Positions 1 to 64,000 of a stretch of 64,000 bases of DNA are shown piece by piece; position 1 is the first letter of the stretch; each line of letters starts with the position of its first letter. The position numbers were made by a program, and so were the translations under genes. The notes under the pieces are model-generated. The model made no database searches, was not told the origin of the DNA, and worked only from the letters and a program-made list of their open reading frames with translations. The DNA is from Streptomyces sp. NBC_01264. GTDB lineage: Bacteria; Actinomycetota; Actinomycetes; Streptomycetales; Streptomycetaceae. The stretch spans positions 5,394,001-5,458,000 of the forward strand of contig NZ_JAPEOX010000001.1 of assembly GCF_026340675.1 (NCBI RefSeq), read 5' to 3'.

Positions 1-147
1 CAGGTAGGCGCTGTGCAGCCGTCGCCCGTACGCGTCCCCGATCCGCTCCCGCGCGGCGGCGACGACCGCGCGGAACTCGGCCTGCACCTGACCGAGCGAT
101 CCTTCGCGCTCGAAGTATCCGTATGTGTCGAGTCCCCTGTGCTCCAT
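1..147 (-). CDS. N-terminal fragment of an unidentified protein, possibly nucleotidyltransferase-like
   Basis: The first 49 codons of a minus-strand gene that runs off the left edge of the window. It starts at the ATG whose complement lies at 145-147 and begins MEHRGLDTYGYFEREGSLGQ, continuing as a charged helix to LHSAYL at the edge. The phrase RRLHSAYL is compatible with the entry to a nucleotidyltransferase domain, where a GSxxRG motif would follow, but that motif lies outside the window, so the function is a guess. High GC and actinobacterial codon use match the neighbours. Confidence 0.55.
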   Translation of the reverse strand, partial: MEHRGLDTYGYFEREGSLGQVQAEFRAVVAAARERIGDAYGRRLHSAYL

Positions 148-200
148 GGGGTTACTGTGCCTCGAAAATCAGCCTCGCCGGCGATTGAGGCGCGGGGGTG

Positions 201-272
201 CGGGGGCGGAGCCCCCGGAACGGCGCCGCAGGTACGCGAAAAGGGCCCCGCCCGACCGGGCAGGACCCCTTC
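201..272 (-). terminator. Stem-loops downstream of the crp-family gene
   Basis: Two hairpins sit after the crp-like stop codon. One at 238-272 is an imperfect GC-rich stem that, on the minus strand, ends in a short T run and looks like an intrinsic terminator. A second, at 201-217 (CGGGGGC/GCCCCCG with a three-base loop), lies just beyond it. Together they probably end the crp transcript before the gene at the left edge. Confidence 0.55.
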
Positions 273-290
273 AACCGGCTGGGACCAGCG

Positions 291-965
291 TCAGCGCGAG
301 CGCTTCGCGAGCCGCTCCACGTCCAGCAGGATCACCGCACGCGCCTCCAGGCGGAGCCATCCACGTCCCGCGAAGTCGGCCAGGGCCTTGTTCACGGTCT
401 CGCGCGACGCGCCGACGAGCTGGGCCAGCTCCTCCTGCGTGAGGTCGTGCACGACGTGGATGCCCTCCTCCGACTGCACGCCGAAGCGGCGCGACAGGTC
501 GAGGAGCGCGCGGGCCACGCGGCCCGGGACGTCGGAGAAGACCAGGTCGGACATCTGGTCGTTGGTCTTGCGCAGGCGCCGCGCGACGGCGCGCAGCAGC
601 GCGGTCGCCACCTCGGGCCGGGCGTTCAGCCAGGGCTGGAGGTCTCCGTGACCCAGACCCAGCAGCTTGACCTCGGTCAGCGCGGTGGCGGTGGCGGTGC
701 GCGGGCCCGGGTCGAACAGCGACAGCTCGCCGATCAGCTCTCCGGGGCCGAGGACGGCCAGCATGTTCTCGCGGCCGTCGGGGGAGGTGCGGTGAAGCTT
801 CACCTTGCCCTCGGTGACGACGTAGAGCCGGTCACCGGGGTCGCCCTCGTGGAACAGGGCGTCACCACGTGCGAGGGTCACCTCGCCCATGGAGGCGCGG
901 AGCTCCGCGGCCTGCTCGTCATCGAGCGCCGCGAAGAGCGGGGCACGCCGCAGTACGTCGTCCAC
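291..965 (-). CDS. crp: CRP/FNR-family cAMP-receptor-like transcription regulator
   Basis: A 224-residue regulator. Residues 1-130 form a cyclic-nucleotide-binding beta barrel with a phosphate-binding cassette near residues 75-95 (GELIGELSLF, then RTATATA). The C-terminal winged helix has its HTH at about 176-197 (TQEELAQLVGASRETVNKAL). The GTG start at 965 follows an AGGAGAGA ribosome site. Size, sequence and position beside nth match the single global Crp of Streptomyces and Rv3676 of M. tuberculosis, which control germination, primary metabolism and antibiotic genes in Streptomyces. It is transcribed divergently from nth across a roughly 400-base gap. Confidence 0.93.
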   Translation of the reverse strand: MDDVLRRAPLFAALDDEQAAELRASMGEVTLARGDALFHEGDPGDRLYVVTEGKVKLHRTSPDGRENMLAVLGPGELIGELSLFDPGPRTATATALTEVKLLGLGHGDLQPWLNARPEVATALLRAVARRLRKTNDQMSDLVFSDVPGRVARALLDLSRRFGVQSEEGIHVVHDLTQEELAQLVGASRETVNKALADFAGRGWLRLEARAVILLDVERLAKRSR

Positions 966-1362
966 GAGTCTCTCTCCTATGTCGACCGGCCAGGGGATCG
1001 CTCCCCCATTTTGCCGGACGGCTCAAACAGTGCGATCAATCACGTTCATCACAAGGATGCCGGACGTACGGGTGTGCTGTGCGGCGAGAGGCCGATCGGG
1101 GTGGTGTTACCTGAGGTCCGGGATGGTCGTGGCGGCTCCGTCCCGGACCGGCCGGGTGTCCAACAGGCCGGTGAGAGCACAGGCCAAGGGGTCCGGGGGA
1201 GTGACGACCCCCATGAATTCAGCCGTGGGCGAACATGGCCTGGTTGGGGCCCTCCCGGCGCAGTCACCCCTACTCCAGGGCAAAACTTCGGCCAAGAAAC
1301 CCCTGTCGGGCGGAGGTCAAGTCCGGCCACGGGCGGAGGGCCGCGCGGCGTAGCCTTCGGGG
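966..1362. promoter_or_regulatory. Divergent intergenic region between crp and nth
   Basis: This 397-base gap must hold the crp promoter. Around 1040-1054 the minus strand reads TGTGATGAACGTGATT: a perfect TGTGA half-site for a CRP-type protein, but the second half is poor, so autoregulation is only a guess. Short open frames here have no ribosome sites and weak coding character, and I see no gene. Confidence 0.3.
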
Positions 1363-2172
1363 ATGGCAGAGAGCAAGGTCAAGAAGGCCGGGGCGAAGCC
1401 GGAGAGCCATCTGGCGATGGTGCGGCGGGCGCGCAGGATCAATCGCGAGCTGGCGGAGGTCTACCCGTACGCCCACCCGGAGCTCGACTTCCGCAACCCC
1501 TTCGAGCTGCTGGTCGCCACGGTCCTGTCCGCGCAGACCACCGACCTGCGCGTGAACCAGACGACCCCGGCCCTCTTCGCCGCGTACCCGACCCCCGAGG
1601 ACATGGCCGGAGCCGATCCGGAGGCGCTGGAGAAGATCATCCGGCCGACCGGGTTCTTCCGGGCCAAGGCCAAGTCGCTGCTCGGCCTCTCGCAGGCGCT
1701 GCGCGACAACTTCGGCGGTGAGGTGCCGGGCCGGATCGAGGACCTGGTGACGCTCCCCGGCGTGGGCCGCAAGACGGCGAACGTGGTCCTCGGCAATGCC
1801 TTCGGCGTCCCCGGGATCACGGTCGACACGCACTTCGGCCGGCTGGTGCGGCGCTGGAAGTGGACCGAGCAGGAGGACCCGGAGAAGGTCGAGGCGGAGA
1901 TCTGCGCGATCTTCCCGAAGAGCGAGTGGACGATGCTCTCGCACCGCGTCGTCTTCCACGGCCGCCGGATCTGCCATTCCCGCAAGCCCGCCTGCGGGGC
2001 CTGCCCGATCGCACCGCTCTGCCCGGCCTACGGGGAGGGCGAGACCGACCCGGAGAAGGCGGCCAAGCTCCTGAAGTACGAGAAGGGCGGCCAGCCCGGC
2101 CAGCGCCTGAGCCCGCCCCCGGACTACCCGGGCCTCCCGGCCCCGGCCCGGCCCGCCGCAGCGGACGCCTGA
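1363..2172 (+). CDS. nth: Endonuclease III (DNA glycosylase/AP lyase)
   Basis: A 269-residue base-excision repair enzyme that removes oxidised pyrimidines and cleaves the abasic site. The helix-hairpin-helix is at about 131-141 ([11 protein letters not shown]), with catalytic Lys137 and catalytic Asp155 (VDTH). The [4Fe-4S] cluster ligands Cys204, Cys211, Cys214 and Cys220 have the canonical C-x6-C-x2-C-x5-C spacing. The first 20 or so residues (Lys-rich) and the Pro/Ala tail are extensions typical of actinobacterial versions. It is the first of three closely spaced plus-strand genes. Confidence 0.96.
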
Positions 2173-2276
2173 GCCGGATCCGGCCTCGTAGGCGCCGCAC
2201 CCGCAAGGAACGAATCGCCACCCGCCCCGCGTTTTGCGGAACGTGGGGAAACGCAGATGCACGGACAGGGGTGCCT

Positions 2277-3038
2277 ATGACAGAGGCCACGCAGAACCGC
2301 CGGGCGGGCACCGCCGGGCCCGGCGCAGCCACCGCGCACGGGGCCCCGTACAACCAGAGCGGCCAGCGCGGAAGCATCGACCTCCGCACCCACGGCCTGC
2401 CCGACTGGCTGGACCCGGTCGTCGAGGCGGCCCGGACGGTCCGGCCCACGCAGCTGAGCCGGTTCCTGCCGCCGGAGGACGGCCGCGGCCGTCAGTCCGC
2501 CGTACTGATCCTCTTCGGTGAGGGCCCCCGTGGCCCCGAGCTGCTGCTGATGGAGCGCGCCGGCACGCTGCGCTCGCACCCCGGCCAGCCCTCCTTCCCC
2601 GGCGGCGCCCTCGACCCCGAGGACGGCGACCCGCGCACCACCGGCCCGCTGCGGGCCGCCCTGCGCGAGGCCGAGGAGGAGACCGGTCTGGACCCGGCCG
2701 GGGTCCAGCTCTTCGGGGTGCTGCCCCGGCTCTACATCCCGGTCAGCGAGTTCGTCGTGACCCCGGTGCTCGGCTGGTGGCGCGCGCCCAGCCCGGTCGG
2801 CGTGGTCGACCCGGCCGAGACCGCACGCGTCTTCACGGTGCCCGTGGCCGATCTCACGGACCCCGGGCACCGGGTCACCGTCGTCCACCCCGGCGGCTTC
2901 CAGGGCCCGGCGTTCACCGTGGAATCGGCTCTGGTCTGGGGTTTCACCGCCGGGGTGATCGACCGGATCCTGCACTTCGCCGGCTGGGAGCGCCCCTGGG
3001 ACCGGTCCCGGGAAGTCCCGCTCGACTGGCGCGCATGA
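2277..3038 (+). CDS. NUDIX hydrolase, CoA-pyrophosphatase-like (NudL type)
   Basis: A 253-residue protein starting at ATG 2277. The NUDIX box around residues 105-135 (FPGGALDPEDGD, then REAEEETGL) has the long loop between the first Gly and the REAEEE helix seen in CoA pyrophosphatases, which hydrolyse CoA and its derivatives. It lies about 100 bases after nth and four bases before the MarP-like gene, so the latter two are probably co-transcribed. The same nth-NUDIX-marP order is known in Mycobacterium (Rv3674c-Rv3671c). The substrate is inferred from family resemblance. Confidence 0.88.
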   Translation: MTEATQNRRAGTAGPGAATAHGAPYNQSGQRGSIDLRTHGLPDWLDPVVEAARTVRPTQLSRFLPPEDGRGRQSAVLILFGEGPRGPELLLMERAGTLRSHPGQPSFPGGALDPEDGDPRTTGPLRAALREAEEETGLDPAGVQLFGVLPRLYIPVSEFVVTPVLGWWRAPSPVGVVDPAETARVFTVPVADLTDPGHRVTVVHPGGFQGPAFTVESALVWGFTAGVIDRILHFAGWERPWDRSREVPLDWRA

Positions 3039-3042
3039 GACG

Positions 3043-4254
3043 GTGAGCCCTGTGAACGTGCTGGACATCTTGTTGCTGCTCGCCGCCGTATGGTTCGCGA
3101 TCGTCGGCTACCGCCAGGGGTTCGTCGTCGGCATCCTGTCGGTGATCGGCTTCCTCGGCGGTGGTCTCGTCGCCGTGTCCCTGCTGCCCCTGGTCTGGGA
3201 CCGGGTCACCGACAACGGGACCCAGGTGTCCACCACGGTCGTCATCATCGCCGTGGTCGTGATCATCGTCTTCGCCTCGATCGGCCAGGCGCTGACCACC
3301 CATCTGGGCAACAAGCTCCGGCGCCACATCACTTGGTCCCCAGCCCGCGCGCTGGACGCGACGGGCGGCGCGCTGGTGAACGTGGTCGCGATGCTGCTGG
3401 TGGCCTGGCTGATCGGCTCCATGGTCGCGGGCACGTCCATTCCCACGCTGGGCAAGGAGGTCCGCAACTCCAAGGTGCTCTTCGGCGTCTCGCGGGTCCT
3501 CCCCGCGCAGGCGAACACCTGGTTCACGGACTTCAGTTCCACCCTCGCCCGCAACGGCTTCCCGCAGGTCTTCAGCCCGTTCTCCAACGAGCCGATCACC
3601 GAGGTCCAGCCCCCCGACCCGCTGCTCGCGCGCAGCCCCGTGGCCGAGTACGCCAAGCGGTCGATCGTGAAGGTCGTCGGCACGGCGCCCGCGTGCAGCA
3701 AGGTGCTGGAGGGCACCGGCTTCGTCTTCGCGCCGGGCAAGGTGATGACCAACGCGCACGTCGTCGGCGGGGTCGGCGAACCGACCGTGCAGGTGGGCGG
3801 CGAGGGCAAGCTCTACGACGGCAAGGTCGTCCTCTACGACTGGGAGCGCGACATCGCCGTCCTGGACGTGCCCAGGCTGAAGGCGCCCGCGCTGGAGTTC
3901 ACCGACAAGGGTGCGGCGAGCGGCAGCGACGCCATCGTGGCGGGCTTCCCGGAGAACGGCTCGTACGACGTCCGCGCGGCGCGCGTGCGCGGCCGGATCA
4001 ACGCCACCGGCCCGGACATCTACCACCGGGGAACCGTCCGACGGGACGTCTACTCCCTGTACGCGACGGTCCGTCAGGGCAACTCCGGCGGCCCGCTGCT
4101 GACGCCCGAGGGCAAGGTGTACGGGGTCGTCTTCGCGAAGTCCCTCGACGACCCCAACACCGGTTACGCCCTGACCGCGGACGAGATCCGCGAGGACATC
4201 CGGTCCGGTGCGACGGCGGACCGGCGGGTCGGTAGCCAGGGCTGCGCCCTCTGA
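3043..4254 (+). CDS. MarP-like membrane serine protease (CvpA domain plus trypsin-like domain)
   Basis: A 403-residue membrane protease. The CvpA/colicin-V-like N-terminus has about four membrane segments (residues 5-130), followed by an extracytoplasmic chymotrypsin-fold domain. The catalytic triad is visible: His239 (TNAHVV), Asp270 (ERDIAVLD) and Ser348 (GNSGGP). Cys218 and Cys401 match the disulfide pair that governs activity in the mycobacterial acid-resistance protease MarP (Rv3671c). Start is GTG 3043, four bases after the NUDIX stop. A strong terminator follows directly. The role is probably envelope or acid-stress proteolysis. Confidence 0.92.
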   Translation: MSPVNVLDILLLLAAVWFAIVGYRQGFVVGILSVIGFLGGGLVAVSLLPLVWDRVTDNGTQVSTTVVIIAVVVIIVFASIGQALTTHLGNKLRRHITWSPARALDATGGALVNVVAMLLVAWLIGSMVAGTSIPTLGKEVRNSKVLFGVSRVLPAQANTWFTDFSSTLARNGFPQVFSPFSNEPITEVQPPDPLLARSPVAEYAKRSIVKVVGTAPACSKVLEGTGFVFAPGKVMTNAHVVGGVGEPTVQVGGEGKLYDGKVVLYDWERDIAVLDVPRLKAPALEFTDKGAASGSDAIVAGFPENGSYDVRAARVRGRINATGPDIYHRGTVRRDVYSLYATVRQGNSGGPLLTPEGKVYGVVFAKSLDDPNTGYALTADEIREDIRSGATADRRVGSQGCAL

Positions 4255-4290
4255 GCGCTACGGGAGCCCTGTGGGGGCTCCCGTAGCGCT
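4254..4290 (+). terminator. Rho-independent-like terminator after the MarP-like gene
   Basis: A perfect 15-bp inverted repeat, AGCGCTACGGGAGCC, with a seven-base loop, begins at the last base of the MarP-like stop codon. There is no long T run, as is usual in Streptomyces. Confidence 0.85.
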
Positions 4291-4361
4291 GCCGGGCCCC
4301 GTGGGGGCCTTGCCGCCTCCCGGAGCCCCTGTCGGCTTCCGGAGCCCCTGCCTGACCGTGT

Positions 4362-4538
4362 CTACGTACGCTGGTGCCTGAGCCGGGCGGAGACCCAGCG
4401 GGCCCGCCGGCGCAGGATGCGCGGAATCCCGAGTCGGGGGTCGTCGTGGCCTTCGCGGCCCTGCCCCCTGTGCGTGCCCGGCGTGACCGTCGAGCGGCGT
4501 TCGTGTGCGGTGTCACCGTAGTCGTGCGTCCAGCCCAT
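4362..4538 (-). CDS. Small basic hypothetical protein
   Basis: A 58-residue minus-strand frame, ATG at 4536-4538 (complement), stop TAG at 4362. It begins MGWTHDYGDTAHERR and ends in a basic helix, RILRRRARWVSARLRHQR. It sits alone in the gap between the MarP-like protease and the epoxide hydrolase. It has good third-position GC, but I do not recognise it and see no clear ribosome site, so it may be spurious. The rest of the gap (4291-4361 and 4539-4656) holds nothing else I can identify. Confidence 0.4.
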   Translation of the reverse strand: MGWTHDYGDTAHERRSTVTPGTHRGQGREGHDDPRLGIPRILRRRARWVSARLRHQRT

Positions 4539-4656
4539 ACTCCGAGCTGTGCCCGGGGCCCAAGGTCGGTAATCGCGTTGGGGACGGCTAATTGGCCTAT
4601 GCGCCAGGCAATTGAATGCTTGTCATGTAAGCGGCTCGGAGGCCATGGGCCCCGGC

Positions 4657-5625
4657 TCAGCGGTCCGGCTCGGGGTCCTTCAGCCAGTTGACCAGCTCGG
4701 CCGAGAACGCCGCCGGGTCCTCCTCGTGCGGGAAGTGCCCGAGCCCGTCGAAGAGCCGCCAGCGGTACGGGGCTTCGACGTACTGCCCGGACCCCGCCGC
4801 ACTCCGCGTCCGCATCACCGGATCGAGCGAGCCGTGCAGGTGCAGGGTGGGCACCCGCACCGGCCGCTTCATGCGCCGGTTGAACTGCAGGCCGTCGGGC
4901 CGGGCCATGGACCGCATCATCCAGCGGTACGGCTCGACCGAGCAGTGCGCCGTGGAGGGGATGCACATCGCGCGCCGGTACACGGCGACGTCCTCCTCCT
5001 CGGGGAGCCGAGGGCCGGACCAGTCCCGGATCAGTTCGCCGACGAGCGCGCCGTCGTCGGCGACGAGCTGCCGCTCGGGCACGAACGGCCGCTGGAAGCC
5101 CCAGATGTGCGAGCTGGCGCGGGTCTGCCCGAAGTCGGACAGCATCGCGGACCGCCAGCGGCGCGGGTGCGGCATCGAGGACACCACCAGCCGGCGCACC
5201 AGCTTCGGCCGCATCACCGCCGCCGTCCAGGCGAGGTAGCCGCCCAGGTCGTGCCCGACGAGGGCGGCGTCGGGCTCGCCGAGGGACCGTACGACCCCGG
5301 TGATGTCGAGGGCCAGGTTGGCCGGGTCGTAGCCGCGCGGGGTGCGGTCGCTGCCGCCCACCCCGCGCAGGTCCATCGCCACCGCCCGGTAGCCGGCGTC
5401 GGCCAGCGCGGTCATCTGGTGCCGCCACGTCCACCAGAACTGCGGGAACCCGTGCAGGAGCAGCACCAGCGGTCCGTCACCCAGCTCGGCGACGTGGAAC
5501 CGCGCCCCGTTGGCCGCGACGTCCCGGTGCGTGACTTCTCGCCCGCCGGGGAGGGCGATCCGGACCGCCGTGGCGGCGGTGGGGGGCGTACCGGACGAGC
5601 CGGAATCCGACGAGGGGGAGGTCAT
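4657..5625 (-). CDS. Alpha/beta hydrolase, epoxide-hydrolase-like
   Basis: A 322-residue alpha/beta-hydrolase. The oxyanion-hole motif HGFP is at residues 58-61. The nucleophile elbow VGHDLGG places an aspartate (Asp126) rather than serine at the nucleophile position, which is the signature of epoxide hydrolases and haloalkane dehalogenases. The catalytic His lies in the late GLGHFPHEED motif. It matches EphE (Rv3670) in mycobacteria by sequence type and by its position between the MarP-like gene and a holin-X-like gene. Its ATG overlaps the stop of the upstream gene by four bases (5622-5625), implying translational coupling. The substrate is unknown. Confidence 0.88.
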   Translation of the reverse strand: MTSPSSDSGSSGTPPTAATAVRIALPGGREVTHRDVAANGARFHVAELGDGPLVLLLHGFPQFWWTWRHQMTALADAGYRAVAMDLRGVGGSDRTPRGYDPANLALDITGVVRSLGEPDAALVGHDLGGYLAWTAAVMRPKLVRRLVVSSMPHPRRWRSAMLSDFGQTRASSHIWGFQRPFVPERQLVADDGALVGELIRDWSGPRLPEEEDVAVYRRAMCIPSTAHCSVEPYRWMMRSMARPDGLQFNRRMKRPVRVPTLHLHGSLDPVMRTRSAAGSGQYVEAPYRWRLFDGLGHFPHEEDPAAFSAELVNWLKDPEPDR

Positions 5626-6080
5626 GAGGACGAGCGTGCCACACCCACGGCGTTGTCACTGACCGACCGGGCGTGGGGCTTGACGGTGCCGACGAGGGCC
5701 GCCGTCTCCTTGACCGAGGCGATGGTCTTCACCGGCGGCTTGATCTTCTTGAACTTCGCCATGGCGATCAGCCCGATCACGCCCGCGAGCAGCCAGAACG
5801 CCACGCCGACGATCAGGAAGGACCACGCCAGCCCGAGCCCGAGGTTGTGGATCCCGTAGGCCGCCGCGAAGCTCAGCACCGGCAGCGAGAAGAGGAGGAG
5901 CACGCCGGCGGCGATGGCGGCGCCGCTGCCGATGCCCGCGCGCTTGACGTCCTGCTTGATCTCCACCTTGGCGAGGGCGATCTCGTCGTGCACCAGGGCG
6001 GACATCTCGGCGGTGGCCGAGGCGACCAGCTGGCCGAGTGTGCGCTCGGCTCCTGGGGCCCCTTGGTCCACTGCGCTCAT
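5622..6080 (-). CDS. Actinobacterial holin-X-like membrane protein (phage-holin superfamily)
   Basis: A 152-residue protein with a soluble N-terminal helix (TLGQLVASATAEMSALVHDEIALAKVE, shown only in part by its start) followed by two membrane segments at about 55-80 and 85-110 and a basic C-terminus. This is the layout of the family named 'phage holin family' or DUF1469, which in chromosomal settings is not a lysis protein. It starts at an ATG preceded by GGGAGAG, is coupled to the epoxide hydrolase, and has the same neighbour as Rv3669. Function unknown. Confidence 0.82.
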   Translation of the reverse strand: MSAVDQGAPGAERTLGQLVASATAEMSALVHDEIALAKVEIKQDVKRAGIGSGAAIAAGVLLLFSLPVLSFAAAYGIHNLGLGLAWSFLIVGVAFWLLAGVIGLIAMAKFKKIKPPVKTIASVKETAALVGTVKPHARSVSDNAVGVARSSS

Positions 6081-6140
6081 CGCTCTCTCCCTCTGTCGTC
6101 CGTCATCCGACTGCGACGGCTGTCCTGTCGTCAGGTCAGA

Positions 6141-7622
6141 TCATGCCGGACGGCCGCCGTCGGCGCTGGACCCGCCCGCTGCTTCGGCCACCGCTCCGGC
6201 CCCTGATCCGGCCGCTGGTCCGGATACCGCTTCCCGCGCGCCGGCGGCGGCCTCCTCGGCCCTGCGCAGGTGCTCGGCGGCCTTGGCCTCGTAGATCTTC
6301 GCCATCCGCAGGTGGTACTCCGGCTTGTCCTGCTCGTAGATGTCGGGGATGCCGTCGAGGTCCTCGTCGCGCTCCTCGTCCTCGGTGAGCGCCTTGTACT
6401 TCCGGTTGCGCATCTTCAGCAGGATGCCCGCGAGGACCGCGGCGATCAGCGAGCCGATCAGCACGGCGGCCTTGATCTCGTCGGTCAGGACGGGGTCGTC
6501 GGTGAAGGCGAGCTCGCCGATCAGGAGCGAGACGGTGAAGCCGATGCCGGCGAGCGAGGCGACCGCGAACACGTCCGGCCAGGCGAGGTCGTCATTGAGC
6601 TCGGCCTTGGTGAAGCGGGCGGCGAGCCAGGTGCCGCCGAAGATGCCGAGCGTCTTGCCGACGACAAGGCCGAGCACCACGCCGAGCGTCTCGGGCCGGG
6701 TGAAGACCTGGCCGATGGCCTCGTCGGACAGGGAGACGCCGGCCGAGAAGAGCGCGAAGAGCGGTACGGCGAGACCGGCCGAGATGGGCCGGACCAGGTG
6801 CTCGATGTGCTCGCCGGGGGAGTGGTGCTCGCCCTCCTTGCGGTGGCAGCGCAGCATCAGACCCATGGCGACACCGGCGATGGTGGCGTGCACGCCGCTG
6901 TTGTACATCAGGCCCCAGATGACCAGGGCGAGCGGGACGTAGACGTACCAGCCGCGCACGTTCGCGCGGAGCAGGAACCAGAAGAGGACCAGGCCCGCGA
7001 CCGCGCCGCCGAGCGCCAGGAAGTTGATCTCGCTGGTGAAGAACACCGCGATGATCATGATGGCGAACAGGTCGTCGACGACGGCCAGGGTCAGCAGGAA
7101 CGCGCGTAGGGCGGACGGCAGTGAGGTGCCGATGACGGCGAGGACGGCCAGGGCGAAGGCGATGTCGGTGGCGGTCGGGACCGCCCAGCCGTCCGTGGAG
7201 CCGTTGCCGAGCACGTTGGTCAGTACGTAGACCAGCGCGGGTACGGCCATGCCGCAGAGCGCGGCGATCACCGGGAGCGCGGCCGCCTTGGCGTCGCGCA
7301 GGTCACCCGCGACGAGCTCGCGCTTGAGCTCGATGCCGGCGACGAAGAAGAAGACGGCGAGCAGGCCGTCGGCCGCCCAGTGCTGGAGCGAAAGGTCCAG
7401 GCCGAGGGCGGCGGGGCCGATGTGGAAGGAGCGGACGCTGTCGTAGCTCCCCGCGATGGCGGGCACGTTCGCCCAGACGAGTGCGGCGATCGCGGCCACG
7501 AGGAGAAGGACGCCGCCGACCGTCTCGGCGCGCAGGGCGTCGGCCACGAAGCGGCGCTCCGGCAGCGAGAGGCGGCCGAGGAACGTGCGGCTCTGGTGGT
7601 CGGTGGGGCTGGGCGCGGCCAC
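6141..7622 (-). CDS. nhaA: Na+/H+ antiporter NhaA
   Basis: A 493-residue polytopic antiporter. Residues 25-420 hold about 11-12 membrane segments; the NhaA-specific stretches FFFVAGIELKREL and VPTATDIAFALAVL are present, the latter carrying the Asp pair region of the ion pathway. A charged C-terminal tail of about 80 residues (EDEERDEDLDGIPDIYEQDK, then Ala/Glu-rich helix) is typical of Streptomyces forms. I prefer the GTG at 7622, which follows GGAGG by eight bases; a GTG at 7664 would add 14 residues. It exports Na+ in exchange for protons at alkaline pH. Confidence 0.93.
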   Translation of the reverse strand: MAAPSPTDHQSRTFLGRLSLPERRFVADALRAETVGGVLLLVAAIAALVWANVPAIAGSYDSVRSFHIGPAALGLDLSLQHWAADGLLAVFFFVAGIELKRELVAGDLRDAKAAALPVIAALCGMAVPALVYVLTNVLGNGSTDGWAVPTATDIAFALAVLAVIGTSLPSALRAFLLTLAVVDDLFAIMIIAVFFTSEINFLALGGAVAGLVLFWFLLRANVRGWYVYVPLALVIWGLMYNSGVHATIAGVAMGLMLRCHRKEGEHHSPGEHIEHLVRPISAGLAVPLFALFSAGVSLSDEAIGQVFTRPETLGVVLGLVVGKTLGIFGGTWLAARFTKAELNDDLAWPDVFAVASLAGIGFTVSLLIGELAFTDDPVLTDEIKAAVLIGSLIAAVLAGILLKMRNRKYKALTEDEERDEDLDGIPDIYEQDKPEYHLRMAKIYEAKAAEHLRRAEEAAAGAREAVSGPAAGSGAGAVAEAAGGSSADGGRPA

Positions 7623-7771
7623 GGGGGGCACCTCCGGGGTGGGTTGGACGGCATGGCGAAACACGTTGCCGACCAGACTTCCCGGCGCACCCTGTGGAGT
7701 AGTTCTTTAACCGTCTAATACTTTACAGGGTGTACGCATGGGCGTATCCGGCGATCGTCACTTTATGTGCG

Positions 7772-7806
7772 AAAAGGGCATCCGGCGCGCCGCGCCGGAT
7801 GCCCCT
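7772..7806 (-). terminator. Terminator after acetyl-CoA synthetase
   Basis: Near-perfect inverted repeat GGGCATCCGGCGCG / CGCGCCGGATGCCC at 7776-7804, followed on the minus strand by CTTTTC. It lies downstream of the acs stop at 7850. The rest of the 7623-7849 gap contains the nhaA upstream region, with an AT-rich tract at about 7700-7735 that probably holds the nhaA promoter. Confidence 0.75.
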
Positions 7807-7849
7807 TCGCCGTGTCGTACGGCTGCTGCCGATCCTGCCGGGCCCTGTG

Positions 7850-9805
7850 TCAGTCCTCGCTGCCGGCGGCCGGCAGCTTGCTCTGGATCAGGTCCATGAC
7901 CGAGGAGTCCGCGAGGGTGGTGACGTCACCGACCGCGCGGTTCTCGGCCACGTCGCGCAGCAGGCGGCGCATGATCTTGCCCGAGCGGGTCTTCGGCAGC
8001 TCCTGCACGGGCAGGATCCGCTTCGGCTTGGCGATCGGGCCGAGCGTGGCACCCACGTGGTTGCGCAGCTCGCCGACCAGCGTGTCCGTCTCGGAGGCGC
8101 TGCCGCGCAGGATGACGAAGGCCACGATGGCCTGGCCGGTGGTCTCGTCGTTCGCGCCGACGACCGCCGCCTCGGCGACCGAGGGGTGCGAGACGAGCGC
8201 CGACTCCACCTCAGTGGTCGAGATGTTGTGGCCCGACACCAGCATCACGTCGTCCACCCGGCCGAGCAGCCAGATGTCGCCGTCCTCGTCCTTCTTGGCG
8301 CCGTCGCCCGCGAAGTACTTGCCCTCGAAGCGGGACCAGTACGTGTCGACGTACCGCTGGTCGTCGCCCCAGATGGTGCGCAGCATCGAGGGCCACGGCT
8401 CGGTGAGGACCAGGTAGCCGCCCCCGCCGTTCGGGACCTCGTTCGCCTCGTCGTCCACGACGGTGGCGGAGATTCCGGGCAGCGCGCGCTGGGCCGAACC
8501 GGGCTTGGTCTCGGTGACACCGGGCAGCGGGGAGATCATCATCGCGCCGGTCTCGGTCTGCCACCACGTGTCCACGATCGGGCAGCGGTCGCCGCCGATG
8601 TGCTTGCGGTACCAGATCCAGGCCTCGGGGTTGATCGGCTCTCCGACCGAGCCCAGGACGCGCAGGCTGGAGAGGTCGAACTTCGCGGGGATGTCGTCGC
8701 CCCACTTCATGAACGTACGGATCGCGGTGGGCGCGGTGTAGAGGATGGTGACGCCGTACTTCTGCACGACCTCCCAGAACCGGCCCTGGTGCGGGGTGTC
8801 CGGCGTGCCCTCGTACATCACCTGGGTGGCGCCGTTGGCGAGCGGCCCGTAGACGATGTAGGAGTGCCCGGTCACCCAGCCGATGTCGGCGGTGCACCAG
8901 TAGACGTCGCTCTCCGGCTTCAGGTCGAACACCGCGTGGTGGGTGTACGAGGCCTGCGTGAGGTAGCCGCCGGAGGTGTGCAGGATGCCCTTGGGCTTAC
9001 CCGTGGTCCCCGAGGTGTAGAGGATGAAGAGCGGGTGCTCCGCGTCGAAGGCCCGCGGCGCGTGCTCGGCGCTCTGCCGCTCCACGATCTCGTGCCACCA
9101 GACGTCCCGGCCCTCGGTGAAGGCGGTGTCCTGGCCGGTGCGGCGCACCACGAGGACGTGCTCGACCTGCGGGCACTTGGCGACGGCCTCGTCGATGGCG
9201 GGCTTCAGGGCAGAGGGCTTGCCGCGGCGGTAGCCGCCGTCGGAGGTGATGACCAGCTTCGCGTCGGCGTCCTGGATGCGGGAGGCGACGGCGTCGGCGG
9301 AGAAACCGCCGAAGACCACGGAGTGGGCGGCGCCGACGCGGGCGCACGCGAGCATCGCGACGACCGCCTCGGGGATCATCGGCAGGTAGACGGCGACCCG
9401 GTCGCCGGCCTGCACGCCCAGCTCGGTCAGGGCGTTCGCGGCCTTGGAGACCTCGTCCTTGAGCTCGGCGTAGGTGATCGAGCGGCTGTCGCCGGGCTCG
9501 CCCTCGAAGTGGATGGCCACGCGGTCGCCGTTGCCGGCCTCGACGTGGCGGTCCACGCAGTTGTACGCGACGTTCAGCTTGCCGTCAGCGAACCACTTCG
9601 CGAAGGGCGGGTTGGTCCAGTCGAGCGTCTCGGTGGGCTCGGTGTCCCAGCTCAGACGGCGCGCCTGCTCGGCCCAGAAGCCCAGCCGGTCCGCGTCGGC
9701 CTGTGCGTACGCAGCCTCGGTCACATTGGCGGCGGCGGCCAGATCGGCAGGCGGTGCGAACCGCCGCTCCTCCTTGAGCAGATTGGCCAGGCTTTCATTG
9801 CTCAC
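7850..9805 (-). CDS. acsA: Acetyl-CoA synthetase
   Basis: A 651-residue AMP-forming enzyme that activates acetate with ATP and CoA. The adenylate-forming P-loop motif YTSGTTGKPKG, the acetyl pocket motif WWQTETGAMM and the C-terminal catalytic lysine motif KTRSGKIMRR (the lysine that protein acetylation inactivates) are all present. I place the start at GTG 9805 because AAAGGGAGA lies just upstream; an in-frame ATG 21 codons earlier has no ribosome site. Length matches bacterial Acs. It sits next to nhaA as in Streptomyces and Mycobacterium. Confidence 0.96.
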   Translation of the reverse strand: MSNESLANLLKEERRFAPPADLAAAANVTEAAYAQADADRLGFWAEQARRLSWDTEPTETLDWTNPPFAKWFADGKLNVAYNCVDRHVEAGNGDRVAIHFEGEPGDSRSITYAELKDEVSKAANALTELGVQAGDRVAVYLPMIPEAVVAMLACARVGAAHSVVFGGFSADAVASRIQDADAKLVITSDGGYRRGKPSALKPAIDEAVAKCPQVEHVLVVRRTGQDTAFTEGRDVWWHEIVERQSAEHAPRAFDAEHPLFILYTSGTTGKPKGILHTSGGYLTQASYTHHAVFDLKPESDVYWCTADIGWVTGHSYIVYGPLANGATQVMYEGTPDTPHQGRFWEVVQKYGVTILYTAPTAIRTFMKWGDDIPAKFDLSSLRVLGSVGEPINPEAWIWYRKHIGGDRCPIVDTWWQTETGAMMISPLPGVTETKPGSAQRALPGISATVVDDEANEVPNGGGGYLVLTEPWPSMLRTIWGDDQRYVDTYWSRFEGKYFAGDGAKKDEDGDIWLLGRVDDVMLVSGHNISTTEVESALVSHPSVAEAAVVGANDETTGQAIVAFVILRGSASETDTLVGELRNHVGATLGPIAKPKRILPVQELPKTRSGKIMRRLLRDVAENRAVGDVTTLADSSVMDLIQSKLPAAGSED

Positions 9806-9942
9806 GACGCATCTCCCTTTCCCAGGGTGTCCGTTGTGTCCCCGGTTGTGTCCCCGGGCATAGCTCATCAGTCAATGGCCCGGGTGACAAGAGGTTGCCG
9901 TGAATTGGTGTAGACCTATTACCCCGCCGGGCCCACGTGCGA

Positions 9943-9980
9943 GTGGCCTCCTCCCGCGGCAGGGCGCGGAAGGAGGCCAC
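9943..9980 (-). terminator. Terminator downstream of the SulP-carbonic anhydrase gene
   Basis: Inverted repeat GTGGCCTCCT / AGGAGGCCAC with an inner CGCGG/CCGCG element. It lies between the SulP-CA stop (10088) and the acs start. Nothing else recognisable was seen in 9806-10087. Confidence 0.65.
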
Positions 9981-10087
9981 CGAGTGGCACGGATACGGGA
10001 GGGTATCGGTTCGAAGATCCCGTCGGCCCCCACTGGGTCCTTGGTAGGTCAGGTCCCGCGGGAGGTTCCGCGGCGGGTGCTGCCCGC

Positions 10088-12499
10088 TCAGCGGCGCAGC
10101 GCGCCCGCGCCGACGGTGTCGAAGACCCGGCAGTCGAAGAAGTCCTGCCCCTCCGACAGCAGGTAGGCCTGCGCCTCGCCGACGTGGAAGTACATCCCGT
10201 GCAGCTCCAGCGTGCCCTCGGCGAGCCGTCGGGCCACCGATTCGTGGGCCTTCAGGTGCTCCAGCTGCTGCACCACATTGGTCAGGCAGAGCTGCTCCAC
10301 GGCGTCCGCCGGCAGCCTCCCGGAGATCCGCGCCCAGGCGTGATGGCGGCTGGCCATCCGCTCCAGGCTCGGCAGCCCGTGCCGCAGCCACCTGCGCAGC
10401 GGGGTCATGGGCACCCCGGGCACGGAGTTGAGCAGTGCCTGCATGGCCCCGCACCCCGAATGCCCGCACACGGTGATGCTGTCCACCTGCAGGACGTCCA
10501 CGGCGTACTCGATGGCCGCCGCGACCGAATCGTCCGTGGACTCGGCCCCCGGGAGCGGGACGAGGTTGCCGACGTTGCGGACCGTGAACAGGTCACCGGG
10601 GCCGCTGGCCGTGATCATGCTGGTCACCAGACGGGAGTCCGCGCAGGTGAGGAAGAGCTGCGAGGGCCGCTGCCCCTCCCGGGCCAGCCGGGCCAGCTCC
10701 TCGCGCACGTGCGGAGCCGTGTCCCGCTGGAAGGCGCTGATCCCGTTGGCCAGTTGACCGGCGCCGCGCCCGCGGGGCCCGGCCGGCGGTGCCGGGGCCG
10801 GGGCGGGGGCGGGGTCCGGAGCCGCGGCCGGGCTCCCGACCGTCGCCTCGTCCGTACGGGCCTCGTCCGTACGGGCCACCGTGCCGCGGTGGTCGCAGTG
10901 GTTCTGCCACGGGGTCCAGGGCCGGCAGCACTGGTGATCCCCTCGCTGGGCGCCCCGCTCGGCGCGCTGGGCCTGCTCGGCCTCGGCGATCCTGGCCCCC
11001 GACCGGCCGGTGACCTCCAGCGACCCCCCGTGGGCCAGGTGGGAGTCCTGCCAGTCCTGGAGGGTCTCGTAGGCGGCGTGGTCCATGAAGGAGCCGTCGA
11101 GCTCGATCACCGCGTGCCCGTGGTGCGGGATCTGGTTCAGCACCCGGCTCAGCCGCGGTACCGCGAGGAAGGTCAACTGCCCGCGGGCCCACACCCGGTG
11201 GACCCCGCTGTCGAGCTGCTCGACGGTGATCCGGGTCCGGGCCAGGCGGTGCAGGGCCAGGGCGACGGCCATCGCGATGCCGATGGCGACGCCCTCCAGG
11301 ACCCCGCCGAGCACCACGGCCAGGATGGTCGTGGCGTAGACGAGGAACTCGCGGTGCCGGGTGACGGTGCGCAGGTGCGTGGCGCTCACCATCTGCACGC
11401 CCACCGCCATCACCAGCGCGGCGAGCGCGGCCAGCGGGATCAGGTCGAGGGCGGGGACGAGCAGCCCGGCGGCGAGCAGGATCCACAGCCCGTGCAGCAT
11501 GGACGAACGGCGGCTGACGGCACCGGCCTTGACGTTGGCCATGCTACGGACGGCGCCGCCCGCGACGGGCAGTCCGCCCAGCGCCCCGGAGATGATGTTG
11601 GCGGCGCCCTGGCCGCGCAGTTCGCGGTTGAGGTCGGCCCGTGCGGGACGCGTGCCGGTGCGCCGCTGGGTGGCGATGAGCTTGTCGGTGGCCACCGCCG
11701 AGAGCAGGGATTCCACGCTGCCGACCAGGGTGATGGTCAGGACGGCGGCGATGATGCCGAGGACCGGGCCCTCGGGCAGTTCGGGCAGCGCGTGGCTGCG
11801 CCAGGACGGCAGGTCCACCCGGGGCAGGCTGAGCCCGGCCAGGGCGGCGCAGGCCGTGGCGACGGCGACGGCGGCCAGCGCGGCGGGCACCTTGCGCAGG
11901 TTCCGCCCGGTGCGGCCCGGCAGCCGCGGCCAGCAGAGCAGGACGGCCAGCGTGAGCACGCTGACGCCGAGCGCGGCGGGATGCAGATCGGCCAATTGGT
12001 CCGGAAGTCCGCGGACATTGGCCAGGGCGGAGCTCTGCGGGGTGCCGCCGAGCACGATGTGCAGCTGCGCCAGCGCGATCGTGACGCCGACACCGGCGAG
12101 CATCCCGTGGACGATCGCCGGGCTGACCATCAGCGCGGACCGGGCGGTGCGCAGCGCGGCCAGGCCGAGCTGGCAGAGCCCGGCGAGCACCGTGATGGCA
12201 CAGGTGGTGCGCCAGCCGTAGTGCTGGATCAACTCGGCGGTGACGACCGTGAGTCCGGTCGCGGGGCCGCTCACCTGGAGCGGTGTCCCGCCGAGCCGTG
12301 CGGCCACGATCCCGCCGGCCGCCGCGGCGACGAGCCCCGCCTGGAGCGGGGCGCCGGTGGCCAGGGCGATGCCGAGGGAGAGCGGCAGGGCGATCAGGAA
12401 GACGGCGACGGAGGCGGAGAGGTCGGCCTGGAGGCCGGCCGGGACGCCTTTGGCGGAGGGAGGGGGGGGAGGGGAAGTGGGCGAGGGGGTGGCTGTCAT
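10088..12499 (-). CDS. SulP-family anion transporter fused to beta-carbonic anhydrase
   Basis: An 803-residue fusion. Residues about 20-430 are a SulP/SLC26 membrane domain with 10-12 segments (for example SVAVFLIALPLSLGIALATG). A STAS-like stretch follows (HAVIELDGSFMDHAAYETLQ), then a Pro/Ala linker (APAPAPAPPAGP), and from about 610 a beta-class carbonic anhydrase with zinc ligands in CADSR and GHSGCG. Coupling of CO2 hydration to bicarbonate transport is the expected role. ATG 12499 follows GAGGAGACGGGACCT; upstream in-frame codons lack a ribosome site. Confidence 0.93.
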   Translation of the reverse strand: MTATPSPTSPPPPPSAKGVPAGLQADLSASVAVFLIALPLSLGIALATGAPLQAGLVAAAAGGIVAARLGGTPLQVSGPATGLTVVTAELIQHYGWRTTCAITVLAGLCQLGLAALRTARSALMVSPAIVHGMLAGVGVTIALAQLHIVLGGTPQSSALANVRGLPDQLADLHPAALGVSVLTLAVLLCWPRLPGRTGRNLRKVPAALAAVAVATACAALAGLSLPRVDLPSWRSHALPELPEGPVLGIIAAVLTITLVGSVESLLSAVATDKLIATQRRTGTRPARADLNRELRGQGAANIISGALGGLPVAGGAVRSMANVKAGAVSRRSSMLHGLWILLAAGLLVPALDLIPLAALAALVMAVGVQMVSATHLRTVTRHREFLVYATTILAVVLGGVLEGVAIGIAMAVALALHRLARTRITVEQLDSGVHRVWARGQLTFLAVPRLSRVLNQIPHHGHAVIELDGSFMDHAAYETLQDWQDSHLAHGGSLEVTGRSGARIAEAEQAQRAERGAQRGDHQCCRPWTPWQNHCDHRGTVARTDEARTDEATVGSPAAAPDPAPAPAPAPPAGPRGRGAGQLANGISAFQRDTAPHVREELARLAREGQRPSQLFLTCADSRLVTSMITASGPGDLFTVRNVGNLVPLPGAESTDDSVAAAIEYAVDVLQVDSITVCGHSGCGAMQALLNSVPGVPMTPLRRWLRHGLPSLERMASRHHAWARISGRLPADAVEQLCLTNVVQQLEHLKAHESVARRLAEGTLELHGMYFHVGEAQAYLLSEGQDFFDCRVFDTVGAGALRR

Positions 12500-12734
12500 A
12501 GGTCCCGTCTCCTCGGGGGAGGGGTGAAGCGGCGGGATTCTCAACACTCGGTAAATGGACGGTAATGGAGAGTAAAGCCCAGTGGGGGGAAATGCGGGCA
12601 AACGGCCTAGGAATTAGCGCTCACGAGTGATTAGGCATTTTGTCCGGCTTGTCACACCTTCCTTAAAACGGACCGCATGGGACGTTGCGGCGCGGAAGTC
12701 CTGCGATGGAACTGCGAGGGAAGAGGTGCGGCGG
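12500..12734. promoter_or_regulatory. Divergent promoter region between SulP-CA and the lipoprotein gene
   Basis: A 235-base gap between divergent genes, locally AT-richer at 12535-12680 (for example TAAATGGACGGTAATGGAGAG and CTTCCTTAAAACGG), which suits two outward promoters. I could not assign individual boxes. A start for the lipoprotein gene could lie further upstream in frame, but the best ribosome site is at 12721-12727. Confidence 0.4.
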
Positions 12735-14084
12735 ATGACTGCCACCACGAAGAGGCCCGCCACGAAGAAGGCCGCCAGGAAGAAGATCGCCGGCGGCCTG
12801 GTGGCCACGGCGCTGGTCCTGGGAGTGGCCGGGTGCAGCACCTCGGAGCCCGCCGGCCGTCCGGCACCCGGAGGTCAGGCGGCCAGGATGGGCGCGCCCG
12901 CGCCGGAAGGCGCGGCGCCGGGCAGCGTCAAACGGCTCATCGGGGACGGCTCGACCGCGTACACGGGCCTGCAGCCGAACGTGCGGAAGGCGGAGAAGCT
13001 GAAGCCCGGCGAAAAGCCGCCCCAGTTCGTCGTGTATTCGTGGGACGGGGCGGGCGAGGACAGCCAGAAGCTCTTCTCGCATTTCCGCGAGGTCGGCAAG
13101 AAGTACAACGCCCGTATGACCTACTTCCTCAGCGGCGTGTACATGCTCCCGGAGGAGAAGCGTTCCCTCTACACGGCTCCCCAGCACTCCGCGGGCCGCT
13201 CCGACATCGGCTTCGGCGACCCCCAGGGCATCAAGGACACCGCCGAGCAGGTGCGCGGAGCCTGGCTCGAGGGCAACGAGATCGGCACCCACTTCAACGG
13301 CCACTTCTGCGGACCCGAGGGCGGCGTCGGGACCTGGTCCGTCGAGGAGTGGAAGAGCGAGATCAACCAGGCGAAGTCGTTCGTCAAGAACTGGAAGACG
13401 AACTCGCCGGCCCTGGCGGGCATGGAGGCGCTCCCGTTCGACTACGAGAAGGAGATGATCGGGGCCCGCACCCCCTGCCTCGAAGGCCAGAAGAACTTCA
13501 TGCTGGCGGCCAAGGAGATGGGCGGCTTCCGCTACGACTCCAGCGGCATCAGCAAGCAGATCTGGCCGAAGAAGACGGATGGCCTCTGGGACATCCCGCT
13601 CCAGCTGGTCCCCATGCCGGGCCGCGCCTTCGAAACGCTCAGCATGGACTACAACTACCTGGTCAACCAGTCCGGTACGACCACGCAGGGCGACCCCTCC
13701 CAGCACGCGTACTGGGGTGAGCAGATGCGCGACGGACTGGCCAAGGCCTTCGAGCGGACCTACCAGGGCAACCGCGCGCCGCTGATCATCGGCAACCACT
13801 TCGAATCCTGGAACGGCGGCACCTACATGCGCGCCGTCGAGGACTCCATCAAGACCATGTGCACGCAGAAGGACGTCCGCTGCGTGCCGTTCCGCGAGCT
13901 GGTGGACTGGCTGGACGCCCAGGACCCGAAGGCCCTGGAATGGATGCGCACCCTCGACGTCGGCGAGGCGCCGAAGGAGGGCTGGGACAAGTTCCTGACG
14001 GCGGGGCCGCCGGCCAAGCCGGCCGCCCCCGCCGGGGTCAAGCCGGCTGCGGAGCCGGCTGAAGAGAGTCAGAACGAGGAGTGA
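12735..14084 (+). CDS. Secreted polysaccharide-deacetylase-like lipoprotein
   Basis: A 449-residue lipoprotein. A basic N-region (TKRPATKKAARKK) is followed by a hydrophobic stretch and the lipobox VAGC at about residue 33, giving a membrane-anchored secreted protein. The mature part resembles a NodB/polysaccharide-deacetylase fold: the SWDGAGED motif supplies the metal-binding aspartate and GTHFNGHFCG supplies the two histidines. The C-terminus is Pro/Ala-rich. ATG 12735 follows GGAAGAGG. It is probably a cell-envelope glycan esterase, with the substrate unknown. Its 3' end overlaps the convergent ATPase gene by 47 bases. Confidence 0.8.
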   Translation: MTATTKRPATKKAARKKIAGGLVATALVLGVAGCSTSEPAGRPAPGGQAARMGAPAPEGAAPGSVKRLIGDGSTAYTGLQPNVRKAEKLKPGEKPPQFVVYSWDGAGEDSQKLFSHFREVGKKYNARMTYFLSGVYMLPEEKRSLYTAPQHSAGRSDIGFGDPQGIKDTAEQVRGAWLEGNEIGTHFNGHFCGPEGGVGTWSVEEWKSEINQAKSFVKNWKTNSPALAGMEALPFDYEKEMIGARTPCLEGQKNFMLAAKEMGGFRYDSSGISKQIWPKKTDGLWDIPLQLVPMPGRAFETLSMDYNYLVNQSGTTTQGDPSQHAYWGEQMRDGLAKAFERTYQGNRAPLIIGNHFESWNGGTYMRAVEDSIKTMCTQKDVRCVPFRELVDWLDAQDPKALEWMRTLDVGEAPKEGWDKFLTAGPPAKPAAPAGVKPAAEPAEESQNEE

Positions 14085-15048
14085 GCAGTTCCCGTAGGAC
14101 GAAACCGGGGTCGACCTGCTCGGCCAGGTCGACCCCGGTCTTCGCGTTGCCCCAGCTCTCGGCGTTGCGCAGGTGGAAGTGGACCATCTGCTCGGTGTAC
14201 CGCTCCCAGTCGCGGTGCGCGTAGGAGTCGTCCGCGGCGTCCTGCAGCGCCTGGAGGGCCAGCCGGTTGGTGGCCTCCAGCAGCTCGAAGGCGGCCGGGC
14301 GGCCCTTCTCCATCGCGCGCACCCAGTCCGACTGCCCGACGGTGACCAGCAGGTCCTCGCCGGCCTCGTCCTGGAGGAACTCGATGTCCTCCGGTCCCTG
14401 CACCTTGTTGCCGACGACCTTGAGCGTGATCCCGAAGTCCCGCGCGTACTCCTTGTACTGGCGGTAGACGGAGACGCCCTTGCGGGTCGGTTCGGCGACC
14501 AGGAAGGTCACGTCGAACCGGGTGAACATGCCCGAGGCGAAGGAGTCGGAGCCGGCCGTCATGTCGACCACGACGTACTCGTCCGGGCCGTCGGCGAGGT
14601 GGTTGAGGCAGAGCTCGACCGCGCCGACCTTGGAGTGGTAGCAGGCCACGCCCAGATCGGACTCGGTGAACGGCCCCGTCGCCATCAGCCGTACGGGCTC
14701 CCCGTCGAGCGTCAGGGTGCGCGCGCAGGCGTCGTAGACGGGGTTGTCCTCGTCGACGCGCAGCAGCCGGGAGCCGGTGCCGGGCGGGGTGGTCTTGATC
14801 ATCGTGTCGGCGGAGGCGATGCGCGGGTTGGAGCCCCGCAGGTAGTCCTTGATGAGGGGCAGGTGCGCGCCCAGCGCGGGCAGCGAGGCCGCGTCGTCCT
14901 CGCTGAGTCCGAGCGCGGTGCCCAAATGCTGGTTGATGTCGGCGTCCACCGCGACGACACGGGCTTCATTGGAGGCGAGGTGGCGGATGAAAAGGGAGGA
15001 CAGCGTGGTCTTGCCGCTGCCGCCCTTCCCCACGAAAGCGATCTTCAT
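14038..15048 (-). CDS. CooC/MinD-like P-loop ATPase
   Basis: A 336-residue ATPase of the SIMIBI class. The deviant Walker A, GKGGSGKTT, is at residues 7-15, the switch I region reads VDADINQHLG, and VVVDMTAGSD gives the Walker B region. CooC-like proteins use this fold for metal insertion and MinD/ParA for positioning; neither role can be assigned here. ATG 15048 begins directly with MKIAFVGKGG; a GTG two codons earlier is an alternative. It is divergent from the Fic-like gene and convergent with the lipoprotein. Confidence 0.83.
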   Translation of the reverse strand: MKIAFVGKGGSGKTTLSSLFIRHLASNEARVVAVDADINQHLGTALGLSEDDAASLPALGAHLPLIKDYLRGSNPRIASADTMIKTTPPGTGSRLLRVDEDNPVYDACARTLTLDGEPVRLMATGPFTESDLGVACYHSKVGAVELCLNHLADGPDEYVVVDMTAGSDSFASGMFTRFDVTFLVAEPTRKGVSVYRQYKEYARDFGITLKVVGNKVQGPEDIEFLQDEAGEDLLVTVGQSDWVRAMEKGRPAAFELLEATNRLALQALQDAADDSYAHRDWERYTEQMVHFHLRNAESWGNAKTGVDLAEQVDPGFVLRELLTPRSDSLQPAPQPA

Positions 15049-15127
15049 GTTCACAAAGCGTAGCGGGTCGGTGGCTTTGTGTGGTGTGCCTGAGTGAAGA
15101 AGGCCACTCCAAGGAGGGGTCGGTGCT

Positions 15128-16024
15128 ATGGGGGAGCAGTGCGTAGGCTCCTTACTTATGAGTAGCGCCTCTGCTTCCGCCGCCTCTTCGGCCGCCGCTT
15201 CCGCTTCCGCCTCCGCCGACCCGCTCGCCCCGCTGTCGGCTCTGCCGGGCGTCTCCGAGTCCGTGGAATCCGTACGCAAGGCCGTGGACCGGGTCTACGG
15301 CCACCGCGTCATGCGCCGCCGCGCGGTGGCGGTCGCCTCGGAGGCCGCGCTGCGCGGAGCGCGCGGGAGCGCGGCGCTGTCGGGGGCCGACTGGGCGCTG
15401 GAGGAGGTCCGGCGCCGGAGCGACTTCGGCTCGGAGCCGGAGGCCCGCACGGTGGGCGCGGCCCTGCGGCTGACGGCCGAGGCGGGCCAGCTGCTGAGCA
15501 TCTGGCGCCAGTCGCCGCTACGGGTCCTGGCGCGGCTCCATCTGGTGGCCTCGGGCTCCACGGCGGACGGTGACGTGGTCGGCCGGCCCCGACTGGCCGG
15601 TGAGCCGGTGGACGAGCCGCTGATCGATCTGCCCCTGCCCGACGCGCAGGAGGTGGCGGGCCGGCTGGACGGACTCTCCGGCCTGATCATCGCGGGCGGC
15701 TCCGCCCCGGCGCTGATCACGGCGGCGGTGGTGCACGGCGAGCTGCTGGCGCTGCGTCCGTTCGGTTCGTACAACGGCCTGGTGGCGCGGACGGCCGAGC
15801 GGATCGTGCTGATCAACAGCGGTCTGGACCCGAAGGCGATCTGTCCCGCGGAGGTCGGCCACGCGGAACAGGGTCGGGAGGCCTACCTGGAGGCCTTCAA
15901 GGGCTACGTCTCCGGCACCGCGGAGGGGATGTCGGCCTGGATCGCCCACTGCGGCCGTGCGATCGAGCTCGGGGTCCGGGAGTCGACCGCGGTCTGCGAG
16001 GCGCTTCAGCGCGGCGCGGCCTGA
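15128..16024 (+). CDS. Fic-domain-like protein with degenerate active site
   Basis: A 298-residue protein. The N-terminal 35 residues are a low-complexity Ala/Ser run. The core contains RPFGSYNGLVAR, which aligns with the Fic motif HPFxxGNGRxxR but lacks the catalytic histidine and the GNGR core, so AMP-transfer activity is doubtful. ATG 15128 lies ten bases after a perfect AAGGAGG; a later ATG at codon 11 is possible. In Streptomyces such genes are usually annotated as Fic-family or as oxidoreductase. It is expressed away from the ATPase gene, with a 79-base shared promoter region. Function unknown. Confidence 0.65.
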   Translation: MGEQCVGSLLMSSASASAASSAAASASASADPLAPLSALPGVSESVESVRKAVDRVYGHRVMRRRAVAVASEAALRGARGSAALSGADWALEEVRRRSDFGSEPEARTVGAALRLTAEAGQLLSIWRQSPLRVLARLHLVASGSTADGDVVGRPRLAGEPVDEPLIDLPLPDAQEVAGRLDGLSGLIIAGGSAPALITAAVVHGELLALRPFGSYNGLVARTAERIVLINSGLDPKAICPAEVGHAEQGREAYLEAFKGYVSGTAEGMSAWIAHCGRAIELGVRESTAVCEALQRGAA

Positions 16025-16432
16025 CGTTGGGCGTGGCGGGGAGGCCTGTCGGGGCGGAGGCGGAGGCCCTGCGGGGGCGGAACCGGGCCCGGACATGGTT
16101 GCGGCGACACCGTATTACTCTGGTGTCGCCGCTGGCACTTACGCCCAGTTACCAAGCGTCCTCGATGATTGCCCATCAGGTCGGGAGCTTTGCCCGTCAC
16201 CTGGTGCGGCTGGCCCGTAATCGACGGGTCGACGTCGCGTGGGTGCTCGGCGTTCATGCGTTTCGGTCCGTGGGCCATACTGCGTTTTAAAGATGATCCT
16301 CTCGGATGTTCTTTGGTCTCGCGGGCCTTGACTCCTTTGTACTCCGCTTCGGAGTGGAGCGAAACCCCTGGCCACATTTCTTTGCTTTCCGCCGCACATC
16401 AGGGCGTTTCGGGCGCCCTGTGTTCTCGCAGG
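16025..16432. other. Intergenic region with no supported gene
   Basis: About 400 bases between convergent genes. It opens with a GC-rich stretch (16030-16085), then a lower-GC part. One 41-codon plus frame (16165-16290, beginning MIAHQVGSFARHLVRLARNR) has coding-like composition but no ribosome site, so I do not call it. I see no clear terminator hairpin with a T run and no RNA gene. Confidence 0.4.
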
Positions 16433-17302
16433 TCAGCGGGGCGCGGCGGCGGCCAGTGCGCGTCGTCGGCTCGCGTACCAGACCAGTCCGGCGGTGGCCG
16501 CTGCGGCGCCCACCGCGGCGGCGGCGACCAGTGCCGGCCGTGCGGGCATCGACAGTCCCGGCAGCCGCTGCTTCAGCCGTACCGGCCGGTTGAACACCAG
16601 CACCGGCCACTCGCGGGCCACGGCCTCCCGGCGCAGGGCCCGGTCGGGGTTGACCGCGTGCGGGTGCCCGACCGCCTCGAGCATCGGGATGTCGGTCGCC
16701 GAGTCGCTGTACGCGTAGCAGCGCGCGAGGTCGTACCCCTCGGACTCCGCGAGTTCCCGTACGGCCTCCGCCTTGGTCGGGCCGTAGGCGTAGTACTCGA
16801 TCTCGCCGGTGAAGCAGCCGTCCTCGCCCACGACCATGCGGGTGGCGACGACCCGGTCGGCGCCCAGCATCTCGCCGATGGGCTCGACGACTTCGGCTCC
16901 GGAGGTGGACACGATCACGACGTCGCGGCCCGCCGTGTGGTGGGCCTCGATGAGGGAGGCGGCCTCGTCGTAGATCAGCGGGTCGATGAGGTCGTGCAGG
17001 GTCTCGGCGACGATCTCCCGGACCTGCTGCACGTTCCACCCCTTGCAGAGGGCGGACAGGTACTCCCGCATCCTCTCCATCTGATCGTGGTCGGCGCCGC
17101 CGGCCAGGTAGATGAACTGCGTGTAGGCGGTGCGCAGCACGGCCCTTCGGTTGATCAGGCCGCCCTGGTAGAAGGACTTGCTGAACGTCAGAGTGCTCGA
17201 CTTCGCAATGACCGTCTTGTCCAGGTCGAAGAAGGCTGCGGTGCGAGGCAAGGAGTGCGGCAAGGGCTGATTTTCCACGACCCGAGCATATGCGCCCACC
17301 AT
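16433..17302 (-). CDS. HAD-superfamily IB phosphatase (SerB-like) with C-terminal membrane segment
   Basis: A 289-residue HAD hydrolase. Motif I is FFDLDKTV near residue 27 (nucleophile DxD with KT), motif II is VSTSG, and the acidic motif is YSDSATDIPML. A predicted membrane helix sits near the C-terminus (ALVAAAAVGAAAATAGLVWY), so it is probably tail-anchored. The same family precedes the ssd/tad cluster in other actinobacteria (Rv3661 type). I start at ATG 17302; upstream in-frame starts to 17365 are possible and no strong ribosome site decides. Probably a small-molecule phosphomonoesterase. Confidence 0.82.
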   Translation of the reverse strand: MVGAYARVVENQPLPHSLPRTAAFFDLDKTVIAKSSTLTFSKSFYQGGLINRRAVLRTAYTQFIYLAGGADHDQMERMREYLSALCKGWNVQQVREIVAETLHDLIDPLIYDEAASLIEAHHTAGRDVVIVSTSGAEVVEPIGEMLGADRVVATRMVVGEDGCFTGEIEYYAYGPTKAEAVRELAESEGYDLARCYAYSDSATDIPMLEAVGHPHAVNPDRALRREAVAREWPVLVFNRPVRLKQRLPGLSMPARPALVAAAAVGAAAATAGLVWYASRRRALAAAAPR

Positions 17303-17754
17303 TCGGCGTAAAGTGCGGCGCGTGGGTTTGCCTGAGAAGCCTCTCGGGTACACCATGGAAGTCACGGATCGTTCGCGACCGTGCTAACCCGGTCTGGCTC
17401 CTCCCCCCCCGAGTCGGACCGTGGGGACGACCCCCGCTCTCCCCCCCGGCGGGGGTCGTCGCATGTCCGGACGCGGTTTGCGTCCCTGCCTTCGACCCCA
17501 AGTGATCATTCCTCGGGCCTCCTCGTCTTCGAGGGGCCTGCGCGTCGAAGGCCCTCACCCCCACGAACTCGTCACGTTGCGTAGTCGTTCCGGCGCGCTC
17601 CGGAACTCACCTGTTGGGGTGAGCGGGTTATTCACAATGGGGCGCCCGTCCACGGTTTTAGAGCAAGATCCACTTCTTTTTCCCGATCCCGTCACGGTGA
17701 TTCCGGCCGCGAAGTCCGCGGCGCTGGATTTGCGGCGAGAAGGAGGCGGAGATC
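17303..17754. promoter_or_regulatory. Upstream region of the ssd/tad operon with two stem-loops
   Basis: A 452-base gap between the divergent HAD and ssd-like genes. It contains a 12-bp perfect stem, GACGACCCCCGC/GCGGGGGTCGTC, at 17426-17460, and a smaller CTCACC/GGTGAG stem at 17606-17623. Both lie ahead of the pilus operon and could be an attenuator, a terminator for an unseen transcript or protein sites. AT-rich bases at 17625-17690 are the best location for the operon promoter. No gene is supported. Confidence 0.45.
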
Positions 17755-18999
17755 GTGGCTGGATCGAAGTCGTGTGAAGTCCGGGATCTCGTGGTGGACG
17801 GCGGGGGCGGGCCGAATCCCGGGGCCGGCGGGCCTGTGGCCGCCGGTGGACGGCCGCTGATCATCACCGAGAACCCCCTGCTGCTCGACGACCTGCTGCG
17901 GCTGTGCGCGGCCGCGGGGGCCGAGCCCCATGTGCACCACGCGGTGCCGGAGCAAAGCGGAGCCGGTCGTGACGGTGGCGACGGGAGGGGCGACGGAAGT
18001 GGCGACCGGAGTGGCGACTGGAGTGGCGCGGGCGCCGCGGGCGTCGCGGGTGTCGGCTGGGAGACGGCGCCGCTCGTCCTCGTCGGCGACGATGCCGCGC
18101 GGCGGGTGCGCGGTGCGCCCCGGCGGGCCGGGGTCTTCCTCGTCGGCCGGGACCTGGACGACCCCCACGTATGGAAGCGGGCGGTGGAGATCGGCGCCGA
18201 GGAGGTGCTGACCCTTCCCGACGCCGAGAGCCTGCTCGTCGACCGGATCGCCGATGTGGTGGAGGGGGCCGGGCGGCCCGCCCTGACGGTCGGGGTGATC
18301 GGGGGCAGCGGCGGAGCCGGAGCCTCCACCCTCGCCTGCGCCCTGGCCCTGCGGGCCGCCCGCGCAGGGGAGCGGACCATCCTCATCGACGGAGACCCCC
18401 TCGGCGGCGGTATGGACGTCCTTCTCGGGGGCGAAGCCGCCGAAGGACTGCGCTGGCCCGACTTCGCCGCCTCCCGCGGACGTGTCGGCGCCGGAGCACT
18501 GGCGGAGTCTCTGCCCGAACTGCACGCCCTGCGGGTGCTCAGCTGGGACCGCGGGGACCGCGTGGTGGTGCCGCCCGCCGCGATGCGCTCGGTGGTGGCC
18601 GCCGCGCGGCGCCGGGGCGGGGTCGTCGTGGTCGACCTGCCGCGCCGGGTCGACGAAGCCGTCGCCGAGGTGCTCGCGCAGCTGGACCTGGTGCTGATGG
18701 TGGTGCGGGGCGAGCTGCGGGCGGTGGCCGCGGCCGGCCGGGTGGCGGCCGGAGTCCGGATGGTGGCCCGGGACGTTCGCGTGGTCGTACGGGGCCCCGC
18801 GCCCGGCGGGCTCGACGCGGAGGCCGTCGCCGGACTCCTGGGGGTGCCGCTGGCCGGCGAAGTCCCCGTCGAGGTCGGGCTCCCGGGCCGGGTGGCCGAG
18901 GGCGAGCCCCCGGGAGCGCACGGCCGGGGCGCCCTGGCCCGCTTCTGCGATGGCTTCTGGCAGCGCGCGCTCGGCTCCGCCCAGGGGGTGTCGGTATGA
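17755..18999 (+). CDS. CpaE/Ssd-like MinD-family ATPase of the Tad pilus locus
   Basis: A 414-residue protein of the CpaE/septum-site-determining-like group (Rv3660c type). An N-terminal receiver-like domain (residues 1-170) precedes a ParA/MinD domain with deviant Walker A GGSGGAGAST at about 183-192, followed by LIDGDPLGGGMD. CpaE proteins localise the Tad machinery; the mycobacterial relative affects septation. GTG 17755 follows AAGGAGGCGGAG. A Gly/Asp-rich linker (DGGDGRGDGSGDRSGDWSGA) lies at about residues 70-90. It overlaps tadA by ATGA (18996-18999). Confidence 0.87.
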   Translation: MAGSKSCEVRDLVVDGGGGPNPGAGGPVAAGGRPLIITENPLLLDDLLRLCAAAGAEPHVHHAVPEQSGAGRDGGDGRGDGSGDRSGDWSGAGAAGVAGVGWETAPLVLVGDDAARRVRGAPRRAGVFLVGRDLDDPHVWKRAVEIGAEEVLTLPDAESLLVDRIADVVEGAGRPALTVGVIGGSGGAGASTLACALALRAARAGERTILIDGDPLGGGMDVLLGGEAAEGLRWPDFAASRGRVGAGALAESLPELHALRVLSWDRGDRVVVPPAAMRSVVAAARRRGGVVVVDLPRRVDEAVAEVLAQLDLVLMVVRGELRAVAAAGRVAAGVRMVARDVRVVVRGPAPGGLDAEAVAGLLGVPLAGEVPVEVGLPGRVAEGEPPGAHGRGALARFCDGFWQRALGSAQGVSV

Positions 19000-19595
19000 G
19001 CGCCGTACTCCTCGACGCGGTGCGCCAGCGGCTCGCCGAGAGCGGGGCGGAGCCCACCCCGGCGCGGGTGGCGGCTGCCCTGCGCGCCCAGGGCCGGCTG
19101 CTGGGCGACGCGGAAGTGCTCGGTGTGGCCGCCGAGCTGAGGTCCGAACTGGTCGGCGCGGGCCCGCTGGAGGCACTCCTCGCCGACCCCGAGGTCACCG
19201 ACGTCCTGGTGGCGGCCCCCGACCGGGTGTGGGTGGACCGCGGCGGCGGGCTGGAGCTGACCGGGGTGACCTTCGCCGACGCCGCCGCCGTGCGCAGGCT
19301 CGCCCAGCGGCTCGCCGCCGTCGCCGGGCGCAGGCTCGACGACGCCCGGCCCTGGGTGGACGCCCGGATGCCCGACGGCACCCGCCTGCACGCCGTACTG
19401 CCTCCGGTGGCCGTCGGATCGGCGTGCCTGTCCCTGCGGGTGGTCCGGCCGCGCGCCTTCACGCTGGAGGAGCTGGTCGCGGCGGGGACGCTGCCGCCCG
19501 GCGGGCAGCGGCTGCTGCGGGACATGGTGCGGGCCCGGCTGTCCTTCCTGGTCTCGGGAGGCACGGGCACCGGCAACCCGAAAACTGGGTTATAG
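18996..19595 (+). pseudogene. tadA: tadA (CpaF-type pilus ATPase), 5' half, interrupted by the prophage
   Basis: The first 193 codons encode the N-terminal domain of a TadA/CpaF secretion ATPase (GPLEALLADPEVTDVLV, then the RARLSFLVSGGTGTG entry to the P-loop). Codon 194, which should be the Walker A lysine AAG, becomes AAC by fusion to phage DNA. The frame then reads six phage codons to TAG at 19593. The lysine, Walker B and His box are all on the far side of the prophage at 59424-59993, so the truncated product cannot hydrolyse ATP. In an excised chromosome the gene would encode 382 residues. Confidence 0.95.
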
Positions 19596-19596
19596 C
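19556..19596 (+). other. attL, prophage left attachment site
   Basis: Host half GGCACGGGCACCGGC, the core AA (19575-19576), and phage half CCCGAAAACTGGGTTATAGC. The phage half is the inverted partner of the GTTCGGG arm found at attR. The host half is the Walker A coding sequence of tadA. Confidence 0.92.
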
Positions 19597-19640
19597 GCCC
19601 CTAGGTCGCGGTTGCAGAGGGTAGCCGGGCATGGGAAAGA

Positions 19641-19672
19641 CCCCGGCCGACGGGGAGAAGTGTCGGCCGGGG
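19641..19672 (-). terminator. Terminator at the left end of the prophage
   Basis: Perfect 11-bp stem CCCCGGCCGAC / GTCGGCCGGGG with a ten-base loop. It lies just beyond the last leftward phage gene, where it would stop phage transcription from reading into attL and the antisense strand of tadA. Confidence 0.8.
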
Positions 19673-19683
19673 ATAGGTGGGTC

Positions 19684-19890
19684 TTACTCAGGCTGTCGAC
19701 AGGCCTCGCACGCGACGTTCAGGGGGGCCTTGCTGCTCAGGTCCACCATCATCGTCACGCCGAATCCGTGCGGGCAGAGGCGGCGCGGGCGCCGTCCCTG
19801 CTGGCGCTGGATTCGGGTCGCGTTCAGGCCCGCCATCAACTCGCGGTACCGAGGGTCAACCCACTCGCGCGGTCCCGAGCTATCACTCAC
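19684..19890 (-). CDS. Small phage protein with a C-terminal CxxC zinc-like motif
   Basis: A 68-residue protein, MSDSSGPREWVDPRYRELMA at the start, rich in Arg in the middle. Cysteines in LCPHGFG and VACEACRQ are spaced like a small zinc-binding site. It starts at an ATG with AGGAGGTGTC upstream. It is the leftmost phage gene and is a typical short actinophage hypothetical. Function unknown. Confidence 0.7.
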   Translation of the reverse strand: MSDSSGPREWVDPRYRELMAGLNATRIQRQQGRRPRRLCPHGFGVTMMVDLSSKAPLNVACEACRQPE

Positions 19891-19929
19891 GGAGACACCT
19901 CCTGTACGGAACGCGTCGAGAGTAGCGGC

Positions 19930-20409
19930 TCAGGAGGCCGGCGGTGCGGCGCATCCGGAACCGCCACTAGTGCACTCGGAGTGCATGCAGTCCCCAGCGT
20001 GGATCTCGGTGTCTGCGAGCGGCCCCCACAGGTAGGCGTCCGGCTCGTACCCGGCCTCCCGGATGGCGTCCATCGTGCTGTCCAGGGTGTCGGCGTCCCG
20101 CCGCAGCGTCTCCGGGCCCTCGGGGCGGTGGTCCACGAACCGGCCGACCCCGCCGCACACCTCGCGGTACATCTCCGTGTGCAGGATCAGGGCATGCCAG
20201 CCCATGTCGACGGTCTTGGACGGGCGCAGGTGCCGCCCCGTAGAAGTGGCCGCGGCGGCCACGAACTTCAGGGCCTCGTCGACGATCCGCGCGGCGAGTG
20301 CCTCGTCGATGCCGTCGTTGTCGCGCTGTACGAGGTGCGTGACGCGGGTGAATCCCTCCTCGGTCAGGAGGTGCTGGGCGGAAGCGCTCAGGGCGGTCGG
20401 GGTTGCCAT
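19930..20409 (-). CDS. Glycine-rich-domain-protein-like (DUF1399-like) hypothetical
   Basis: A 159-residue protein. The segment KTVDMGWHALILHTEMYREV resembles the conserved 'WHxHIL...Y' core of DUF1399/glycine-rich domain proteins. The last 20 residues are rich in Cys, Ser and Gly (CMHSECTSGGSGCA). GGAAGGG precedes the ATG at 20409. Homologous small genes are common in Streptomyces chromosomes and phages without a known function. It lies with its neighbours near attL, a usual place for cargo. Confidence 0.65.
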   Translation of the reverse strand: MATPTALSASAQHLLTEEGFTRVTHLVQRDNDGIDEALAARIVDEALKFVAAAATSTGRHLRPSKTVDMGWHALILHTEMYREVCGGVGRFVDHRPEGPETLRRDADTLDSTMDAIREAGYEPDAYLWGPLADTEIHAGDCMHSECTSGGSGCAAPPAS

Positions 20410-20487
20410 GATGGTGGCCCTTCCAATCGAGGATGCGGCCCGCCCCGGTCACCGGAAGGGGGGACGATCGGGTGCCGGGGCGGGAGT

Positions 20488-20571
20488 TCAGTGGGCAGTG
20501 CCGATGGCGATCGCGGCGAAGATGCAGAGCACGATCACCACGTACAGGAGCTGCCGCAGGCGCTCGGTCAC
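20488..20571 (-). CDS. 27-residue single-span membrane peptide
   Basis: A GTG start at 20571 overlaps the stop codon of the upstream gene (GTGA, 20568-20571), so translation is coupled. The product MTERLRQLLYVVIVLCIFAA plus seven more residues is a basic turn followed by one hydrophobic helix. Nothing else is encoded in this frame. Such short spans occur as holin-like, toxin-like or regulatory membrane peptides; no role can be assigned. Confidence 0.6.
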   Translation of the reverse strand: MTERLRQLLYVVIVLCIFAAIAIGTAH

Positions 20572-20894
20572 TGGGCGCCTGACGGCTGCGGCTCGCCGAG
20601 CGTGGAAGCCATGGCTCGGATAATGCGGGCGAGGCCGCGGGCGTGGTTCCAGTTGGCGTGATCGCCGTGGCCCAGCGGGCCCGATTCGACGAAGTAGGCC
20701 CACTCGGTGAGGGCGGCGCCCGCGCGCTCGGTGCGCTGGGCCGCAGGGATCTGGTTCACCTGAGCGTGGAGCTTGTTCCCGGCGGTGATCAGGTCGTCGA
20801 CCAGGTGCGCCACGCCCTCGGCGTCCGGCCGCTGGTCGTAGGACGCCAGGGCCCGCGCCGCGAGCTCTTCAATCGTCTGGGTCTCGCCGGTCAT
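20568..20894 (-). CDS. Small acidic hypothetical protein (DUF6415-like)
   Basis: A 108-residue, mostly helical protein beginning MTGETQTIEELAARALASYD. Its pattern (LHAQVNQIP, then a second helix with LARIIRAMAST) resembles the small DUF6415 proteins abundant in Streptomyces, though I am not certain of the family. It is coupled to the membrane peptide that follows. The start at 20894 is an ATG preceded by GGGAGCACC. Confidence 0.65.
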   Translation of the reverse strand: MTGETQTIEELAARALASYDQRPDAEGVAHLVDDLITAGNKLHAQVNQIPAAQRTERAGAALTEWAYFVESGPLGHGDHANWNHARGLARIIRAMASTLGEPQPSGAQ

Positions 20895-21013
20895 ACCGGT
20901 GCTCCCTACCGTCGTCAGCGGGTGGTGTGACGAGCCTAGATATTCGGCCGGACGCCTCGAAGTGACCCGCAGTACGGGTACTTTGGAGGCCGCTCGCAGG
21001 CAAAGGGGGCACC

Positions 21014-22129
21014 ATGCCCATCAACGCGAATCCCACCCTGACCGCCAGTCAGGGAACACGGCAGCGAAGCCGCACCGGCATCGTCTCCGGCTACGTCTTC
21101 CGCCTCATCCGGGAGCAGCTCGGCCACACCCAGGAGTCACTCGCAGAGGCGTTCAGCGTGTCCACGGACACGGTTGCTGGCTGGGAGTCCGGCCGCCGAC
21201 CGCTTACGTCGCTGGCCGTCGGGCAGATGCTGTTCCACCGGCACCGGCTCATGCAGATGGGCATCAGCCCGACACTGCTCCTCGCCCTCGACAAGGCCTT
21301 GGAGGCCGACGTCCTCCTGGCGAGCGCGCTCGAGGATGACGGACCCACGAGCAAGAGCCCTATCGGCGCGTGGGTCATGCAGCGCGACCTGGTCGAGGTG
21401 TTGGCCTGGCCCCTGAACGGGGTGACCCCAGAACCGATGCGCACCCTCCAGCCCCCGGCTCGCCCGCGCCGCGGCCCGGCGCCCACCGGGCCGGAACTTG
21501 CTCCGGGGGATCGGCGCCGGTTCTTCCATCGCATGCGGCGCACAGCCGAGGAAGCACGTGGCGGGCCCTTCCTCCTTCGGCGCCAAGCCCTCTACCTCGC
21601 CGGATACGACGACGCGGCAGACACCTCCGAATGGCTTGCCCAGCAGCAGAAGGCTGAGCGCCCAGGTGACTGGCTGACCCAGTGGCTCAACGCGCGGTCA
21701 GTCGCTGCAGTTGCCGCCCGGCAGGGGGACCGCGACCGAATGAATCATTTCATCACGACCGCCCTTGAGGACGACGACGCCGGCGAGACCGCGAACCTCA
21801 GCTACTGGGCCTACTGGATCGGGGAGTCACCACACCTTCAGCTCGCCGATGACTTCATCGCAGACCCGACAGCCCGGACGTGGCACGGGCACAAGCTCCT
21901 TCAGCACCTCGTGACCGGGCTTTCTCCGGAGCAGGGGTTCTTCGACTTGAACGTGCACACCCTGTGGGCGCTTCTCGCTGCCAGGCCCAACCTCCTTCGG
22001 GCGCAGTCCAGTCCAGGCCGTGCTCTCCGGGATCGGTTGACCGTGCTGTTGGATGTCACCGAGCCCTCGACGCGCGCGCGGCGCGAGCTGGAGGGAATCC
22101 GGTACGCCATCCGCCTCGCCGAGGCGTGA
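21014..22129 (+). CDS. XRE-family HTH regulator with large C-terminal domain (cargo pair, gene 1)
   Basis: A 371-residue protein. The HTH lies at about residues 28-60 ([35 protein letters not shown]). The remaining 300 residues are helical, TPR-like in feel, with [20 protein letters not shown] and [28 protein letters not shown] precedes ATG 21014. It runs opposite to the phage late genes and is followed 14 bases later by an HD-domain gene. This regulator-plus-enzyme layout is a recurring Streptomyces pair and here looks like a lysogenic cargo module. Confidence 0.82.
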
Positions 22130-22143
22130 GAAGGAGAACAGAC

Positions 22144-22722
22144 GTGGCTGACGACCTGTCCGCAGTGGCTCGCTTCCTCTACGAGGCAGGCACCCTGAAG
22201 AACACGGCCCGCACGGGCTGGTGGATGGCCGGCGTCAAGCTGCCCGAGAGCGTCGCCGAGCACTCGTGGCGCACCTCGCTGATCGCCTCGATCATCGCGA
22301 AGCTGGAGGGTGCAGACCCGGCGCGCGCCGCGTTCCTCGCCACCTGGCACGACACCCAGGAGACCCGCACGGGGGACGTCAACTACCTCGGCAAGAAGTA
22401 CGCGACCGGAGCCGACCCCGAAGCGGTGACCGCCGACCAGACGGCAGGGATGCCCGCGCTGCTGGCCTCGACGATCCAAGAGCTCGTCGCGGAGTACGAG
22501 GCCAAGGACTCGGCGGAAGCTGTCTGCGCACGCGATGCCGACAAGCTGGAGTGCCTGCTCCAGGGCATCGAGTACAAGGCTCAGGGGTACGAGGCGGCGC
22601 AGCGCTGGATTGACAACAGCCGGGCCAGGCTTACGACGGAGACCGGGCAGCGGCTCGCCGAGGAGCTGCTCGGGCAGGGCACGCTCGACTGGCTCCGGGC
22701 GGCCCTCGGCGAGAAGAGCTGA
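22144..22722 (+). CDS. HD-domain phosphohydrolase, YfbR-like (cargo pair, gene 2)
   Basis: A 192-residue HD-domain protein. The metal ligands His40 (AEHSWR), His69-Asp70 (TWHDTQE) and Asp131 (ARDADKLE) match the spacing of the 5'-deoxyribonucleotidase YfbR and its relatives. GTG 22144 follows GAGAAGGAGAACAGAC. YfbR enzymes dephosphorylate deoxynucleoside monophosphates; that substrate is an inference here. A nucleotide-depleting or nucleotide-signal role in the lysogen is possible. The gene ends 15 bases before a strong terminator shared with the convergent tail fibre. Confidence 0.85.
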   Translation: MADDLSAVARFLYEAGTLKNTARTGWWMAGVKLPESVAEHSWRTSLIASIIAKLEGADPARAAFLATWHDTQETRTGDVNYLGKKYATGADPEAVTADQTAGMPALLASTIQELVAEYEAKDSAEAVCARDADKLECLLQGIEYKAQGYEAAQRWIDNSRARLTTETGQRLAEELLGQGTLDWLRAALGEKS

Positions 22723-22737
22723 TCCCGGACGCACGAA

Positions 22738-22776
22738 AGCGCCCCCTCCCAGCCCGAAGGCCGGAGAGGGGGCGCT
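22738..22776. terminator. Bidirectional terminator between cargo pair and tail fibre
   Basis: Perfect 11-bp stem AGCGCCCCCTC / GAGGGGGCGCT. It lies between two convergent genes (HD stop at 22722, fibre stop at 22790) and would isolate the cargo transcript from the late operon. Confidence 0.85.
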
Positions 22777-22789
22777 GTGCTGTGCGGGG

Positions 22790-25045
22790 TCAGATGAGGA
22801 TCCACTGGCCCCCGGAGGGGATGGCGGTGACGGTCTCCCACTGGGTCGTGATCACCTTCGTGGCGGCGCCGTTGATGGTCTGGCCGCCGGTCGTCGCCAG
22901 CGTGACCGTGTTGGCCGACGCGTCACCCTTCACGAACGTGTAGCGGTTCGGGGTGGCCACAGCCGAGATCAGCGTGATGACCCGATTGGCGGCCGACGCG
23001 TCCACGACGAGGACCTCGTCGATGATCCGGACCGTCTCGTCCCCGGTGACGGTTCGGACGGGGAACGGGGTCTGCCCGTTGATCACCTTGATGCCGCACG
23101 GGTTGGACACCGTCACACCCGACTCCGTGAAGAGCCCGGTGAGGCGCACGATGCCGCGGGCGGCGGCCATCGCCCCGGCGCTGCTGCCTGCGATGTTGGG
23201 GGTCCCCGACTCGGTGGACAGTTGGTCGATGTCGACGATCGGACCGATGCCAGCCGAGCCCGCGCCCATGATGTAGAGCTCGTTCGTGCAGGCCTCGATG
23301 GAGGCGTTCAGGATCTTGATGGCGTGGACGGAGCCGACTGACCCGGCGTAGGTCCCCACGAGCACGGCGCCTGCCCAGCAGTAGAGGGCCATGTAGCGGT
23401 CGATCATCGCGTGTTCGGTGATGAAGGCTGCGTAGGTGTAGCCGCCGCCGATCGAGACGTTCTTGCCGACGACGTTGTCGTTGTTACCGGGCGCTGGGAA
23501 GAGCAGGCCGACGCTGAGCCCGGTGCCGAACACGCCGGGCGAGGTGTAATCCGTGCTCGGGCTGGCCACCGTGCCGAGCGTTCCGATGCCCACGTTCTCG
23601 ATGTGGGCGTTGGCGCAACCGTAGGCGTTGATCGCACCGTAGGTCAGGCCGAACGAGGAGTGCGTGGTGAGGATGGCCATGTTGCGAACTACCAGCATCA
23701 CGTTGCTGTACAGCGCGGCCGCCCCGTAGCCCCAGCCCTCCTGGGGCCCGGACAGAACGCCCGGGTTGCCGTCGTTGTTGATGTTGGTGATCTGTGCGGA
23801 GGTCGACGAGTACACCCCGGCCGAGACCCAGCAACTGCCGGAGATCTGCGGCACGGTCTGCATCCAGTGCCGGACTGCGGCCGCGCCGTCGGTCTCTCCG
23901 CGGAACTCCAGGATCGGCTTCCGGCCGGCGACCGGGTACACGCCGAACACGATCTGCCCGTTGCCGCTGCGCGTGTTGTTCAACGGGCCCGCGATCATGT
24001 GCGGCTTCGGCGGGGTGTACACCTGCGCATAGCTGTTGCCCGCGGCGAGGTACGCCTCGGCGGCGTCCGTCGCGGCCTGGATCGCGCTCGTGTTGTCCGT
24101 TCCCCACACCACCTGGGCGCCGGTCACGGTCACCGCGGCGTTCGCGGACAGGGTGACCTGGGTGTCGCTCTGCCTGCTCAGGATCGTCGCCACCAGGCTC
24201 GTCACCCCGGTCGCTGCGGCGCCCTTCACGATGATGGACTTCCCGACCGGGCTCGACGCTGCGGTAAACGGGCCGGACGCCGACGTGAGGACGGCGCTGC
24301 CGGACGTCATGGCGCCGTCCGTCACGACCCGCACGTCCCCGACCGCGCCGTAGGCGCTGACGTCGAAGACCCACGGGGCGGCCGCCGTGAAGCGCGGGTC
24401 GTCGCCCGCGGCCACGGTGCCGGCCGTCGTGCCTACGGCGCGGGTCGCGCTGCTGCCGAGGCCCAAGCTCGTGCGGGCGGTCGACGGCGACGGCAGGTCG
24501 GCTAGGTTCTGCACCTTGGCGAGGTACTTGGAGGCGGCGTCTGCGCGATCGCCGTGCGGGTCGACGGCGCCAGCGTGAGCGTCGACCGCGGCGTCGGTGT
24601 ACGCCTCTGCGTTCGCCTCGGAGCCATCGGCCCCCGGCGGCCCCTCGGGGCCCGGAGCGCCGTCAGCACCAGCCGGACCCTCCGGCCCCCGGACGTAGCC
24701 GACATCGCCCGGGTCCGCGTCGACGAGGTCGGTGATGTCGATGGAGTCGACGCCCGCGTCGAGCGCGAACGGGCGCCGCCGGTAGGGGCGGCCGTCGATC
24801 CGCTCTTCAAAGATCCATACCCTGCCAGTGGCGGGCTCGACCCCTGCGGCGTCGGTGGTCACGAGGGTGACGGAGAACGCGCCCGCGACGAGCTCGACCG
24901 TTGCGCCCCCGGTGAGGACCTGGTCCCCGGTCTCGTCCGTCCACACGCCCGGGTACGGGCTGATCACGACGCGGCCGGTCTGGTTGGCTCCGGTGGTGGG
25001 ATTGACGTAGCGGCCGGTCACGACGCGCGTCGTGGGCAGCGGCAT
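22790..25045 (-). CDS. Receptor-binding tail fibre/tailspike with collagen-like repeat and beta-helix
   Basis: A 751-residue protein. Residues 1-115 form an attachment domain. Residues 119-143 are collagen-like Gly-X-Y triplets (GPEGPAGADGAPGPEGPPG), which trimerise many phage fibres. After a helical linker, residues 225-650 look like a right-handed beta-helix (pectate-lyase-like: VFDVSAYGAVGD, then repeats such as ANAHIENVGIG). The C-terminal 80 residues form a separate cap. ATG 25045 follows GAGGAGG. It is the most likely host-recognition protein and may have polysaccharide-degrading activity. Confidence 0.83.
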   Translation of the reverse strand: MPLPTTRVVTGRYVNPTTGANQTGRVVISPYPGVWTDETGDQVLTGGATVELVAGAFSVTLVTTDAAGVEPATGRVWIFEERIDGRPYRRRPFALDAGVDSIDITDLVDADPGDVGYVRGPEGPAGADGAPGPEGPPGADGSEANAEAYTDAAVDAHAGAVDPHGDRADAASKYLAKVQNLADLPSPSTARTSLGLGSSATRAVGTTAGTVAAGDDPRFTAAAPWVFDVSAYGAVGDVRVVTDGAMTSGSAVLTSASGPFTAASSPVGKSIIVKGAAATGVTSLVATILSRQSDTQVTLSANAAVTVTGAQVVWGTDNTSAIQAATDAAEAYLAAGNSYAQVYTPPKPHMIAGPLNNTRSGNGQIVFGVYPVAGRKPILEFRGETDGAAAVRHWMQTVPQISGSCWVSAGVYSSTSAQITNINNDGNPGVLSGPQEGWGYGAAALYSNVMLVVRNMAILTTHSSFGLTYGAINAYGCANAHIENVGIGTLGTVASPSTDYTSPGVFGTGLSVGLLFPAPGNNDNVVGKNVSIGGGYTYAAFITEHAMIDRYMALYCWAGAVLVGTYAGSVGSVHAIKILNASIEACTNELYIMGAGSAGIGPIVDIDQLSTESGTPNIAGSSAGAMAAARGIVRLTGLFTESGVTVSNPCGIKVINGQTPFPVRTVTGDETVRIIDEVLVVDASAANRVITLISAVATPNRYTFVKGDASANTVTLATTGGQTINGAATKVITTQWETVTAIPSGGQWILI

Positions 25046-25055
25046 GACGGCCTCC

Positions 25056-25424
25056 TCAGTCGATCGAGTAGGGGATGAGCTCGGGCGGCACCGGATCGGG
25101 GACGGTGCCGGCCGCGCGGAGCTGGCGGTGCGCGGACCGGAGTAGGCGCATCGCGTGGCGGAGGAGCTTCTCCAGGGTGGTGACGCGGGTGGTCTGCTGC
25201 TCGACCAGCCTGGTGAGGTGGTCGACCTTCCCTTCGAGCGTGCTGATCTTGCCGCTCATGTCCCGCCAGATTTCCGGCGCGACCTCCAGCACGGGCGGCC
25301 CCTCGTCGCCCGCGCCGGCTCCGGTCGCCGCGGGCTTCGGCGCGGACAGCCGCGCCACGAGCACACTGCCTATGAGCCCGATCACCGCGATGATCACACC
25401 GAGGACGGAGTTCTCACTCCCCAC
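25056..25424 (-). CDS. Small membrane protein with coiled coil (lysis-cassette or tail-linked)
   Basis: A 122-residue protein with one membrane segment near the N-terminus (VLGVIIAVIGLIGSVLVA), a linker, and a coiled coil (KISTLEGKVDHLTRLVEQQT, continuing as TTRVTTLEKLLRHA). I prefer GTG 25424, preceded by AGGGGGTGGGCC; a GTG at 25439 is also in frame. Proteins of this shape sit next to endolysins in many actinophages, as holin partners or spanin-like proteins. Confidence 0.65.
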   Translation of the reverse strand: MGSENSVLGVIIAVIGLIGSVLVARLSAPKPAATGAGAGDEGPPVLEVAPEIWRDMSGKISTLEGKVDHLTRLVEQQTTRVTTLEKLLRHAMRLLRSAHRQLRAAGTVPDPVPPELIPYSID

Positions 25425-25845
25425 GGCCCACCCCCTCACATGCGCATCTGCGCGTCCGCCCCCCTGTAAGAACTGCGATCACCACCACCATCAGCAGGGC
25501 TGCGACGTACAGCGGCACGGCCGTCCACGCAGTCCCGTAGGCGCCTGTGACCGCGGCCGCGGTGAAGGCCAGCGCCCACACGAGGAGCGGCCCCGTCAGC
25601 CCCGCGAACCCGGGCAGGTCCTGGCCCGGGCGGAGTGCTGCGGTGAGAACGCCGGCCAGGCCGCCCGCGATCCACACCCCGCCCCAGGCCTCCATGCACA
25701 TGAGGCTCAGGAGTGGGCCGGTGGCGGCGACGATCCCGGGCCGGTCGGTGACGATGAGGCCGATGCCGTACCAGATCCAGCAGGCGCCGACCCCGGCCAG
25801 GGTGAGGCCGCGCCACTGGAGGTGCCGCCACAGGGCGGCCAGCAC
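25414..25845 (-). CDS. Four-span membrane protein of the lysis region
   Basis: A 143-residue protein with about four hydrophobic segments (LTLAGVGACWIWYGIGLIV, LLSLMCMEAWGGVWIAGGLA, LLVWALAFTAAAVTGAYG, VPLYVAALLMVVVIAVL). GTG 25845 overlaps the TAG stop of the holin-like gene by one base, and its own end overlaps the next gene by 11 bases. I do not recognise the family. The setting suggests a holin, antiholin or other lysis accessory. Confidence 0.65.
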   Translation of the reverse strand: MLAALWRHLQWRGLTLAGVGACWIWYGIGLIVTDRPGIVAATGPLLSLMCMEAWGGVWIAGGLAGVLTAALRPGQDLPGFAGLTGPLLVWALAFTAAAVTGAYGTAWTAVPLYVAALLMVVVIAVLTGGRTRRCACEGVGRGE

Positions 25846-26108
25846 TACACGCCCCGGGCGGTCGACGCGGAGTTCTTGTCGCCGAACAGGCGGGCGGCGA
25901 GGCCCTTCACGAGGGTGCCCGCGGCGATGATCCCGGCCGTGCCGACGGACTGCCAGAAGGAACCGTGCAGCATGTCGGCCGGGCCGGCCGCGATGAGCAC
26001 ACCGCCGACCGCGACGGTGCCGGTCCATAGGATGCGCTCGGCGAGGTCCTTGGCGTAGGTGGCGCCGGTCTTGATGATGGCGTCGGAGGTGGGGAACGGA
26101 TTGGTCAC
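25845..26108 (-). CDS. Holin-like protein
   Basis: An 87-residue protein with two hydrophobic segments (TVAVGGVLIAAGPADM region and VGTAGIIAAGTLVKGLAA) and a charged C-terminus. Size, topology and position directly after the endolysin gene fit the small holins (r1t-like) of actinophages that permeabilise the membrane for endolysin release. Ten bases separate its ATG (26108) from the amidase stop; GGAGGCCACC is the ribosome site. Confidence 0.78.
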   Translation of the reverse strand: MTNPFPTSDAIIKTGATYAKDLAERILWTGTVAVGGVLIAAGPADMLHGSFWQSVGTAGIIAAGTLVKGLAARLFGDKNSASTARGV

Positions 26109-26117
26109 GGTGGCCTC

Positions 26118-27029
26118 CTAGTTGGTGGTGGGGGCGACGGTCACGGTGACCTTGAGGGTGCCGTCAGCGAGGGCCTGGCGGACCTCGCCGGGCGTCATCT
26201 TGGCGTCGCTGATGGCCGTCATGAGCTGTGCCTGGAACACGTCCTGCCAGACCAGCCACCAGAACGCCGCCTTCTTGGTGCCGTCCCGGCTGCCGTCCGG
26301 GCGGACGTTCGGAAGCTGGTGCTCCCACACCGCGGCTGCGATCTCCTGGGCTGTGGGCATGTCGTCCTCCTCGGACGGGTCGGGGGTCTCGCCGTGGGCG
26401 TATTCGAGGACGCGCGCGAAGTTGATGTTGCCGGGGTCGCCGTGGTCGTTCTCCGGCACGTGCTGGTGGCCGAGCCAGCCGTAGTAGGCGCCCCACTGCG
26501 CGCCCGACAGGCGGACACCGTTGGCACCGTAGGAGCCGCCGGTCTGGCCCTTCTTGTAGGCCTTCCACGTCACCGTGGACTCCAGGCGGATGCCGTGCTG
26601 GTCATGCGCCCACCGCACGATCCGGGCCAGCTCGGCAAGGAGCCAGTCCGGGGCGTCCGGCCAGAAGATGTAGTCGACGCCAGCGCGTTCGCCGTCCCAC
26701 GAGCCGGCGTTCCGCTCGTCGCAGGTGCCCACGAGTTCGAACTGCACGGCGTTCGCGGTGTTTGTCTCGACCCCTCCAGCGAGGTTGACGAGCGCGCGGC
26801 TGGAGACGTCGAAGTCGTAGTGCTGGTAGACACGTAGCTTCCGGGCGGGGATGTCCGGCAGCAGCGTGAAGTTCGGGGCGTCCCGGCCACCGCGGTAGTC
26901 GGGGACGGTGCGGCCCTCGGTGGTGTGGAGGACGCCGACGTTCGACTCCATGGCGTTGCCCGGCCAGGCGTCCTGGAACCAGTAGGTGAGCGAGGCGCCG
27001 GGGTACTTCTGCGGTCCGGTCTTGGCCAT
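26118..27029 (-). CDS. Endolysin: N-acetylmuramoyl-L-alanine amidase
   Basis: A 303-residue lysin with an Amidase_2/PGRP-type domain at residues 5-200. Zinc ligand His35 is in GVLHTTEGR and later ligands are in GHQHVPENDHGDPG. It cleaves the amide between MurNAc and L-Ala. The C-terminal 80 residues (from DDMPTAQEIAAAVW) form a helical domain common in Streptomyces phage lysins and of unknown binding target. No signal peptide is visible, consistent with holin-dependent release. Confidence 0.9.
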   Translation of the reverse strand: MAKTGPQKYPGASLTYWFQDAWPGNAMESNVGVLHTTEGRTVPDYRGGRDAPNFTLLPDIPARKLRVYQHYDFDVSSRALVNLAGGVETNTANAVQFELVGTCDERNAGSWDGERAGVDYIFWPDAPDWLLAELARIVRWAHDQHGIRLESTVTWKAYKKGQTGGSYGANGVRLSGAQWGAYYGWLGHQHVPENDHGDPGNINFARVLEYAHGETPDPSEEDDMPTAQEIAAAVWEHQLPNVRPDGSRDGTKKAAFWWLVWQDVFQAQLMTAISDAKMTPGEVRQALADGTLKVTVTVAPTTN

Positions 27030-27271
27030 CAGACGCGCTCCGGCCAGTGCCAGGAGCCGCCCTCATACGAGCCGTCCGCTTTGGGCTCGCCATGGGTCAC
27101 TCCACGGTTGAAGAACATGCCCTCGGGATTCAGCACCGCGAGATCCACGAGGAACTGGCCGTGCACGGCCGTGATGATGGCGGCCCGGCACTGCGAGGTG
27201 TACTCGCCGCCCGGGGTGCCGTAGCTGACGTAGTGGACGATCCGCCCGACAGACGGGCGTGGTTCAGGCAT
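27029..27271 (-). CDS. Conserved small actinophage protein upstream of the endolysin
   Basis: An 80-residue protein, MPEPRPSVGRIVHYVSYGTP at its start, then GGEYTSQCRAAIITAVHG. Short proteins of this type, with the opening VGRIVHYVSYGTPGG, occur in many Streptomyces phages beside lysis or tail genes, with unknown role. ATG 27271 follows GGAGGCCCTC. Its last base overlaps the first base of the endolysin start. Confidence 0.75.
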   Translation of the reverse strand: MPEPRPSVGRIVHYVSYGTPGGEYTSQCRAAIITAVHGQFLVDLAVLNPEGMFFNRGVTHGEPKADGSYEGGSWHWPERV

Positions 27272-27340
27272 GAGGGCCTCCAGGGCATGAGGAACGCCCC
27301 GGCCGGCAGCGGCGCGGGGCGTGAGGGTTCAGAGGTTCGG

Positions 27341-27613
27341 CTACCAGCCGGGTGGCAGCCGGCGCGCGGGCGGCCGGCGCGGGTCGTCGGCGGGAACCTC
27401 GAAGGGGAACTCGACCACCGACGGCACCGGGCACGTGCAGCCGCGGTTCTTGCCGGGCCCTGGGCACTTGGCCTCGTGGACGTAGGCGGCCGCCTCCGGG
27501 CTGAGCGCGTGGTCCGGGCACGCGAACACGGGCACCGTGTCCGTGGTCTTCTCGTCGGCCCGCTGGCGCCATTGCACCACCGCGGCCACACCGCAACTGC
27601 ACGAGGCACTCAT
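27341..27613 (-). CDS. Small cysteine-rich protein, probable zinc ribbon
   Basis: A 90-residue protein with paired cysteines (SCSCG, FACPDH, AKCPGPGKNRGCTCP) that could hold one or two zinc ions. ATG 27613 overlaps the stop of the upstream gene by four bases (ATGA, 27610-27613). I do not recognise the family. It lies between a C1q-like structural protein and the lysis genes. Confidence 0.65.
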   Translation of the reverse strand: MSASCSCGVAAVVQWRQRADEKTTDTVPVFACPDHALSPEAAAYVHEAKCPGPGKNRGCTCPVPSVVEFPFEVPADDPRRPPARRLPPGW

Positions 27614-28089
27614 GCGTGAATCCATTCCACATACATCATCGACGCGGACTCGCCGACGAATGCGGTTGAGAGACTGCCGCCAGAGTTCTGTCCGCCAGCG
27701 CCTTCGACGTAATCCCCGACGCCCAGATCCAGCATGTGGCTGGCCTCGGAAATCCCCGCCAGCGTTCCGGCCCCCGCAAGGTTCGCGGCACCCTGAATGA
27801 AGCTGCCATTCAGGTGAATGCGGGCCCCCCTGCTGCCGGTCGCGTTGGTGGCGAACGCGGCCCGGACAGTGACCCGATATGTACCAGCGAGCTGGCATGT
27901 GTACCGGCTCGTGTTGGAGGTCGTGGAGTGGCCGCTGTAGGTGTCCTTGATTTCCGAGTCGAATGTGAGCACACCCCACGTCCCGTTGGGGACGGACTGC
28001 ACGACCGTCTGTTGGAGAATCGCGACGGGCGGATTCTCCAGTTTATCGAGAAGCGCACCAAGGATGGATTGGCCCGCGTAGAAGGTCAT
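27610..28089 (-). CDS. C1q/TNF-like beta-sandwich structural protein
   Basis: A 159-residue protein. The segment TSRYTCQLAGTYRVTVRAAF, followed by RIHLNGSFIQGAA and LDLGVGDYVEG, has the jelly-roll strand pattern of C1q-like domains, which occur in phage tail tips and fibres. It follows the large tail protein by 15 bases, and AAAGGGGG precedes its ATG. Probably a trimeric tail-tip or baseplate decoration. Confidence 0.65.
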   Translation of the reverse strand: MTFYAGQSILGALLDKLENPPVAILQQTVVQSVPNGTWGVLTFDSEIKDTYSGHSTTSNTSRYTCQLAGTYRVTVRAAFATNATGSRGARIHLNGSFIQGAANLAGAGTLAGISEASHMLDLGVGDYVEGAGGQNSGGSLSTAFVGESASMMYVEWIHA

Positions 28090-28104
28090 CGACTAATCCC
28101 CCTT

Positions 28105-31100
28105 TCAGAGAGCTGCAATTGCGGGCTGTGCAAGGCCGACCTGTGCCCCAGCCGTATGCGCCTTGACGATTCCGTTGGTGCTGCGCGTCACGGGAATCCG
28201 CTGCGGCGACAGGACTGTCCAGTCGTGGAAGCGGATCTCCGGAGACACATTCGTGTTCCCGGTCAGGCCGGATCCTGCGAGGCCTACGAGACCCTCAGCG
28301 ATCGGGCTGCTGGTCACGGTTTGGTCGACGTGCCACGTGCCCGGCTCATCGCCGGCCGTTGGCCACACCCGGCCCAGCACGCGGTCCCCGATGACCCGCA
28401 TCCGCACCTGGACGATCGAGCCCGGTGTGTAGGTGACGCCCGTGGCGCTCGACCCGACCACGGTGGTGCCGAGCATCACGGACAGAGTGATGCCGCCGGC
28501 AGTGGTGCCCTCCACGCGGAGCCGGTAGTAGTCCGCGCTGGACGTCCAGCGGGCCAGGAGGGACGCGGCGAGCGATGCCCCGGTGGCCGTCGCCGAGAAC
28601 GCCACAGCGGCCCGGACGTCGCAGTCCTGGCAGGACTCGGCGACGGTCATCTGGCGGTTGGTGGTGGGTGTCGCCGACAGCGTGATCACGCCGTATGTGG
28701 CTGCGACCGAGCGGTCCGAGGTGGGGCCGCCCGTCGCCGTCCACACGTGCCCGTCCGACGCAGTGCCCCAGGACCCTGCCCCCACGGACCGCGTGAACGT
28801 ATCCGCTGCCAGAGGGAGTGCGGGGCCGGTTGCCGTGACGACCTCCCCACCGACCACCAGATCGAACGGGTAGTCGGCCGGACTCGGCGTCCACAGCACC
28901 GGCGGATAGCCATCCGTCTGCACCGTGTGCACCGTCAAAGACGTCCCCGTCGAGGTGACGCCCGTACCGAGCACGGAGCCCGTCGTGTCCCCGCGCGCCG
29001 AGTCGACGGCGGCCACCGTCCACGGGCCCGCCGGGCTGCAGTTCAGTACGAGGTCCCACGAGTTCGGGTGTCCGATGGTCTCGGTCCAGCCCTCGACGAT
29101 CAGGTCGATCGGGCCCGGCGGCAGCCAGCTCGGGGGGTTGACGATCTGGATCCGGTCGCCGATGTCGAGCGCGAGGACGTCCTCGATCAGCGACGGTGCG
29201 GCCGCCAGGTCGATGTGGACCGTTGGGTAGCGGGCCTCATCCCACGTGCCCATGTGGAGTCGCCACCACGCGATGTGCGCGAGCTGGTTGTCCTTCGCGA
29301 CCGAGATGGTTCGCGCGTCCTCGTAGACGCCGATCCCGTCGGGCGGCGCCAGCACGGACATCGGGCCCGTCTCCTGAACGGCCAGCGCAGAGCTACCGCC
29401 GGCCCGGCTCACGGTGACGGAGTTCCGTGCCCGCTGGTCGTCATCCGTCGGCTGCAGCGGCGGAGCAACGTGGCCGGCCTGCGCGTAGTCCAGGGTGAGT
29501 GCGACCGGCTGGTTGTACAGGGAGTCCTGCGACCGGTACTGCAGGGCCAGCCTGTCGCGGCGCTCATGCAACACACCACCGTCGGAGGCCTCACACTCGC
29601 CGAGGAGGGTGAGCAGCTTGTCGGGCCGCTGCGGCCCCATCGCCGCCAACGCCGAGGTCGAGGTGAGAGGCACACCCTCCTCGGTGCTGAGTCGCAGGAG
29701 TCGGCTGCCCGCGGCTTCGCCGAGCCAGCCGTCATCGGCGCGGTCGTACACCGTGGTGTTTGACGAGGCGAACACGCCGAGGTGGCCGAGGCGCACGTCG
29801 GCCGCGAGCGCACCAAACCCGGTGTTGATGCCCGTGACGGTGCCCGCGGTCGCGACGACGGTACCGTCGTTGCCGAAGCCGCTGCCCGACACGTCGACCC
29901 AGCCGACCCGGAACTTGGTGTTCCCGCCGGACTGCTCGGCCGTGATCTCTAGGCGCGTCCACGCCCCGTAGAACCCGAAGCCGGTGGCCAGCGCACTGAC
30001 GTTGAACACGCTCGTATTCGACGGAGAGTACCCGTCGAGAGAGACACCGGTGCTGTCGACGGTGAGGACGATACGGGAAGCGGTGCCGCTGGTTGTGAAG
30101 TCCAGCAGCACGGTTGGCGAGGCGGGCGCGGCAGCCCAATAGAAGACCATGGCGACAAGCCACTGACCGGTGGCTGTGTGTGAAGGCACGGCCCCGGCCA
30201 TGCGGGCCCCCGCCGTGATACGGGGCAGCGGGCTGGACCCGAGGAGCGAGTCATCGGCAGCAAACTCGAATCCGGTCACGGCCAGCGGGGCGGCGTTCGG
30301 CAAGGGCGAGTAGGCCTGGACTGCCTCCCGTCCGTCCTCCATCGGCCAGTACGCGCGCGGGTTACCGACCGTGGGAATGCGCCGGCGCAGTGGGGAGGCC
30401 AGGGGCTTGGCGCCCTGGCCGAGGCGGCGCAGGATCCCGGCTGCCTCGACCGGGACGTAAACGTCTCGCCCGGACTCGTCCCACCGTGGCGGCCACGAGG
30501 AGACCTCTGCGGTGCACCGGTACTCGCGGTTGCTCACGGCCGCGGTCCCGGCGAACGACCATGTCCGGCCCGCCGAGTCGAGGAAGCTGGAGTTGCCCGG
30601 GGGCAGCGCGCGGTAGTCCGGTGCCGCGACGACGGAGCCGCCGATACTGGCCCGCAGTTCGAAGCGGTGCCCGCGCCCGGCGAACGGCGCGCGCGGCGGG
30701 TTGGTGTCGGACTGCTCAGGGGCCACCCGCAGCGGCGCACCGCTGTTGTAGATGGACGTCGTGCCGACTCCGGTGGTGGTGCCCACGAGCGCCCACGGGC
30801 CGGCGAGGCTGGGCGCCTGGTACAGCGTGGCCGTCCACCCGGACGCCCCGTTGTTGACGTCCAGTGTCATGCGCAGGGCGGCGCGGCGCGGCAGCCGGGG
30901 CAGCGGGATCGTGGCGAACTGGCTGGTGGTGACAGCACCGCTGGTGGTCCAGTTGATGGTGCTGTTGCCGTTGAGTAGCCGCCACATCCAGCCGCGGTTC
31001 CCGTCGGATCCCCACTGACCGATGATCGTCTGGTTCAGCGTCGACGACCACCAGTCCGCCGTGAGCTCCGCGCGCACGTCGAGGTCGGTCACCGCGAACG

Positions 31101-31425
31101 AGGCGTGGTCCGTCGCGGCCGAGGTGTTCGCGGTGCCGCCGTCCATCGACAGATACGACTCGGTGCCCGGCACGGAAAACCGGATCGGTGTGTTCCTGCC
31201 AATGAGCCCGTAGTTCGGCGAGCTCGGATTGCGCGGGCTGTACTTGTTCTGCCGGTTGTCGAGCTGGAACGTAGCCCGGGTCGGGTCTACGCGAGCGGCC
31301 TCGTCCGGCCGGCCCCGCTCGATCGTGAGCGGGGACCGCGCATACAGGTCCGCCGTGATGTCGGTCCACACCCCGCCGATCTGCATCTCGGCGAGGAGCT
31401 CGATCGGGGTCTGAGGAAAGGCCAC
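28105..31425 (-). CDS. Large minor tail protein
   Basis: A 1106-residue structural protein immediately downstream of the tape measure. The N-terminal part (FPQTPIELLAEMQIGGVWTD, then PTRATFQLDNRQNKYSPRNP) matches the opening of siphovirus tail proteins from Streptomyces phages. Several beta-rich modules follow, including lectin/LamG-like stretches around residues 90-300 and 880-1080. GTG 31425 follows a perfect GGAGG. It likely forms the tail tip or tail-associated adhesion device. Confidence 0.8.
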   Translation of the reverse strand: MAFPQTPIELLAEMQIGGVWTDITADLYARSPLTIERGRPDEAARVDPTRATFQLDNRQNKYSPRNPSSPNYGLIGRNTPIRFSVPGTESYLSMDGGTANTSAATDHASFAVTDLDVRAELTADWWSSTLNQTIIGQWGSDGNRGWMWRLLNGNSTINWTTSGAVTTSQFATIPLPRLPRRAALRMTLDVNNGASGWTATLYQAPSLAGPWALVGTTTGVGTTSIYNSGAPLRVAPEQSDTNPPRAPFAGRGHRFELRASIGGSVVAAPDYRALPPGNSSFLDSAGRTWSFAGTAAVSNREYRCTAEVSSWPPRWDESGRDVYVPVEAAGILRRLGQGAKPLASPLRRRIPTVGNPRAYWPMEDGREAVQAYSPLPNAAPLAVTGFEFAADDSLLGSSPLPRITAGARMAGAVPSHTATGQWLVAMVFYWAAAPASPTVLLDFTTSGTASRIVLTVDSTGVSLDGYSPSNTSVFNVSALATGFGFYGAWTRLEITAEQSGGNTKFRVGWVDVSGSGFGNDGTVVATAGTVTGINTGFGALAADVRLGHLGVFASSNTTVYDRADDGWLGEAAGSRLLRLSTEEGVPLTSTSALAAMGPQRPDKLLTLLGECEASDGGVLHERRDRLALQYRSQDSLYNQPVALTLDYAQAGHVAPPLQPTDDDQRARNSVTVSRAGGSSALAVQETGPMSVLAPPDGIGVYEDARTISVAKDNQLAHIAWWRLHMGTWDEARYPTVHIDLAAAPSLIEDVLALDIGDRIQIVNPPSWLPPGPIDLIVEGWTETIGHPNSWDLVLNCSPAGPWTVAAVDSARGDTTGSVLGTGVTSTGTSLTVHTVQTDGYPPVLWTPSPADYPFDLVVGGEVVTATGPALPLAADTFTRSVGAGSWGTASDGHVWTATGGPTSDRSVAATYGVITLSATPTTNRQMTVAESCQDCDVRAAVAFSATATGASLAASLLARWTSSADYYRLRVEGTTAGGITLSVMLGTTVVGSSATGVTYTPGSIVQVRMRVIGDRVLGRVWPTAGDEPGTWHVDQTVTSSPIAEGLVGLAGSGLTGNTNVSPEIRFHDWTVLSPQRIPVTRSTNGIVKAHTAGAQVGLAQPAIAAL

Positions 31426-31441
31426 GGCGGGTCCTCCTTCC

Positions 31442-33769
31442 CTATTGGCCGTATGCGGTCTGCACGGAGCCCTGGCCGACGACGCGGACGGACTTGCGCA
31501 TGAGCTTTGTGAGGTCGCTCTCTGCACCGGTGAAATCGAAGATCACACGCACCGCCTGTGGTCCGTACCCGGGCCGGGTCAGCGGCGCCGCGCCCGCACC
31601 ACGGGCGAGTTGCTGTCCGGCGAGCACGGACTGGCCGGCGCTTGGGGTGGGGACGAGGGTGGCCATCGCATCGGCGACGTCGCCTTGCCGTGCCTCGATT
31701 CCAACGACGACCCCGGCCGGGATCCACTGGCCGAGCTCGGCCATCACCTTCGACGGCGACGCGATGCCGAGGGCTTTCGCGATCGGGCCGGGGATGAGGT
31801 TGCGGGCCCAGCCGATGAGGGTGGAGCGGAGCCAGCCGCCCATGGACTGGATGCCGCGCCACAGTCCGGAGACGACGTCGCGGCCCTTGTCGGTAAGCAG
31901 GTTCCCGAGGTTGCCGATCCCGGCGGAGATCATGCCGGGCAGACCACGGACCCAGTTGACCATCGCGGTGCCGCCGTTGATGGCGCCCTGTTTGATCGTG
32001 GCCCAGTGCTTGATCATCAGGCCGATCGGGGTGAAGTTGAGGAACGCGTTGTAGATCATCCCAGGCACGCTCATCAGCCAGCCGACGATCGCGTTCCACG
32101 CGGTGATCGCGCCCTGCTTGATCGTGTCCCAGTGCTGCCAGATGATCCCGCCCAGCGTCCACGTCAGGAAGAAGTTCCAGATCTGGTCGACGGCCCACTT
32201 GATGCCGCCCCAGACCGCGTTCCACGCGGCGACCGTGGCCGCCTTGATCTGGTCCCAGTAGGTATAGATCAGTGCGGCCAGCGCGATGACCCCGAGGATG
32301 ATCCAGCCAATCGGGCCCATCGCGATCAGCCACTGCGCCGCCATCGTCGCCGCCCACACCACAGCCCGCGCCGCCATCATCACGAACTGGCCGACCGCGA
32401 CGAGACCGGCCCGTACAACGGCAGCGACCCACGTGCCGATGGAGGTGAGCGCCGAGCCCAGCCATGCAGCGGACGTGGTCGCCGCGGAGACGACCGCGGC
32501 TCCGGCGATCCGGGCGTACATGCCGAGCCCGATCGCGTTCATCCGCAGCCAGTTCCCGATCACGGTCCAGCACGACGCGGAGATGATCGCGTGAGCACCG
32601 GCCACGACAGCGGACACGGCGGAGTACACCATCATCGCGCCCTTGACCACGAGCACCGTCGCGGCCAGAGCGAGGAAGGTGAGGACCAGGGGCTTGACGA
32701 CGGTCTGGTGTTTCATGGCCCAGCCGACGACGGCGCCGCCCACCTCGGTGAGCTCGCCGATCGCCTTGCGCTTGAACGTCTCCAGCTGCGAGGCGGCCGA
32801 GCCGCCCACGGTGTCGACCATGCGGTCGGCGGCACCGGTTGCCTTGTCCATGCCGGACGCCGCTGCTGCGGTGGCCGGGTCGAGCGCGAACAGCGCGGCG
32901 CCAAGGACGTTGCCCGGGTCACCGAACAGGGCGGCCGCCGCGTTCAGCTTGACCTGCTCATCCTTCGTCCCGCGCATCTTGTCCATGGTGAGCTGCAGCG
33001 CTTTCTCCGCCTGCTCTCCACCGGCACCGATCATCTTCGCCATCGTCTTCGAGCTCAGCCCGATCGACTTGAACGCATCGTCGACCGGCTTCCCGCCAGC
33101 GAGCGCACGCTCACCGAATTGTCCGAGCGCATCGGCAACCTGGTCCGCGTCCCGGGCGCCGGCCTTCAGTCCCTGGGAGAGCAGCCCCGTTGCGGTCTGC
33201 GCGTCGAGCCCGATGCGCCTCCACTGAGTCGAGTACTCGTTGAGCGTTTCGAGGTAGTCGCCGCTCTTATCGGCCGAGGACTGCAGTCCGGCGGTGATGA
33301 TGTCGAAGGCTTCGTCTGCGTCCTTCGCCAGGCCTGTCCGCAGCAGCTGGCCGACCGCAGCGGTGGCCATCGTCAGGTCCTGGTCGAAGGTGTCGGCCAG
33401 CGCGAGGGCCTTGGTGGTGATGCCCTCCAGTCCGCCCTTCGCCTTGCTCACGTCCCCGATGTTCTGGTACACGCCCTTGATCGCAAGGTTCACGGTCTCG
33501 GTGCTGTCGCCCCACGCGTTCTGGTAGACGCTCGCCGAGACCTTCGCCATCGAGGCCGCCTGCTCGGGGCCGAGCGCCAGCTGTGCCGCAAGCTTGGCGT
33601 TCGCGGCGCCCACGTCGAGCGCGCTCGTGATGCCGACAGCGAGTGCCCCCGCTACGCCAGCTCCGATCGCCGCGGACGCGGTCGTGACCCGCTCGCCGAA
33701 CTTGCTGATCTCGCCGGACGCCCGGTCACGCGCGATCAGGTTGAAGACGAGCGAGGTATCGGAGGCCAC
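31442..33769 (-). CDS. Tail tape measure protein
   Basis: A 775-residue protein. It opens with SLVFNLIARDRASGEISKFG, a typical tape-measure start, then helical regions, a membrane-inserting hydrophobic centre at about 350-520 (LVLTFLALAATVLVVKG and similar), and Trp-containing near-repeats (IGLMIKHWATIKQGAI, LGGIIWQHWDTIKQGAI). Its length sets tail length; 775 residues suggests a tail of about 110-120 nm. It starts at GTG 33769, directly after the tail chaperone pair. Confidence 0.93.
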   Translation of the reverse strand: MASDTSLVFNLIARDRASGEISKFGERVTTASAAIGAGVAGALAVGITSALDVGAANAKLAAQLALGPEQAASMAKVSASVYQNAWGDSTETVNLAIKGVYQNIGDVSKAKGGLEGITTKALALADTFDQDLTMATAAVGQLLRTGLAKDADEAFDIITAGLQSSADKSGDYLETLNEYSTQWRRIGLDAQTATGLLSQGLKAGARDADQVADALGQFGERALAGGKPVDDAFKSIGLSSKTMAKMIGAGGEQAEKALQLTMDKMRGTKDEQVKLNAAAALFGDPGNVLGAALFALDPATAAAASGMDKATGAADRMVDTVGGSAASQLETFKRKAIGELTEVGGAVVGWAMKHQTVVKPLVLTFLALAATVLVVKGAMMVYSAVSAVVAGAHAIISASCWTVIGNWLRMNAIGLGMYARIAGAAVVSAATTSAAWLGSALTSIGTWVAAVVRAGLVAVGQFVMMAARAVVWAATMAAQWLIAMGPIGWIILGVIALAALIYTYWDQIKAATVAAWNAVWGGIKWAVDQIWNFFLTWTLGGIIWQHWDTIKQGAITAWNAIVGWLMSVPGMIYNAFLNFTPIGLMIKHWATIKQGAINGGTAMVNWVRGLPGMISAGIGNLGNLLTDKGRDVVSGLWRGIQSMGGWLRSTLIGWARNLIPGPIAKALGIASPSKVMAELGQWIPAGVVVGIEARQGDVADAMATLVPTPSAGQSVLAGQQLARGAGAAPLTRPGYGPQAVRVIFDFTGAESDLTKLMRKSVRVVGQGSVQTAYGQ

Positions 33770-33770
33770 G

Positions 33771-34333
33771 TCATCGCCCCCTCTCCATCTTCGCGGCCGC
33801 CTCGGCCTGGTCCTTCTCGTATGCGTCGAGCCAGCCGAGCAGTTGGTCCTCGTCCTCGACCGTCATCAGCTGCCACTCCCACGGGCGGACGCCGAGCAGG
33901 TGTGCCGCGTTGCCGAGGTGTCTCAGTCGACGACGGGCAGCTGGGCTTTTCCCTCGCTCGCCGGGTCGTCCTGAGCCGAGGCGATGTCGTCGTCGAGGCT
34001 GGCGAGGATCGCGTCCCGCTGGTCGACTGGCGCGTTCTCGGCGACCTGCGCGCGGATGAGGAGGAGTTCGCCGCGCGAGTGCTCCAGGTGGAGTTCCGAC
34101 CACGCGAAGTCGACGTCTTCGAAGCGGGTGGTCGGGTGCTCCCGCTTGAGGAACACGAACAGCAGGGCGCGACGGCAGAGGCTGTTGCCCTTGACTACGG
34201 CGGCCGTGAAGTCCGACCAGTCCCGGCCGGTGATCTTCTCGATTCGCTCGCGCTCGGCGGACATGATCCGGCGCGGGTTGTAGTGCCACCGCTTAGGTTC
34301 GTCGCTGCCGTCCGGCTGGTACACCAGGTACAT
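33771..34333 (-). CDS. Tail assembly chaperone fusion made by -1 frameshift (gpGT-like)
   Basis: The upstream frame (34333-33923) carries the slippery heptamer G GGA AAA (complement at 33947-33953) in the correct phase. Slipping back one base joins its first 129 codons to a 58-codon extension, SPAARRRLRHLGNAAHLLGV through to KMERGR, ending at TGA 33771. The extension has no start of its own. The result, about 187 residues, corresponds to lambda gpGT, which guides tail-tube assembly on the tape measure. Seen in sequence: heptamer, phase and open downstream frame. Efficiency is unknown. Confidence 0.85.
33923..34333 (-). CDS. Tail assembly chaperone (gpG-like)
   Basis: A 136-residue protein of the unshifted frame, MYLVYQPDGSDEPKRWHYNP at its start, ending KAQLPVVD. 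The length, acidic C-terminus and place between the connector genes and tape measure fit lambda gpG-type chaperones. AAGGGG precedes the ATG at 34333. Most ribosomes should produce this form. Confidence 0.85.
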   Translation of the reverse strand: MYLVYQPDGSDEPKRWHYNPRRIMSAERERIEKITGRDWSDFTAAVVKGNSLCRRALLFVFLKREHPTTRFEDVDFAWSELHLEHSRGELLLIRAQVAENAPVDQRDAILASLDDDIASAQDDPASEGKAQLPVVD

Positions 34334-34343
34334 CGTCGTCCCC

Positions 34344-34847
34344 TTACTGGACCCGGTCGGCGATCCGCCGGGCCATCGCTTCCATTGCTTCGTGCACGGC
34401 CGCGGTGTACGTGTTCGTGTCGCCTTCCATGGCGCGGTCGAACCACTGCGTCTTGCCGTGCTGCTGGACCCACGGCTCCCGGCCGTAGGTGAGGTGCCGC
34501 CAACCCCGCGCCCTGTTCGTGCGCTTCGGGGCGTTGGCGAAGCCGCGCACGTTGCGGGTCTTGAATGCCTTGATCCGGGCGCCGCTCCAGTTCCCGCCGA
34601 GCTTGACCTCGGGGCGGATCTTCTTGGCGATCGCCGAGCGCAGCGCGGGCGCGGTGCCGGGGCCGGCGCTGGACATCGCCATGATTCCGGACTTGGCCTG
34701 GACGGCCGCCGGCTTCATCGCCTCGCGCATGTTCTTCGCGAGCTCCTTGCGGAGCTGCTTCCCGTCGGCCTCTGCCCGCAGCGCGCGGGCCAGGGTGTCG
34801 AGTCCCTCGTGCGTGACGGTGACCTCGAACGGCGGCCCGCCGGACAT
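34344..34847 (-). CDS. HK97-gp10-like head-tail protein
   Basis: A 167-residue protein. The motif GLDTLARALRAEADGKQLRK, then MREAMKPAAVQAKSGI, resembles the HK97 gp10/tail-completion group. Start ATG 34847 follows directly on the TGA of the upstream tail-tube paralogue (TGATG). In HK97-like phages such proteins sit at the head-tail junction, but here the gene lies after the tube genes, so the exact role is uncertain. Confidence 0.65.
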   Translation of the reverse strand: MSGGPPFEVTVTHEGLDTLARALRAEADGKQLRKELAKNMREAMKPAAVQAKSGIMAMSSAGPGTAPALRSAIAKKIRPEVKLGGNWSGARIKAFKTRNVRGFANAPKRTNRARGWRHLTYGREPWVQQHGKTQWFDRAMEGDTNTYTAAVHEAMEAMARRIADRVQ

Positions 34848-35257
34848 CAGGCCGTGGCGCGAGTGACGGCGCCTGACGTCGGGTAGCTGACGCCCACGGA
34901 CGCCTCGTCGCCGACGCTGCCTTCGATCGGGTTCCACCCCTTGATCAAGATGCTGCCGGTGTACTTCGGGTTAGACGTGCCGACCGCGGCGGAGTCGGCG
35001 CGGACCTCGAACGTCACGACAGTTCCGAGCAGGGGCCACATGATCGAGTCGATCTTCGTGGCGGCCACATCCTGGAGGAACTCGACGCCGAGCTCGCCGG
35101 ACTTCAGCCCACCCAACACCGCCTTCCACCCGAGGCTGCCGTAGGTGGTGACGTCCTTGTCCTCCACCTCGATCGTGAGCTCGGCCTTACGGGTGTAGTC
35201 CGACAAGTCGGTGCCGTTGATCGCGAGGTACTGGGAGAGCAAGACCATCTTGGCCAT
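34847..35257 (-). CDS. Tail tube protein paralogue (short form)
   Basis: A 136-residue protein that shares its first 60 residues with the next gene upstream: MAKMVLLSQYLAINGTDLSD and LTIEVEDKDVTTYGS here, MSKFVLLNARLFAVGADLTG and LTAEVEDKETTNYLS there. The VEDKxVTTYGS pattern is typical of siphovirus major tail proteins. It ends with a beta-rich domain (ILIKGWNPIEGSVGDEASVG). Two tandem paralogues suggest a main tube protein plus a variant. Confidence 0.78.
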   Translation of the reverse strand: MAKMVLLSQYLAINGTDLSDYTRKAELTIEVEDKDVTTYGSLGWKAVLGGLKSGELGVEFLQDVAATKIDSIMWPLLGTVVTFEVRADSAAVGTSNPKYTGSILIKGWNPIEGSVGDEASVGVSYPTSGAVTRATA

Positions 35258-35263
35258 GGGGGA

Positions 35264-35998
35264 TCACCTGATTCCGAAGCTGGTGGCGAACATGAACGAG
35301 GGGGTGGTGCCGGTGATCGTCCACGCGACCCGGAACCAGTCGTCGGTGATGGCGGACCCGATCGTCCGCAGCGCCTCGCCCCCGGCCGCGTTGGCCGCGG
35401 TGAACGTGAGCTGCGTGGTGGCCGACGGGAAACCGACCGCGTTGTCGGACTCGATCCGCGCGGTGATGCTCGGGGTGGTACCGGCCACGGACAGAACGTG
35501 GAGCGCGGCGTACAGCCGCTTGCCCGCGGGGATCGCGCCCAGCTGCACGGCGGTACCGACGCCGGTCGAGGTGCGTGCGGTACCGGCCGGGTGGGCCATC
35601 TGCCCGCGGACGAGCGGCCAGGACGAGGCGCCCTTTCCGGTCCACGGGGCGACGTCGCCGATCGAGCCGCCGAGCGCGTAGCTCGCGGTCATGCACTGGG
35701 TGATGTAGGCGAGGTCACCGACGGCCGCGTTGTCGGGGCACGCGGTCCACGGGCCGACGCCGCCGAGCCGGGCCCACATTGCGTCGTCGACCTTGCTGGA
35801 GTCGGCTGCTTCCCACTGTCCCTCGCCCGCGACCTCGGCCGAGCCGAGCCCGCCGATCACTTCCTTGTACCCGGCGGACAGGTAGTTGGTGGTCTCCTTG
35901 TCCTCGACCTCCGCCGTCAGCTCGATCTTGTTCGAGGCGCCGGTCAGGTCCGCGCCGACGGCGAACAGTCGGGCGTTGAGCAGGACGAACTTGCTCAC
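35264..35998 (-). CDS. Tail tube protein paralogue (long form)
   Basis: A 244-residue protein paralogous to the gene that follows it, but with about 100 more residues of beta-rich sequence at the C-terminus (IPAGKRLYAALHVLSVAGTT and beyond). The insertion may be a surface Ig- or lectin-like module. GTG 35998 follows GGAGCTGACCC. Which of the two paralogues is the main tube subunit cannot be decided from sequence alone. Confidence 0.75.
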   Translation of the reverse strand: MSKFVLLNARLFAVGADLTGASNKIELTAEVEDKETTNYLSAGYKEVIGGLGSAEVAGEGQWEAADSSKVDDAMWARLGGVGPWTACPDNAAVGDLAYITQCMTASYALGGSIGDVAPWTGKGASSWPLVRGQMAHPAGTARTSTGVGTAVQLGAIPAGKRLYAALHVLSVAGTTPSITARIESDNAVGFPSATTQLTFTAANAAGGEALRTIGSAITDDWFRVAWTITGTTPSFMFATSFGIR

Positions 35999-36001
35999 GG
36001 G

Positions 36002-36451
36002 TCAGCTCCTTCCGTCGCCGATGATGCGGATGATCAGCTCAGCCCCGACGTACTGCGTGCCTTGGTGCTCGTACCAGCGGTAGCCCTGGATGCGCTTGAT
36101 GTGGAAGGCGTCGCAGAGCCCACCGAGCGCGGCCTCACCGGGCGCCCCGCGGGCCGCTTCGATGCAGGTCTTGAGGCTGGCCGGTCCGGACCCGGAGAGC
36201 AGCGCGTCGAGGGTGCGCTGCGCAGAGACGTCGTCGGCCCGGCCGACGAGGACACGGCACGTGAGCTCGACCTCGTCGAGAGCGCGGCCCATCGCCTTGT
36301 CGAAGTCGAGCTCGTACTCGCCGGCGAAGAAGTGCGGGGCGACGACTGAGTCCGGGGTGTAGCCGGAGCACGTCAACTTGGGAAGCCCGGATGGCAGAAC
36401 GACGGTCCGGGCCGCAGCCGCGATTGCCTCACGGATGGCGGACAGTTGCAT
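36002..36451 (-). CDS. Probable tail terminator/neck protein
   Basis: A 149-residue protein starting MQLSAIREAIAAAARTVVLP. Size, mixed alpha/beta character and place between connector and tube genes fit the tail-terminator or tail-completion class of siphoviruses. No specific motif is diagnostic, so the call rests mainly on gene order. Confidence 0.55.
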   Translation of the reverse strand: MQLSAIREAIAAAARTVVLPSGLPKLTCSGYTPDSVVAPHFFAGEYELDFDKAMGRALDEVELTCRVLVGRADDVSAQRTLDALLSGSGPASLKTCIEAARGAPGEAALGGLCDAFHIKRIQGYRWYEHQGTQYVGAELIIRIIGDGRS

Positions 36452-36460
36452 GGCCGCCCC

Positions 36461-37045
36461 CTATCCGAAGCCGGGCAGCACGTAGTGCTCGATGAGCGCC
36501 CACACGTCCGGGTCGCGGCGGGACAGGCGGACAACGCCCCACTCGGCCGAGCCGGTTACACCCTCCGGGGAGTCCTTCCGCTTGAAGAGCCGGGACGCCT
36601 GAATCACGGTGGCCTGCACGATCTCGTCCGGGAAAGTCGGCCACCCCCACGGAGTCGTAACCCGCACGCGGGTGCCCCACCCACCAGACGGCAGGAGCAG
36701 GGAGGTGATGGGGCGGCCGCGGCTGAGCGCGTTCTCTGGCCCGGTCTCGTAGCCCGTCACCACGGACCACGAGCCAGCCGAGCCCGTCTCAACGAGGGTG
36801 GGTTCCGCACCTGCGTCGTCGATCAGGAGGCGGGTCCCGCTACCGTCGTAGACGGTCCGGCCTTCAGGGTTGTACGTGCGCGCGCTGGCCACGGCGTCCA
36901 GCCAAAACCGGCGGCCGCACGCAGTATCGATGGAGCGGGACGCGGAAGCGAGGGCCGCAGCCAGCAGCACGTCCCGGGAATCGTCGTCGTCCTCCAGGCC
37001 GAGGCTGGTCTTGAGGACGGAGAGGTCGGCGTACTCGTTGGCCAT
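36461..37045 (-). CDS. Head-tail connector protein (HK97 gp6-like)
   Basis: A 194-residue protein. The start, ANEYADLSVLKTSLGLEDDD, and DVLLAAALASASRSIDTACG follow the pattern of gp6-type adaptor proteins ('DLKxxLxI...D..L..AI..AS..I...CGR'). It docks under the portal in related phages. It follows the AT-hook-like gene by ten bases. Confidence 0.75.
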   Translation of the reverse strand: MANEYADLSVLKTSLGLEDDDDSRDVLLAAALASASRSIDTACGRRFWLDAVASARTYNPEGRTVYDGSGTRLLIDDAGAEPTLVETGSAGSWSVVTGYETGPENALSRGRPITSLLLPSGGWGTRVRVTTPWGWPTFPDEIVQATVIQASRLFKRKDSPEGVTGSAEWGVVRLSRRDPDVWALIEHYVLPGFG

Positions 37046-37055
37046 GGCCCGTGCC

Positions 37056-37349
37056 TCACTCTCGGACGATGTTGCCTTCGGTGTCGCGCGGCTTGCGGGG
37101 CCGGCCGCGGCCGCGCCGCTCCTCGGTCTCCGGCGCTGCTGCGTCCTCAGCGTCGGGCGGCTCGGTTGCTTCCGGCACTGGCGCGGTAGCGGTCTCTACC
37201 GGCGGTGCCTCGTCGCGGACTTCCTCCGCGATGCCGGCGCCGACGAGGTGTGCGGCCTCGGCCGTCGGCAGTTCGGCGACCTCGCCCCGCTTCGGCCAGG
37301 GCTCCCCGTTGCGGGTACCGGACATCTCGACCTTCATACGGATGCGCAT
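37056..37349 (-). CDS. Small head-region protein with AT-hook-like tail
   Basis: A 97-residue protein. The first 45 residues (MRIRMKVEMSGTRNGEPWPK) look like a small beta domain; the middle is Pro/Glu/Ala-rich; the C-terminus contains RRGRGRPRKPR, which matches the AT-hook GRP core. GAGAGGAGCGGC precedes ATG 37349. Short proteins of this kind occur between capsid and connector genes in actinophages. DNA-minor-groove binding is possible but untested. Confidence 0.65.
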   Translation of the reverse strand: MRIRMKVEMSGTRNGEPWPKRGEVAELPTAEAAHLVGAGIAEEVRDEAPPVETATAPVPEATEPPDAEDAAAPETEERRGRGRPRKPRDTEGNIVRE

Positions 37350-37359
37350 GCCGCTCCTC

Positions 37360-37758
37360 TCAGTTCACCGGGGCGAAGCGGGGCGCGCCCAGCAGGATGC
37401 CCGCGGCGAGGATGCCGCCGGTGGTGGCGGTGGACGTGGTGGCGACGACGCGCAGGTACCGCCGTGAGGCGAGGACACCGAACGTGTAGACGGTGTCGTC
37501 GTTCGCTGCGACGACGGTGGGCAGCGAGCCCTGGATCTGGTCTGCGGCTACGGCCGTCCACCCGGTCGAGCCGTCGGCCGAGTCCTGGATCGTGATGGCG
37601 TGTGAGCCGTCGGTGACGGTGCCGGTCGACACGATCACCATGGCGTCCTGCATGCCACCGTTCACGGCCCGGTCGACGGCCACCCCGTTGGCGGTGCCGT
37701 CGGTACGCAGGGCCGGGGACAGGGTGCGCGCGTAGGCGGTCAGGTTGTACGTGGACAT
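37360..37758 (-). CDS. Capsid decoration-like protein
   Basis: A 132-residue, Thr/Ala/Gly-rich, beta-sandwich-like protein (STYNLTAYARTLSPALRTDG; HAITIQDSADGSTGWTAVAA). It follows the major capsid gene by 59 bases. That position and composition fit a head decoration or minor capsid protein. ATG 37758 is preceded by GGAGACCTC. Confidence 0.65.
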   Translation of the reverse strand: MSTYNLTAYARTLSPALRTDGTANGVAVDRAVNGGMQDAMVIVSTGTVTDGSHAITIQDSADGSTGWTAVAADQIQGSLPTVVAANDDTVYTFGVLASRRYLRVVATTSTATTGGILAAGILLGAPRFAPVN

Positions 37759-37817
37759 GAGGTCTCCTATCCGGAGCAGGGCGGCCCGGGGACGGGGGCC
37801 GCCCTGCCACGGGGCTC

Positions 37818-39083
37818 TTAGGCGGTGCCGCCGGTGAACGTCTTGATGGCGCCGGTCAGGTCGACGAGCGCCGCGTCCGCGCGCATCAGCGCCCGGAAGG
37901 TGACGAGGTCGTTGCCGAAGGCGAACTCGTCGGACCGCTCGAACCTGATGCCACCGGCAAGGCGGACGAAGTACTGGCTGAAGTCGCCGAACGCGACCGA
38001 CTCGGCAGAGGCGGCGATGGCCGGCATGTTCGGGTCGGTCAGGACCGGCTTGCCGAGGATGGTGTCCGGCTGACCGGCGATCACGGACGGCTGCCAGATG
38101 TACTGACCTTCGCTGGTCTTGATCTTCCGGACGGCGCCCGCGGTGCTGTCGGCCATGAGCCAGCGGCACGACCCGGACATCCGGTACGGGGAGATCACCG
38201 AGTGGAACAGGGTGATAAGCAGATCCGCGCCCTGGCCCGCCGTGGCCTGTACACCGAAGCCACCGACCGGGGTCGCAGCGTTCGGGCCGGTCGCCCCGGC
38301 GGACGCGTCGGTCAGGATGCCGCGCGGCTTGGACGATCCGTCACCCGTGATGGCGTGCGCGCCGAACGCGTTGCCCAGGGCGCGGCCAGCCTGCATGGCG
38401 AGGTAGCCCTCCAGGTCGACGCCCGTGTCGGTGAGGAGCTCACGCGAGACCTGGATCAGGGTGCCGTACTTGTACGCGCCGAGGCTGACCTGCCCGAACG
38501 CCGGGTCGGACTCGCCGATGGATCCTGCCTCGGTGACGATCGCGGCACTGGAGTGCGCGGTCGTCTTGGGGACCTGGATGACCTCGCCGCTCGCGGTGTT
38601 CAGGACGGTGGCCCCGGCCTGAAGGATCGCGGACGTTTCGATGAGGTGCGCGACGAGCCGGTCGTAGAACGACGTCGGGACGATCGCGCCGCCCGCGCCC
38701 GAGCTCAGCTTGGACAGGTCACGGAAGTTCACCGGACCGGAGGGGTTCACGTCGATGGACCGCGGGCCCTCACCGCGCAGGAAGTTCCGGAGCGCGACGT
38801 CGCCGCCGTCCGGTCCGCCCTGGCCGCCAGTGCCGCCCTGCTTGCGGGGCTCCCCGCGCAGCGAGGACATGGCGTCCTCGGCATCCTTCGCGCGCTGCTC
38901 ACCGTCGAGCACCGCCTTGATACGGACATCGAGCGCGTCGAGCTCGGAGTTCAGCGAGACCCACGTCTTCTCCTCCTCGCTGGAGAACTGGCGGTTCTCG
39001 TCGGCCGCGCGGTCCGCCAACTCCTTGGCCTGCTCCCACACATTGAGGCGCCGGTCGCGCAGCTTCTTGGCAACTTCGGACAT
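37818..39083 (-). CDS. Major capsid protein, HK97 fold
   Basis: A 421-residue capsid precursor. Residues 1-100 are a helical scaffold-like delta domain (KELADRAADENRQFSSEEEK) that the protease would remove. The mature part begins around residues 115-140 and has typical HK97-family features (AIVPTSFYDRLVAHLIETSA; AFGAHAITGDGSSKPRGIL; RFERSDEFAFGNDLVTFRAL). ATG 39083 follows GGGAGTAAGACC. The protease is encoded upstream, as usual. Confidence 0.94.
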   Translation of the reverse strand: MSEVAKKLRDRRLNVWEQAKELADRAADENRQFSSEEEKTWVSLNSELDALDVRIKAVLDGEQRAKDAEDAMSSLRGEPRKQGGTGGQGGPDGGDVALRNFLRGEGPRSIDVNPSGPVNFRDLSKLSSGAGGAIVPTSFYDRLVAHLIETSAILQAGATVLNTASGEVIQVPKTTAHSSAAIVTEAGSIGESDPAFGQVSLGAYKYGTLIQVSRELLTDTGVDLEGYLAMQAGRALGNAFGAHAITGDGSSKPRGILTDASAGATGPNAATPVGGFGVQATAGQGADLLITLFHSVISPYRMSGSCRWLMADSTAGAVRKIKTSEGQYIWQPSVIAGQPDTILGKPVLTDPNMPAIAASAESVAFGDFSQYFVRLAGGIRFERSDEFAFGNDLVTFRALMRADAALVDLTGAIKTFTGGTA

Positions 39084-39291
39084 GGTCTTACTCCCGTCGG
39101 GGTGTAGCTGAACGGGAGCCCACGACGCCCCGCACCGATCGGTGCCAGTGGCCGGCGCGTGCTGCAACCGGCGGTCGTCTGATCACTGCTCCGTGCTGCA
39201 CGTGCCGACGGGGTTTCCAATCGGCAGGCCCGGCCGGATGCCGGGCCCCCGCCGCTAGGCGGGCGTACCTCATGCTGTGATTCCCCCGCGC

Positions 39292-39963
39292 TCACGCGTA
39301 GGGGTCGGTCTTCCGGGCGAGCAGCTGCATGCGGGCGGCCGCGCCGAAGCTCGTTTTCTCCTGCACCTTCGGCTTGCCCGTGGTGCGGTCGGTGCGGACG
39401 AAGAACTTGCGGAGCTCGTCCTCGTCGGCGAGCTTGCGCACCTCCTCGAAGTCCGCGTGCATGTGGCGGGCCAGCGAGCGCAAGCCGGCCGTGCTGTCGG
39501 GGTAGGCCGGGGTGTTGACCGGTGCGACGTCGACGAGCTGCACGCGAAGCAGGGTCCGCATGGGGAACCCCTGGTCGGTGGTATCCCACTGGTCTTCGAT
39601 CGTGCGGAACGCGAACGAGGACTTGCGGACGTCGCCGCGCTGGACGAGTTCGAGGATGTCGGCGCGGGCCTTGGGCGGATCGACCTCGTAGTCGAGGCCC
39701 GTCCCGTCCACCATGATCCGCAGCGTGCCGGACCCGGTGCTGCCCAACAGCATGTTGTCGTCGTGGTTGTAGCGGGCAATCACGTCCGGCCAGCCGTCGC
39801 CCCGGGACGCATTGAACGCGGCCGGGTCGACGACCTCGACGAACCCGCCGAGGTTGCTGCTCTGCCGGTTGAAGACGGCCGCGTAACCGCCGATGGTGGT
39901 TTTCTTCTCGGACGCCCGCAGCTCGACGGGCACCTTCGTGTAGCGCCGCTCGGTGTCGCTCAC
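39292..39963 (-). CDS. Prohead protease (HK97 family)
   Basis: A 223-residue serine protease of the U35/HK97 group. The signature stretches are TIGGYAAVFNRQSSNLGGFV near the start, RYNHDDNMLLGSTGSGTLR with the catalytic His, and SSFAFRTIEDQW with the catalytic Ser. It cleaves the capsid delta domain during maturation. GTG 39963 lies 11 bases after the portal stop. About 200 bases separate it from the capsid gene, with no further gene in between. Confidence 0.92.
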   Translation of the reverse strand: MSDTERRYTKVPVELRASEKKTTIGGYAAVFNRQSSNLGGFVEVVDPAAFNASRGDGWPDVIARYNHDDNMLLGSTGSGTLRIMVDGTGLDYEVDPPKARADILELVQRGDVRKSSFAFRTIEDQWDTTDQGFPMRTLLRVQLVDVAPVNTPAYPDSTAGLRSLARHMHADFEEVRKLADEDELRKFFVRTDRTTGKPKVQEKTSFGAAARMQLLARKTDPYA

Positions 39964-39973
39964 CGGGGCCTCC

Positions 39974-41251
39974 TCACTCGGATGGGGTGGTACCGCCCGC
40001 AGGGTCTGCGTCGGGCTGTGCTTGCACGGCGGCCAGGAGAGCCACCGGCAGGTAGTCCTCGCCGTGCTGCCCGGCAGGCAGCGGCGAGAGGTCTTCGATC
40101 GCGCGGACTTCGTCGCGGTTGCGCCAGCCGTCCTGGAGCGCAATGCGGTGCGCCTCGTACCGGGTGCGCAGATCGACGCGGATCATCGCGTCAACGTTGA
40201 AGCGGACGAACTCCTTGCCCGGCATGAGCGCGGACAGCTTGGCTTCCAGCCGGGCGAGCCACGGCCGCAGGGTGAAGCCCACGAAGTTGATCGCGTTCTG
40301 CTCGACATTGGCATACGTCATCGAACCACCGGAGTCGCCGCCGACCATCTCCGGCGGGACGCCGTAGATCGCGGCGATCTGGCTCGCGTTGAGCCTCATG
40401 GTCTGGATGAACTGCGACTCTTCCGGGCTGACCTTCAGCGCCTCGAAGTCCCAGTCCGAGCCGAGCACCAGCGGCTTGCGCGCGCGGACCCTGGCGGACA
40501 GACGGTCGCTGATCTCAGCCGACTCGTCCGGGGTGATCGTCTTCGCCGAGTTCTTCAGGACGCTCGGCGGGGTGCCGCCGTTGTCGAACCAGGACAGCCC
40601 GTACTCAGTGGCGGACAGGCCGACGCCGATGGTCTGCGCGAAGTAGCTGACCGGCGACAGGCCCACGACCTTGCCAGGCATGACCACCCACGGAATGTGG
40701 ATGATCTGCTCGCGCGGTACCTCGATGCCCTGCCAGTAGTAGACCGGCAGGGTCGGCCGCAGCTCGTCCACCCACACGTCGTCGGGGTTCAGCCACTCGA
40801 TCATCGTTGGGAACCCGAAGTCGTCCCGCTGCGTGATCAGCCCGTAGGCGTTGCCGCGCAGCGCCATGGAAACCACGCACTTGTGGAGCCACTCGAACAG
40901 GTTGTCCCGCGCGGCCGGCGCGAACAGCAGCGACGGCACGAACGTGAGCATCTCCCGCGACGCGCCGTTCTTCCGGTACGTCTGCACCGGCAGCGACGCG
41001 ATCGAGTCCGCGAGGATCCGCACGCACGCGAACAGCGGGATGAGCTGGAGCGCGCGGGCCGCGGCCGTCGACTGCGACGAAGTGCCGCCCCCGCCGAGCC
41101 ACGGCAGCGAGGTGATGGCCCGCTTGCTGACGCCACCCATCCACCTGAACGGCGCGGCCAGCGCGCGGCCCATCCGGCGCCAGCCACCAGGCTCCGACGG
41201 CGGGGCGCCGCCCGGGTACCACACCCCATCGCGGCCAAGAGTCGGGCCCAT
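39974..41251 (-). CDS. Portal protein (HK97 family)
   Basis: A 425-residue portal. Recognisable stretches are LIPLFACVRILADSIASLPV, MALRGNAYGLI, HIPWVVMPGKVVGLSPVSYF and IAAIYGVPPEMVGG. The dodecameric portal forms the DNA entry channel at one capsid vertex and docks with the terminase. ATG 41251 follows GAGGAGGGATCTAC. It lies 12 bases after the terminase large-subunit stop. Confidence 0.94.
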   Translation of the reverse strand: MGPTLGRDGVWYPGGAPPSEPGGWRRMGRALAAPFRWMGGVSKRAITSLPWLGGGGTSSQSTAAARALQLIPLFACVRILADSIASLPVQTYRKNGASREMLTFVPSLLFAPAARDNLFEWLHKCVVSMALRGNAYGLITQRDDFGFPTMIEWLNPDDVWVDELRPTLPVYYWQGIEVPREQIIHIPWVVMPGKVVGLSPVSYFAQTIGVGLSATEYGLSWFDNGGTPPSVLKNSAKTITPDESAEISDRLSARVRARKPLVLGSDWDFEALKVSPEESQFIQTMRLNASQIAAIYGVPPEMVGGDSGGSMTYANVEQNAINFVGFTLRPWLARLEAKLSALMPGKEFVRFNVDAMIRVDLRTRYEAHRIALQDGWRNRDEVRAIEDLSPLPAGQHGEDYLPVALLAAVQAQPDADPAGGTTPSE

Positions 41252-41263
41252 GTAGATCCCTCC

Positions 41264-42808
41264 TCACAGCACCGAGTTCATGACGTCGTAGTCGTCGCGG
41301 ACCAACGGCCCGCGGGTGAGCAGCGCCCACCGCGCCTGGACTGCTGCGACGAGCGGGGATACGTCGGCCAGGGACTTGCGCCGGTCGAGCACCCACGCAT
41401 CGCCGACCGGCCGGGTCATCGCCCCATTCACAGCAGCGGTCAGCGGGGCCTGGTCGATATGGCGGACAGTGCCCTGTGTCATGGCGTCGGCCATCTGCCC
41501 GGACGCCTCGACCATGTCGCCGGTCCTCATCACCACCAGGTGACCCGGGAGCGGGTGGTCCTTCTCGTCGCCTTCCGGCACCCGTACCCCCGCCGCGACG
41601 AGGTCGTCGATGAGGGACGAGGACGGTGAGCCGGTGGCAGATATGGCCACGGCCACCGGGTCGTGAAGCTGCCGCAGCCGCACGACCGCGGGCACCACCC
41701 ACTCCGTGCCAGCTCGGCGGTCGATGACCTCCAAGTGCACGTGGCCGTCGGACCGCAGTCCGGCCATCGCGATCGTCGACGTGCTTCGGTCCTGCGACAC
41801 CTCGACCGCGAGGGCAAGTTCGGCGCCCGGCCGGGACCGCTCGTCGGCCAGCCCGGGCCAGTGCTGCTTGGGAACGTTCGCGTCCGACGGCGGCGCCGCC
41901 TTCCGCGTGCGGTTCAAGTAGGCACGATCGAATTCAGCAGGATCGAGTTTCTCCAGCTCGGCCCTGATGATGTCCTCCGACACCGTGTGTCCCAACGCTG
42001 GCAGCGCGGTACGCCACGTGGACGCTTGGTCGCGCGGCAGATGGTCGGGAGCGAACCACTCGAAGTACGCAACACGGGGCTGGTGGCCGGTCGCCCACAT
42101 CTGCTGGATCAACTCGCGCCCAGCCTCACGCTTCTTGTTCAGCCAGACGCTGCGGTCCGTGCCGCCGGCGCTGGCCCACCAGAGCTGGGCCATCGGCTTG
42201 GTCAGCATGGCCGGAGAGAACGCCTGCTCAAGCCTGTCGTCCTCGGCGGCGAACGCCTCGTCGATGATGCCGAGATCCAAGGGCGGCCCGTGGCCAGCCT
42301 TCTCGGTGTTCGAGGTGATGCCGAGTAGGGATCGCGTGCTGCCCCAGATGATGGCCTCGTTGCCGGTGGTCTTCCGGGGTCGGTACTTGCCGAACAGCGA
42401 GGAGCCGTCGAGGGTGGCGAGGAACTCGTCCTCCCACCGTTTCTTGGCCATCGTCCGGTTCTGCGCGGCATAGGTCACGTTCTGCCGCTCCCACGCCATG
42501 ATCCGGTGGACCATCACGGCCAGGATCTGCTGGGTCTTCCCCTGCTGGCGCGGAACGCTGAGCCCTACCTCGCGGTGCGCGAACACGCCCGTGTCCGGGT
42601 CCAGCTCCAACGCCACGTCGAGGACGTACCGCTGCCAGGGCATGGGCTCGAAGCCGAGCTTCCGCATGACCTTGGCCGCCTTGCCGCCGAGCGTCGGGTA
42701 GTCGAGGCGCCGAGGGGTTCCCCACCAGGGCGCGCACTCCAATCCGTACAGCTCCCGCAGCTGGTCGCCAAACTCAGTCGGGGCTGTCCAGATCGGAGAG
42801 GTCGTCAT
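41264..42808 (-). CDS. Terminase large subunit
   Basis: A 514-residue packaging motor. The ATPase domain has Walker A SVPRQQGKTQQ near residues 92-102 and Walker B LGIIDEAF near 178-185. A nuclease domain follows, with ALAVEVSQDRST as its first acidic motif. ATG 42808 lies within the 3' end of the small-subunit gene (35-base overlap). Together with the HNH gene upstream, this is the arrangement of cos-type HK97-like packaging. Confidence 0.93.
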   Translation of the reverse strand: MTTSPIWTAPTEFGDQLRELYGLECAPWWGTPRRLDYPTLGGKAAKVMRKLGFEPMPWQRYVLDVALELDPDTGVFAHREVGLSVPRQQGKTQQILAVMVHRIMAWERQNVTYAAQNRTMAKKRWEDEFLATLDGSSLFGKYRPRKTTGNEAIIWGSTRSLLGITSNTEKAGHGPPLDLGIIDEAFAAEDDRLEQAFSPAMLTKPMAQLWWASAGGTDRSVWLNKKREAGRELIQQMWATGHQPRVAYFEWFAPDHLPRDQASTWRTALPALGHTVSEDIIRAELEKLDPAEFDRAYLNRTRKAAPPSDANVPKQHWPGLADERSRPGAELALAVEVSQDRSTSTIAMAGLRSDGHVHLEVIDRRAGTEWVVPAVVRLRQLHDPVAVAISATGSPSSSLIDDLVAAGVRVPEGDEKDHPLPGHLVVMRTGDMVEASGQMADAMTQGTVRHIDQAPLTAAVNGAMTRPVGDAWVLDRRKSLADVSPLVAAVQARWALLTRGPLVRDDYDVMNSVL

Positions 42809-43019
42809 CGTCGTCCTCCGCCGGCCGCCCATCGACGAGCTGCTTCAGCGTGGCCCGCAGCTCCTTGTTCAGCGCGGGCATCAGCCGCCCGTCGTCACCC
42901 CCGCCCGCGTCCATGTCGGCCGCCAGGCGGTACGCCATCTCGGCGAGCGTGGGCTCGACACCGGCCAGGCCGCCGATCGCCTCGATGTCCTCGCGGACGG
43001 CTGTCTCCACCGGACCCAT
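42774..43019 (-). CDS. Probable terminase small subunit
   Basis: An 81-residue protein, MGPVETAVREDIEAIGGLAG at its start, with helices and a very acidic tail (EDDDDDLSDLDSPD). Size and place directly before the large subunit support the call. In related phages the small subunit binds the packaging site. TGAGGAGGCCACC precedes ATG 43019. It lies just downstream of the four-palindrome array. Confidence 0.78.
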   Translation of the reverse strand: MGPVETAVREDIEAIGGLAGVEPTLAEMAYRLAADMDAGGGDDGRLMPALNKELRATLKQLVDGRPAEDDDDDLSDLDSPD

Positions 43020-43252
43020 GGTGGCCTCCTCAAGATCACCGTCTGTGGTTTTGGGTCTCGCGCAAAAAAAGAAAAGCTGGGCGCGGGGCTGGGATGATGA
43101 TCTTCCCAAAAAATCGGGCCGGATTCTCTGGCCGATCTTGATCTCAAAGATCAAATCGGTTTTGAAATCGCGAGATTTGGTGCCCAGATTGAGGCTCGGC
43201 ATCTGCTTGCCGTGCGATTGAATCGGGCCGGACCGCAGTGCGTTGCACCCCC

Positions 43253-43296
43253 CTGACCTGCATGTTTGTGCAGTTCGGATTAAACGTGCAGGTCGG
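43253..43296. repeat. 44-bp palindrome, copy A
   Basis: Left arm CTGACCTGCATGTTT, right arm AAACGTGCAGGTCGG; the arms are mutual reverse complements with few mismatches around a 14-base centre. It is the copy nearest to terminase and the most diverged at its right edge. Confidence 0.88.
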
Positions 43297-43342
43297 AGGC
43301 TCGGCCGGCGGTGCGGCATCCCCCTGGCGGGGTGGCGACGCT

Positions 43343-43386
43343 CTGACCTGGGGTTTTGTGGGCGCATGCGCAAACGCGCAGGTCAG
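43343..43386. repeat. 44-bp palindrome, copy B
   Basis: Left arm CTGACCTGGGGTTTT, right arm AAACGCGCAGGTCAG. Starts 90 bases after copy A. Flanks GCGACGCT before and GGCGTTGCG after are shared with copy D. Confidence 0.88.
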
Positions 43387-43485
43387 GGCGTTGCGACTCT
43401 CTCGCGAGGCCCTCGATTTGCCCGCGGTCGTGCATCTGTGGGGGCGGGGTCGAAACGAGGCCCCGATCTCCATGTTCACGCCGCC

Positions 43486-43529
43486 CTGACCTGCTGTTTT
43501 GCGCCACCCCCGGCAAACATGCAGGTCAG
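43486..43529. repeat. 44-bp palindrome, copy C
   Basis: Left arm CTGACCTGCTGTTTT, right arm AAACATGCAGGTCAG. Starts 143 bases after copy B, so one spacer is about 53 bases longer than the others. Confidence 0.88.
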
Positions 43530-43574
43530 GGGCTTGCCGCCTGGATGGTCCGTGAGGCCCGTTCGGGCGTCGCT

Positions 43575-43618
43575 CTGACCTGCGGTTATGTCCACAACTG
43601 CACAAACGTGCAGGTCAG
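43575..43618. repeat. 44-bp palindrome, copy D
   Basis: Left arm CTGACCTGCGGTTAT, right arm AAACGTGCAGGTCAG. Starts 89 bases after copy C. The stop codon of the gene at 43615-44016 lies inside its right arm. Confidence 0.88.
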
Positions 43619-44016
43619 GCGGTTGCGGTGCCGTTCAGTCTGGCCTCGCGCCTGATGAGGTCGCTGAACCACCCAGGGTTGTGCTGAGCGGCGATGCGCA
43701 GCGCCGTCTGGGCGGCCTTGCGGTGGGCCGCTTCCTGGATGGTCTGGGCGGTGAGAGGCGGGGTCTGAGGCGGTACCCAGCCTAGGGAGACGAGTAGCTC
43801 GGCCGTGGGCTGGGGCACTGTGACGGTGGCCTCGCCGTCGACCTCGGCCTCCCACACGACGATGTCGAGGGTGATGCGGGGCGGTCCCCCTGCCGCTGTC
43901 TGCTCCAGCCGGAGGCCCCGTACCGCGTGGCTGACATTGTGGCCAGCGATCTCTACGGTGCCGCCTCTGGAGTTCAGGGACAGCCGGGCGGTGCGCTCTA
44001 GGGGGGCTCCGGTCAT
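43615..44016 (-). CDS. Hypothetical protein upstream of terminase
   Basis: A 133-residue protein. The N-terminal half is beta-rich (RLSLNSRGGTVEIAGHNVSH) and the C-terminal half helical (IQEAAHRKAAQTALRIAAQH). The start ATG (44016) overlaps the stop of the HNH gene by four bases. Similar small proteins with a C-terminal helical tail lie between HNH and terminase genes in other actinophages. Function unknown. Confidence 0.68.
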   Translation of the reverse strand: MTGAPLERTARLSLNSRGGTVEIAGHNVSHAVRGLRLEQTAAGGPPRITLDIVVWEAEVDGEATVTVPQPTAELLVSLGWVPPQTPPLTAQTIQEAAHRKAAQTALRIAAQHNPGWFSDLIRREARLNGTATA

Positions 44017-44294
44017 CGGGTGTACCAATCGCGTGAGGTCTTGAGGCCCGCGGTCCGGGTGGCCGCGCCTTTCTCGCCGTTGCAGTTCCGGCCGCAGGTG
44101 GGGCAGCGCTTCACGCCGTGCGCGGGGAGCCAGTTGCTCGTGTCCTCGGGGTCGGCGCCGCGGGAGACGGGGCGGACGTGGTCGACGACGTCGGCGCCGG
44201 GGTGGCCGCAGAGGTGGCAGACGTTGGACTCGGCGAGGAGGCGGGCGCGCTGCTTGCGGTAGGCGTAGGTGGTGAGGTCGTGGCGCTTGGGCAT
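44013..44294 (-). CDS. HNH endonuclease
   Basis: A 93-residue HNH nuclease. CHLCG and CPTCGRNC are zinc-binding knuckles and VVDHVRPVSRGADPEDTSNW contains the HNH core with the catalytic His. In HK97-type phages an HNH protein encoded next to terminase is required, with the large subunit, for cutting at cos. It overlaps its neighbours by four bases downstream and by one base upstream. Confidence 0.88.
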   Translation of the reverse strand: MPKRHDLTTYAYRKQRARLLAESNVCHLCGHPGADVVDHVRPVSRGADPEDTSNWLPAHGVKRCPTCGRNCNGEKGAATRTAGLKTSRDWYTR

Positions 44295-44560
44295 CAGGCG
44301 CCGCCGTTGCCACGTACTGACCGCTTGATCGCCTCTCTGAAGATGGCGTCATCCGCTTCGAGCTTGATCGGAACGGTGATGGGTTCGGTGGGCGTGGTGT
44401 GGTCGCGCCAGAGCCTCGCGGCGTCGGTCTTGCCGATCCACCCCGTGTTGATGCCGCAGCTGCAGGCGACTGTTGCCAGGCCGGCGTCTTCGTTGACGGC
44501 CCACCCGTCCACGGGGTCAAGCTCTCGGATCATCGTGACGATGACGGGCTTGTGGATCAC
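44294..44560 (-). CDS. Small hypothetical phage protein
   Basis: An 88-residue protein beginning MIHKPVIVTMIRELDPVDGW, with AGLATVACSCGINTGW containing a CxC pair. GTG 44560 follows AAAGGGAGCAGCC. The downstream stop overlaps the HNH start by one base. I do not recognise the family. Confidence 0.65.
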   Translation of the reverse strand: MIHKPVIVTMIRELDPVDGWAVNEDAGLATVACSCGINTGWIGKTDAARLWRDHTTPTEPITVPIKLEADDAIFREAIKRSVRGNGGA

Positions 44561-44650
44561 GGCTGCTCCCTTTCGGTGGGTTGCCGCCCGGGGCCCTCGT
44601 CCCGGGCGGCTGTACCCGCACCCACGCCGCACGCGTGGTCTGGGGCCCCG

Positions 44651-45091
44651 TTAGAAGGTGGGGCAGATGGCGGCTTGGGAGACGGCGAGGATCTGGGCGG
44701 CCTTGACCTGTCCGTGCCCGTCAGGGTGGGTCGGGCTGGTCCAGCGCTTCTCGGTCTGCTCGACCTGCTTGGTGAGGTCGCCGGGGAAGTTCTTGACGAG
44801 GCCGCAGGTGTCGATGCCGCGGCTGATGGCCTTGTCGTCCTTGCCGTGGACGATGTCCTTGTCGATGGCGTTGAGGCCGTCGAGGAAGGCCTTGCGCTGG
44901 GCGCCCTTGGGCTCGGGGGGAAGGCCGGCGGCGGCTCGGGCTGCGTCGCGGTCGACGGACGACGTTGAGGCCGGGGCTGCGGGGGACGGTGAACTGATGG
45001 GCATGGCATCGGGCTTGGGTTCGCTGGAGCAGCCGGTGAGGGCGATGGCGGCGGCCGCGAGCAGTACCGCGGCGGTGTGGTGTGTACGCAT
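44651..45091 (-). CDS. Prophage-encoded lipoprotein
   Basis: A 146-residue secreted lipoprotein. Signal peptide MRTHHTAAVLLAAAAIALTG is followed by the lipobox cysteine (LTGC). A Ser/Pro linker leads to a small helical domain with a cysteine pair (GIDTCGLV, QAAICPTF), DUF732-like in shape. A surface lipoprotein in a prophage may act in superinfection exclusion or lysogenic conversion. A terminator (45151-45180) lies upstream, so it may have its own promoter. Confidence 0.8.
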   Translation of the reverse strand: MRTHHTAAVLLAAAAIALTGCSSEPKPDAMPISSPSPAAPASTSSVDRDAARAAAGLPPEPKGAQRKAFLDGLNAIDKDIVHGKDDKAISRGIDTCGLVKNFPGDLTKQVEQTEKRWTSPTHPDGHGQVKAAQILAVSQAAICPTF

Positions 45092-45150
45092 CGCGCCACT
45101 CTGTCCGGTGGTCCGGCACTGCGGGGCGGCTGTGACTGGTCTGTGACGCG

Positions 45151-45180
45151 CGAAAGCCCCGCACGATGGCGGGGCTTTCG
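45151..45180. terminator. Terminator upstream of the lipoprotein gene
   Basis: Perfect 12-bp stem CGAAAGCCCCGC / GCGGGGCTTTCG with a six-base loop. It separates the small-gene cluster at 45.2-48.4 kb from the lipoprotein and HNH genes. Confidence 0.85.
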
Positions 45181-45239
45181 AAGGTCCTGTCCGGGCACGC
45201 CGGACGTGCTCTCACTGTTACACCTGCTGCGGGTGTGAG

Positions 45240-45419
45240 TCAAGCAGCTTGACTCGGCATGCGGTTCTGGAGTTCGTGCAGGTCGATGAGTGTGCGGCCG
45301 GCCTTGTCGTGGCCGTGGTGGGTGAGGTGGCCGCGGTGGAGCCAGACGCGGATGGTGCCGGGTCGGATTCCTGTGGCGGCGTGGGCGGCGTAGGGGTCGA
45401 CGAGGAGCGGCTCGGGCAT
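45240..45419 (-). CDS. Small helix-turn-helix (MerR-like) DNA-binding protein
   Basis: A 59-residue protein. AAHAATGIRPGTIRVWLHRG, then LTHHGHDKAGRTLIDLHEL, is a minimal winged HTH of the excisionase/MerR class, with the wing marked by GRxLIDLHEL. The ATG is at 45419. It could be a regulator of the downstream lipoprotein or late genes. Another excisionase-like gene lies near the integrase. Confidence 0.75.
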   Translation of the reverse strand: MPEPLLVDPYAAHAATGIRPGTIRVWLHRGHLTHHGHDKAGRTLIDLHELQNRMPSQAA

Positions 45420-45433
45420 GGCTCCAGTGTGGC

Positions 45434-45634
45434 TCAGAGCTCGTCGGGTTCCAGGATGAAGGAGAGGACCGCAGCGTCCTTGGCCCCCATGTGCTGGGCG
45501 GCGAACTCGTAGGCGTCGGAGTAGATGGCCTGTCGTGTCGCACCAGCGTTGGGCTCGATGGTGCCGTCCATGGTTTTGGTGTGAAGGCCGTCGTCGGCCG
45601 GCCACTGCAAGGTGATGATCCAGTGGAGTCGCAT
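45434..45634 (-). CDS. Small hypothetical phage protein
   Basis: A 66-residue protein, MRLHWIITLQWPADDGLHTK at its start. GAGGAGAACCCG precedes ATG 45634. Short beta-hairpin-like opening and an acidic end (SFILEPDEL). Family not recognised. Confidence 0.65.
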   Translation of the reverse strand: MRLHWIITLQWPADDGLHTKTMDGTIEPNAGATRQAIYSDAYEFAAQHMGAKDAAVLSFILEPDEL

Positions 45635-45644
45635 CGGGTTCTCC

Positions 45645-45746
45645 TCAGTGGGTGTGCGGCGGGTACCACCAGCCGCAGGTCGGGCAATAGGTGGTGACGG
45701 TGGCGTTGCACAGCCTGTGGATCAGGGTGTGGATGTGGCGTCGCAT
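45645..45746 (-). CDS. 33-residue zinc-knuckle-like peptide
   Basis: An ATG at 45746 opens a 33-codon frame, MRRHIHTLIHRLCNATVTTY at its start, with a CPTCGWWYPPH ending. It sits between two accepted genes. The CxxC followed by a His suggests a single zinc site. Too short to classify. Confidence 0.5.
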   Translation of the reverse strand: MRRHIHTLIHRLCNATVTTYCPTCGWWYPPHTH

Positions 45747-45775
45747 GGGCTTGTCCTGGTGGTCTACGGCCCGTT

Positions 45776-46420
45776 CTACGGGCGGTCTACAGCCCCTTCT
45801 GTAGCGCTGTGACCTGCGTCTACATCGCTGGAAGGGGGTGAGAGGGGTTCGAGGGGGAGTAGGGCTTCGATATCGGCGGCCTTGATCCCGGACCGGCCGG
45901 TGACGGCTCCGATGCGGATCTGGCTGATGGGGATCCCGCAGTGGGTGAGGAGCGCGCGGATCCTGGTGTCGTCGAGGTGCTGGCCGACCGGGTGGGCTTG
46001 GAGGGTGTCGTAGAGCTCGCGGAGGTGGATGCCGGGCCGGTCTCCGATCAACTGGAGGAGCCCGTCGAGAAAGTCGGCCTGCAGCTCTGCAGGGTCGGGC
46101 GGGATGGGGCGTCCTGCTCGCCAGGCGCCGATGGTCAGGGCAAGGGCGGCCGCGGGTCCGGCGAAGGGCAGCTGAGGGAGGGCTTGGCCGGCGGGGCCGA
46201 GTGCGTAGGCGGTCGCTCCGTACCGAAGGGCGAGGCTGCCGATGGTGTCGCCGGCGAGGCGGCGGCCGAGGTCTCGGGCGAGTGCTCGGCCGCCGTGGGT
46301 GAGTTGCTGGGCGTGGTCGGCCCGGCGGTGGAACCAGCAACTGCACGGGGGCCCGGGTGCCTCGCGGAGCGACGCGAGGTCGTCCGTGAGGTCGAGGGTG
46401 TCGTCCTCGGGCCCGATCAC
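45776..46420 (-). CDS. Hypothetical phage protein with winged-helix-like C-terminal half
   Basis: A 214-residue protein. The N-terminal third has CSCWFHRRADHAQQL, and the C-terminal half (LIGDRPGIHLRELYDTLQAH, TRIRALLTHCGIPISQIRIG) looks like a winged helix. GTG 46420 follows the upstream stop by one base. Its position in a regulatory-looking cluster fits a DNA-binding role. Not recognised by family. Confidence 0.65.
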   Translation of the reverse strand: MIGPEDDTLDLTDDLASLREAPGPPCSCWFHRRADHAQQLTHGGRALARDLGRRLAGDTIGSLALRYGATAYALGPAGQALPQLPFAGPAAALALTIGAWRAGRPIPPDPAELQADFLDGLLQLIGDRPGIHLRELYDTLQAHPVGQHLDDTRIRALLTHCGIPISQIRIGAVTGRSGIKAADIEALLPLEPLSPPSSDVDAGHSATEGAVDRP

Positions 46421-46421
46421 G

Positions 46422-46721
46422 TCAGGCGTTGCCGACGAACGTGGCGAGCATGCCGCCGACGCTGCCGAAGAGGCCGGCGACGAGCGCGCCGACTTGGGTG
46501 CCGGAGAGGGACAGCCCGAGGCCGAGGCAGACGAAGCCGGGGAGGAGGTGGAGCTTCTTGGTGTCCTTGCCGTGCTTGTGCATCTGCCAGGCCCAGAGGG
46601 CCAGGACGATGACGAGGAGGACGGAGATGGGGACGGAGCCGCTCTGGCCGGCGGGCGCGTTGGGCGCGGCCATGGTGTGGGCGCTGGCGGTGTCGATGGC
46701 GGCGAGCAGGTTGGTCTTCAC
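46422..46721 (-). CDS. Two-span membrane protein
   Basis: A 99-residue protein with hydrophobic segments at about 31-47 (ISVLLVIVLALWAW) and 60-95 (LLPGFVCLGLGLSLSG, ALVAGLFGSVGGMLATFVG), joined by a basic loop (HKHGKDTKK). GTG 46721 follows GAAGGACCCACCC. The shape resembles the small spread-type membrane proteins of Streptomyces plasmids and holins, but no function is assigned. Confidence 0.68.
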   Translation of the reverse strand: MKTNLLAAIDTASAHTMAAPNAPAGQSGSVPISVLLVIVLALWAWQMHKHGKDTKKLHLLPGFVCLGLGLSLSGTQVGALVAGLFGSVGGMLATFVGNA

Positions 46722-46732
46722 GGGTGGGTCCT

Positions 46733-46897
46733 TCAGTACGAGAGGGCGACGATGGCCGCGATGAGGGCGAGGGCACCAAGGACGGCCCGGGCGAGGAGCC
46801 TGCGGGCGGCACTGCCGTTCGGGAGGAGCCGGAGGAGGGCGAGGGCGGCCGGGATGGTGAGGAGTCCCCAGTAGCCGAGCCCGTGGTAGGTGATCAT
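46733..46897 (-). CDS. Small two-span membrane peptide
   Basis: A 54-residue peptide, MITYHGLGYWGLLTIPAALA at its start, with a second span LGALALIAAIVALS. ATG 46897 overlaps the stop of the upstream HTH gene by four bases. It is followed by another membrane-protein gene, so the pair may work together. Confidence 0.6.
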   Translation of the reverse strand: MITYHGLGYWGLLTIPAALALLRLLPNGSAARRLLARAVLGALALIAAIVALSY

Positions 46898-47277
46898 CCG
46901 AGCCGCTGTGGCGCGTCGTCGGCCACCGTGGCGAAGGGGTAGTAGTCGGCGAACGCGCCAGCCTGGCTGGTGAGCAGGGCCACGGTGGCGCGGAGGGTCT
47001 CGTGCCAGCGCCGCGCCGTCTCGTCGTCGGCGAAGGTGTAGGCCGGCCTGGCCGCTTCGATGGCCTGAGCTGCGGCGTAGACCTGTGCCACGGCGGCTTC
47101 GGCCTCGACCACCTTGAGCGCCAGGCGCTCGCTCTTGGTCGGGGGCGCGGCCAGGGTGGCCGCCACGGTGGCTCGGGTGATGTCGAGGCGGCGGGCGATC
47201 TCGCGGTGGGACGTGCCGCTCTGGTCGAGATGGCGGACGGTGGCGCGCTGTTCGGCCACGCTGGCCGGGCTGGTCAT
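46894..47277 (-). CDS. Helix-turn-helix protein
   Basis: A 127-residue protein. An N-terminal HTH (LDQSGTSHREIARRLDITRA, TVAATL) resembles the homeodomain-like/resolvase C-terminal HTH class; a helical Ala-rich rest follows. Start and stop both overlap neighbours by four bases (47274-47277 and 46894-46897). Probable regulatory or replication accessory role. Confidence 0.72.
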   Translation of the reverse strand: MTSPASVAEQRATVRHLDQSGTSHREIARRLDITRATVAATLAAPPTKSERLALKVVEAEAAVAQVYAAAQAIEAARPAYTFADDETARRWHETLRATVALLTSQAGAFADYYPFATVADDAPQRLG

Positions 47278-47636
47278 CGGCCACCCCCGCCGAGGAGCTC
47301 GTCGAGCTGTCCGGCGAGCGTCCGGAGGTGCACGGCGTGGACGGTGAGGGTGGCGGCCAGCTGCCGGATCCCGGAGGGGGCGAGGGTGCGGGCGAACCCG
47401 GTCTGTTCGACGTACAGGCCGGTCTCGCGGCTTCCGCTGCCGAAGGGGTACTGGGTGAGCAGTGCGAGGAGCAGCTGCTCGCCGTTGAAGCGGAAGGCGT
47501 GCTCGGGCCCGGTGTGGCTGAGGTCGGCCTGGTACTGCGGGATCCGGGTGTCGTGGCTGGCGCACCAGGGCGGGCAGGTGAGGACGAGCGGGCCCTGGTC
47601 GATGGTGGGCACCGTGATCGTGCGCGGCGCGGTCAC
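47274..47636 (-). CDS. DUF6907-like protein
   Basis: A 120-residue protein. LTCPPWCASHD, followed by SHTGPEHAFRFN, is the conserved core of DUF6907, a Cys/Trp/His motif frequent in Streptomyces phages and chromosomes, of unknown function. GTG 47636 overlaps the upstream gene by four bases. Confidence 0.75.
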   Translation of the reverse strand: MTAPRTITVPTIDQGPLVLTCPPWCASHDTRIPQYQADLSHTGPEHAFRFNGEQLLLALLTQYPFGSGSRETGLYVEQTGFARTLAPSGIRQLAATLTVHAVHLRTLAGQLDELLGGGGR

Positions 47637-47911
47637 GCGGTCACCCCTTCGGCGACGAGGCGCAGAACGGCGGCGTACTCGTCGCGGGTGGCTCCGGGGC
47701 GGACGGCCGGCGCGTGGACGAGGAGGGCGCACTCGGTGGCGTGGCTGTCCTGCGGCGTCCTGTGGTGCCACCGCTCGGCGTACCGACGGGCGAGGCTGAG
47801 GCGCTCGCCCTCGTCCATCAGCCCGTCGGGGTTGACGACGATCAGGGTGTCGGCCATGCAGTGGAGCAGGGTGCGGTGCAGCTCGGTGGGCACGTTGATG
47901 ATCTCGCCCAT
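47633..47911 (-). CDS. Small hypothetical phage protein
   Basis: A 92-residue protein, MGEIINVPTELHRTLLHCMA at its start. ATG 47911 shares its first base with the last base of the upstream stop region (TGATG); a GTG three bases earlier is possible. Helical, not recognised. Confidence 0.68.
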   Translation of the reverse strand: MGEIINVPTELHRTLLHCMADTLIVVNPDGLMDEGERLSLARRYAERWHHRTPQDSHATECALLVHAPAVRPGATRDEYAAVLRLVAEGVTA

Positions 47912-48069
47912 CACGCACCCCCGGTGGGGGTGATGGTGCCGGTGACGCCGGCCTGGGTGGCGCGCACGGTGATGGTGCGGCCGCCGAGGTGGCGGACGGT
48001 GCCGACGGCGACGAGGCGCCGTTCGGGGGTGGGGGCGTGCTCGTGAGCACGCGCCGTAAGCTTCGGCAT
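47911..48069 (-). CDS. Small hypothetical phage protein
   Basis: A 52-residue frame, ATG at 48069 with AGGAGGCTCGGCT upstream, a very good ribosome site. Begins MPKLTARAHEHAPTPERRLV and ends with a Thr/Gly-rich beta stretch. Its stop abuts the next start. Not recognised. Confidence 0.65.
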   Translation of the reverse strand: MPKLTARAHEHAPTPERRLVAVGTVRHLGGRTITVRATQAGVTGTITPTGGA

Positions 48070-48177
48070 AGCCGAGCCTCCTGGTTGTGTCAGGAAGTGC
48101 TTCGGTCAGGGGGTCGGGCGACGCGCGCGCCTTCCGGGTGTTCCACCACCTGGAAGAGCTGTCGTCCGGCCCCCGCT

Positions 48178-48417
48178 TTATTTGGTTGTGGTTGGGCCCG
48201 TTGTGCCGGGCCGGTTTTTCTTGATCGCCTTGTCGACGGCGCTCCAGGTCTTCCCGAGGTCCCTGGCTACTTCGGCCACGGTCCCGAGTTCGTCCACGCC
48301 TTCGAGTAGGGCTTCTGCTCTGCGTTTGGCGGCTTGCGACACTTGGAGTTGGAGCTGTTCCACCAGCTCTTCTTCCTGTCGGACGCGTTCCCGCCAGGGC
48401 TTCGCTTCCATCTCCAT
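48178..48417 (-). CDS. Small HTH regulator heading the small-gene operon
   Basis: A 79-residue protein. A coiled coil (RQEEELVEQLQLQVSQAAKR) precedes an HTH (GTVAEVARDLGKTWSAVDKA), the layout of small phage activators or terminase-like DNA binders. I place the start at ATG 48417, directly after a 19-bp palindrome; the frame continues upstream to a TTG at 48462. It is the first gene of a tightly packed operon reaching 45.2 kb. Confidence 0.62.
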   Translation of the reverse strand: MEMEAKPWRERVRQEEELVEQLQLQVSQAAKRRAEALLEGVDELGTVAEVARDLGKTWSAVDKAIKKNRPGTTGPTTTK

Positions 48418-48423
48418 GAGCGT

Positions 48424-48442
48424 ATCCAACCCTGGGTTGGAT
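48424..48442. promoter_or_regulatory. Perfect palindromic operator candidate
   Basis: ATCCAACCCTGGGTTGGAT: nine-base arms around one central base, seven bases upstream of the HTH gene start. On the minus strand TTGCAA (-35-like) and GATACG (-10-like) flank it at 16-base spacing, so a bound protein would block the promoter. Confidence 0.7.
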
Positions 48443-48537
48443 TGCAAGGCTGTAGCGGTCAACTCAACGTATCTGCTGAAGAGTTGGCCTTCGCGTGGAT
48501 GGGATCAGCGGCGGTCTGGCCAGACGGCGGCGCTGGA

Positions 48538-48628
48538 TTCCGCCCCACCGTGCTGGGCGCAGAATTCACGGTGGGGCGGAAGCTTGGGGGCGGCGGCTGG
48601 GTCACCACGTCCCAGGTGCCCAGCCGCC
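48538..48628. other. Two back-to-back hairpins in a non-coding gap
   Basis: Perfect 15-bp stem TTCCGCCCCACCGTG / CACGGTGGGGCGGAA (48538-48581) followed by a 10-bp stem GGCGGCTGGG / CCCAGCCGCC (48592-48628). They lie in the 48443-48873 gap between operons, together with a third small stem CGAAACCC/GGGTTTCG at about 48767-48788. Likely terminators for leftward transcription, or structured RNA. No gene is supported in the gap. Confidence 0.65.
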
Positions 48629-48873
48629 GCTCCTGCGGTCCACGCACGGGGGAATGGGCGTGCCGCAGGTCGCGCGCAGCGGCCCCTGACGTAGCCGCTG
48701 GCACGGGTGCGCTGGCGTGGGGGCTTCGAGGATCCCTGGCCAGCTCGTTGAACTTATGTGACGCGAAACCCTGGCGGGGGTTTCGGATCGGGATGTGGCC
48801 GATGGTCTAGTCCGAGGCCAGTGTCCAGGTGCCTGATCGGTGTAGGCCGGGCCGGGGTCGCCCGGTCGGCGCG

Positions 48874-49533
48874 TCATGATGCGCTCTGCCACTGCTCCTC
48901 CGCCCGCTCGTCGTGATCCATCCAGGTCTTCAGGCCCGGCCAGGTCGCTGGCGGGTAGGTGCAACCGCACCACTCACAGGCCACGGCCTTCGTGCCTGGG
49001 TGGTGACGCAGGATTGCTCCGCAGATCACCCCGCCGACGTCCACGGCGGGGCAGGCCCCAAGGCGAGTACCTCGGTCACCGCGGTCGCTCGGATCGACGA
49101 TCGAGGCGATGTCGCGTTCGAGGGACCGGATCTCCTCGGCGAAGGTGCCAGCGTCCGGCCAGGACACCGCGATCCAGGCCATGTTCGCGGACAGGCCGGC
49201 GACAGCGGCGCGCAGCCGCGACTCCACGGACCCGACCGGCTGCGCCGCCTGCATGCGGCGTGCGTCGCGAACGGCTGCCAGCCAGTCCTCGACCACACCC
49301 ACCACGCCGCCCGGGCCACGCAAGCTGAGCACCACCTCGGAGACGGGCAGCGGCGCCGACACGGCGGACGGGCGCCGGCCCGAGCTGCCGCTGCTCCCCG
49401 GGGCGAGGAACGGCAGCAGCTCGTCATACAGGCCCGGCAGGGCGTGCAGCCGGCCCACGGTGGCCTTCGTACAGCCGGGGCAAAGGTAGCCGCCGGTCTC
49501 GTCGGGCTGCTCGCACAGCAGGCACGTGCTCAC
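48874..49533 (-). CDS. Zinc-finger-flanked hypothetical protein
   Basis: A 219-residue protein. N-terminal cysteines CLLCEQ and YLCPGC form a zinc knuckle; the C-terminal VACEWCGCTYPP is a second one. The centre is helical (RMQAAQPVGSVESRLRAAVA). Similar CxxC-flanked proteins lie beside resolvase genes in many actinophages. GTG 49533 overlaps the upstream gene by four bases. Confidence 0.72.
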   Translation of the reverse strand: MSTCLLCEQPDETGGYLCPGCTKATVGRLHALPGLYDELLPFLAPGSSGSSGRRPSAVSAPLPVSEVVLSLRGPGGVVGVVEDWLAAVRDARRMQAAQPVGSVESRLRAAVAGLSANMAWIAVSWPDAGTFAEEIRSLERDIASIVDPSDRGDRGTRLGACPAVDVGGVICGAILRHHPGTKAVACEWCGCTYPPATWPGLKTWMDHDERAEEQWQSAS

Positions 49534-49727
49534 TGGGCATCTCCAGAGCCGAGGAGCGCCCGCCAGCCATCGGTGGCCAGGTACTTCCTGGCCTTGGCCG
49601 TGGTCGCCTCGGCGTGGGTCTCGGTGCGACGGTTCAGCCGCACGGTGCTGACGGCGGACGCGACCACGCACAGCATCACGCCGAGCTGGGCGCCGGTGAT
49701 GAGCCAGACGATCTCGCTGGGAGTCAC
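49530..49727 (-). CDS. Small single-span membrane protein
   Basis: A 65-residue protein with one N-terminal membrane helix (IVWLITGAQLGVMLCVVASA) and a charged cytoplasmic tail. GTG 49727 is preceded by GAAGGGACCGGCC and overlaps the stop of the upstream gene. Function unknown. Confidence 0.65.
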   Translation of the reverse strand: MTPSEIVWLITGAQLGVMLCVVASAVSTVRLNRRTETHAEATTAKARKYLATDGWRALLGSGDAQ

Positions 49728-49948
49728 GGCCGGTCCCTTCGGCCGCCTGCGTCGATGGCCTGCTGGATGCCGTCGGCGAAGTCGTGTTCCCCGAGGTTGC
49801 GTGCGGCGTCGCGGAGTCGTTCCATGCCTGCCCGGCCGATGGAGAAATCAGATCGTCCGAAGGCGTCGACGGTTGGGCGGGTGTCTATGCCGAGCGCCGC
49901 GGTGATGGACTTGAAGAGGGCGGCGTCAAAGGGCGGTGAGGAGGTCAC
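49724..49948 (-). CDS. Small hypothetical phage protein
   Basis: A 74-residue protein, MTSSPPFDAALFKSITAALG at its start. Both ends overlap neighbours by four bases (GTGA junctions at 49945-49948 and 49724-49727). Helical; not recognised. Confidence 0.65.
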   Translation of the reverse strand: MTSSPPFDAALFKSITAALGIDTRPTVDAFGRSDFSIGRAGMERLRDAARNLGEHDFADGIQQAIDAGGRRDRP

Positions 49949-50157
49949 TGCATGCTCCCGTCGGGTACGAGGCGGAGTGCTCGGGGTGGCGGATCGGATT
50001 GCTCCCAGCCGTTGAGCTCGAGGACGGTGGCGAAGAGGTCCGCTGCGGCGGCTCGGGTGACCAGCGTGCGGTCGGCGGCCCATGAGTCGGCCAGGGCATC
50101 GGCGCGGGCCAGGGCGCGGCTCATCTTCTCGGCGAGCTCGCGGGGCGTGGCGGTCAT
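49945..50157 (-). CDS. Small hypothetical phage protein
   Basis: A 70-residue helical protein, MTATPRELAEKMSRALARAD at its start. ATG 50157 is preceded by GGAGGGACTCGCAGC and overlaps the RuvC-like gene's stop by four bases. An in-frame ATG at 50190 would lie inside the resolvase gene and is less likely. Confidence 0.65.
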   Translation of the reverse strand: MTATPRELAEKMSRALARADALADSWAADRTLVTRAAAADLFATVLELNGWEQSDPPPRALRLVPDGSMQ

Positions 50158-50711
50158 GCTGCGAGTCCCTCCAGGTCCGGCCACCGGCATCCATCCAGGC
50201 CGCGGCGCTGATCATCCGGAAGTACGGCCAGGGGCTGGCCGAGGTGGTGCAGGCCCATGGCGCAGAGGATGTAGGCGTCGGCCTGGTCGTAGCGGGCGGG
50301 GCCGTCGCAGTCGATTCCGTAGAGATTGCGGACGGCGTCGCGGACGGCGGCCTTGGAGCCGGAACCCTTGCCGGTGGCGTACAGGGCTCGGCATGACGGC
50401 GGCACGACCGCGTAGGGGATGCCGCGGCGCCAGCAGGCGTGGCGGACCATGACCCGGAGGCCGGCGAGATCCTCGTGGCGGTGGGCGACGCCGGAGCCGA
50501 AGGACGGCCCTTCGATCACGACGAGGTCGGCGGCCTTGATAAAGGACGTGACCCCGTCGACGATGTGCGCGAGCCGAGGGTGACCACGCAGGCCCTTCGG
50601 GCGGATGTAGTCGACCCAGCCCTCACCGGCCACGCCCGTGCACGTGAGGCTGAGGTCCAGGCCCACGACCAGGGGGCGGCGGGTCGGGCCGCTGTCGGTT
50701 GTAGTGCTCAT
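50154..50711 (-). CDS. RuvC-like Holliday junction resolvase
   Basis: A 185-residue nuclease of the RNase H fold. The acidic catalytic residues are visible: Asp19 in VVGLDLSLTCTG, Glu67 in VVIEGPSFG and the late pair in YDQADAYILC. In phages such resolvases debranch replication and recombination intermediates before packaging. AAGAAGGGATCGCA precedes ATG 50711. It lies 12 bases after the helicase. Confidence 0.88.
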   Translation of the reverse strand: MSTTTDSGPTRRPLVVGLDLSLTCTGVAGEGWVDYIRPKGLRGHPRLAHIVDGVTSFIKAADLVVIEGPSFGSGVAHRHEDLAGLRVMVRHACWRRGIPYAVVPPSCRALYATGKGSGSKAAVRDAVRNLYGIDCDGPARYDQADAYILCAMGLHHLGQPLAVLPDDQRRGLDGCRWPDLEGLAA

Positions 50712-50723
50712 TGCGATCCCTTC

Positions 50724-52328
50724 TTAAGCGGCGAGAGCGGTCTGGTTCCCCAGCAGGAGCGTGACCCGGTGGACGGCCTGGAGGTCCGACACGTCGCCGG
50801 CCGTGGCTCCCGGCGGCACCGGCACTCGGTAGTAGCGGCACCAGCCGCGTTGTCGTGAGCTCGGCGGTGTGGATCGCCAGGAGGCTGACCGCTGGAAGAA
50901 CGAAGGGGGTACGAGCTTGCGGGCGTGGGCCTCGGTCCAGCGCATCGCGACGTCCAGGGTGGCGTCCGGGTCCTGCTGTGGGGCCTTCACGCCCTCGGCG
51001 GACGTCCATCGGCGGATGCGGAACAGGCCCGGCTCGGAGCCGCGGACGAGGAACAGGAAGACGTCGTCCTTCAAGGGCACGAACCAGGTCCCGCGGTCGG
51101 TCTGGAGCCAGCGGATGGGTGAGCTGTGGAAGAGGTCAACGTCCTCCCACTGCACGCCGCCCAGTGCGGCCGCGGCGGCCTCCTCAGCGGCGTCGACCGC
51201 CTCGGTGAGGTACTGGTCCTCTTCCGCGGTGGCGAGGTCCCGGCCGGTGAGGTCGACGATGGACGCGAGCTTGTGTCGGGTTGAGGCGCCCATCACGTCG
51301 AGGAGGAGGGCGTCCTTCTTGCCTTCCCACAGTCGGAGCGCGCGGCCGGCCATCTGGCAGTACAGACCTGCGGACTTGGTGGGTCGGGCGATGACCGCGC
51401 AGGACGTCCAGGGGGCGTCGAAGCCCTCGGTGAGCACCATGCAGTTGGTGAGGACTTGGACCTCGCCGGTCTTGTACCAGCCGAGGGCGGTCTGGCGGGC
51501 CTCGCGGCTCATGTCGCCCCAGATGGTGGTGGCCGCGATGCCGATGTCGTTGAGCGCGTCGGCCATCGACTGGGCGGTGGCGACAGTGGGGGTGAAGACG
51601 ACCCCCTGTCGGTCCGAGGCGAACTGCCGGTAGGCGTCGGCAACGACGTCGGCGGCGCCGGAGTCCTCGAGGGCCTGCGCGAGCTGGCCGTCTTGGAGGT
51701 CGCCGGCACGGGTCTTGACCTTGTCGAGGTTGAGGCCGTCGACGACGACGCGCTTGCCGCGCACGTTGACGAGGTATCCGTCGCGGATCATGTCGAGGAT
51801 GTCGAGGGTGTAGACGACGTCCTGCCAGACGTCGGCGAGCCCGCCGTCGGTGCGGGTCATGGTGGCGGTGAAGCCGGCCGTCGGTATGCCGCGCCAGGCT
51901 CCGAAGTGTTCGAGGACGGTCATGTAGGTCTTGGCTGCGGCGTGGTGGCACTCGTCGACGACGATCATGCCGATGTCGTGGATGGCGTTGCGCCGGCGCT
52001 TGACGGCGAGGGTCTGGATGCTGGCGACGATGACGTCGGCGTCCTGGTGCTCGTCGCGCTCGGCCTTGACGATGCCGACTCGCAGCTCGGGTGCCACGGC
52101 GCGGATCTTGTCGGCGGCCTGCTGGATCAGTTCCTCGCGGTGCGCGATGACCAGCGTGCGGCCGGCGCGGCCGGTCTGGGTGGCGAGGATCAGGTTGGCG
52201 AAGACGACCGTCTTGCCTGCGCCGGTAGGGAGGACCACCGCGAGCCGGTTGTTCGGGCCCTGCCAGCCGACGGTGAGGGCTTGGATGGCTGCGGTCTGGT
52301 AGGGGCGGGGGGCGAAGCTGCCGTTCAT
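50724..52328 (-). CDS. DEAD/DEAH-box helicase
   Basis: A 534-residue superfamily 2 helicase. Motif I PTGAGKT is at residues 34-40, motif II DECHHAA near 125, motif III TATMTR, and motif VI QMAGRALR. The C-terminal 150 residues are a separate domain. I choose ATG 52328 with GAGGTGG upstream; a GTG three codons earlier is possible. It is separated from the primase-polymerase by the iteron-like cluster, so the three form the replication module. Confidence 0.9.
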   Translation of the reverse strand: MNGSFAPRPYQTAAIQALTVGWQGPNNRLAVVLPTGAGKTVVFANLILATQTGRAGRTLVIAHREELIQQAADKIRAVAPELRVGIVKAERDEHQDADVIVASIQTLAVKRRRNAIHDIGMIVVDECHHAAAKTYMTVLEHFGAWRGIPTAGFTATMTRTDGGLADVWQDVVYTLDILDMIRDGYLVNVRGKRVVVDGLNLDKVKTRAGDLQDGQLAQALEDSGAADVVADAYRQFASDRQGVVFTPTVATAQSMADALNDIGIAATTIWGDMSREARQTALGWYKTGEVQVLTNCMVLTEGFDAPWTSCAVIARPTKSAGLYCQMAGRALRLWEGKKDALLLDVMGASTRHKLASIVDLTGRDLATAEEDQYLTEAVDAAEEAAAAALGGVQWEDVDLFHSSPIRWLQTDRGTWFVPLKDDVFLFLVRGSEPGLFRIRRWTSAEGVKAPQQDPDATLDVAMRWTEAHARKLVPPSFFQRSASWRSTPPSSRQRGWCRYYRVPVPPGATAGDVSDLQAVHRVTLLLGNQTALAA

Positions 52329-52350
52329 GGCGACCACCTCGTCATCGGAT

Positions 52351-52680
52351 GCAGGGACTTTGCAGGGACTGCAGGGACCCGCAGGAAGGTGTGCAGGAAC
52401 CGGGGGAGCGCATCAGGTGTGCTCTGACCTCGGGTTTTGCAGGAACGCAGGGACTTGCAGGAAGAAAGCTGTATGCCTGCATGTCGGGGAGCTTGGTGGG
52501 TGCTGTGTTGCACGCGTTGATACGTGTGTTGCGTGATGTGCATGTGTGGTGCGCGCTATAGGTGGGGTAGGGGCTCGTTCCGGCAAGTCCCTGCCTCCCT
52601 GCAAATCCCCAGCTGGGGACCTGTGCAGGGACTCGCGCGGGTTCCTGCACAGGTCCCTGCCAGGTCCCTGCGGTTCCTGC
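52351..52680. repeat. Iteron-like cluster of GCAGGRAC repeats, candidate replication origin
   Basis: About 15 copies of an 8-base motif, GCAGGGAC or GCAGGAAC (or its complement), in a 330-base gap without a gene. The left block has eight direct copies starting at 52351, 52362, 52371, 52381, 52393, 52439, 52447 and 52457 (two end in AAG). The right block has seven, mostly inverted, at 52587, 52595, 52625 (direct), 52641, 52653, 52664 and 52673. Between them lies an AT-richer GT-rich stretch at 52495-52560. This is the layout of an origin with initiator sites around a melting region. Confidence 0.8.
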
Positions 52681-52697
52681 CGCGACCGCCTGGGGGG

Positions 52698-55376
52698 TCA
52701 TTGCATGGCCGGCTGGGTTGCGCGCCCGTGCACATCGACGCGGTACGTGTTTTGACAGCGGTGGGAGTCGTAGATCAGCTTGATCTTGCGGTCCCCGAAG
52801 TACCTGCCGTCCCTGGCCTTCAGCCAGTTGCCCAGGACTTTGGCCGTGGGCGCCTCGCCGGTCTTGGCGTGACGAGGGACGTGCTCGGCCAGGCTGGTGA
52901 GGGCCGTTCCGGCCGTGACGACGTTGTCTTCGAGCTTTTCGCTCCAGGCGATGAGGAACGCCGCCCACTCCTGCGTCTCATCGTCTTGCTGGATCGCGTC
53001 GCCCCGGTCTCCCATCCATCCCGGGATGCCGAGGTGGCCGAGCAGGCCGGCGACGATCGTGGCCCACTCCGAGTAGTCGCCCTTGCGTGTGCGGATCGTT
53101 GGGGCGCCAGCTGCGACCCAGGAACGGACCATGGTGACGAGGGCGGCCACGACGGTGGAGGCGTTGGCGCGCAGCCATGGCCGGAGGTCGCCGACGCGGA
53201 AGCCGTCGCGCTGATCGGGGTCGGGGCAGTTGGGGTCGAGCCGTACCCACATGGCCCGGCGCCCGTTGTCTCCGCCGGTTCGCAGCCCGTTGCCCGTGAC
53301 GATCCAGAGCCGGTTGTTCGGCATGGTGACGGAGGCGGTGGAGCCGAGGACGCGGTCGCCCCAGTGCTCTGCGGTCAGGAGGCTCGACAGGACAGGGGAT
53401 TTGATGATGTGGCCGTTCGGCAGGTTGTCGAGGACGACGACCGGTTGCCCGGTGGTGTAGAGCTGCGTGGTGATGCTCTTGCGGAGCTCGGTGTCGTTCT
53501 CTGGCCATGCGGTCTCGCTGATGCCGAAGCAGGACTTGAAGATGTCCTTCAGGAGGCTCTTGCCGCTGCCTGGGGCGGTGGCGGAGACGATGAACATCGG
53601 GGTCGGCCCGTGGAAGTACGGGCGCAGGATCGGGGTGAGCAGGGCGCCGATGAAGTGCGCCCGGTCTGACGGTTGGGCCCAGGGGAAGTCGGCCAGCATC
53701 TGGCCAAAGATGATCTCCTTGGCCTTCTCCAGGCTGGCTTCGGAAACGTGCGGCTGGAGTCGGCGCAGCGGGACCCGCGGCTGTAGGTACAGGCCGGTGT
53801 CCGTGTCGTATCCGGGCGCCTGCAGCAGGGTTCCGTCGAGCCGGATGACGGGGGAGGTGACGATCCCGCGGAGCGGCGGGAGGGGCCAGTCCTTCCGGCC
53901 GAGGACGGTGCCGCACGTCTTCGGCATGAGGAGCTCGCGCACTTCCTTGGTGCCCTCGGTCAGCGGGTCCGTGACGACCTGGTAGGTGGTGACGTGGTCG
54001 GCGAGATAGGCGCGCAGGTTGTCGTTTCCGAGCTGCTGTGTGAGCGGGTTGCCGTTGTCGTCTTGGTGGACCCAGCACGGCCCGCCGGAGCGCTTGTACA
54101 GGTCGGGAAGCTGCCCGCTGGACATGATGGCGAGGAGGCCGTCCACGGCGTCTGCCTCGTTGGTGATGTCCAGTTCGGGCCGTGTGGCGTGTACGACGTG
54201 TAGTTCGGGCCCGGTCTCGAAGTCGGGCTCCGTCTCCTCCGCGACGGCGGGGTGCAGTGCCGAGGATCCGTTGCTGAACGGGGTCCCGCCCTGGTGTGGT
54301 ACGGAGCTCAGTCGGCGCCGTGGTGCCTCCGAGCCGAACCCGCGGCGCCGGAGTTCGGCGGCGGCCTGCTTGAAGTTGTCGCTGCTGGTGCTGCCGTAGT
54401 TGAGGAGCGTGTATGCGGCGAACTTGTCGTAGGGGACTTCTGCTTCGAAGGCGGTGGAGGTGGTGAACACGTACAGCCGGTCCCGGTCGGCGGCGTGGCC
54501 GGTGGTGGCCGAGATGCCCTTCGCCTTGCCCTTGCGCCGCCAGTACGTCGTGTTGCCCCGGGTGGTGACGGCGTCGAACTCGTCACCGATGATCTCGGCC
54601 CAGTCGACCTTGTTCTCGAAGTCCTCGCCGGGGCGAACGCTGCCCGCAGGGAGTTCACGGCGGGGGCGCGGTGCGGTCTTCGCTTTCTCCTCGCGCGGGA
54701 GGCTGTCGACCATCCGGCAGACGTCGTGGATGGCGGAGAGGGTTTCTGCGTCGAGGGTGGGGATGGTGGTGGGCCCGCCGGCCAGCCGCAGATAGGGGCG
54801 GCCGGAGGCGTGGACGGTGCCGCAGGAGGGTTCGACGAGGCCGTAGCCGCCTTCACCGCGGGTCTCGATCTGCACCCGCACGATCTTGGTGTGAGGCTTC
54901 TCCGCGATCCTTTGCCGCTCCTCGGCCGTGTACTCGTCTTCACGGGCGAGTCGCGACGCGAGCTTGGTGTTGGGCGGCACAGGCCCGCCCTCGACGCGGA
55001 CGCGGATGTGAGGACCGCCGGACGGCGACTGGGTGACCCATCCATTCAGGAGGCTGGCCCACTCCTCGCCCAGACCTGAGGCTTGCATGATCTCGGTGAC
55101 CTCGTCGAGGACGCCGTCGGCGACAGCGTGTCCCTCGAATTCGATCATCTCGATGTTGCCGGAGACTGCGCCGTAGACCACGGCGAGGCCGCGGGGCCGC
55201 TTGCCGTCGAACCACTCGTCGTGTTCGGCGGTGGTGCTGCGGTTCACCTTGTAGGGGGTCCAGCTGCGGACGTCCGCGGCCTTGCTCCCGTCGGCCTTGA
55301 TGGGGAGGAGGCACAGGCCGGCGTCGTGCATCTCACGGGCGGAAGCCCGGAGGTCTGGGGTCTGTGCGTCGCTCAC
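52698..55376 (-). CDS. Bifunctional primase-polymerase with C-terminal helicase/ATPase domain
   Basis: An 892-residue replication protein. The N-terminal 250 residues resemble the prim-pol domain (AGLCLLPIKADGSKAADVRS; VTQSPSGGPHIRVRVEGG). A linker leads to a P-loop ATPase (MFIVSATAPGSGKSLLKDIF) with VVVLDNLPNG as Walker B, followed by a D5-like winged end. It probably primes and unwinds phage DNA at the adjacent repeat cluster. GTG 55376 overlaps the upstream gene by four bases. Confidence 0.88.
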   Translation of the reverse strand: MSDAQTPDLRASAREMHDAGLCLLPIKADGSKAADVRSWTPYKVNRSTTAEHDEWFDGKRPRGLAVVYGAVSGNIEMIEFEGHAVADGVLDEVTEIMQASGLGEEWASLLNGWVTQSPSGGPHIRVRVEGGPVPPNTKLASRLAREDEYTAEERQRIAEKPHTKIVRVQIETRGEGGYGLVEPSCGTVHASGRPYLRLAGGPTTIPTLDAETLSAIHDVCRMVDSLPREEKAKTAPRPRRELPAGSVRPGEDFENKVDWAEIIGDEFDAVTTRGNTTYWRRKGKAKGISATTGHAADRDRLYVFTTSTAFEAEVPYDKFAAYTLLNYGSTSSDNFKQAAAELRRRGFGSEAPRRRLSSVPHQGGTPFSNGSSALHPAVAEETEPDFETGPELHVVHATRPELDITNEADAVDGLLAIMSSGQLPDLYKRSGGPCWVHQDDNGNPLTQQLGNDNLRAYLADHVTTYQVVTDPLTEGTKEVRELLMPKTCGTVLGRKDWPLPPLRGIVTSPVIRLDGTLLQAPGYDTDTGLYLQPRVPLRRLQPHVSEASLEKAKEIIFGQMLADFPWAQPSDRAHFIGALLTPILRPYFHGPTPMFIVSATAPGSGKSLLKDIFKSCFGISETAWPENDTELRKSITTQLYTTGQPVVVLDNLPNGHIIKSPVLSSLLTAEHWGDRVLGSTASVTMPNNRLWIVTGNGLRTGGDNGRRAMWVRLDPNCPDPDQRDGFRVGDLRPWLRANASTVVAALVTMVRSWVAAGAPTIRTRKGDYSEWATIVAGLLGHLGIPGWMGDRGDAIQQDDETQEWAAFLIAWSEKLEDNVVTAGTALTSLAEHVPRHAKTGEAPTAKVLGNWLKARDGRYFGDRKIKLIYDSHRCQNTYRVDVHGRATQPAMQ

Positions 55377-55606
55377 GAACGGGGCTCCTGTGGTGCGCAG
55401 CGGGCGTGGTGGTCGGTCCGGATGGAGGCGTTGAAGGCGATGACGGCGGCCTCCCCGAATACGGGCCCCTCGGTGGTGCGACAGAGGAGGCACTCGTAGC
55501 GGGCCCGGATGCCGACCATGTCGATGAAGAGGCCGCCGGTGAGGGCCTGGCCCCGCTGGCCGAGAGCGTTGCCCTCGGCCAGCGGGGTACGGGGGGCGAC
55601 GGTCAT
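55373..55606 (-). CDS. Small zinc-knuckle-like protein
   Basis: A 77-residue protein, MTVAPRTPLAEGNALGQRGQ at its start, with YECLLCRTTEG and HHARCAPQ supplying possible zinc ligands. Both ends overlap neighbours by four bases. Function unknown. Confidence 0.68.
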   Translation of the reverse strand: MTVAPRTPLAEGNALGQRGQALTGGLFIDMVGIRARYECLLCRTTEGPVFGEAAVIAFNASIRTDHHARCAPQEPRS

Positions 55607-55797
55607 GCCGCCTCGCTGCGGTCGGCCTGCTGAAAGATTCCGCGCAGCCGGACGCGCTGGGCGGGGGTGAGCTCCGGGGCCGCGGCGACGTTGGCGTCGA
55701 TCCGCGCCCAGTAGGCGGCGTTGCGCTCCGGGTCCGGGTGCCGGACCGGCCGGCCGAGGGAACCCTCGGCCGACGCGGTCTTGGCGGTGGCGGTCAT
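55603..55797 (-). CDS. Small hypothetical phage protein
   Basis: A 64-residue protein, MTATAKTASAEGSLGRPVRH at its start; helical C-terminus (TPAQRVRLRGIFQQADRSE). Four-base overlaps at both ends. Not recognised. Confidence 0.68.
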   Translation of the reverse strand: MTATAKTASAEGSLGRPVRHPDPERNAAYWARIDANVAAAPELTPAQRVRLRGIFQQADRSEAA

Positions 55798-56300
55798 CCG
55801 GCGGACGCCTCAGCGGTGGTAACCAGCGCCTCGACGTTGTCTAGGTGCGTTCGGAGCTCCGCGATCCGGATGCGAGCCGCAGCCGGGGTGAGGTCCAGGT
55901 CCAGGAGCCCCACGATGGTCGTGCCCCTGAAGTCGGTCAGACCGGCGGACAGAACCGGATTTCCGAAGTGGTCCGGGGTGGGGGCCTCGATGAACTTCGA
56001 GTAGTGCTCGAAGTGGTCGCCTGTCTCGACGCACCAGGCGTGAACCGTGCACGGCCTTGCGGGGGCCCGCGCAGCCAGGATGATGTCCTGGACCTGGGCG
56101 AGGACCGCCGTGGCGTCGCCTGCTTCCCAGATGTGGCTGGCGAGGAGGTTGAGGAAGGCGATGTAGTTCTCGTCCTGCCCGACCTTCATCTCCTGGATCT
56201 GCACGAGAACGCGGAGACTGCCCGGGGTGAGTGGGGGCTGGTCGGCCCGGCGGCACGCCTCGACGGAGGTCGCGGTCGCGTCGGAGGAGAAGGCGTTCAT
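55794..56300 (-). CDS. Hypothetical early phage protein
   Basis: A 168-residue protein. The centre contains CTVHAWCVETGDHFEHYSKF, a Cys-x-x-x-Trp-Cys pattern reminiscent of DUF6907; the C-terminus is a helix (AAARIRIAELRTHLDNVEAL). Overlaps its neighbours by four bases on each side. Function unknown. Confidence 0.7.
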   Translation of the reverse strand: MNAFSSDATATSVEACRRADQPPLTPGSLRVLVQIQEMKVGQDENYIAFLNLLASHIWEAGDATAVLAQVQDIILAARAPARPCTVHAWCVETGDHFEHYSKFIEAPTPDHFGNPVLSAGLTDFRGTTIVGLLDLDLTPAAARIRIAELRTHLDNVEALVTTAEASAG

Positions 56301-56773
56301 GCGGGCACCCCCTCGATCAGGGGGCTGACCTCGACCGCGAACGGCGTCGGCAGCGGGGTCATGTCGAGCTTGTACGCCTGGGCGATCAGGTAGCGGGTGA
56401 AGAAGTCCGCTTCGAACTCTCCGAGGTTCGGGGAGAGCATGATGCTGATCCTCTGGTAGCGGACGATGACGCAGCCGAAGAAGCTCGGGTCGGTCAGGTC
56501 CTTCGAGGTGATGACCTTGACGTGCAGCTCGGCGGTCAGCTGGTCGAGGCTGGCCTCAAAGACGCGGTCGAGGGTGGGGATGGTGGCCGACAGCGGGGTC
56601 ACGGGCTGGCCGGGTTCCGCCTTGGCGAGGAAGGACGGGGCTTCTACACTGGGCATGAGCGTTCCTGACTTCTGCATGCAGCTGGATTCGTTTCGCTCGA
56701 CAGATGGCGTCGCGGTTGCATCCGCGGCGCTGTCGTCGTTCTGGGCCAGGTTCCGGCCCCTCGGGCCGATCAC
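56297..56773 (-). CDS. Hypothetical early phage protein
   Basis: A 158-residue protein. I place the start at GTG 56773 because AGGAGG precedes it and it overlaps the excisionase-like stop by four bases (GTGA), the habit of this operon. An internal ATG at 56656 with AGGAA upstream could make a 119-residue form. The C-terminal domain (VKVITSKDLTDPSFFGCVIV) is alpha/beta. Not recognised. Confidence 0.65.
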   Translation of the reverse strand: MIGPRGRNLAQNDDSAADATATPSVERNESSCMQKSGTLMPSVEAPSFLAKAEPGQPVTPLSATIPTLDRVFEASLDQLTAELHVKVITSKDLTDPSFFGCVIVRYQRISIMLSPNLGEFEADFFTRYLIAQAYKLDMTPLPTPFAVEVSPLIEGVPA

Positions 56774-56958
56774 GCGGCGCCCTCCTGTGAGCCGACGAGC
56801 GCCTGTTCGAAGCGCTCGATCTCGGCAGCGGCGTAGAGGACCTTGCGCCCGACCTTGATGCCGACCGGTCCGTAGCCGGTGTGCCGCCAGTAGCGGACCG
56901 TGGCCGGGCTCGTCCGGTACCTCCTGGCGACTTCCACGGTCGTCAAGTACTGCTCCAC
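56770..56958 (-). CDS. Excisionase-like helix-turn-helix protein
   Basis: A 62-residue protein. EQYLTTVEVARRYRTSPATV, then RYWRHTGYGPVGIKVGRKVL, is a winged HTH of the excisionase/MerR type. GTG 56958 follows TGGAGGTTGCCG; an ATG 11 codons upstream lacks such a site. As the first leftward gene after the repressor, it may be the recombination directionality factor, or a Cro-like early regulator. Confidence 0.78.
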   Translation of the reverse strand: MEQYLTTVEVARRYRTSPATVRYWRHTGYGPVGIKVGRKVLYAAAEIERFEQALVGSQEGAA

Positions 56959-57072
56959 CGGCAACCTCCAGAGGGATGACGGGATCAACATCCCGATACT
57001 GGAGGAGCATGGTGGCCGGATCGTCGCCTGTCAACCTTTACAAGGATGCGCTCTCGGGTAGCCTTCATCCTC
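56959..57072. promoter_or_regulatory. Lysogeny switch: divergent promoters with operator-like repeats
   Basis: A 114-base region between the leftward early operon and the rightward repressor. GGGATCAACATCCC (56981-56994) is a dyad; GAGGGATGA (56971) and ATGAGGGATAA (57073) repeat its GGGAT half. For the repressor, TTTACA (57037-57042) and TAGCCT (57059-57064) form -35/-10 boxes with a 16-base spacer. Confidence 0.65.
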
Positions 57073-57879
57073 ATGAGGGATAAGCGTCAACCAACGCCAG
57101 CCAACGGAGATGCGGTGGCGCAAGCCCAGGTCTTGCCGATCGCTGATGTGCCGAGAGCTTTCGGCGCGCGGCTGCGCGCCGCGCGGCAAGAGGCTGAGTT
57201 GTCGCAGGATGGTCTGGCCAGGGCGATGGCGGCATGCGGCTTCAACTGGCGGCAGACCACGGTGGCCAAGACTGAGGCGGCAGATCGCCCTGTCCTGTTC
57301 GCTGAGGTTGTGGCGCTGTCGCGCATTCTCGAGACTGGAATTGATGAATTCCTGTCCGAGACCACTCCCTTGGATTCTCTTCTTGCGGGGATCCAGCGTT
57401 CAGCGCTGGAGAGGGGAAAGGATGTGCATAATGCTGAACAGGCCCTGCAGATCGCCCGATGGAACCTGCATAATGTCGAGGCTGGGTTGCGTCTCACGCA
57501 AGCGATCTATGCCTACCGGCGGGACTCGGACTCGGGTCCGCTAAGGGCCGATATCGAGCTGATCCTGGAGCAGTATGGCGAAGCCGTGATCAGGGCATAT
57601 GCCGTGTATGAGGCCGCCCGGATCCCGATCCCGCGAGTTGTGGATGCGGAGGCCAAGGCTTTGCAGGAGGCGGCAAGGGGGGAATTGGCAAGATTTAACC
57701 GCCTATCAGAATCGGATATGGAATCCGAGTCCGGAGAGTGGTTGCTCGCTGTCGCGAGCGCGGCTGAAGGGAATAAGCCCGTGGCCGCTATAAGGGATCA
57801 GTTGTCACTGGAAAATGGGTACCGCGTGCATCTAGCCGAACTCTTGACGGACCTTGTCGTCGAGTATGTGCACGCCTAG
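57073..57879 (+). CDS. Phage repressor, XRE family
   Basis: A 268-residue protein with an HTH at about residues 30-60 (FGARLRAARQEAELSQDGLA) and a helical C-terminal domain of about 180 residues. I choose ATG 57073 because the -10 box ends at 57064, which would place the transcript start almost on this codon, giving a leaderless message. ATG 57046 lies within the promoter. The base composition is clearly lower in GC than the neighbours, with unusual codons (AAT, GAT, AGA, TTA-free). It is the only rightward gene at this end and faces the early operon. Confidence 0.82.
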   Translation: MRDKRQPTPANGDAVAQAQVLPIADVPRAFGARLRAARQEAELSQDGLARAMAACGFNWRQTTVAKTEAADRPVLFAEVVALSRILETGIDEFLSETTPLDSLLAGIQRSALERGKDVHNAEQALQIARWNLHNVEAGLRLTQAIYAYRRDSDSGPLRADIELILEQYGEAVIRAYAVYEAARIPIPRVVDAEAKALQEAARGELARFNRLSESDMESESGEWLLAVASAAEGNKPVAAIRDQLSLENGYRVHLAELLTDLVVEYVHA

Positions 57880-59378
57880 GAACGCGCCTCCATGCCTCGC
57901 AGCCACACGAACTTGACGGCTTCGTAATCGAAGCGACCGCCGTCGGGCATGGGGCCGAGCCGCGGAGGCGTGAGCGTCACGGTGACGAGCGTGCGGAGGA
58001 CGCCGCGCTTCTCCTCGAGGGGTAGGGCGTGCCAGGCCTTGCCGACGTTCTTCGCGCCGACGAGCTTCACCAGCGGGTCCTTCACCGCGGCCCGGGCCAT
58101 CTGCTGGGTCACCCCGTCGAGCTGTGCGCGGGCTACGTCCGAGCCCTCGGTGAACTGGTTCATGTCGATCTGCCCAGACCCGAACAGGGCGGCCAGGTCG
58201 GTGAGGCGCCGGCGGATCTGTTCGCTCTCCACCTGCAGCGCGGCGACGTTCACGTCGGACGGTCCGGGCAGCAGCAGGTCGACCGCATCCTCGCGTGACA
58301 GGCGGGCGATGACCGTGTCCTGCACGTACTCGTCGACCTTCGCCGCCTGGCGGCCGCCACCGTGCGCGGTCTTGCACCGGTAGCTCGGGTAGCGCCGGCC
58401 ACCGGACTGCGTCACGTACACAGTCTCCGTGCAGTCGCCCCGCCCGCACCGGTACAGCAGGGACCCCAGCCACTTGGGCTGAGCGCCGGGCGTCGTCCGC
58501 CGGTTCGGGTCCATCAGGACCGCGACGACAGCGCGGTGCTTCTCCTCGGGGACGATCGCCGCCCAGTTCCCGGGCCCGATCTCCTCGCCTCTGTAGACGG
58601 CGATGCCGGCGTTCCTCGCGCGCATCAGCATGTCCCGGGCTTCCACGTGCCCGACTAGATTCCCGCGGGTCGTGGTCAGGCCCTTGTCGGCGAGCCACCG
58701 GCACCAGCCCTTGATGGTCCCGCCCGACAGGAGCATGTCGATGCCGACCCGGACCGCCTCGGCCTCCTCGGGGACGAGCTGGTCCATGTCGAGGACGGGC
58801 ACTTCGACCTCCTCGCCCGTCGCCCTGTCGACCTTCTTGCGCGTCTCGCCGGTGGGCAGGCCCCACCCGAACGGACGGATGCCACCGCCCCACTTTCCAG
58901 CCTGCGCCTTCTGTAGGCGGGACCGGGCGACGCGTTCGGCCTTGTGCTCCGACTCGTGCCGGGCGACCGCGCCGTGAATGCGCGCCGTCATCCGGCCCGA
59001 TGAGGTCGACAGGTCGAGGTCGCCGGCCTGCACGGTGTGGGTATCGACGCCGCGGCGCTGGCTCAGGTCGATGTACTCCTCCAGCTCGGTGGGGGAGCGG
59101 TGCAGGCGGTCGGTGTGCCAGGCGATGACGACGGTGGCGGTGCCCTGCTCCAAGTCGTCAAGCATGCGGCGGTAGTCGGGCCTCTTCTTGCCCGAGTAGG
59201 CGGAGATGTCGTTGTCGATGTAGGTCTCGACGACGTCCCACCCGCGGCTGGCTGCGAGGGCTTTGCAGTCTTCCATCTGGCGGTCGACGCCGAGGTGGGC
59301 GCCGGTGCGGTCCTGGGAGATGCGGACGTAGATGACGGCGCGGATGAGCCGGTCGGATCCGGGGCGAATGGGCTTCAT
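57876..59378 (-). CDS. int: Large serine integrase
   Basis: A 500-residue serine recombinase. The catalytic domain opens AVIYVRISQDRTGAHLGVDR with nucleophile Ser21 and continues WDVVETYIDNDISAYSGKKR and AWHTDRLHRSPTELEEYIDL. A recombinase domain and a zinc-ribbon domain follow (SLLYRCGRGDCTETVYV, SYRCKTAHG), then a coiled-coil region. It starts at ATG 59378, 46 bases from the attR core, the normal placement next to attP. Its end overlaps the repressor by four bases. It performs attP x attB integration. Confidence 0.96.
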   Translation of the reverse strand: MKPIRPGSDRLIRAVIYVRISQDRTGAHLGVDRQMEDCKALAASRGWDVVETYIDNDISAYSGKKRPDYRRMLDDLEQGTATVVIAWHTDRLHRSPTELEEYIDLSQRRGVDTHTVQAGDLDLSTSSGRMTARIHGAVARHESEHKAERVARSRLQKAQAGKWGGGIRPFGWGLPTGETRKKVDRATGEEVEVPVLDMDQLVPEEAEAVRVGIDMLLSGGTIKGWCRWLADKGLTTTRGNLVGHVEARDMLMRARNAGIAVYRGEEIGPGNWAAIVPEEKHRAVVAVLMDPNRRTTPGAQPKWLGSLLYRCGRGDCTETVYVTQSGGRRYPSYRCKTAHGGGRQAAKVDEYVQDTVIARLSREDAVDLLLPGPSDVNVAALQVESEQIRRRLTDLAALFGSGQIDMNQFTEGSDVARAQLDGVTQQMARAAVKDPLVKLVGAKNVGKAWHALPLEEKRGVLRTLVTVTLTPPRLGPMPDGGRFDYEAVKFVWLRGMEARS

Positions 59379-59404
59379 CGGCCAAGTCTGGCACCAGCGA
59401 GGTG

Positions 59405-59445
59405 TCTTAGTCTCAGGTTCGGGAAGACCACCCTGCTCAGCGCCC
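59405..59445 (+). other. attR, prophage right attachment site
   Basis: Phage half CTTAGTCTCAGGTTCGGG, the core AA (59424-59425), and host half GACCACCCTGCTCAGC. Joining the phage halves of attL and attR gives TTCGGGAACCCGAA, with six-base arms flanking AA and further partial symmetry (CTCAGGTTCGGG against CCCAGTTTTCGGG). Confidence 0.92.
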
Positions 59446-59993
59446 TGCTCGGGCTGGTCGGCCCCGGGGAGCGGATCGTGCTCGCCGAGGACTCGGCCGA
59501 GCTGCGGCCCGACCATCCGCACGTGGTCCGGCTGGAGACCCGGCCCGCCAACCAGGAGGGCGCCGGCCAGGTCACCCTCGCCGACCTGGTCCGCCAAGCG
59601 CTGCGGATGAGGCCGGACCGCCTCGTCGTCGGCGAAGTCCGGGGAGCCGAGGTCGCCGACCTGCTGGCCGCCCTCAATACGGGTCACGAGGGGGGCTGCG
59701 GCACGGTCCACGCGAACGCCGCCGCCCATGTGCCGGCCCGGCTGGAGGCCCTCGGGACGGCCGCCGGGCTCGACCGGGCCGCCCTGCACAGCCAGTTGGC
59801 GGCCGCGCTGACCCTGGTGGTCCACCTCGTACGGGACCGGGCCGGCCGGCGCCGGGTCGCCGAGGTGCACGTCCTGGAGCGGGACCCGGCCGGGCTCGTG
59901 GTCACCGTGCCGGCGCTGCGCTGGGGCGCCCGGGGGTTCGTACGGGACCGGGGCTGGGAGCGGCTGCGCCCGCTGCTGGCGGGTGCCCGGTGA
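59424..59993 (+). pseudogene. tadA: tadA (CpaF-type pilus ATPase), 3' half
   Basis: 190 codons that continue the frame left at 19575: AAG ACC ACC gives the K-T-T of Walker A, then LLSALLGLVGPGERIVLAED. The arginine-rich and Walker B region (RLVVGEVRGAE) and the His box (NTGHEGGCGTVHAN) follow. There is no start codon or promoter of its own here, so it is silent in the lysogen. The stop overlaps the tadB-like start (GTGA, 59990-59993). Confidence 0.95.
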
Positions 59994-60901
59994 GCGCCGG
60001 GGCGGCGGCGCCGGCGGTGTTCGCCGGGGTGCTGGGGGCCGGGGTGCTGTGCGCTGGGGTGCTGGGCGCCGGAGCGGCGGCCTGGGCCCTGGCCGGGGCC
60101 GACGGGGTGTCCCGGCGGGCCAGGGCGGTGCTGGCCGGGTCCGGGCCGCCGGTACCGGTGGGACCGCCGCCCTGGGAGCGGCTGCTGGCCGGGGTCCAGG
60201 TCAGGGCCGCGCGCAGCCGGGAGTGGGCCTGCCTCGGGGCAGGGCTGGCGCTCGCGCTGCTGGGCGGGTCGGTGATCCCGCTGCTCGCCGGGGCGGCGGC
60301 GGTGCCGCTGGTGCGCCGGTGGCTGCGGACCGGCCGGCGGGCGCGTGCCCGGACGGTGCGGGCCGCCGAGGTGGTGGCCCTGTGCGGCGCGGTGGTGGGC
60401 GAGCTCCGCGCCGGGGCGCAGCCGGGCCGGGCGCTGACCGAGGCGATGCGCCGGACGGTGTCGGGCCCCGGCGGGCCGGGAGCCGCGGAGGCCGGGGTCC
60501 TGGCGGCCGCGGCCTTCGGAGGGGACGTCACCGCGGCACTGCGGCAGGCGGCGCGGGAGCCCGGCGCGGAGGGGCTGGCGGCGATGGCGGCCTGCTGGCG
60601 GGTCTCGGTGGACGGCGGCGCCGGGTTGGCCGCCGGACTGGACCGGCTGGAGGTGGCCCTGCGGGCCGAGCGGGACCGGGAGGAATCACTGCGCGCCCAG
60701 CTCACGGGAGCGAGATCGACGACGGCGGTGCTGGCCCTGCTCCCGGGAGTCGGCCTGCTGATCGGTACCGGGCTGGGCGCCGATCCGCTGCGGGTGCTCC
60801 TGCACACGCCGGTGGGGTGGGGCTGCCTGCTCACGGGCGCGGTGCTGGAAACGGTGGGGCTGCTGTGGTGCCGACGGATCGTACGGGTGGGGGAGCGGTG
60901 A
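59990..60901 (+). CDS. TadB-like type II secretion F-domain protein
   Basis: A 303-residue membrane protein. N-terminal spans (residues 8-40) precede a T2SF cytoplasmic domain (VVALCGAVVGELRAGAQPGR, ALTEAMRRTV) and two C-terminal spans. TadB forms the inner-membrane platform of the Tad pilus. GTG 59990 overlaps the tadA stop by four bases, so its translation normally depends on tadA read-through; the prophage separates it from the operon promoter. Confidence 0.87.
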   Translation: MSAGAAAPAVFAGVLGAGVLCAGVLGAGAAAWALAGADGVSRRARAVLAGSGPPVPVGPPPWERLLAGVQVRAARSREWACLGAGLALALLGGSVIPLLAGAAAVPLVRRWLRTGRRARARTVRAAEVVALCGAVVGELRAGAQPGRALTEAMRRTVSGPGGPGAAEAGVLAAAAFGGDVTAALRQAAREPGAEGLAAMAACWRVSVDGGAGLAAGLDRLEVALRAERDREESLRAQLTGARSTTAVLALLPGVGLLIGTGLGADPLRVLLHTPVGWGCLLTGAVLETVGLLWCRRIVRVGER

Positions 60902-61677
60902 TGGACGGCTTCGCCATCCACAGGCTGGGGGCGGCCCTGTGCCTCGCGGCGGCGGCGCTGTGCGCGGGGTCGGTGGTGGCGGCCCGCATCAGGGCGCGGG
61001 CCACCCGGCGCCGGCTCGCCCGCCTGCTCGCGGTGGAGGCGGCGCGCAGGCGGCCGCTGCCCGGGCCCCGGCTGCGGGCGGCACCCGCGGCCTGGGCGGG
61101 GCCGGCCGGAGCGCTGGCGGTGGCCTGGTTGCTGATCGGCGGGCTCGCGGGCGTGGCGGTCGGCTGCGCGGCGGGGTTCGCGGTCCGCAGGTGGCTCGCG
61201 CGGCGACGGCCGGCGGCGGGGGTGGACCTCGGGGAGGCTGAGCGCCAGCTTCCGTTCGCCGCGGACCTGTTGGCCGCGTGCCTGGCTGCCGGAGCGGGGC
61301 CGGTGGACGCAGCCGAGGCGGTCGGGGAGTCGCTAGGCGGCCCGGTGGGCGAACGGCTGGCGATGGCCGGGGCGGAGCTGCGGCTCGGAGGCGATCCGGG
61401 AGCCGCGTGGGGGAGGTTGGCGGAGATACCGGGAGCCCGCGCCCTGGCCGAGTGCCTGGAACGCTCCGCGCGCACGGGTGCGCCCGCCTCGGAACCCGTC
61501 TCCCGGCTCGCGTCGACGCTCCGGGCGGACCGCGCGCGCCGGGCGATGGCCCGCGCGCAGCGGGCGGCGGTCCTCGTCACGGCTCCGGTGGGCCTGTGCT
61601 TCCTCCCCGCCTTCCTCGCGCTGGGAGTGGCGCCGGTGGTGATGGGAATGGCCTCCGGCCTCCTCTCCGGCGGGTGA
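60901..61677 (+). CDS. TadC-like type II secretion F-domain protein
   Basis: A 258-residue relative of the previous gene with two N-terminal spans (LGAALCLAAAALCAGSVVAA; ALAVAWLLIGGLAGVAVGCA), a T2SF domain (LPFAADLLAACLAAGAGPVD) and C-terminal spans. ATG 60901 overlaps the upstream stop by one base. It is the second platform protein of the Tad apparatus. Confidence 0.86.
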   Translation: MDGFAIHRLGAALCLAAAALCAGSVVAARIRARATRRRLARLLAVEAARRRPLPGPRLRAAPAAWAGPAGALAVAWLLIGGLAGVAVGCAAGFAVRRWLARRRPAAGVDLGEAERQLPFAADLLAACLAAGAGPVDAAEAVGESLGGPVGERLAMAGAELRLGGDPGAAWGRLAEIPGARALAECLERSARTGAPASEPVSRLASTLRADRARRAMARAQRAAVLVTAPVGLCFLPAFLALGVAPVVMGMASGLLSGG

Positions 61678-61911
61678 GGACGGCAGTTGGAGGGTTGGGG
61701 AGTGCCACCGGAGGGGCCGTCCGGAGGCCTGTCCGCTTGGAGGGGCGCCTGATCTGACCGGGCGAACGATCAGGTAAATGGACGGGCGAATGACCGGCTG
61801 GACGACCGGCGAATGATCAGCCGCGTCCGCCACCTCAAAGGCCACCTCAAATGACCACCTGAAATGACCATCTGAGGTCACGTCAAAAAGCTGAATCAAC
61901 GGGAGGTTCTC
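61678..61911 (+). promoter_or_regulatory. Region before the pilin gene, with short direct repeats
   Basis: A 234-base gap with near-repeats of CCACCTCAAATGACC / CCACCTGAAATGACC / CATCTGAGG at 61828-61880 and GAATGACCGGCTGGACGACC at about 61788. GGGAGGTTCTC precedes the pilin ATG. A pilin promoter here would allow pilin expression apart from the broken tadA, and the repeats could be regulator sites. Confidence 0.45.
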
Positions 61912-62127
61912 ATGTCGATCAACTGGTTTCGGATGCGGGCGGTACTGACGGGGCTTGCGGGACTGAGGCGTCGTGCGGGCGATGCGGGAATGTCCACATC
62001 TGAATACGCCATGGGCACGATCGCGGCGTGTGCGTTCGCCGCCGTTCTGTACAAGGTGGTGACGAGTGAACTGGTCGCGACGGCACTCCAGTCGACCATC
62101 GGGAAGGCACTCGATGCGCCGTTCTGA
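61912..62127 (+). CDS. DUF4244 protein, Flp-type pilin subunit
   Basis: A 71-residue prepilin. The prepilin-peptidase motif DAG/MSTSEYAMG has Glu at +5 and Tyr at +6 after the glycine, exactly the Flp/type IVb rule, followed by a hydrophobic helix (TIAACAFAAVLYKVVTS). The leader is basic (RRRAG). It is the likely structural subunit of the pilus whose ATPase is disrupted. Confidence 0.88.
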   Translation: MSINWFRMRAVLTGLAGLRRRAGDAGMSTSEYAMGTIAACAFAAVLYKVVTSELVATALQSTIGKALDAPF

Positions 62128-62467
62128 CCACGGATTCGTGACGGCGGAGACGGCCTTGGTGATTCCGGCGCTGGTGCTGTTCGCGGCGCTGCTGGTGTGG
62201 GCGCTGATGGCGGCCTCCGCGCAGATCCGGTGTGTGGACGCCGCTCGGGCCGGTGCCCGGGCGGCGGCCCGGTCGGAGCCGGCGGACGCGGCGGTGGCGG
62301 CGGCCGTGGCCGCGGCCCCGCCCGGGGCGCGGGTAGAACTCGCGCGGACGGGTGACCTGTGGCGGGTCCGCGTCTCGGCTCCGGCCCCGGGCCCGGCCGC
62401 ACTGCCGGTACGGCTCACCGCCCTGGCCGCCGCCCTGGCGGAGGACACCGTGGGGCCGCCACCATGA
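62114..62467 (+). CDS. TadE-like pseudopilin
   Basis: A 117-residue protein. GFVTAETALVIPALVLFAAL is a TadE-type signal/membrane helix with the Glu following the Gly, and the rest is a small secreted domain. ATG 62114 lies inside the end of the pilin gene (14-base overlap). TadE-like proteins are minor pilins of Tad systems. Confidence 0.86.
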   Translation: MRRSDHGFVTAETALVIPALVLFAALLVWALMAASAQIRCVDAARAGARAAARSEPADAAVAAAVAAAPPGARVELARTGDLWRVRVSAPAPGPAALPVRLTALAAALAEDTVGPPP

Positions 62468-62994
62468 CCCGTCGCGGGGATGGCCCGGCGGAGCCGCAGC
62501 AAGGCCGCCTGCGGGGCCCGGGCCGGGGTCCGGGCTGGGGCCGGGGTCGTGACCGGGGTCGCGGCCGGGACTGGGGTCGGGACCGGGACCGGGGTCGGGA
62601 CCGGGGTCCCGGTCGGTGTTGGGGCCGGGACTGGGGTCCGGGCTGGGACGGGGATCGGGATCGGGGGTCCGCCACGGTGTGGGGGGTCGTGGTGGTGACC
62701 GTGCTGATGGCGGTGTTCGGCGGGGTGCTCCTGCTCGGGCAGGCGGTGGTCTCCCGGCACCGTGCCGCGGCCGCCGCCGACCTGGCCGCCCTCGCCGCGG
62801 CGGCGAGCTGGGCCCACGGCCCGGAGGCCGCCTGCGCCACGGCGGTACGGGTGGCCGTGGCGCAGGGCGCGCAGGTCACCAGTTGCGTGGTGACGGGCGA
62901 GGTCGCGGAGATCACCGCCCGCGCCCCCACGGGCCCCTTCGGACCCGGGCTCCGCTCCCGCGCGGGCCCGCCACTGCCCGGGGAGCCCCGGTGA
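62464..62994 (+). CDS. Rv3654c/TadE-like secreted protein with charged repeat extension
   Basis: A 176-residue protein. The family core starts at about residue 68 with DRGSATVWGVVVVTVLMAVF and continues to DLAALAAAASWAHGPEAACA. In front of it lies an unusual stretch of about 50 residues made of Arg-Gly-Asp-Arg repeats (GRGRDRGRGRDWGRDRDRGR), encoded by tandem GGTCGGGACCGGGACC-type DNA. ATG 62464 overlaps the TadE-like gene by four bases. The core is a minor pilin or exported substrate. Confidence 0.83.
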   Translation: MTRRGDGPAEPQQGRLRGPGRGPGWGRGRDRGRGRDWGRDRDRGRDRGPGRCWGRDWGPGWDGDRDRGSATVWGVVVVTVLMAVFGGVLLLGQAVVSRHRAAAAADLAALAAAASWAHGPEAACATAVRVAVAQGAQVTSCVVTGEVAEITARAPTGPFGPGLRSRAGPPLPGEPR

Positions 62995-63485
62995 GGGCCT
63001 CGTACGGCCCGGTCGCCGGGGAAGGCCGGAGTCCGCCGGAAGCCGCGGCCCCGGAGGGACTCGATCCCCAGGCAGGGCAGGGTCCCACGGGGCCTGGGCC
63101 GCCCGGACCCAAGGCCGTGCGGGCAGTGCGGGCCATGCGTGCCCGGTCGGCGCGGTCGGGAGGGCCGTGAGCGCCCCGGCCCAGGAGCGGCCGAGGCCGA
63201 GGGCGTCCGCCCTCCTGTCCGGGAGGGGCTGAGGGCGTCTGCTCCCCCGTCCGGGAGGGGCCGAGGTGGCCCGTTGCCCCGTCCGGGAGCGGCCGAGGGG
63301 GCCCGTTCTTCCGCCCAGGAGGGGCGAGGGTGCCCGGGAGGTGGGGCTGGGAGGGGGATGGGGTGGACGGCGGGGGTTCGGGGCGGGGGTGGCAGGGGCA
63401 GTAGGGGCGATATTCAGCCAATCGCCGACCGATCTGTGGGGCCTTGGTTTCCGGGGTTTCCGGTGGTTGGGCCGCCGTCGGGAAC
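62995..63485. repeat. Intergenic minisatellite of about 32 bp
   Basis: In this 491-base gap, five near-copies of GTCCGGGAGGGGCCGAGG occur from 63181 to 63330 at 32-36-base intervals (starts near 63181, 63217, 63249, 63281 and 63314), with variable fill. Open frames here are composed only of the repeat and are not supported. Convergent genes flank the gap, so part may act as a terminator. Confidence 0.65.
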
Positions 63486-64000
63486 TCAGGGGGTCGCTGG
63501 TGGGGCGGGGGGTGGGGATTCCGCGAGGAGGTGGGTGAGGAGGCGGACGGCGCCGCGCTTGTGCAGGGGGTCGTTGCCGTTGCCGCACTTGGGGGACTGG
63601 ATGCAGGAGGGGCAGCCGGCCTCGCATTCGCAGGCGGCGATCGCGTCGCGGGTCGCCGTCAGCCAGGCGCGGGCCGTGTGGAAGGCGCGCTCCGCGAAGC
63701 CGGCTCCGCCCGGGTGGCCGTCGTAGACGAAGACCGTCGGGAGGAGGGTGTCGGGATGCAGCGGGACGGAGACCCCGCCGATGTCCCAGCGGTCGCAGGT
63801 GGCGAAGAGCGGGAGCAGGCCGATGGAGGCGTGCTCGGCGGCGTGCAGGGCCCCGCCGAGGATCTCCGGGTTGATCCGGGCCTCGTCGAGCTGGTCCTCG
63901 GTGACCGTCCACCACACGGCCCGGGTGCGCAGGGTGCGGGGCGGCAGGTCCAGTTTGGCTTCGCCGAGGACCTCGCCGGTGATCAGTTTGCGGCGCAGGT
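63486..64000 (-). CDS. C-terminal part of a DEAD/DEAH helicase with DUF1998 zinc domain
   Basis: The last 171 codons of a minus-strand gene that continues beyond the window. The DUF1998 signature is present: TVFVYDGHPGGAGFAERAFH followed by the zinc cysteines in CECEAGCPSCIQSPKCGNGN. Full-length relatives are about 800-residue superfamily 2 helicases (Rv3649 type; MrfA family in DNA repair). The Streptomyces gene lies next to the tad cluster, as here. Confidence 0.88.
   Translation of the reverse strand, partial: LRRKLITGEVLGEAKLDLPPRTLRTRAVWWTVTEDQLDEARINPEILGGALHAAEHASIGLLPLFATCDRWDIGGVSVPLHPDTLLPTVFVYDGHPGGAGFAERAFHTARAWLTATRDAIAACECEAGCPSCIQSPKCGNGNDPLHKRGAVRLLTHLLAESPPPAPPATP

What the first reader, a model, noticed from the sequence alone, without database searches (positions are those of the whole stretch)
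19556..59445. Prophage inserted exactly at the Walker A lysine codon of a Tad pilus ATPase
Seen: tadA is split after codon 193; attL and attR share only AA, which are the first two bases of the Walker A lysine codon AAG. Removing 39,849 bases restores a 382-codon frame reading GTGTGKTT. Known: serine integrases use a 2-bp core and can favour conserved coding sites. Inference: the phage targets a sequence that the host cannot change without losing ATPase function, and the insertion is a reversible switch that removes the pilus (perhaps its own or a rival phage's receptor) during lysogeny.
Basis: partly seen in the sequence, partly recalled or inferred. Interest (0 to 1): 0.9.

Follow-up and report, generated by a model that had tools for sequence, protein, structure and literature searches.

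The report
Phage inserted in pilus motor's P-loop
A 40-kb phage sits in a Streptomyces pilus-motor gene, cutting it at the codon for its key ATP-binding lysine, and related integrases and several other kinds of mobile element break the same gene in other species, so this gene is a favoured landing pad rather than a one-off.

Summary
An apparently complete temperate phage splits tadA of a Tad-pilus operon. The shared core is AA (19575-76, 59424-25); removing 39,849 bases restores 382 codons with GTGTGKTT. Three close relatives carry the intact site.

It recurs. Of 11 other Streptomyces genomes with an integrase 61-87% identical, 10 have it at this site. An attR-pattern scan of named genomes gave 13 hits, all Streptomyces with such an integrase. 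Among 56 more distant loci, 12 integrases sit at Walker A of TadA, CpaF-like or ABC-transporter ATPases and 6 in comM; 38 do neither.

The same tadA is also split at codons ~240 and ~286 by other recombinases (a second serine-integrase lineage, Tn7-like elements, two tyrosine-recombinase groups): 27 of 392 genomes in all, against 0 of 392 for the TadA paralogue.

So the target is recurrent and conserved in position. 'Reversible switch' and 'phage receptor' remain unproven; blocking Tad-dependent DNA uptake is a testable alternative, also unproven.

The parts
17755..18999 (+). tadZ-like ParA/MinD ATPase gene, upstream gene of the tad operon
   Evidence: ORF; weak ArsA/CbiA Pfam matches, E about 1e-4 and below the curated cut-offs; name is inference from position
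18996..19595 (+). 5' part of tadA: 193 codons, then NPKTGL-stop read from phage DNA
   Evidence: T2SSE match in this part
19575..19576 (+). attL core AA, first two bases of the Walker-A lysine codon
   Evidence: AA at the same codon in the 9 other genomes whose N-half was read, one of them (G198) a contig that ends at the AA
19577..59423 (.). prophage body
   Evidence: terminase, portal, tape measure, primase-polymerase, helicase; capsid, major tail
41264..42832 (-). terminase large subunit
   Evidence: phrog_9, 2e-59
39974..41251 (-). portal protein
   Evidence: phrog_12, 1e-77
37818..39167 (-). major capsid protein
   Evidence: PF05065 3e-66, phrog_10
35264..35998 (-). major tail protein
   Evidence: phrog_9522 2e-64
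31442..33769 (-). tape measure protein
   Evidence: phrog_1272 4e-36
55603..55797 (-). 64-aa ORF of unknown function, matched about 2-3 kb from the integrase in all 10 related elements compared (9 at this site and G249); candidate directionality factor (inference)
   Evidence: no Pfam or PHROG match; no match in the phage collection at E 1e-3
57046..57879 (+). HTH regulator next to the integrase
   Evidence: PF13560 5e-6
57876..59378 (-). large serine recombinase (integrase), 500 aa
   Evidence: PF00239 and PF07508
59424..59425 (+). attR core AA
59424..59993 (+). 3' part of tadA, codons 194-382 and stop
59990..60901 (+). tadB
   Evidence: T2SSF PF00482
60901..61677 (+). tadC-like ORF, 258 aa
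   Evidence: name by position (inference)
61912..62127 (+). Flp pilin-like ORF with a G/MSTSEY processing site
   Evidence: DUF4244 PF14029 3e-22; translation; site motif as stated for M. luteus in PMC4322843
62066..62467 (+). tadE-like ORF (start uncertain)
   Evidence: PF07811

Best explanation
A temperate siphophage-like prophage was inserted by its large serine recombinase at a 2-bp AA core inside the DNA that codes for the Walker-A lysine of TadA. TadA is cut to 193 residues plus a short tail, without its ATPase core, and the downstream tad genes are parted from the upstream ones. The integrase belongs to a recombinase family in which several lineages use Walker-A coding DNA as attB: members examined here hit TadA, CpaF-like ATPases and ABC transporters; others hit comM, and most of the distant ones hit neither. 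In Streptomyces one clade is fixed on tadA. Independently, four other recombinase types use the same gene at codons ~240 and ~286. These steps rest on sequence. Inferred: tadA is favoured because it is near-universal in the genus yet tolerates loss, and because losing the pilus helps the integrated element. The reason I think most likely is that it closes a Tad-dependent DNA-uptake route that could replace the element with an empty allele, as proposed for comYC, comK, comFA and comM insertions.
For: Junctions, frame and integrase. Same site in 10 of 11 relatives and in 13 of 13 named attR-pattern hits (the pattern can only find this arm type). Elements at the site differ in most structural genes while the integrase is shared. 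Walker-A junctions in 12 of 56 unique distant loci: 10 by script, 2 by inspection; TadA 4, CpaF-like 2, ABC 6. comM in 6 of the 56. Random positions pass the script in 3.1%. tadA split in 27 of 392 genomes by five recombinase types against 0 of 392 for the paralogue, Fisher 9e-9. Own genome has a ComEC-family protein. In Micrococcus luteus both tad clusters are needed for transformation (PMC4322843, passages).
Against: No evidence here that Streptomyces takes up DNA with this pilus. The ComEC family also rings in 10 of 14 control genomes, so its presence says little. Six distant relatives hit ABC transporters, which are not uptake genes. 38 of the 56 distant loci have neither target. One control gene only; species are not independent. 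The attB window is not unusually conserved in DNA. The integrase of G249, the nearest relative outside this clade, is not in tadA.
Confidence: 0.85

Rival explanations
1. Neutral landing pad: tadA is present in nearly all Streptomyces but dispensable, so any recombinase that happens to recognise it persists; loss of the pilus brings the element nothing.
For: Near-universal orthologue (missing in 6 of 392 genomes); integrases at ABC transporters show that Walker-A DNA alone can be the attraction; no stops in the parts of 16 split genes examined, whatever the element.
Against: The paralogous TadA, as widespread and in this genome with a near-identical Walker A, is hit 0 times in 392; five recombinase types without clear similarity to each other converge on one gene; sister integrases switch between tadA and comM.
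Confidence: 0.4
2. Receptor loss / superinfection exclusion: the Tad pilus is a phage receptor and its removal protects the lysogen (the finder's idea).
For: Fits phage insertions at the Walker-A site; pili of this type serve phages in other bacteria (recalled).
Against: tadA is also hit by elements that do not look like phages (Tn7-like, tyrosine-recombinase elements, 8-10 kb elements). Paper search found no paper with its three terms, and the 15 of 18 titles listed in one search show no such link.
Confidence: 0.2
3. Reversible switch (active lysogeny as for comK): the phage excises to restore TadA when the pilus is needed.
For: Clean 2-bp core and restored frame; both junctions intact in 8 of 11 genomes; own tadA differs from that of G278 by 47 synonymous and 0 nonsynonymous codons, and from the codon-nearest G257 by 41 and 3; a G198 contig ends exactly at the core.
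Against: attR of G321 is damaged. Genes split by other element types show no stops either, so lack of stops does not point to excision. In 13 of 16 split genes the nonsynonymous/synonymous ratio to the nearest intact gene is higher than in the intact-intact pair used for comparison, which may hint at relaxed selection. No excised form was seen.
Confidence: 0.2
4. Assembly artefact or chimaera.
For: None found.
Against: Both halves lie on one contig, about 36-41 kb apart, in 7 of the 11 genomes; the attR side recurs in 13 named records.
Confidence: 0.01

Closest known systems
Large serine recombinases that disrupt a conserved gene (Mg-chelatase/comM-like and prolyl isomerase sites in Durrant et al. 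2022, PMC10083194, passages read)
   Same: Serine integrases of different clusters sharing one conserved coding site; gene disrupted; competence genes enriched among targets
   Different: Target here is the Walker-A lysine codon of the Tad ATPase; no tadA or Walker A in the 12 passages shown; supplements not available
Prophage and island insertions into competence genes comYC, comK, comFA, comM, comEC (Croucher et al. 2016, PMC4774983, passages read)
   Same: Recurrent, convergent insertions by different integrases into one machine; two independent sites in comFA
   Different: Tad pilus of Streptomyces, no transformation phenotype known to me; five recombinase types and three positions in one gene
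Listeria comK prophage, active lysogeny (recalled)
   Same: Serine integrase; precise restoration of the frame predicted
   Different: Regulated excision not shown here
Inteins and homing endonucleases at P-loop motifs (recalled)
   Same: Parasitic DNA aimed at highly constrained codons of ATPases
   Different: They leave a working host protein; this phage splits it
Tn7-like (TniQ) and Tn554-like (recalled name, by layout) elements at tadA codons ~286 and ~240 found here
   Same: Same target gene
   Different: Other recombinases and positions

Membership tests
Large serine recombinase | Resolvase catalytic domain plus Recombinase domain | tested here: met
   PF00239 5.1e-32, PF07508 2.2e-5, over cut-offs
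Large serine recombinase | Zinc-ribbon domain | tested here: inconclusive
   No Pfam zinc-ribbon match in this integrase; matched in two of three site-286 serine integrases scanned
Large serine recombinase | 2-bp core with imperfect inverted attP arms next to the integrase gene | tested here: met
   AA core; arms 13-19 of 26 matching in 8 elements; integrase start 45 nt away
Large serine recombinase | Recombination activity on attB x attP | not testable with these tools
   Needs a bench assay
Complete temperate tailed phage | Terminase, portal, capsid, tail and replication genes | tested here: met
Complete temperate tailed phage | Lysis genes | tested here: inconclusive
   Weak endolysin match at 26118-27029, E about 1e-5 to 1e-4
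Tad/Flp pilus ATPase (TadA/CpaF, T2SSE) | T2SSE domain, Walker A, neighbours tadZ-tadB-tadC-flp-tadE | tested here: met
   PF00437 in both halves; neighbours (tadZ and tadC names inferred)
Elements that disable host transformation | Insertion into a gene of the DNA-uptake machinery | tested here: inconclusive
   Tad genes are needed in M. luteus (PMC4322843); role in Streptomyces unknown; ComEC-family protein present
Elements that disable host transformation | Loss of transformation in the lysogen | not testable with these tools
   Bench assay needed
Active lysogeny (comK type) | Regulated precise excision restoring the gene | not testable with these tools
   Frame restoration predicted; excision not observed

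The most novel reading that the evidence does not exclude
Several lineages of one phage-integrase family use Walker-A coding DNA as their attachment site and switch between ATPase genes and comM, and in Streptomyces different mobile elements have converged on tadA because breaking the Tad pilus closes a DNA-uptake route that would otherwise cure them; tadA would then mark an unrecognised natural-transformation system in Streptomyces.
Probability: 0.3. Interest if true: 0.92.

Novelty: new variant of a known kind. Interest (0 to 1): 0.78.

Why it matters
If the hotspot holds, it shows different mobile elements converging on one pilus motor gene in the main antibiotic-producing genus. It gives a direct test of whether Streptomyces uses its Tad pilus for DNA uptake or as a phage entry point. 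Integrases that read Walker-A coding DNA also form a natural series for studying how serine integrases choose and change targets.

Tried and rejected
Unusual DNA conservation of attB as the reason for targeting: not supported (rank 423 of 1107 windows; sites 240 and 286 rank 390 and 358; 35 intact genes). Splits by contig ends, frameshifts or other causes: G028, G130, G180 and G330 were not counted. No tadA orthologue was found in G008, G046, G050, G102, G152 and G338; these stay in the denominator. Paralogue control: pieces in G115 and G119 adjoin or overlap (frameshifts); G375 is a 55%-complete genome with frameshifts; G050, G102, G139 and G150 lack the paralogue. In some searches the match table is capped, so most genomes were judged intact from the best E-value alone; insertions near the ends of either gene could be missed. 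The first genome contigs and viral-contig scans by integrase peptides gave 0 loci and 1 viral contig without host flank (L041). Near-identical known phage: megablast of 24 kb of the prophage gave one 46-nt match, in two records of one phage; all 767 phage records with an integrase match are below 60%, about 33-37% in the rows listed. A comM match in L245 lies over 1 kb from its integrase and was not counted. 'Walker A' in PMC6222049 proved to be author initials. A decayed integrase in G170 (one TAG) was not borne out over 483 matched codons. G227 carries no match to the codon-240 recombinases within the 9 kb held on each side, so it is placed by junction only.
Full report
OBSERVATION. tadA begins at 18996. 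The host sequence runs GGCACGGGCACCGGCAA and then turns into CCCGAAAACTGGG; at the other end ...CAGGTTCGGGAA runs into GACCACCCTG. AA is the shared core, and no common stretch of 8 nt or more exists between the two junction regions. Joining gives 382 aa with GTGTGKTT. The integrase gene (57876-59378, minus) starts 45 nt from the attR core and carries Resolvase and Recombinase domains. The insert encodes terminase, portal, tape measure, primase-polymerase and helicase, plus capsid, major tail protein and a RuvC-like resolvase; lysis genes are only weakly recognised. TadA is left as 193 codons followed by NPKTGL-stop. The operon continues with tadB, a tadC-like ORF, a Flp-like pilin and tadE.

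SAME SITE IN OTHER STREPTOMYCES. The integrase was searched in 392 genus genomes; 253 had some serine-recombinase match at E 0.001. Besides this genome, eleven had one of 61% identity or more. In 10 of these 11 a tadA half abuts the element at this site. Exceptions within the ten: G321 has a damaged attR without the core, G198 has a variant attR arm and an N-half contig that ends at the core, and G139 has no readable N-half. In the 11th (G249) tadA is intact and the integrase lies elsewhere. A degenerate attR pattern, which can only find this arm type, was scanned over the genome-contig collection (84,980 species): 13 hits, all Streptomyces, all 13 with a 66-72% identical integrase and the tadA 3' half. 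Compared with this phage, the elements of 9 genomes (G139 and G221 fetched only in part; G198 not compared) differ in most structural genes, G321 being the closest; the integrase and a 64-aa ORF are matched in all 9 and in G249. attP arms are imperfect inverted repeats around AA in 8 elements.

HOTSPOT. TadA was searched in the same 392 genomes. Genomes whose best E-value suggested a partial match were examined one by one. tadA is split in 27 of 392. Codon 194: 11, this clade. Codon ~240: 3 (G363, G178, G227); G363 and G178 carry a tyrosine recombinase (61% identical to each other; the catalytic-domain match of G363 is below Pfam's cut-off) with two further ORFs; G227 is placed by its 3' junction only. 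Codon ~286: 13. Of these, 6 have a second serine-integrase lineage (23-30% identical to ours, 47-92% among themselves) in 8-10 kb elements. Four are Tn7-like, with ends TGTCGG...CCGACA; two TniQ and a TniB were profiled in G066, and TniB and TniQ relatives lie in the other three. Three have tyrosine recombinases in about 5 kb (two profiled in G149; first recombinases 57-74% identical among the three). Recombinases were profiled by Pfam in 8 of the 16 non-Walker-A elements, in G381 with only a weak rve match; the others are assigned by similarity, junction sequence or ORF layout. The two tyrosine groups show no convincing similarity to each other. The paralogous TadA shows 0 insertions in 392; its two partial cases in good genomes are frameshifts, and four genomes lack it. 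In this genome its Walker-A DNA is nearly the same as attB. Fisher's exact test gives 9e-9, without correction for relatedness and with one control gene.

WALKER A AS A FAMILY TRAIT. I looked at where related integrases sit, in loci from 374 genomes of the class, from 341 genomes of one other family (30 of 41 matches were fetched) and in the more distant Streptomyces loci. Of 59 loci (56 after removing 3 duplicates), a script found Walker A at the junction in 12 (10 unique), and inspection added 2 (L224, L227). That is 12 of 56: TadA 4, CpaF-like 2, ABC-transporter ATPases 6, one of these in Streptomyces. Random positions of the same loci pass the script in 725 of 23,600 trials, 3.1%. Pfam supports the two TadA 3' halves tested, one CpaF-like half, and 4 of 4 ABC genes tested; the other CpaF-like half is below cut-off, the two TadA 5' halves rest on tblastn, and two ABC genes were judged by eye. 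Six of 56 sit in comM/YifB, four by Pfam and L246 and L247 by tblastn. 38 of 56 have neither. In FastTree trees tadA, comM and ABC users interleave, so targets have been switched, but several deep nodes are weak.

CONSERVATION AND DECAY. The Lys codon is AAG in 35 of 35 intact genes, yet the 40-nt attB window ranks 423 of 1107 for conservation. This genome's tadA differs from that of G278 by 47 synonymous and 0 nonsynonymous codons, and from that of the codon-nearest G257 by 41 and 3. In the 16 of 27 split genes examined (only the 5' part for sites 240 and 286) no stop was found; in 13 of the 16 the nonsynonymous/synonymous ratio to the nearest intact gene exceeds that of the intact pair used for comparison, at unequal distances. 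So there is no gross decay for any element type examined, with a possible hint of relaxed selection; insertions are likely recent or short-lived.

MECHANISM. From sequence: a serine integrase at the Walker-A codon, loss of a full-length TadA frame, recurrence and convergence. Inferred: loss of pili, ability to excise, and the reason for choosing tadA. The passages read in PMC4322843 state that gene products of both tad clusters of Micrococcus luteus are required for competence and that tad plus ComEA/ComEC is frequent in actinobacteria. This genome has a ComEC-family protein, but so do 10 of 14 control genomes. The passages read in PMC4774983 describe phage and island insertions into comYC, comK, comFA, comM and comEC as protection from removal by transformation. 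The comM-using relatives fit that reading; the ABC-transporter ones do not need it.

LITERATURE. Searches (open-licence PMC papers only; some listings capped) showed no title or abstract start that reports insertion into tadA or at Walker A. Passages, not whole papers, were read in four papers. Durrant et al. (PMC10083194) report enrichment of serine-recombinase targets in competence genes, including a Mg-chelatase gene; the supplements were not available, so T2SSE genes may be listed there.

VERDICT.

Noticed in passing
L149, L150, L166/L167 (tadA codon ~240): Elements of about 18 kb in two genomes, with a tyrosine recombinase plus two further ORFs (layout like Tn554, recalled), inserted in tadA; a third genome has a similar 3' junction.
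   Followed up: partly
L160-L165, L187, L188 (tadA codon ~286): Tn7-like elements with TniQ and TniB relatives and, in G066, restriction-modification-like genes (ResIII, DNA methylase) use the His-box region of tadA.
   Followed up: partly
L151-L153: About 5-kb elements with tyrosine recombinases and little room for cargo, also at codon ~286 of tadA.
   Followed up: partly
L154-L159: 8-10 kb elements with a second serine-integrase lineage (23-30% identical to the prophage's) at tadA codon ~286; cargo not studied.
   Followed up: partly
window 55603-55797: 64-aa ORF conserved about 2-3 kb from the integrase in all 10 related elements compared, with no match in the phage collection; may be the directionality factor.
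   Followed up: partly
L015 / L214 (G041, Streptomyces sp. ms191): A second, inverted copy of the tadA 3' end lies just downstream of the split gene.
   Followed up: no
L229-L231, L233, L235 (another family) and L031 (Streptomyces): Related integrases sit at Walker A of ABC-transporter ATPases.
   Followed up: partly
L041: Viral contig of IMG/VR with a 91% identical integrase, cut about 15 nt before the integrase start so that its junction is not seen.
   Followed up: no
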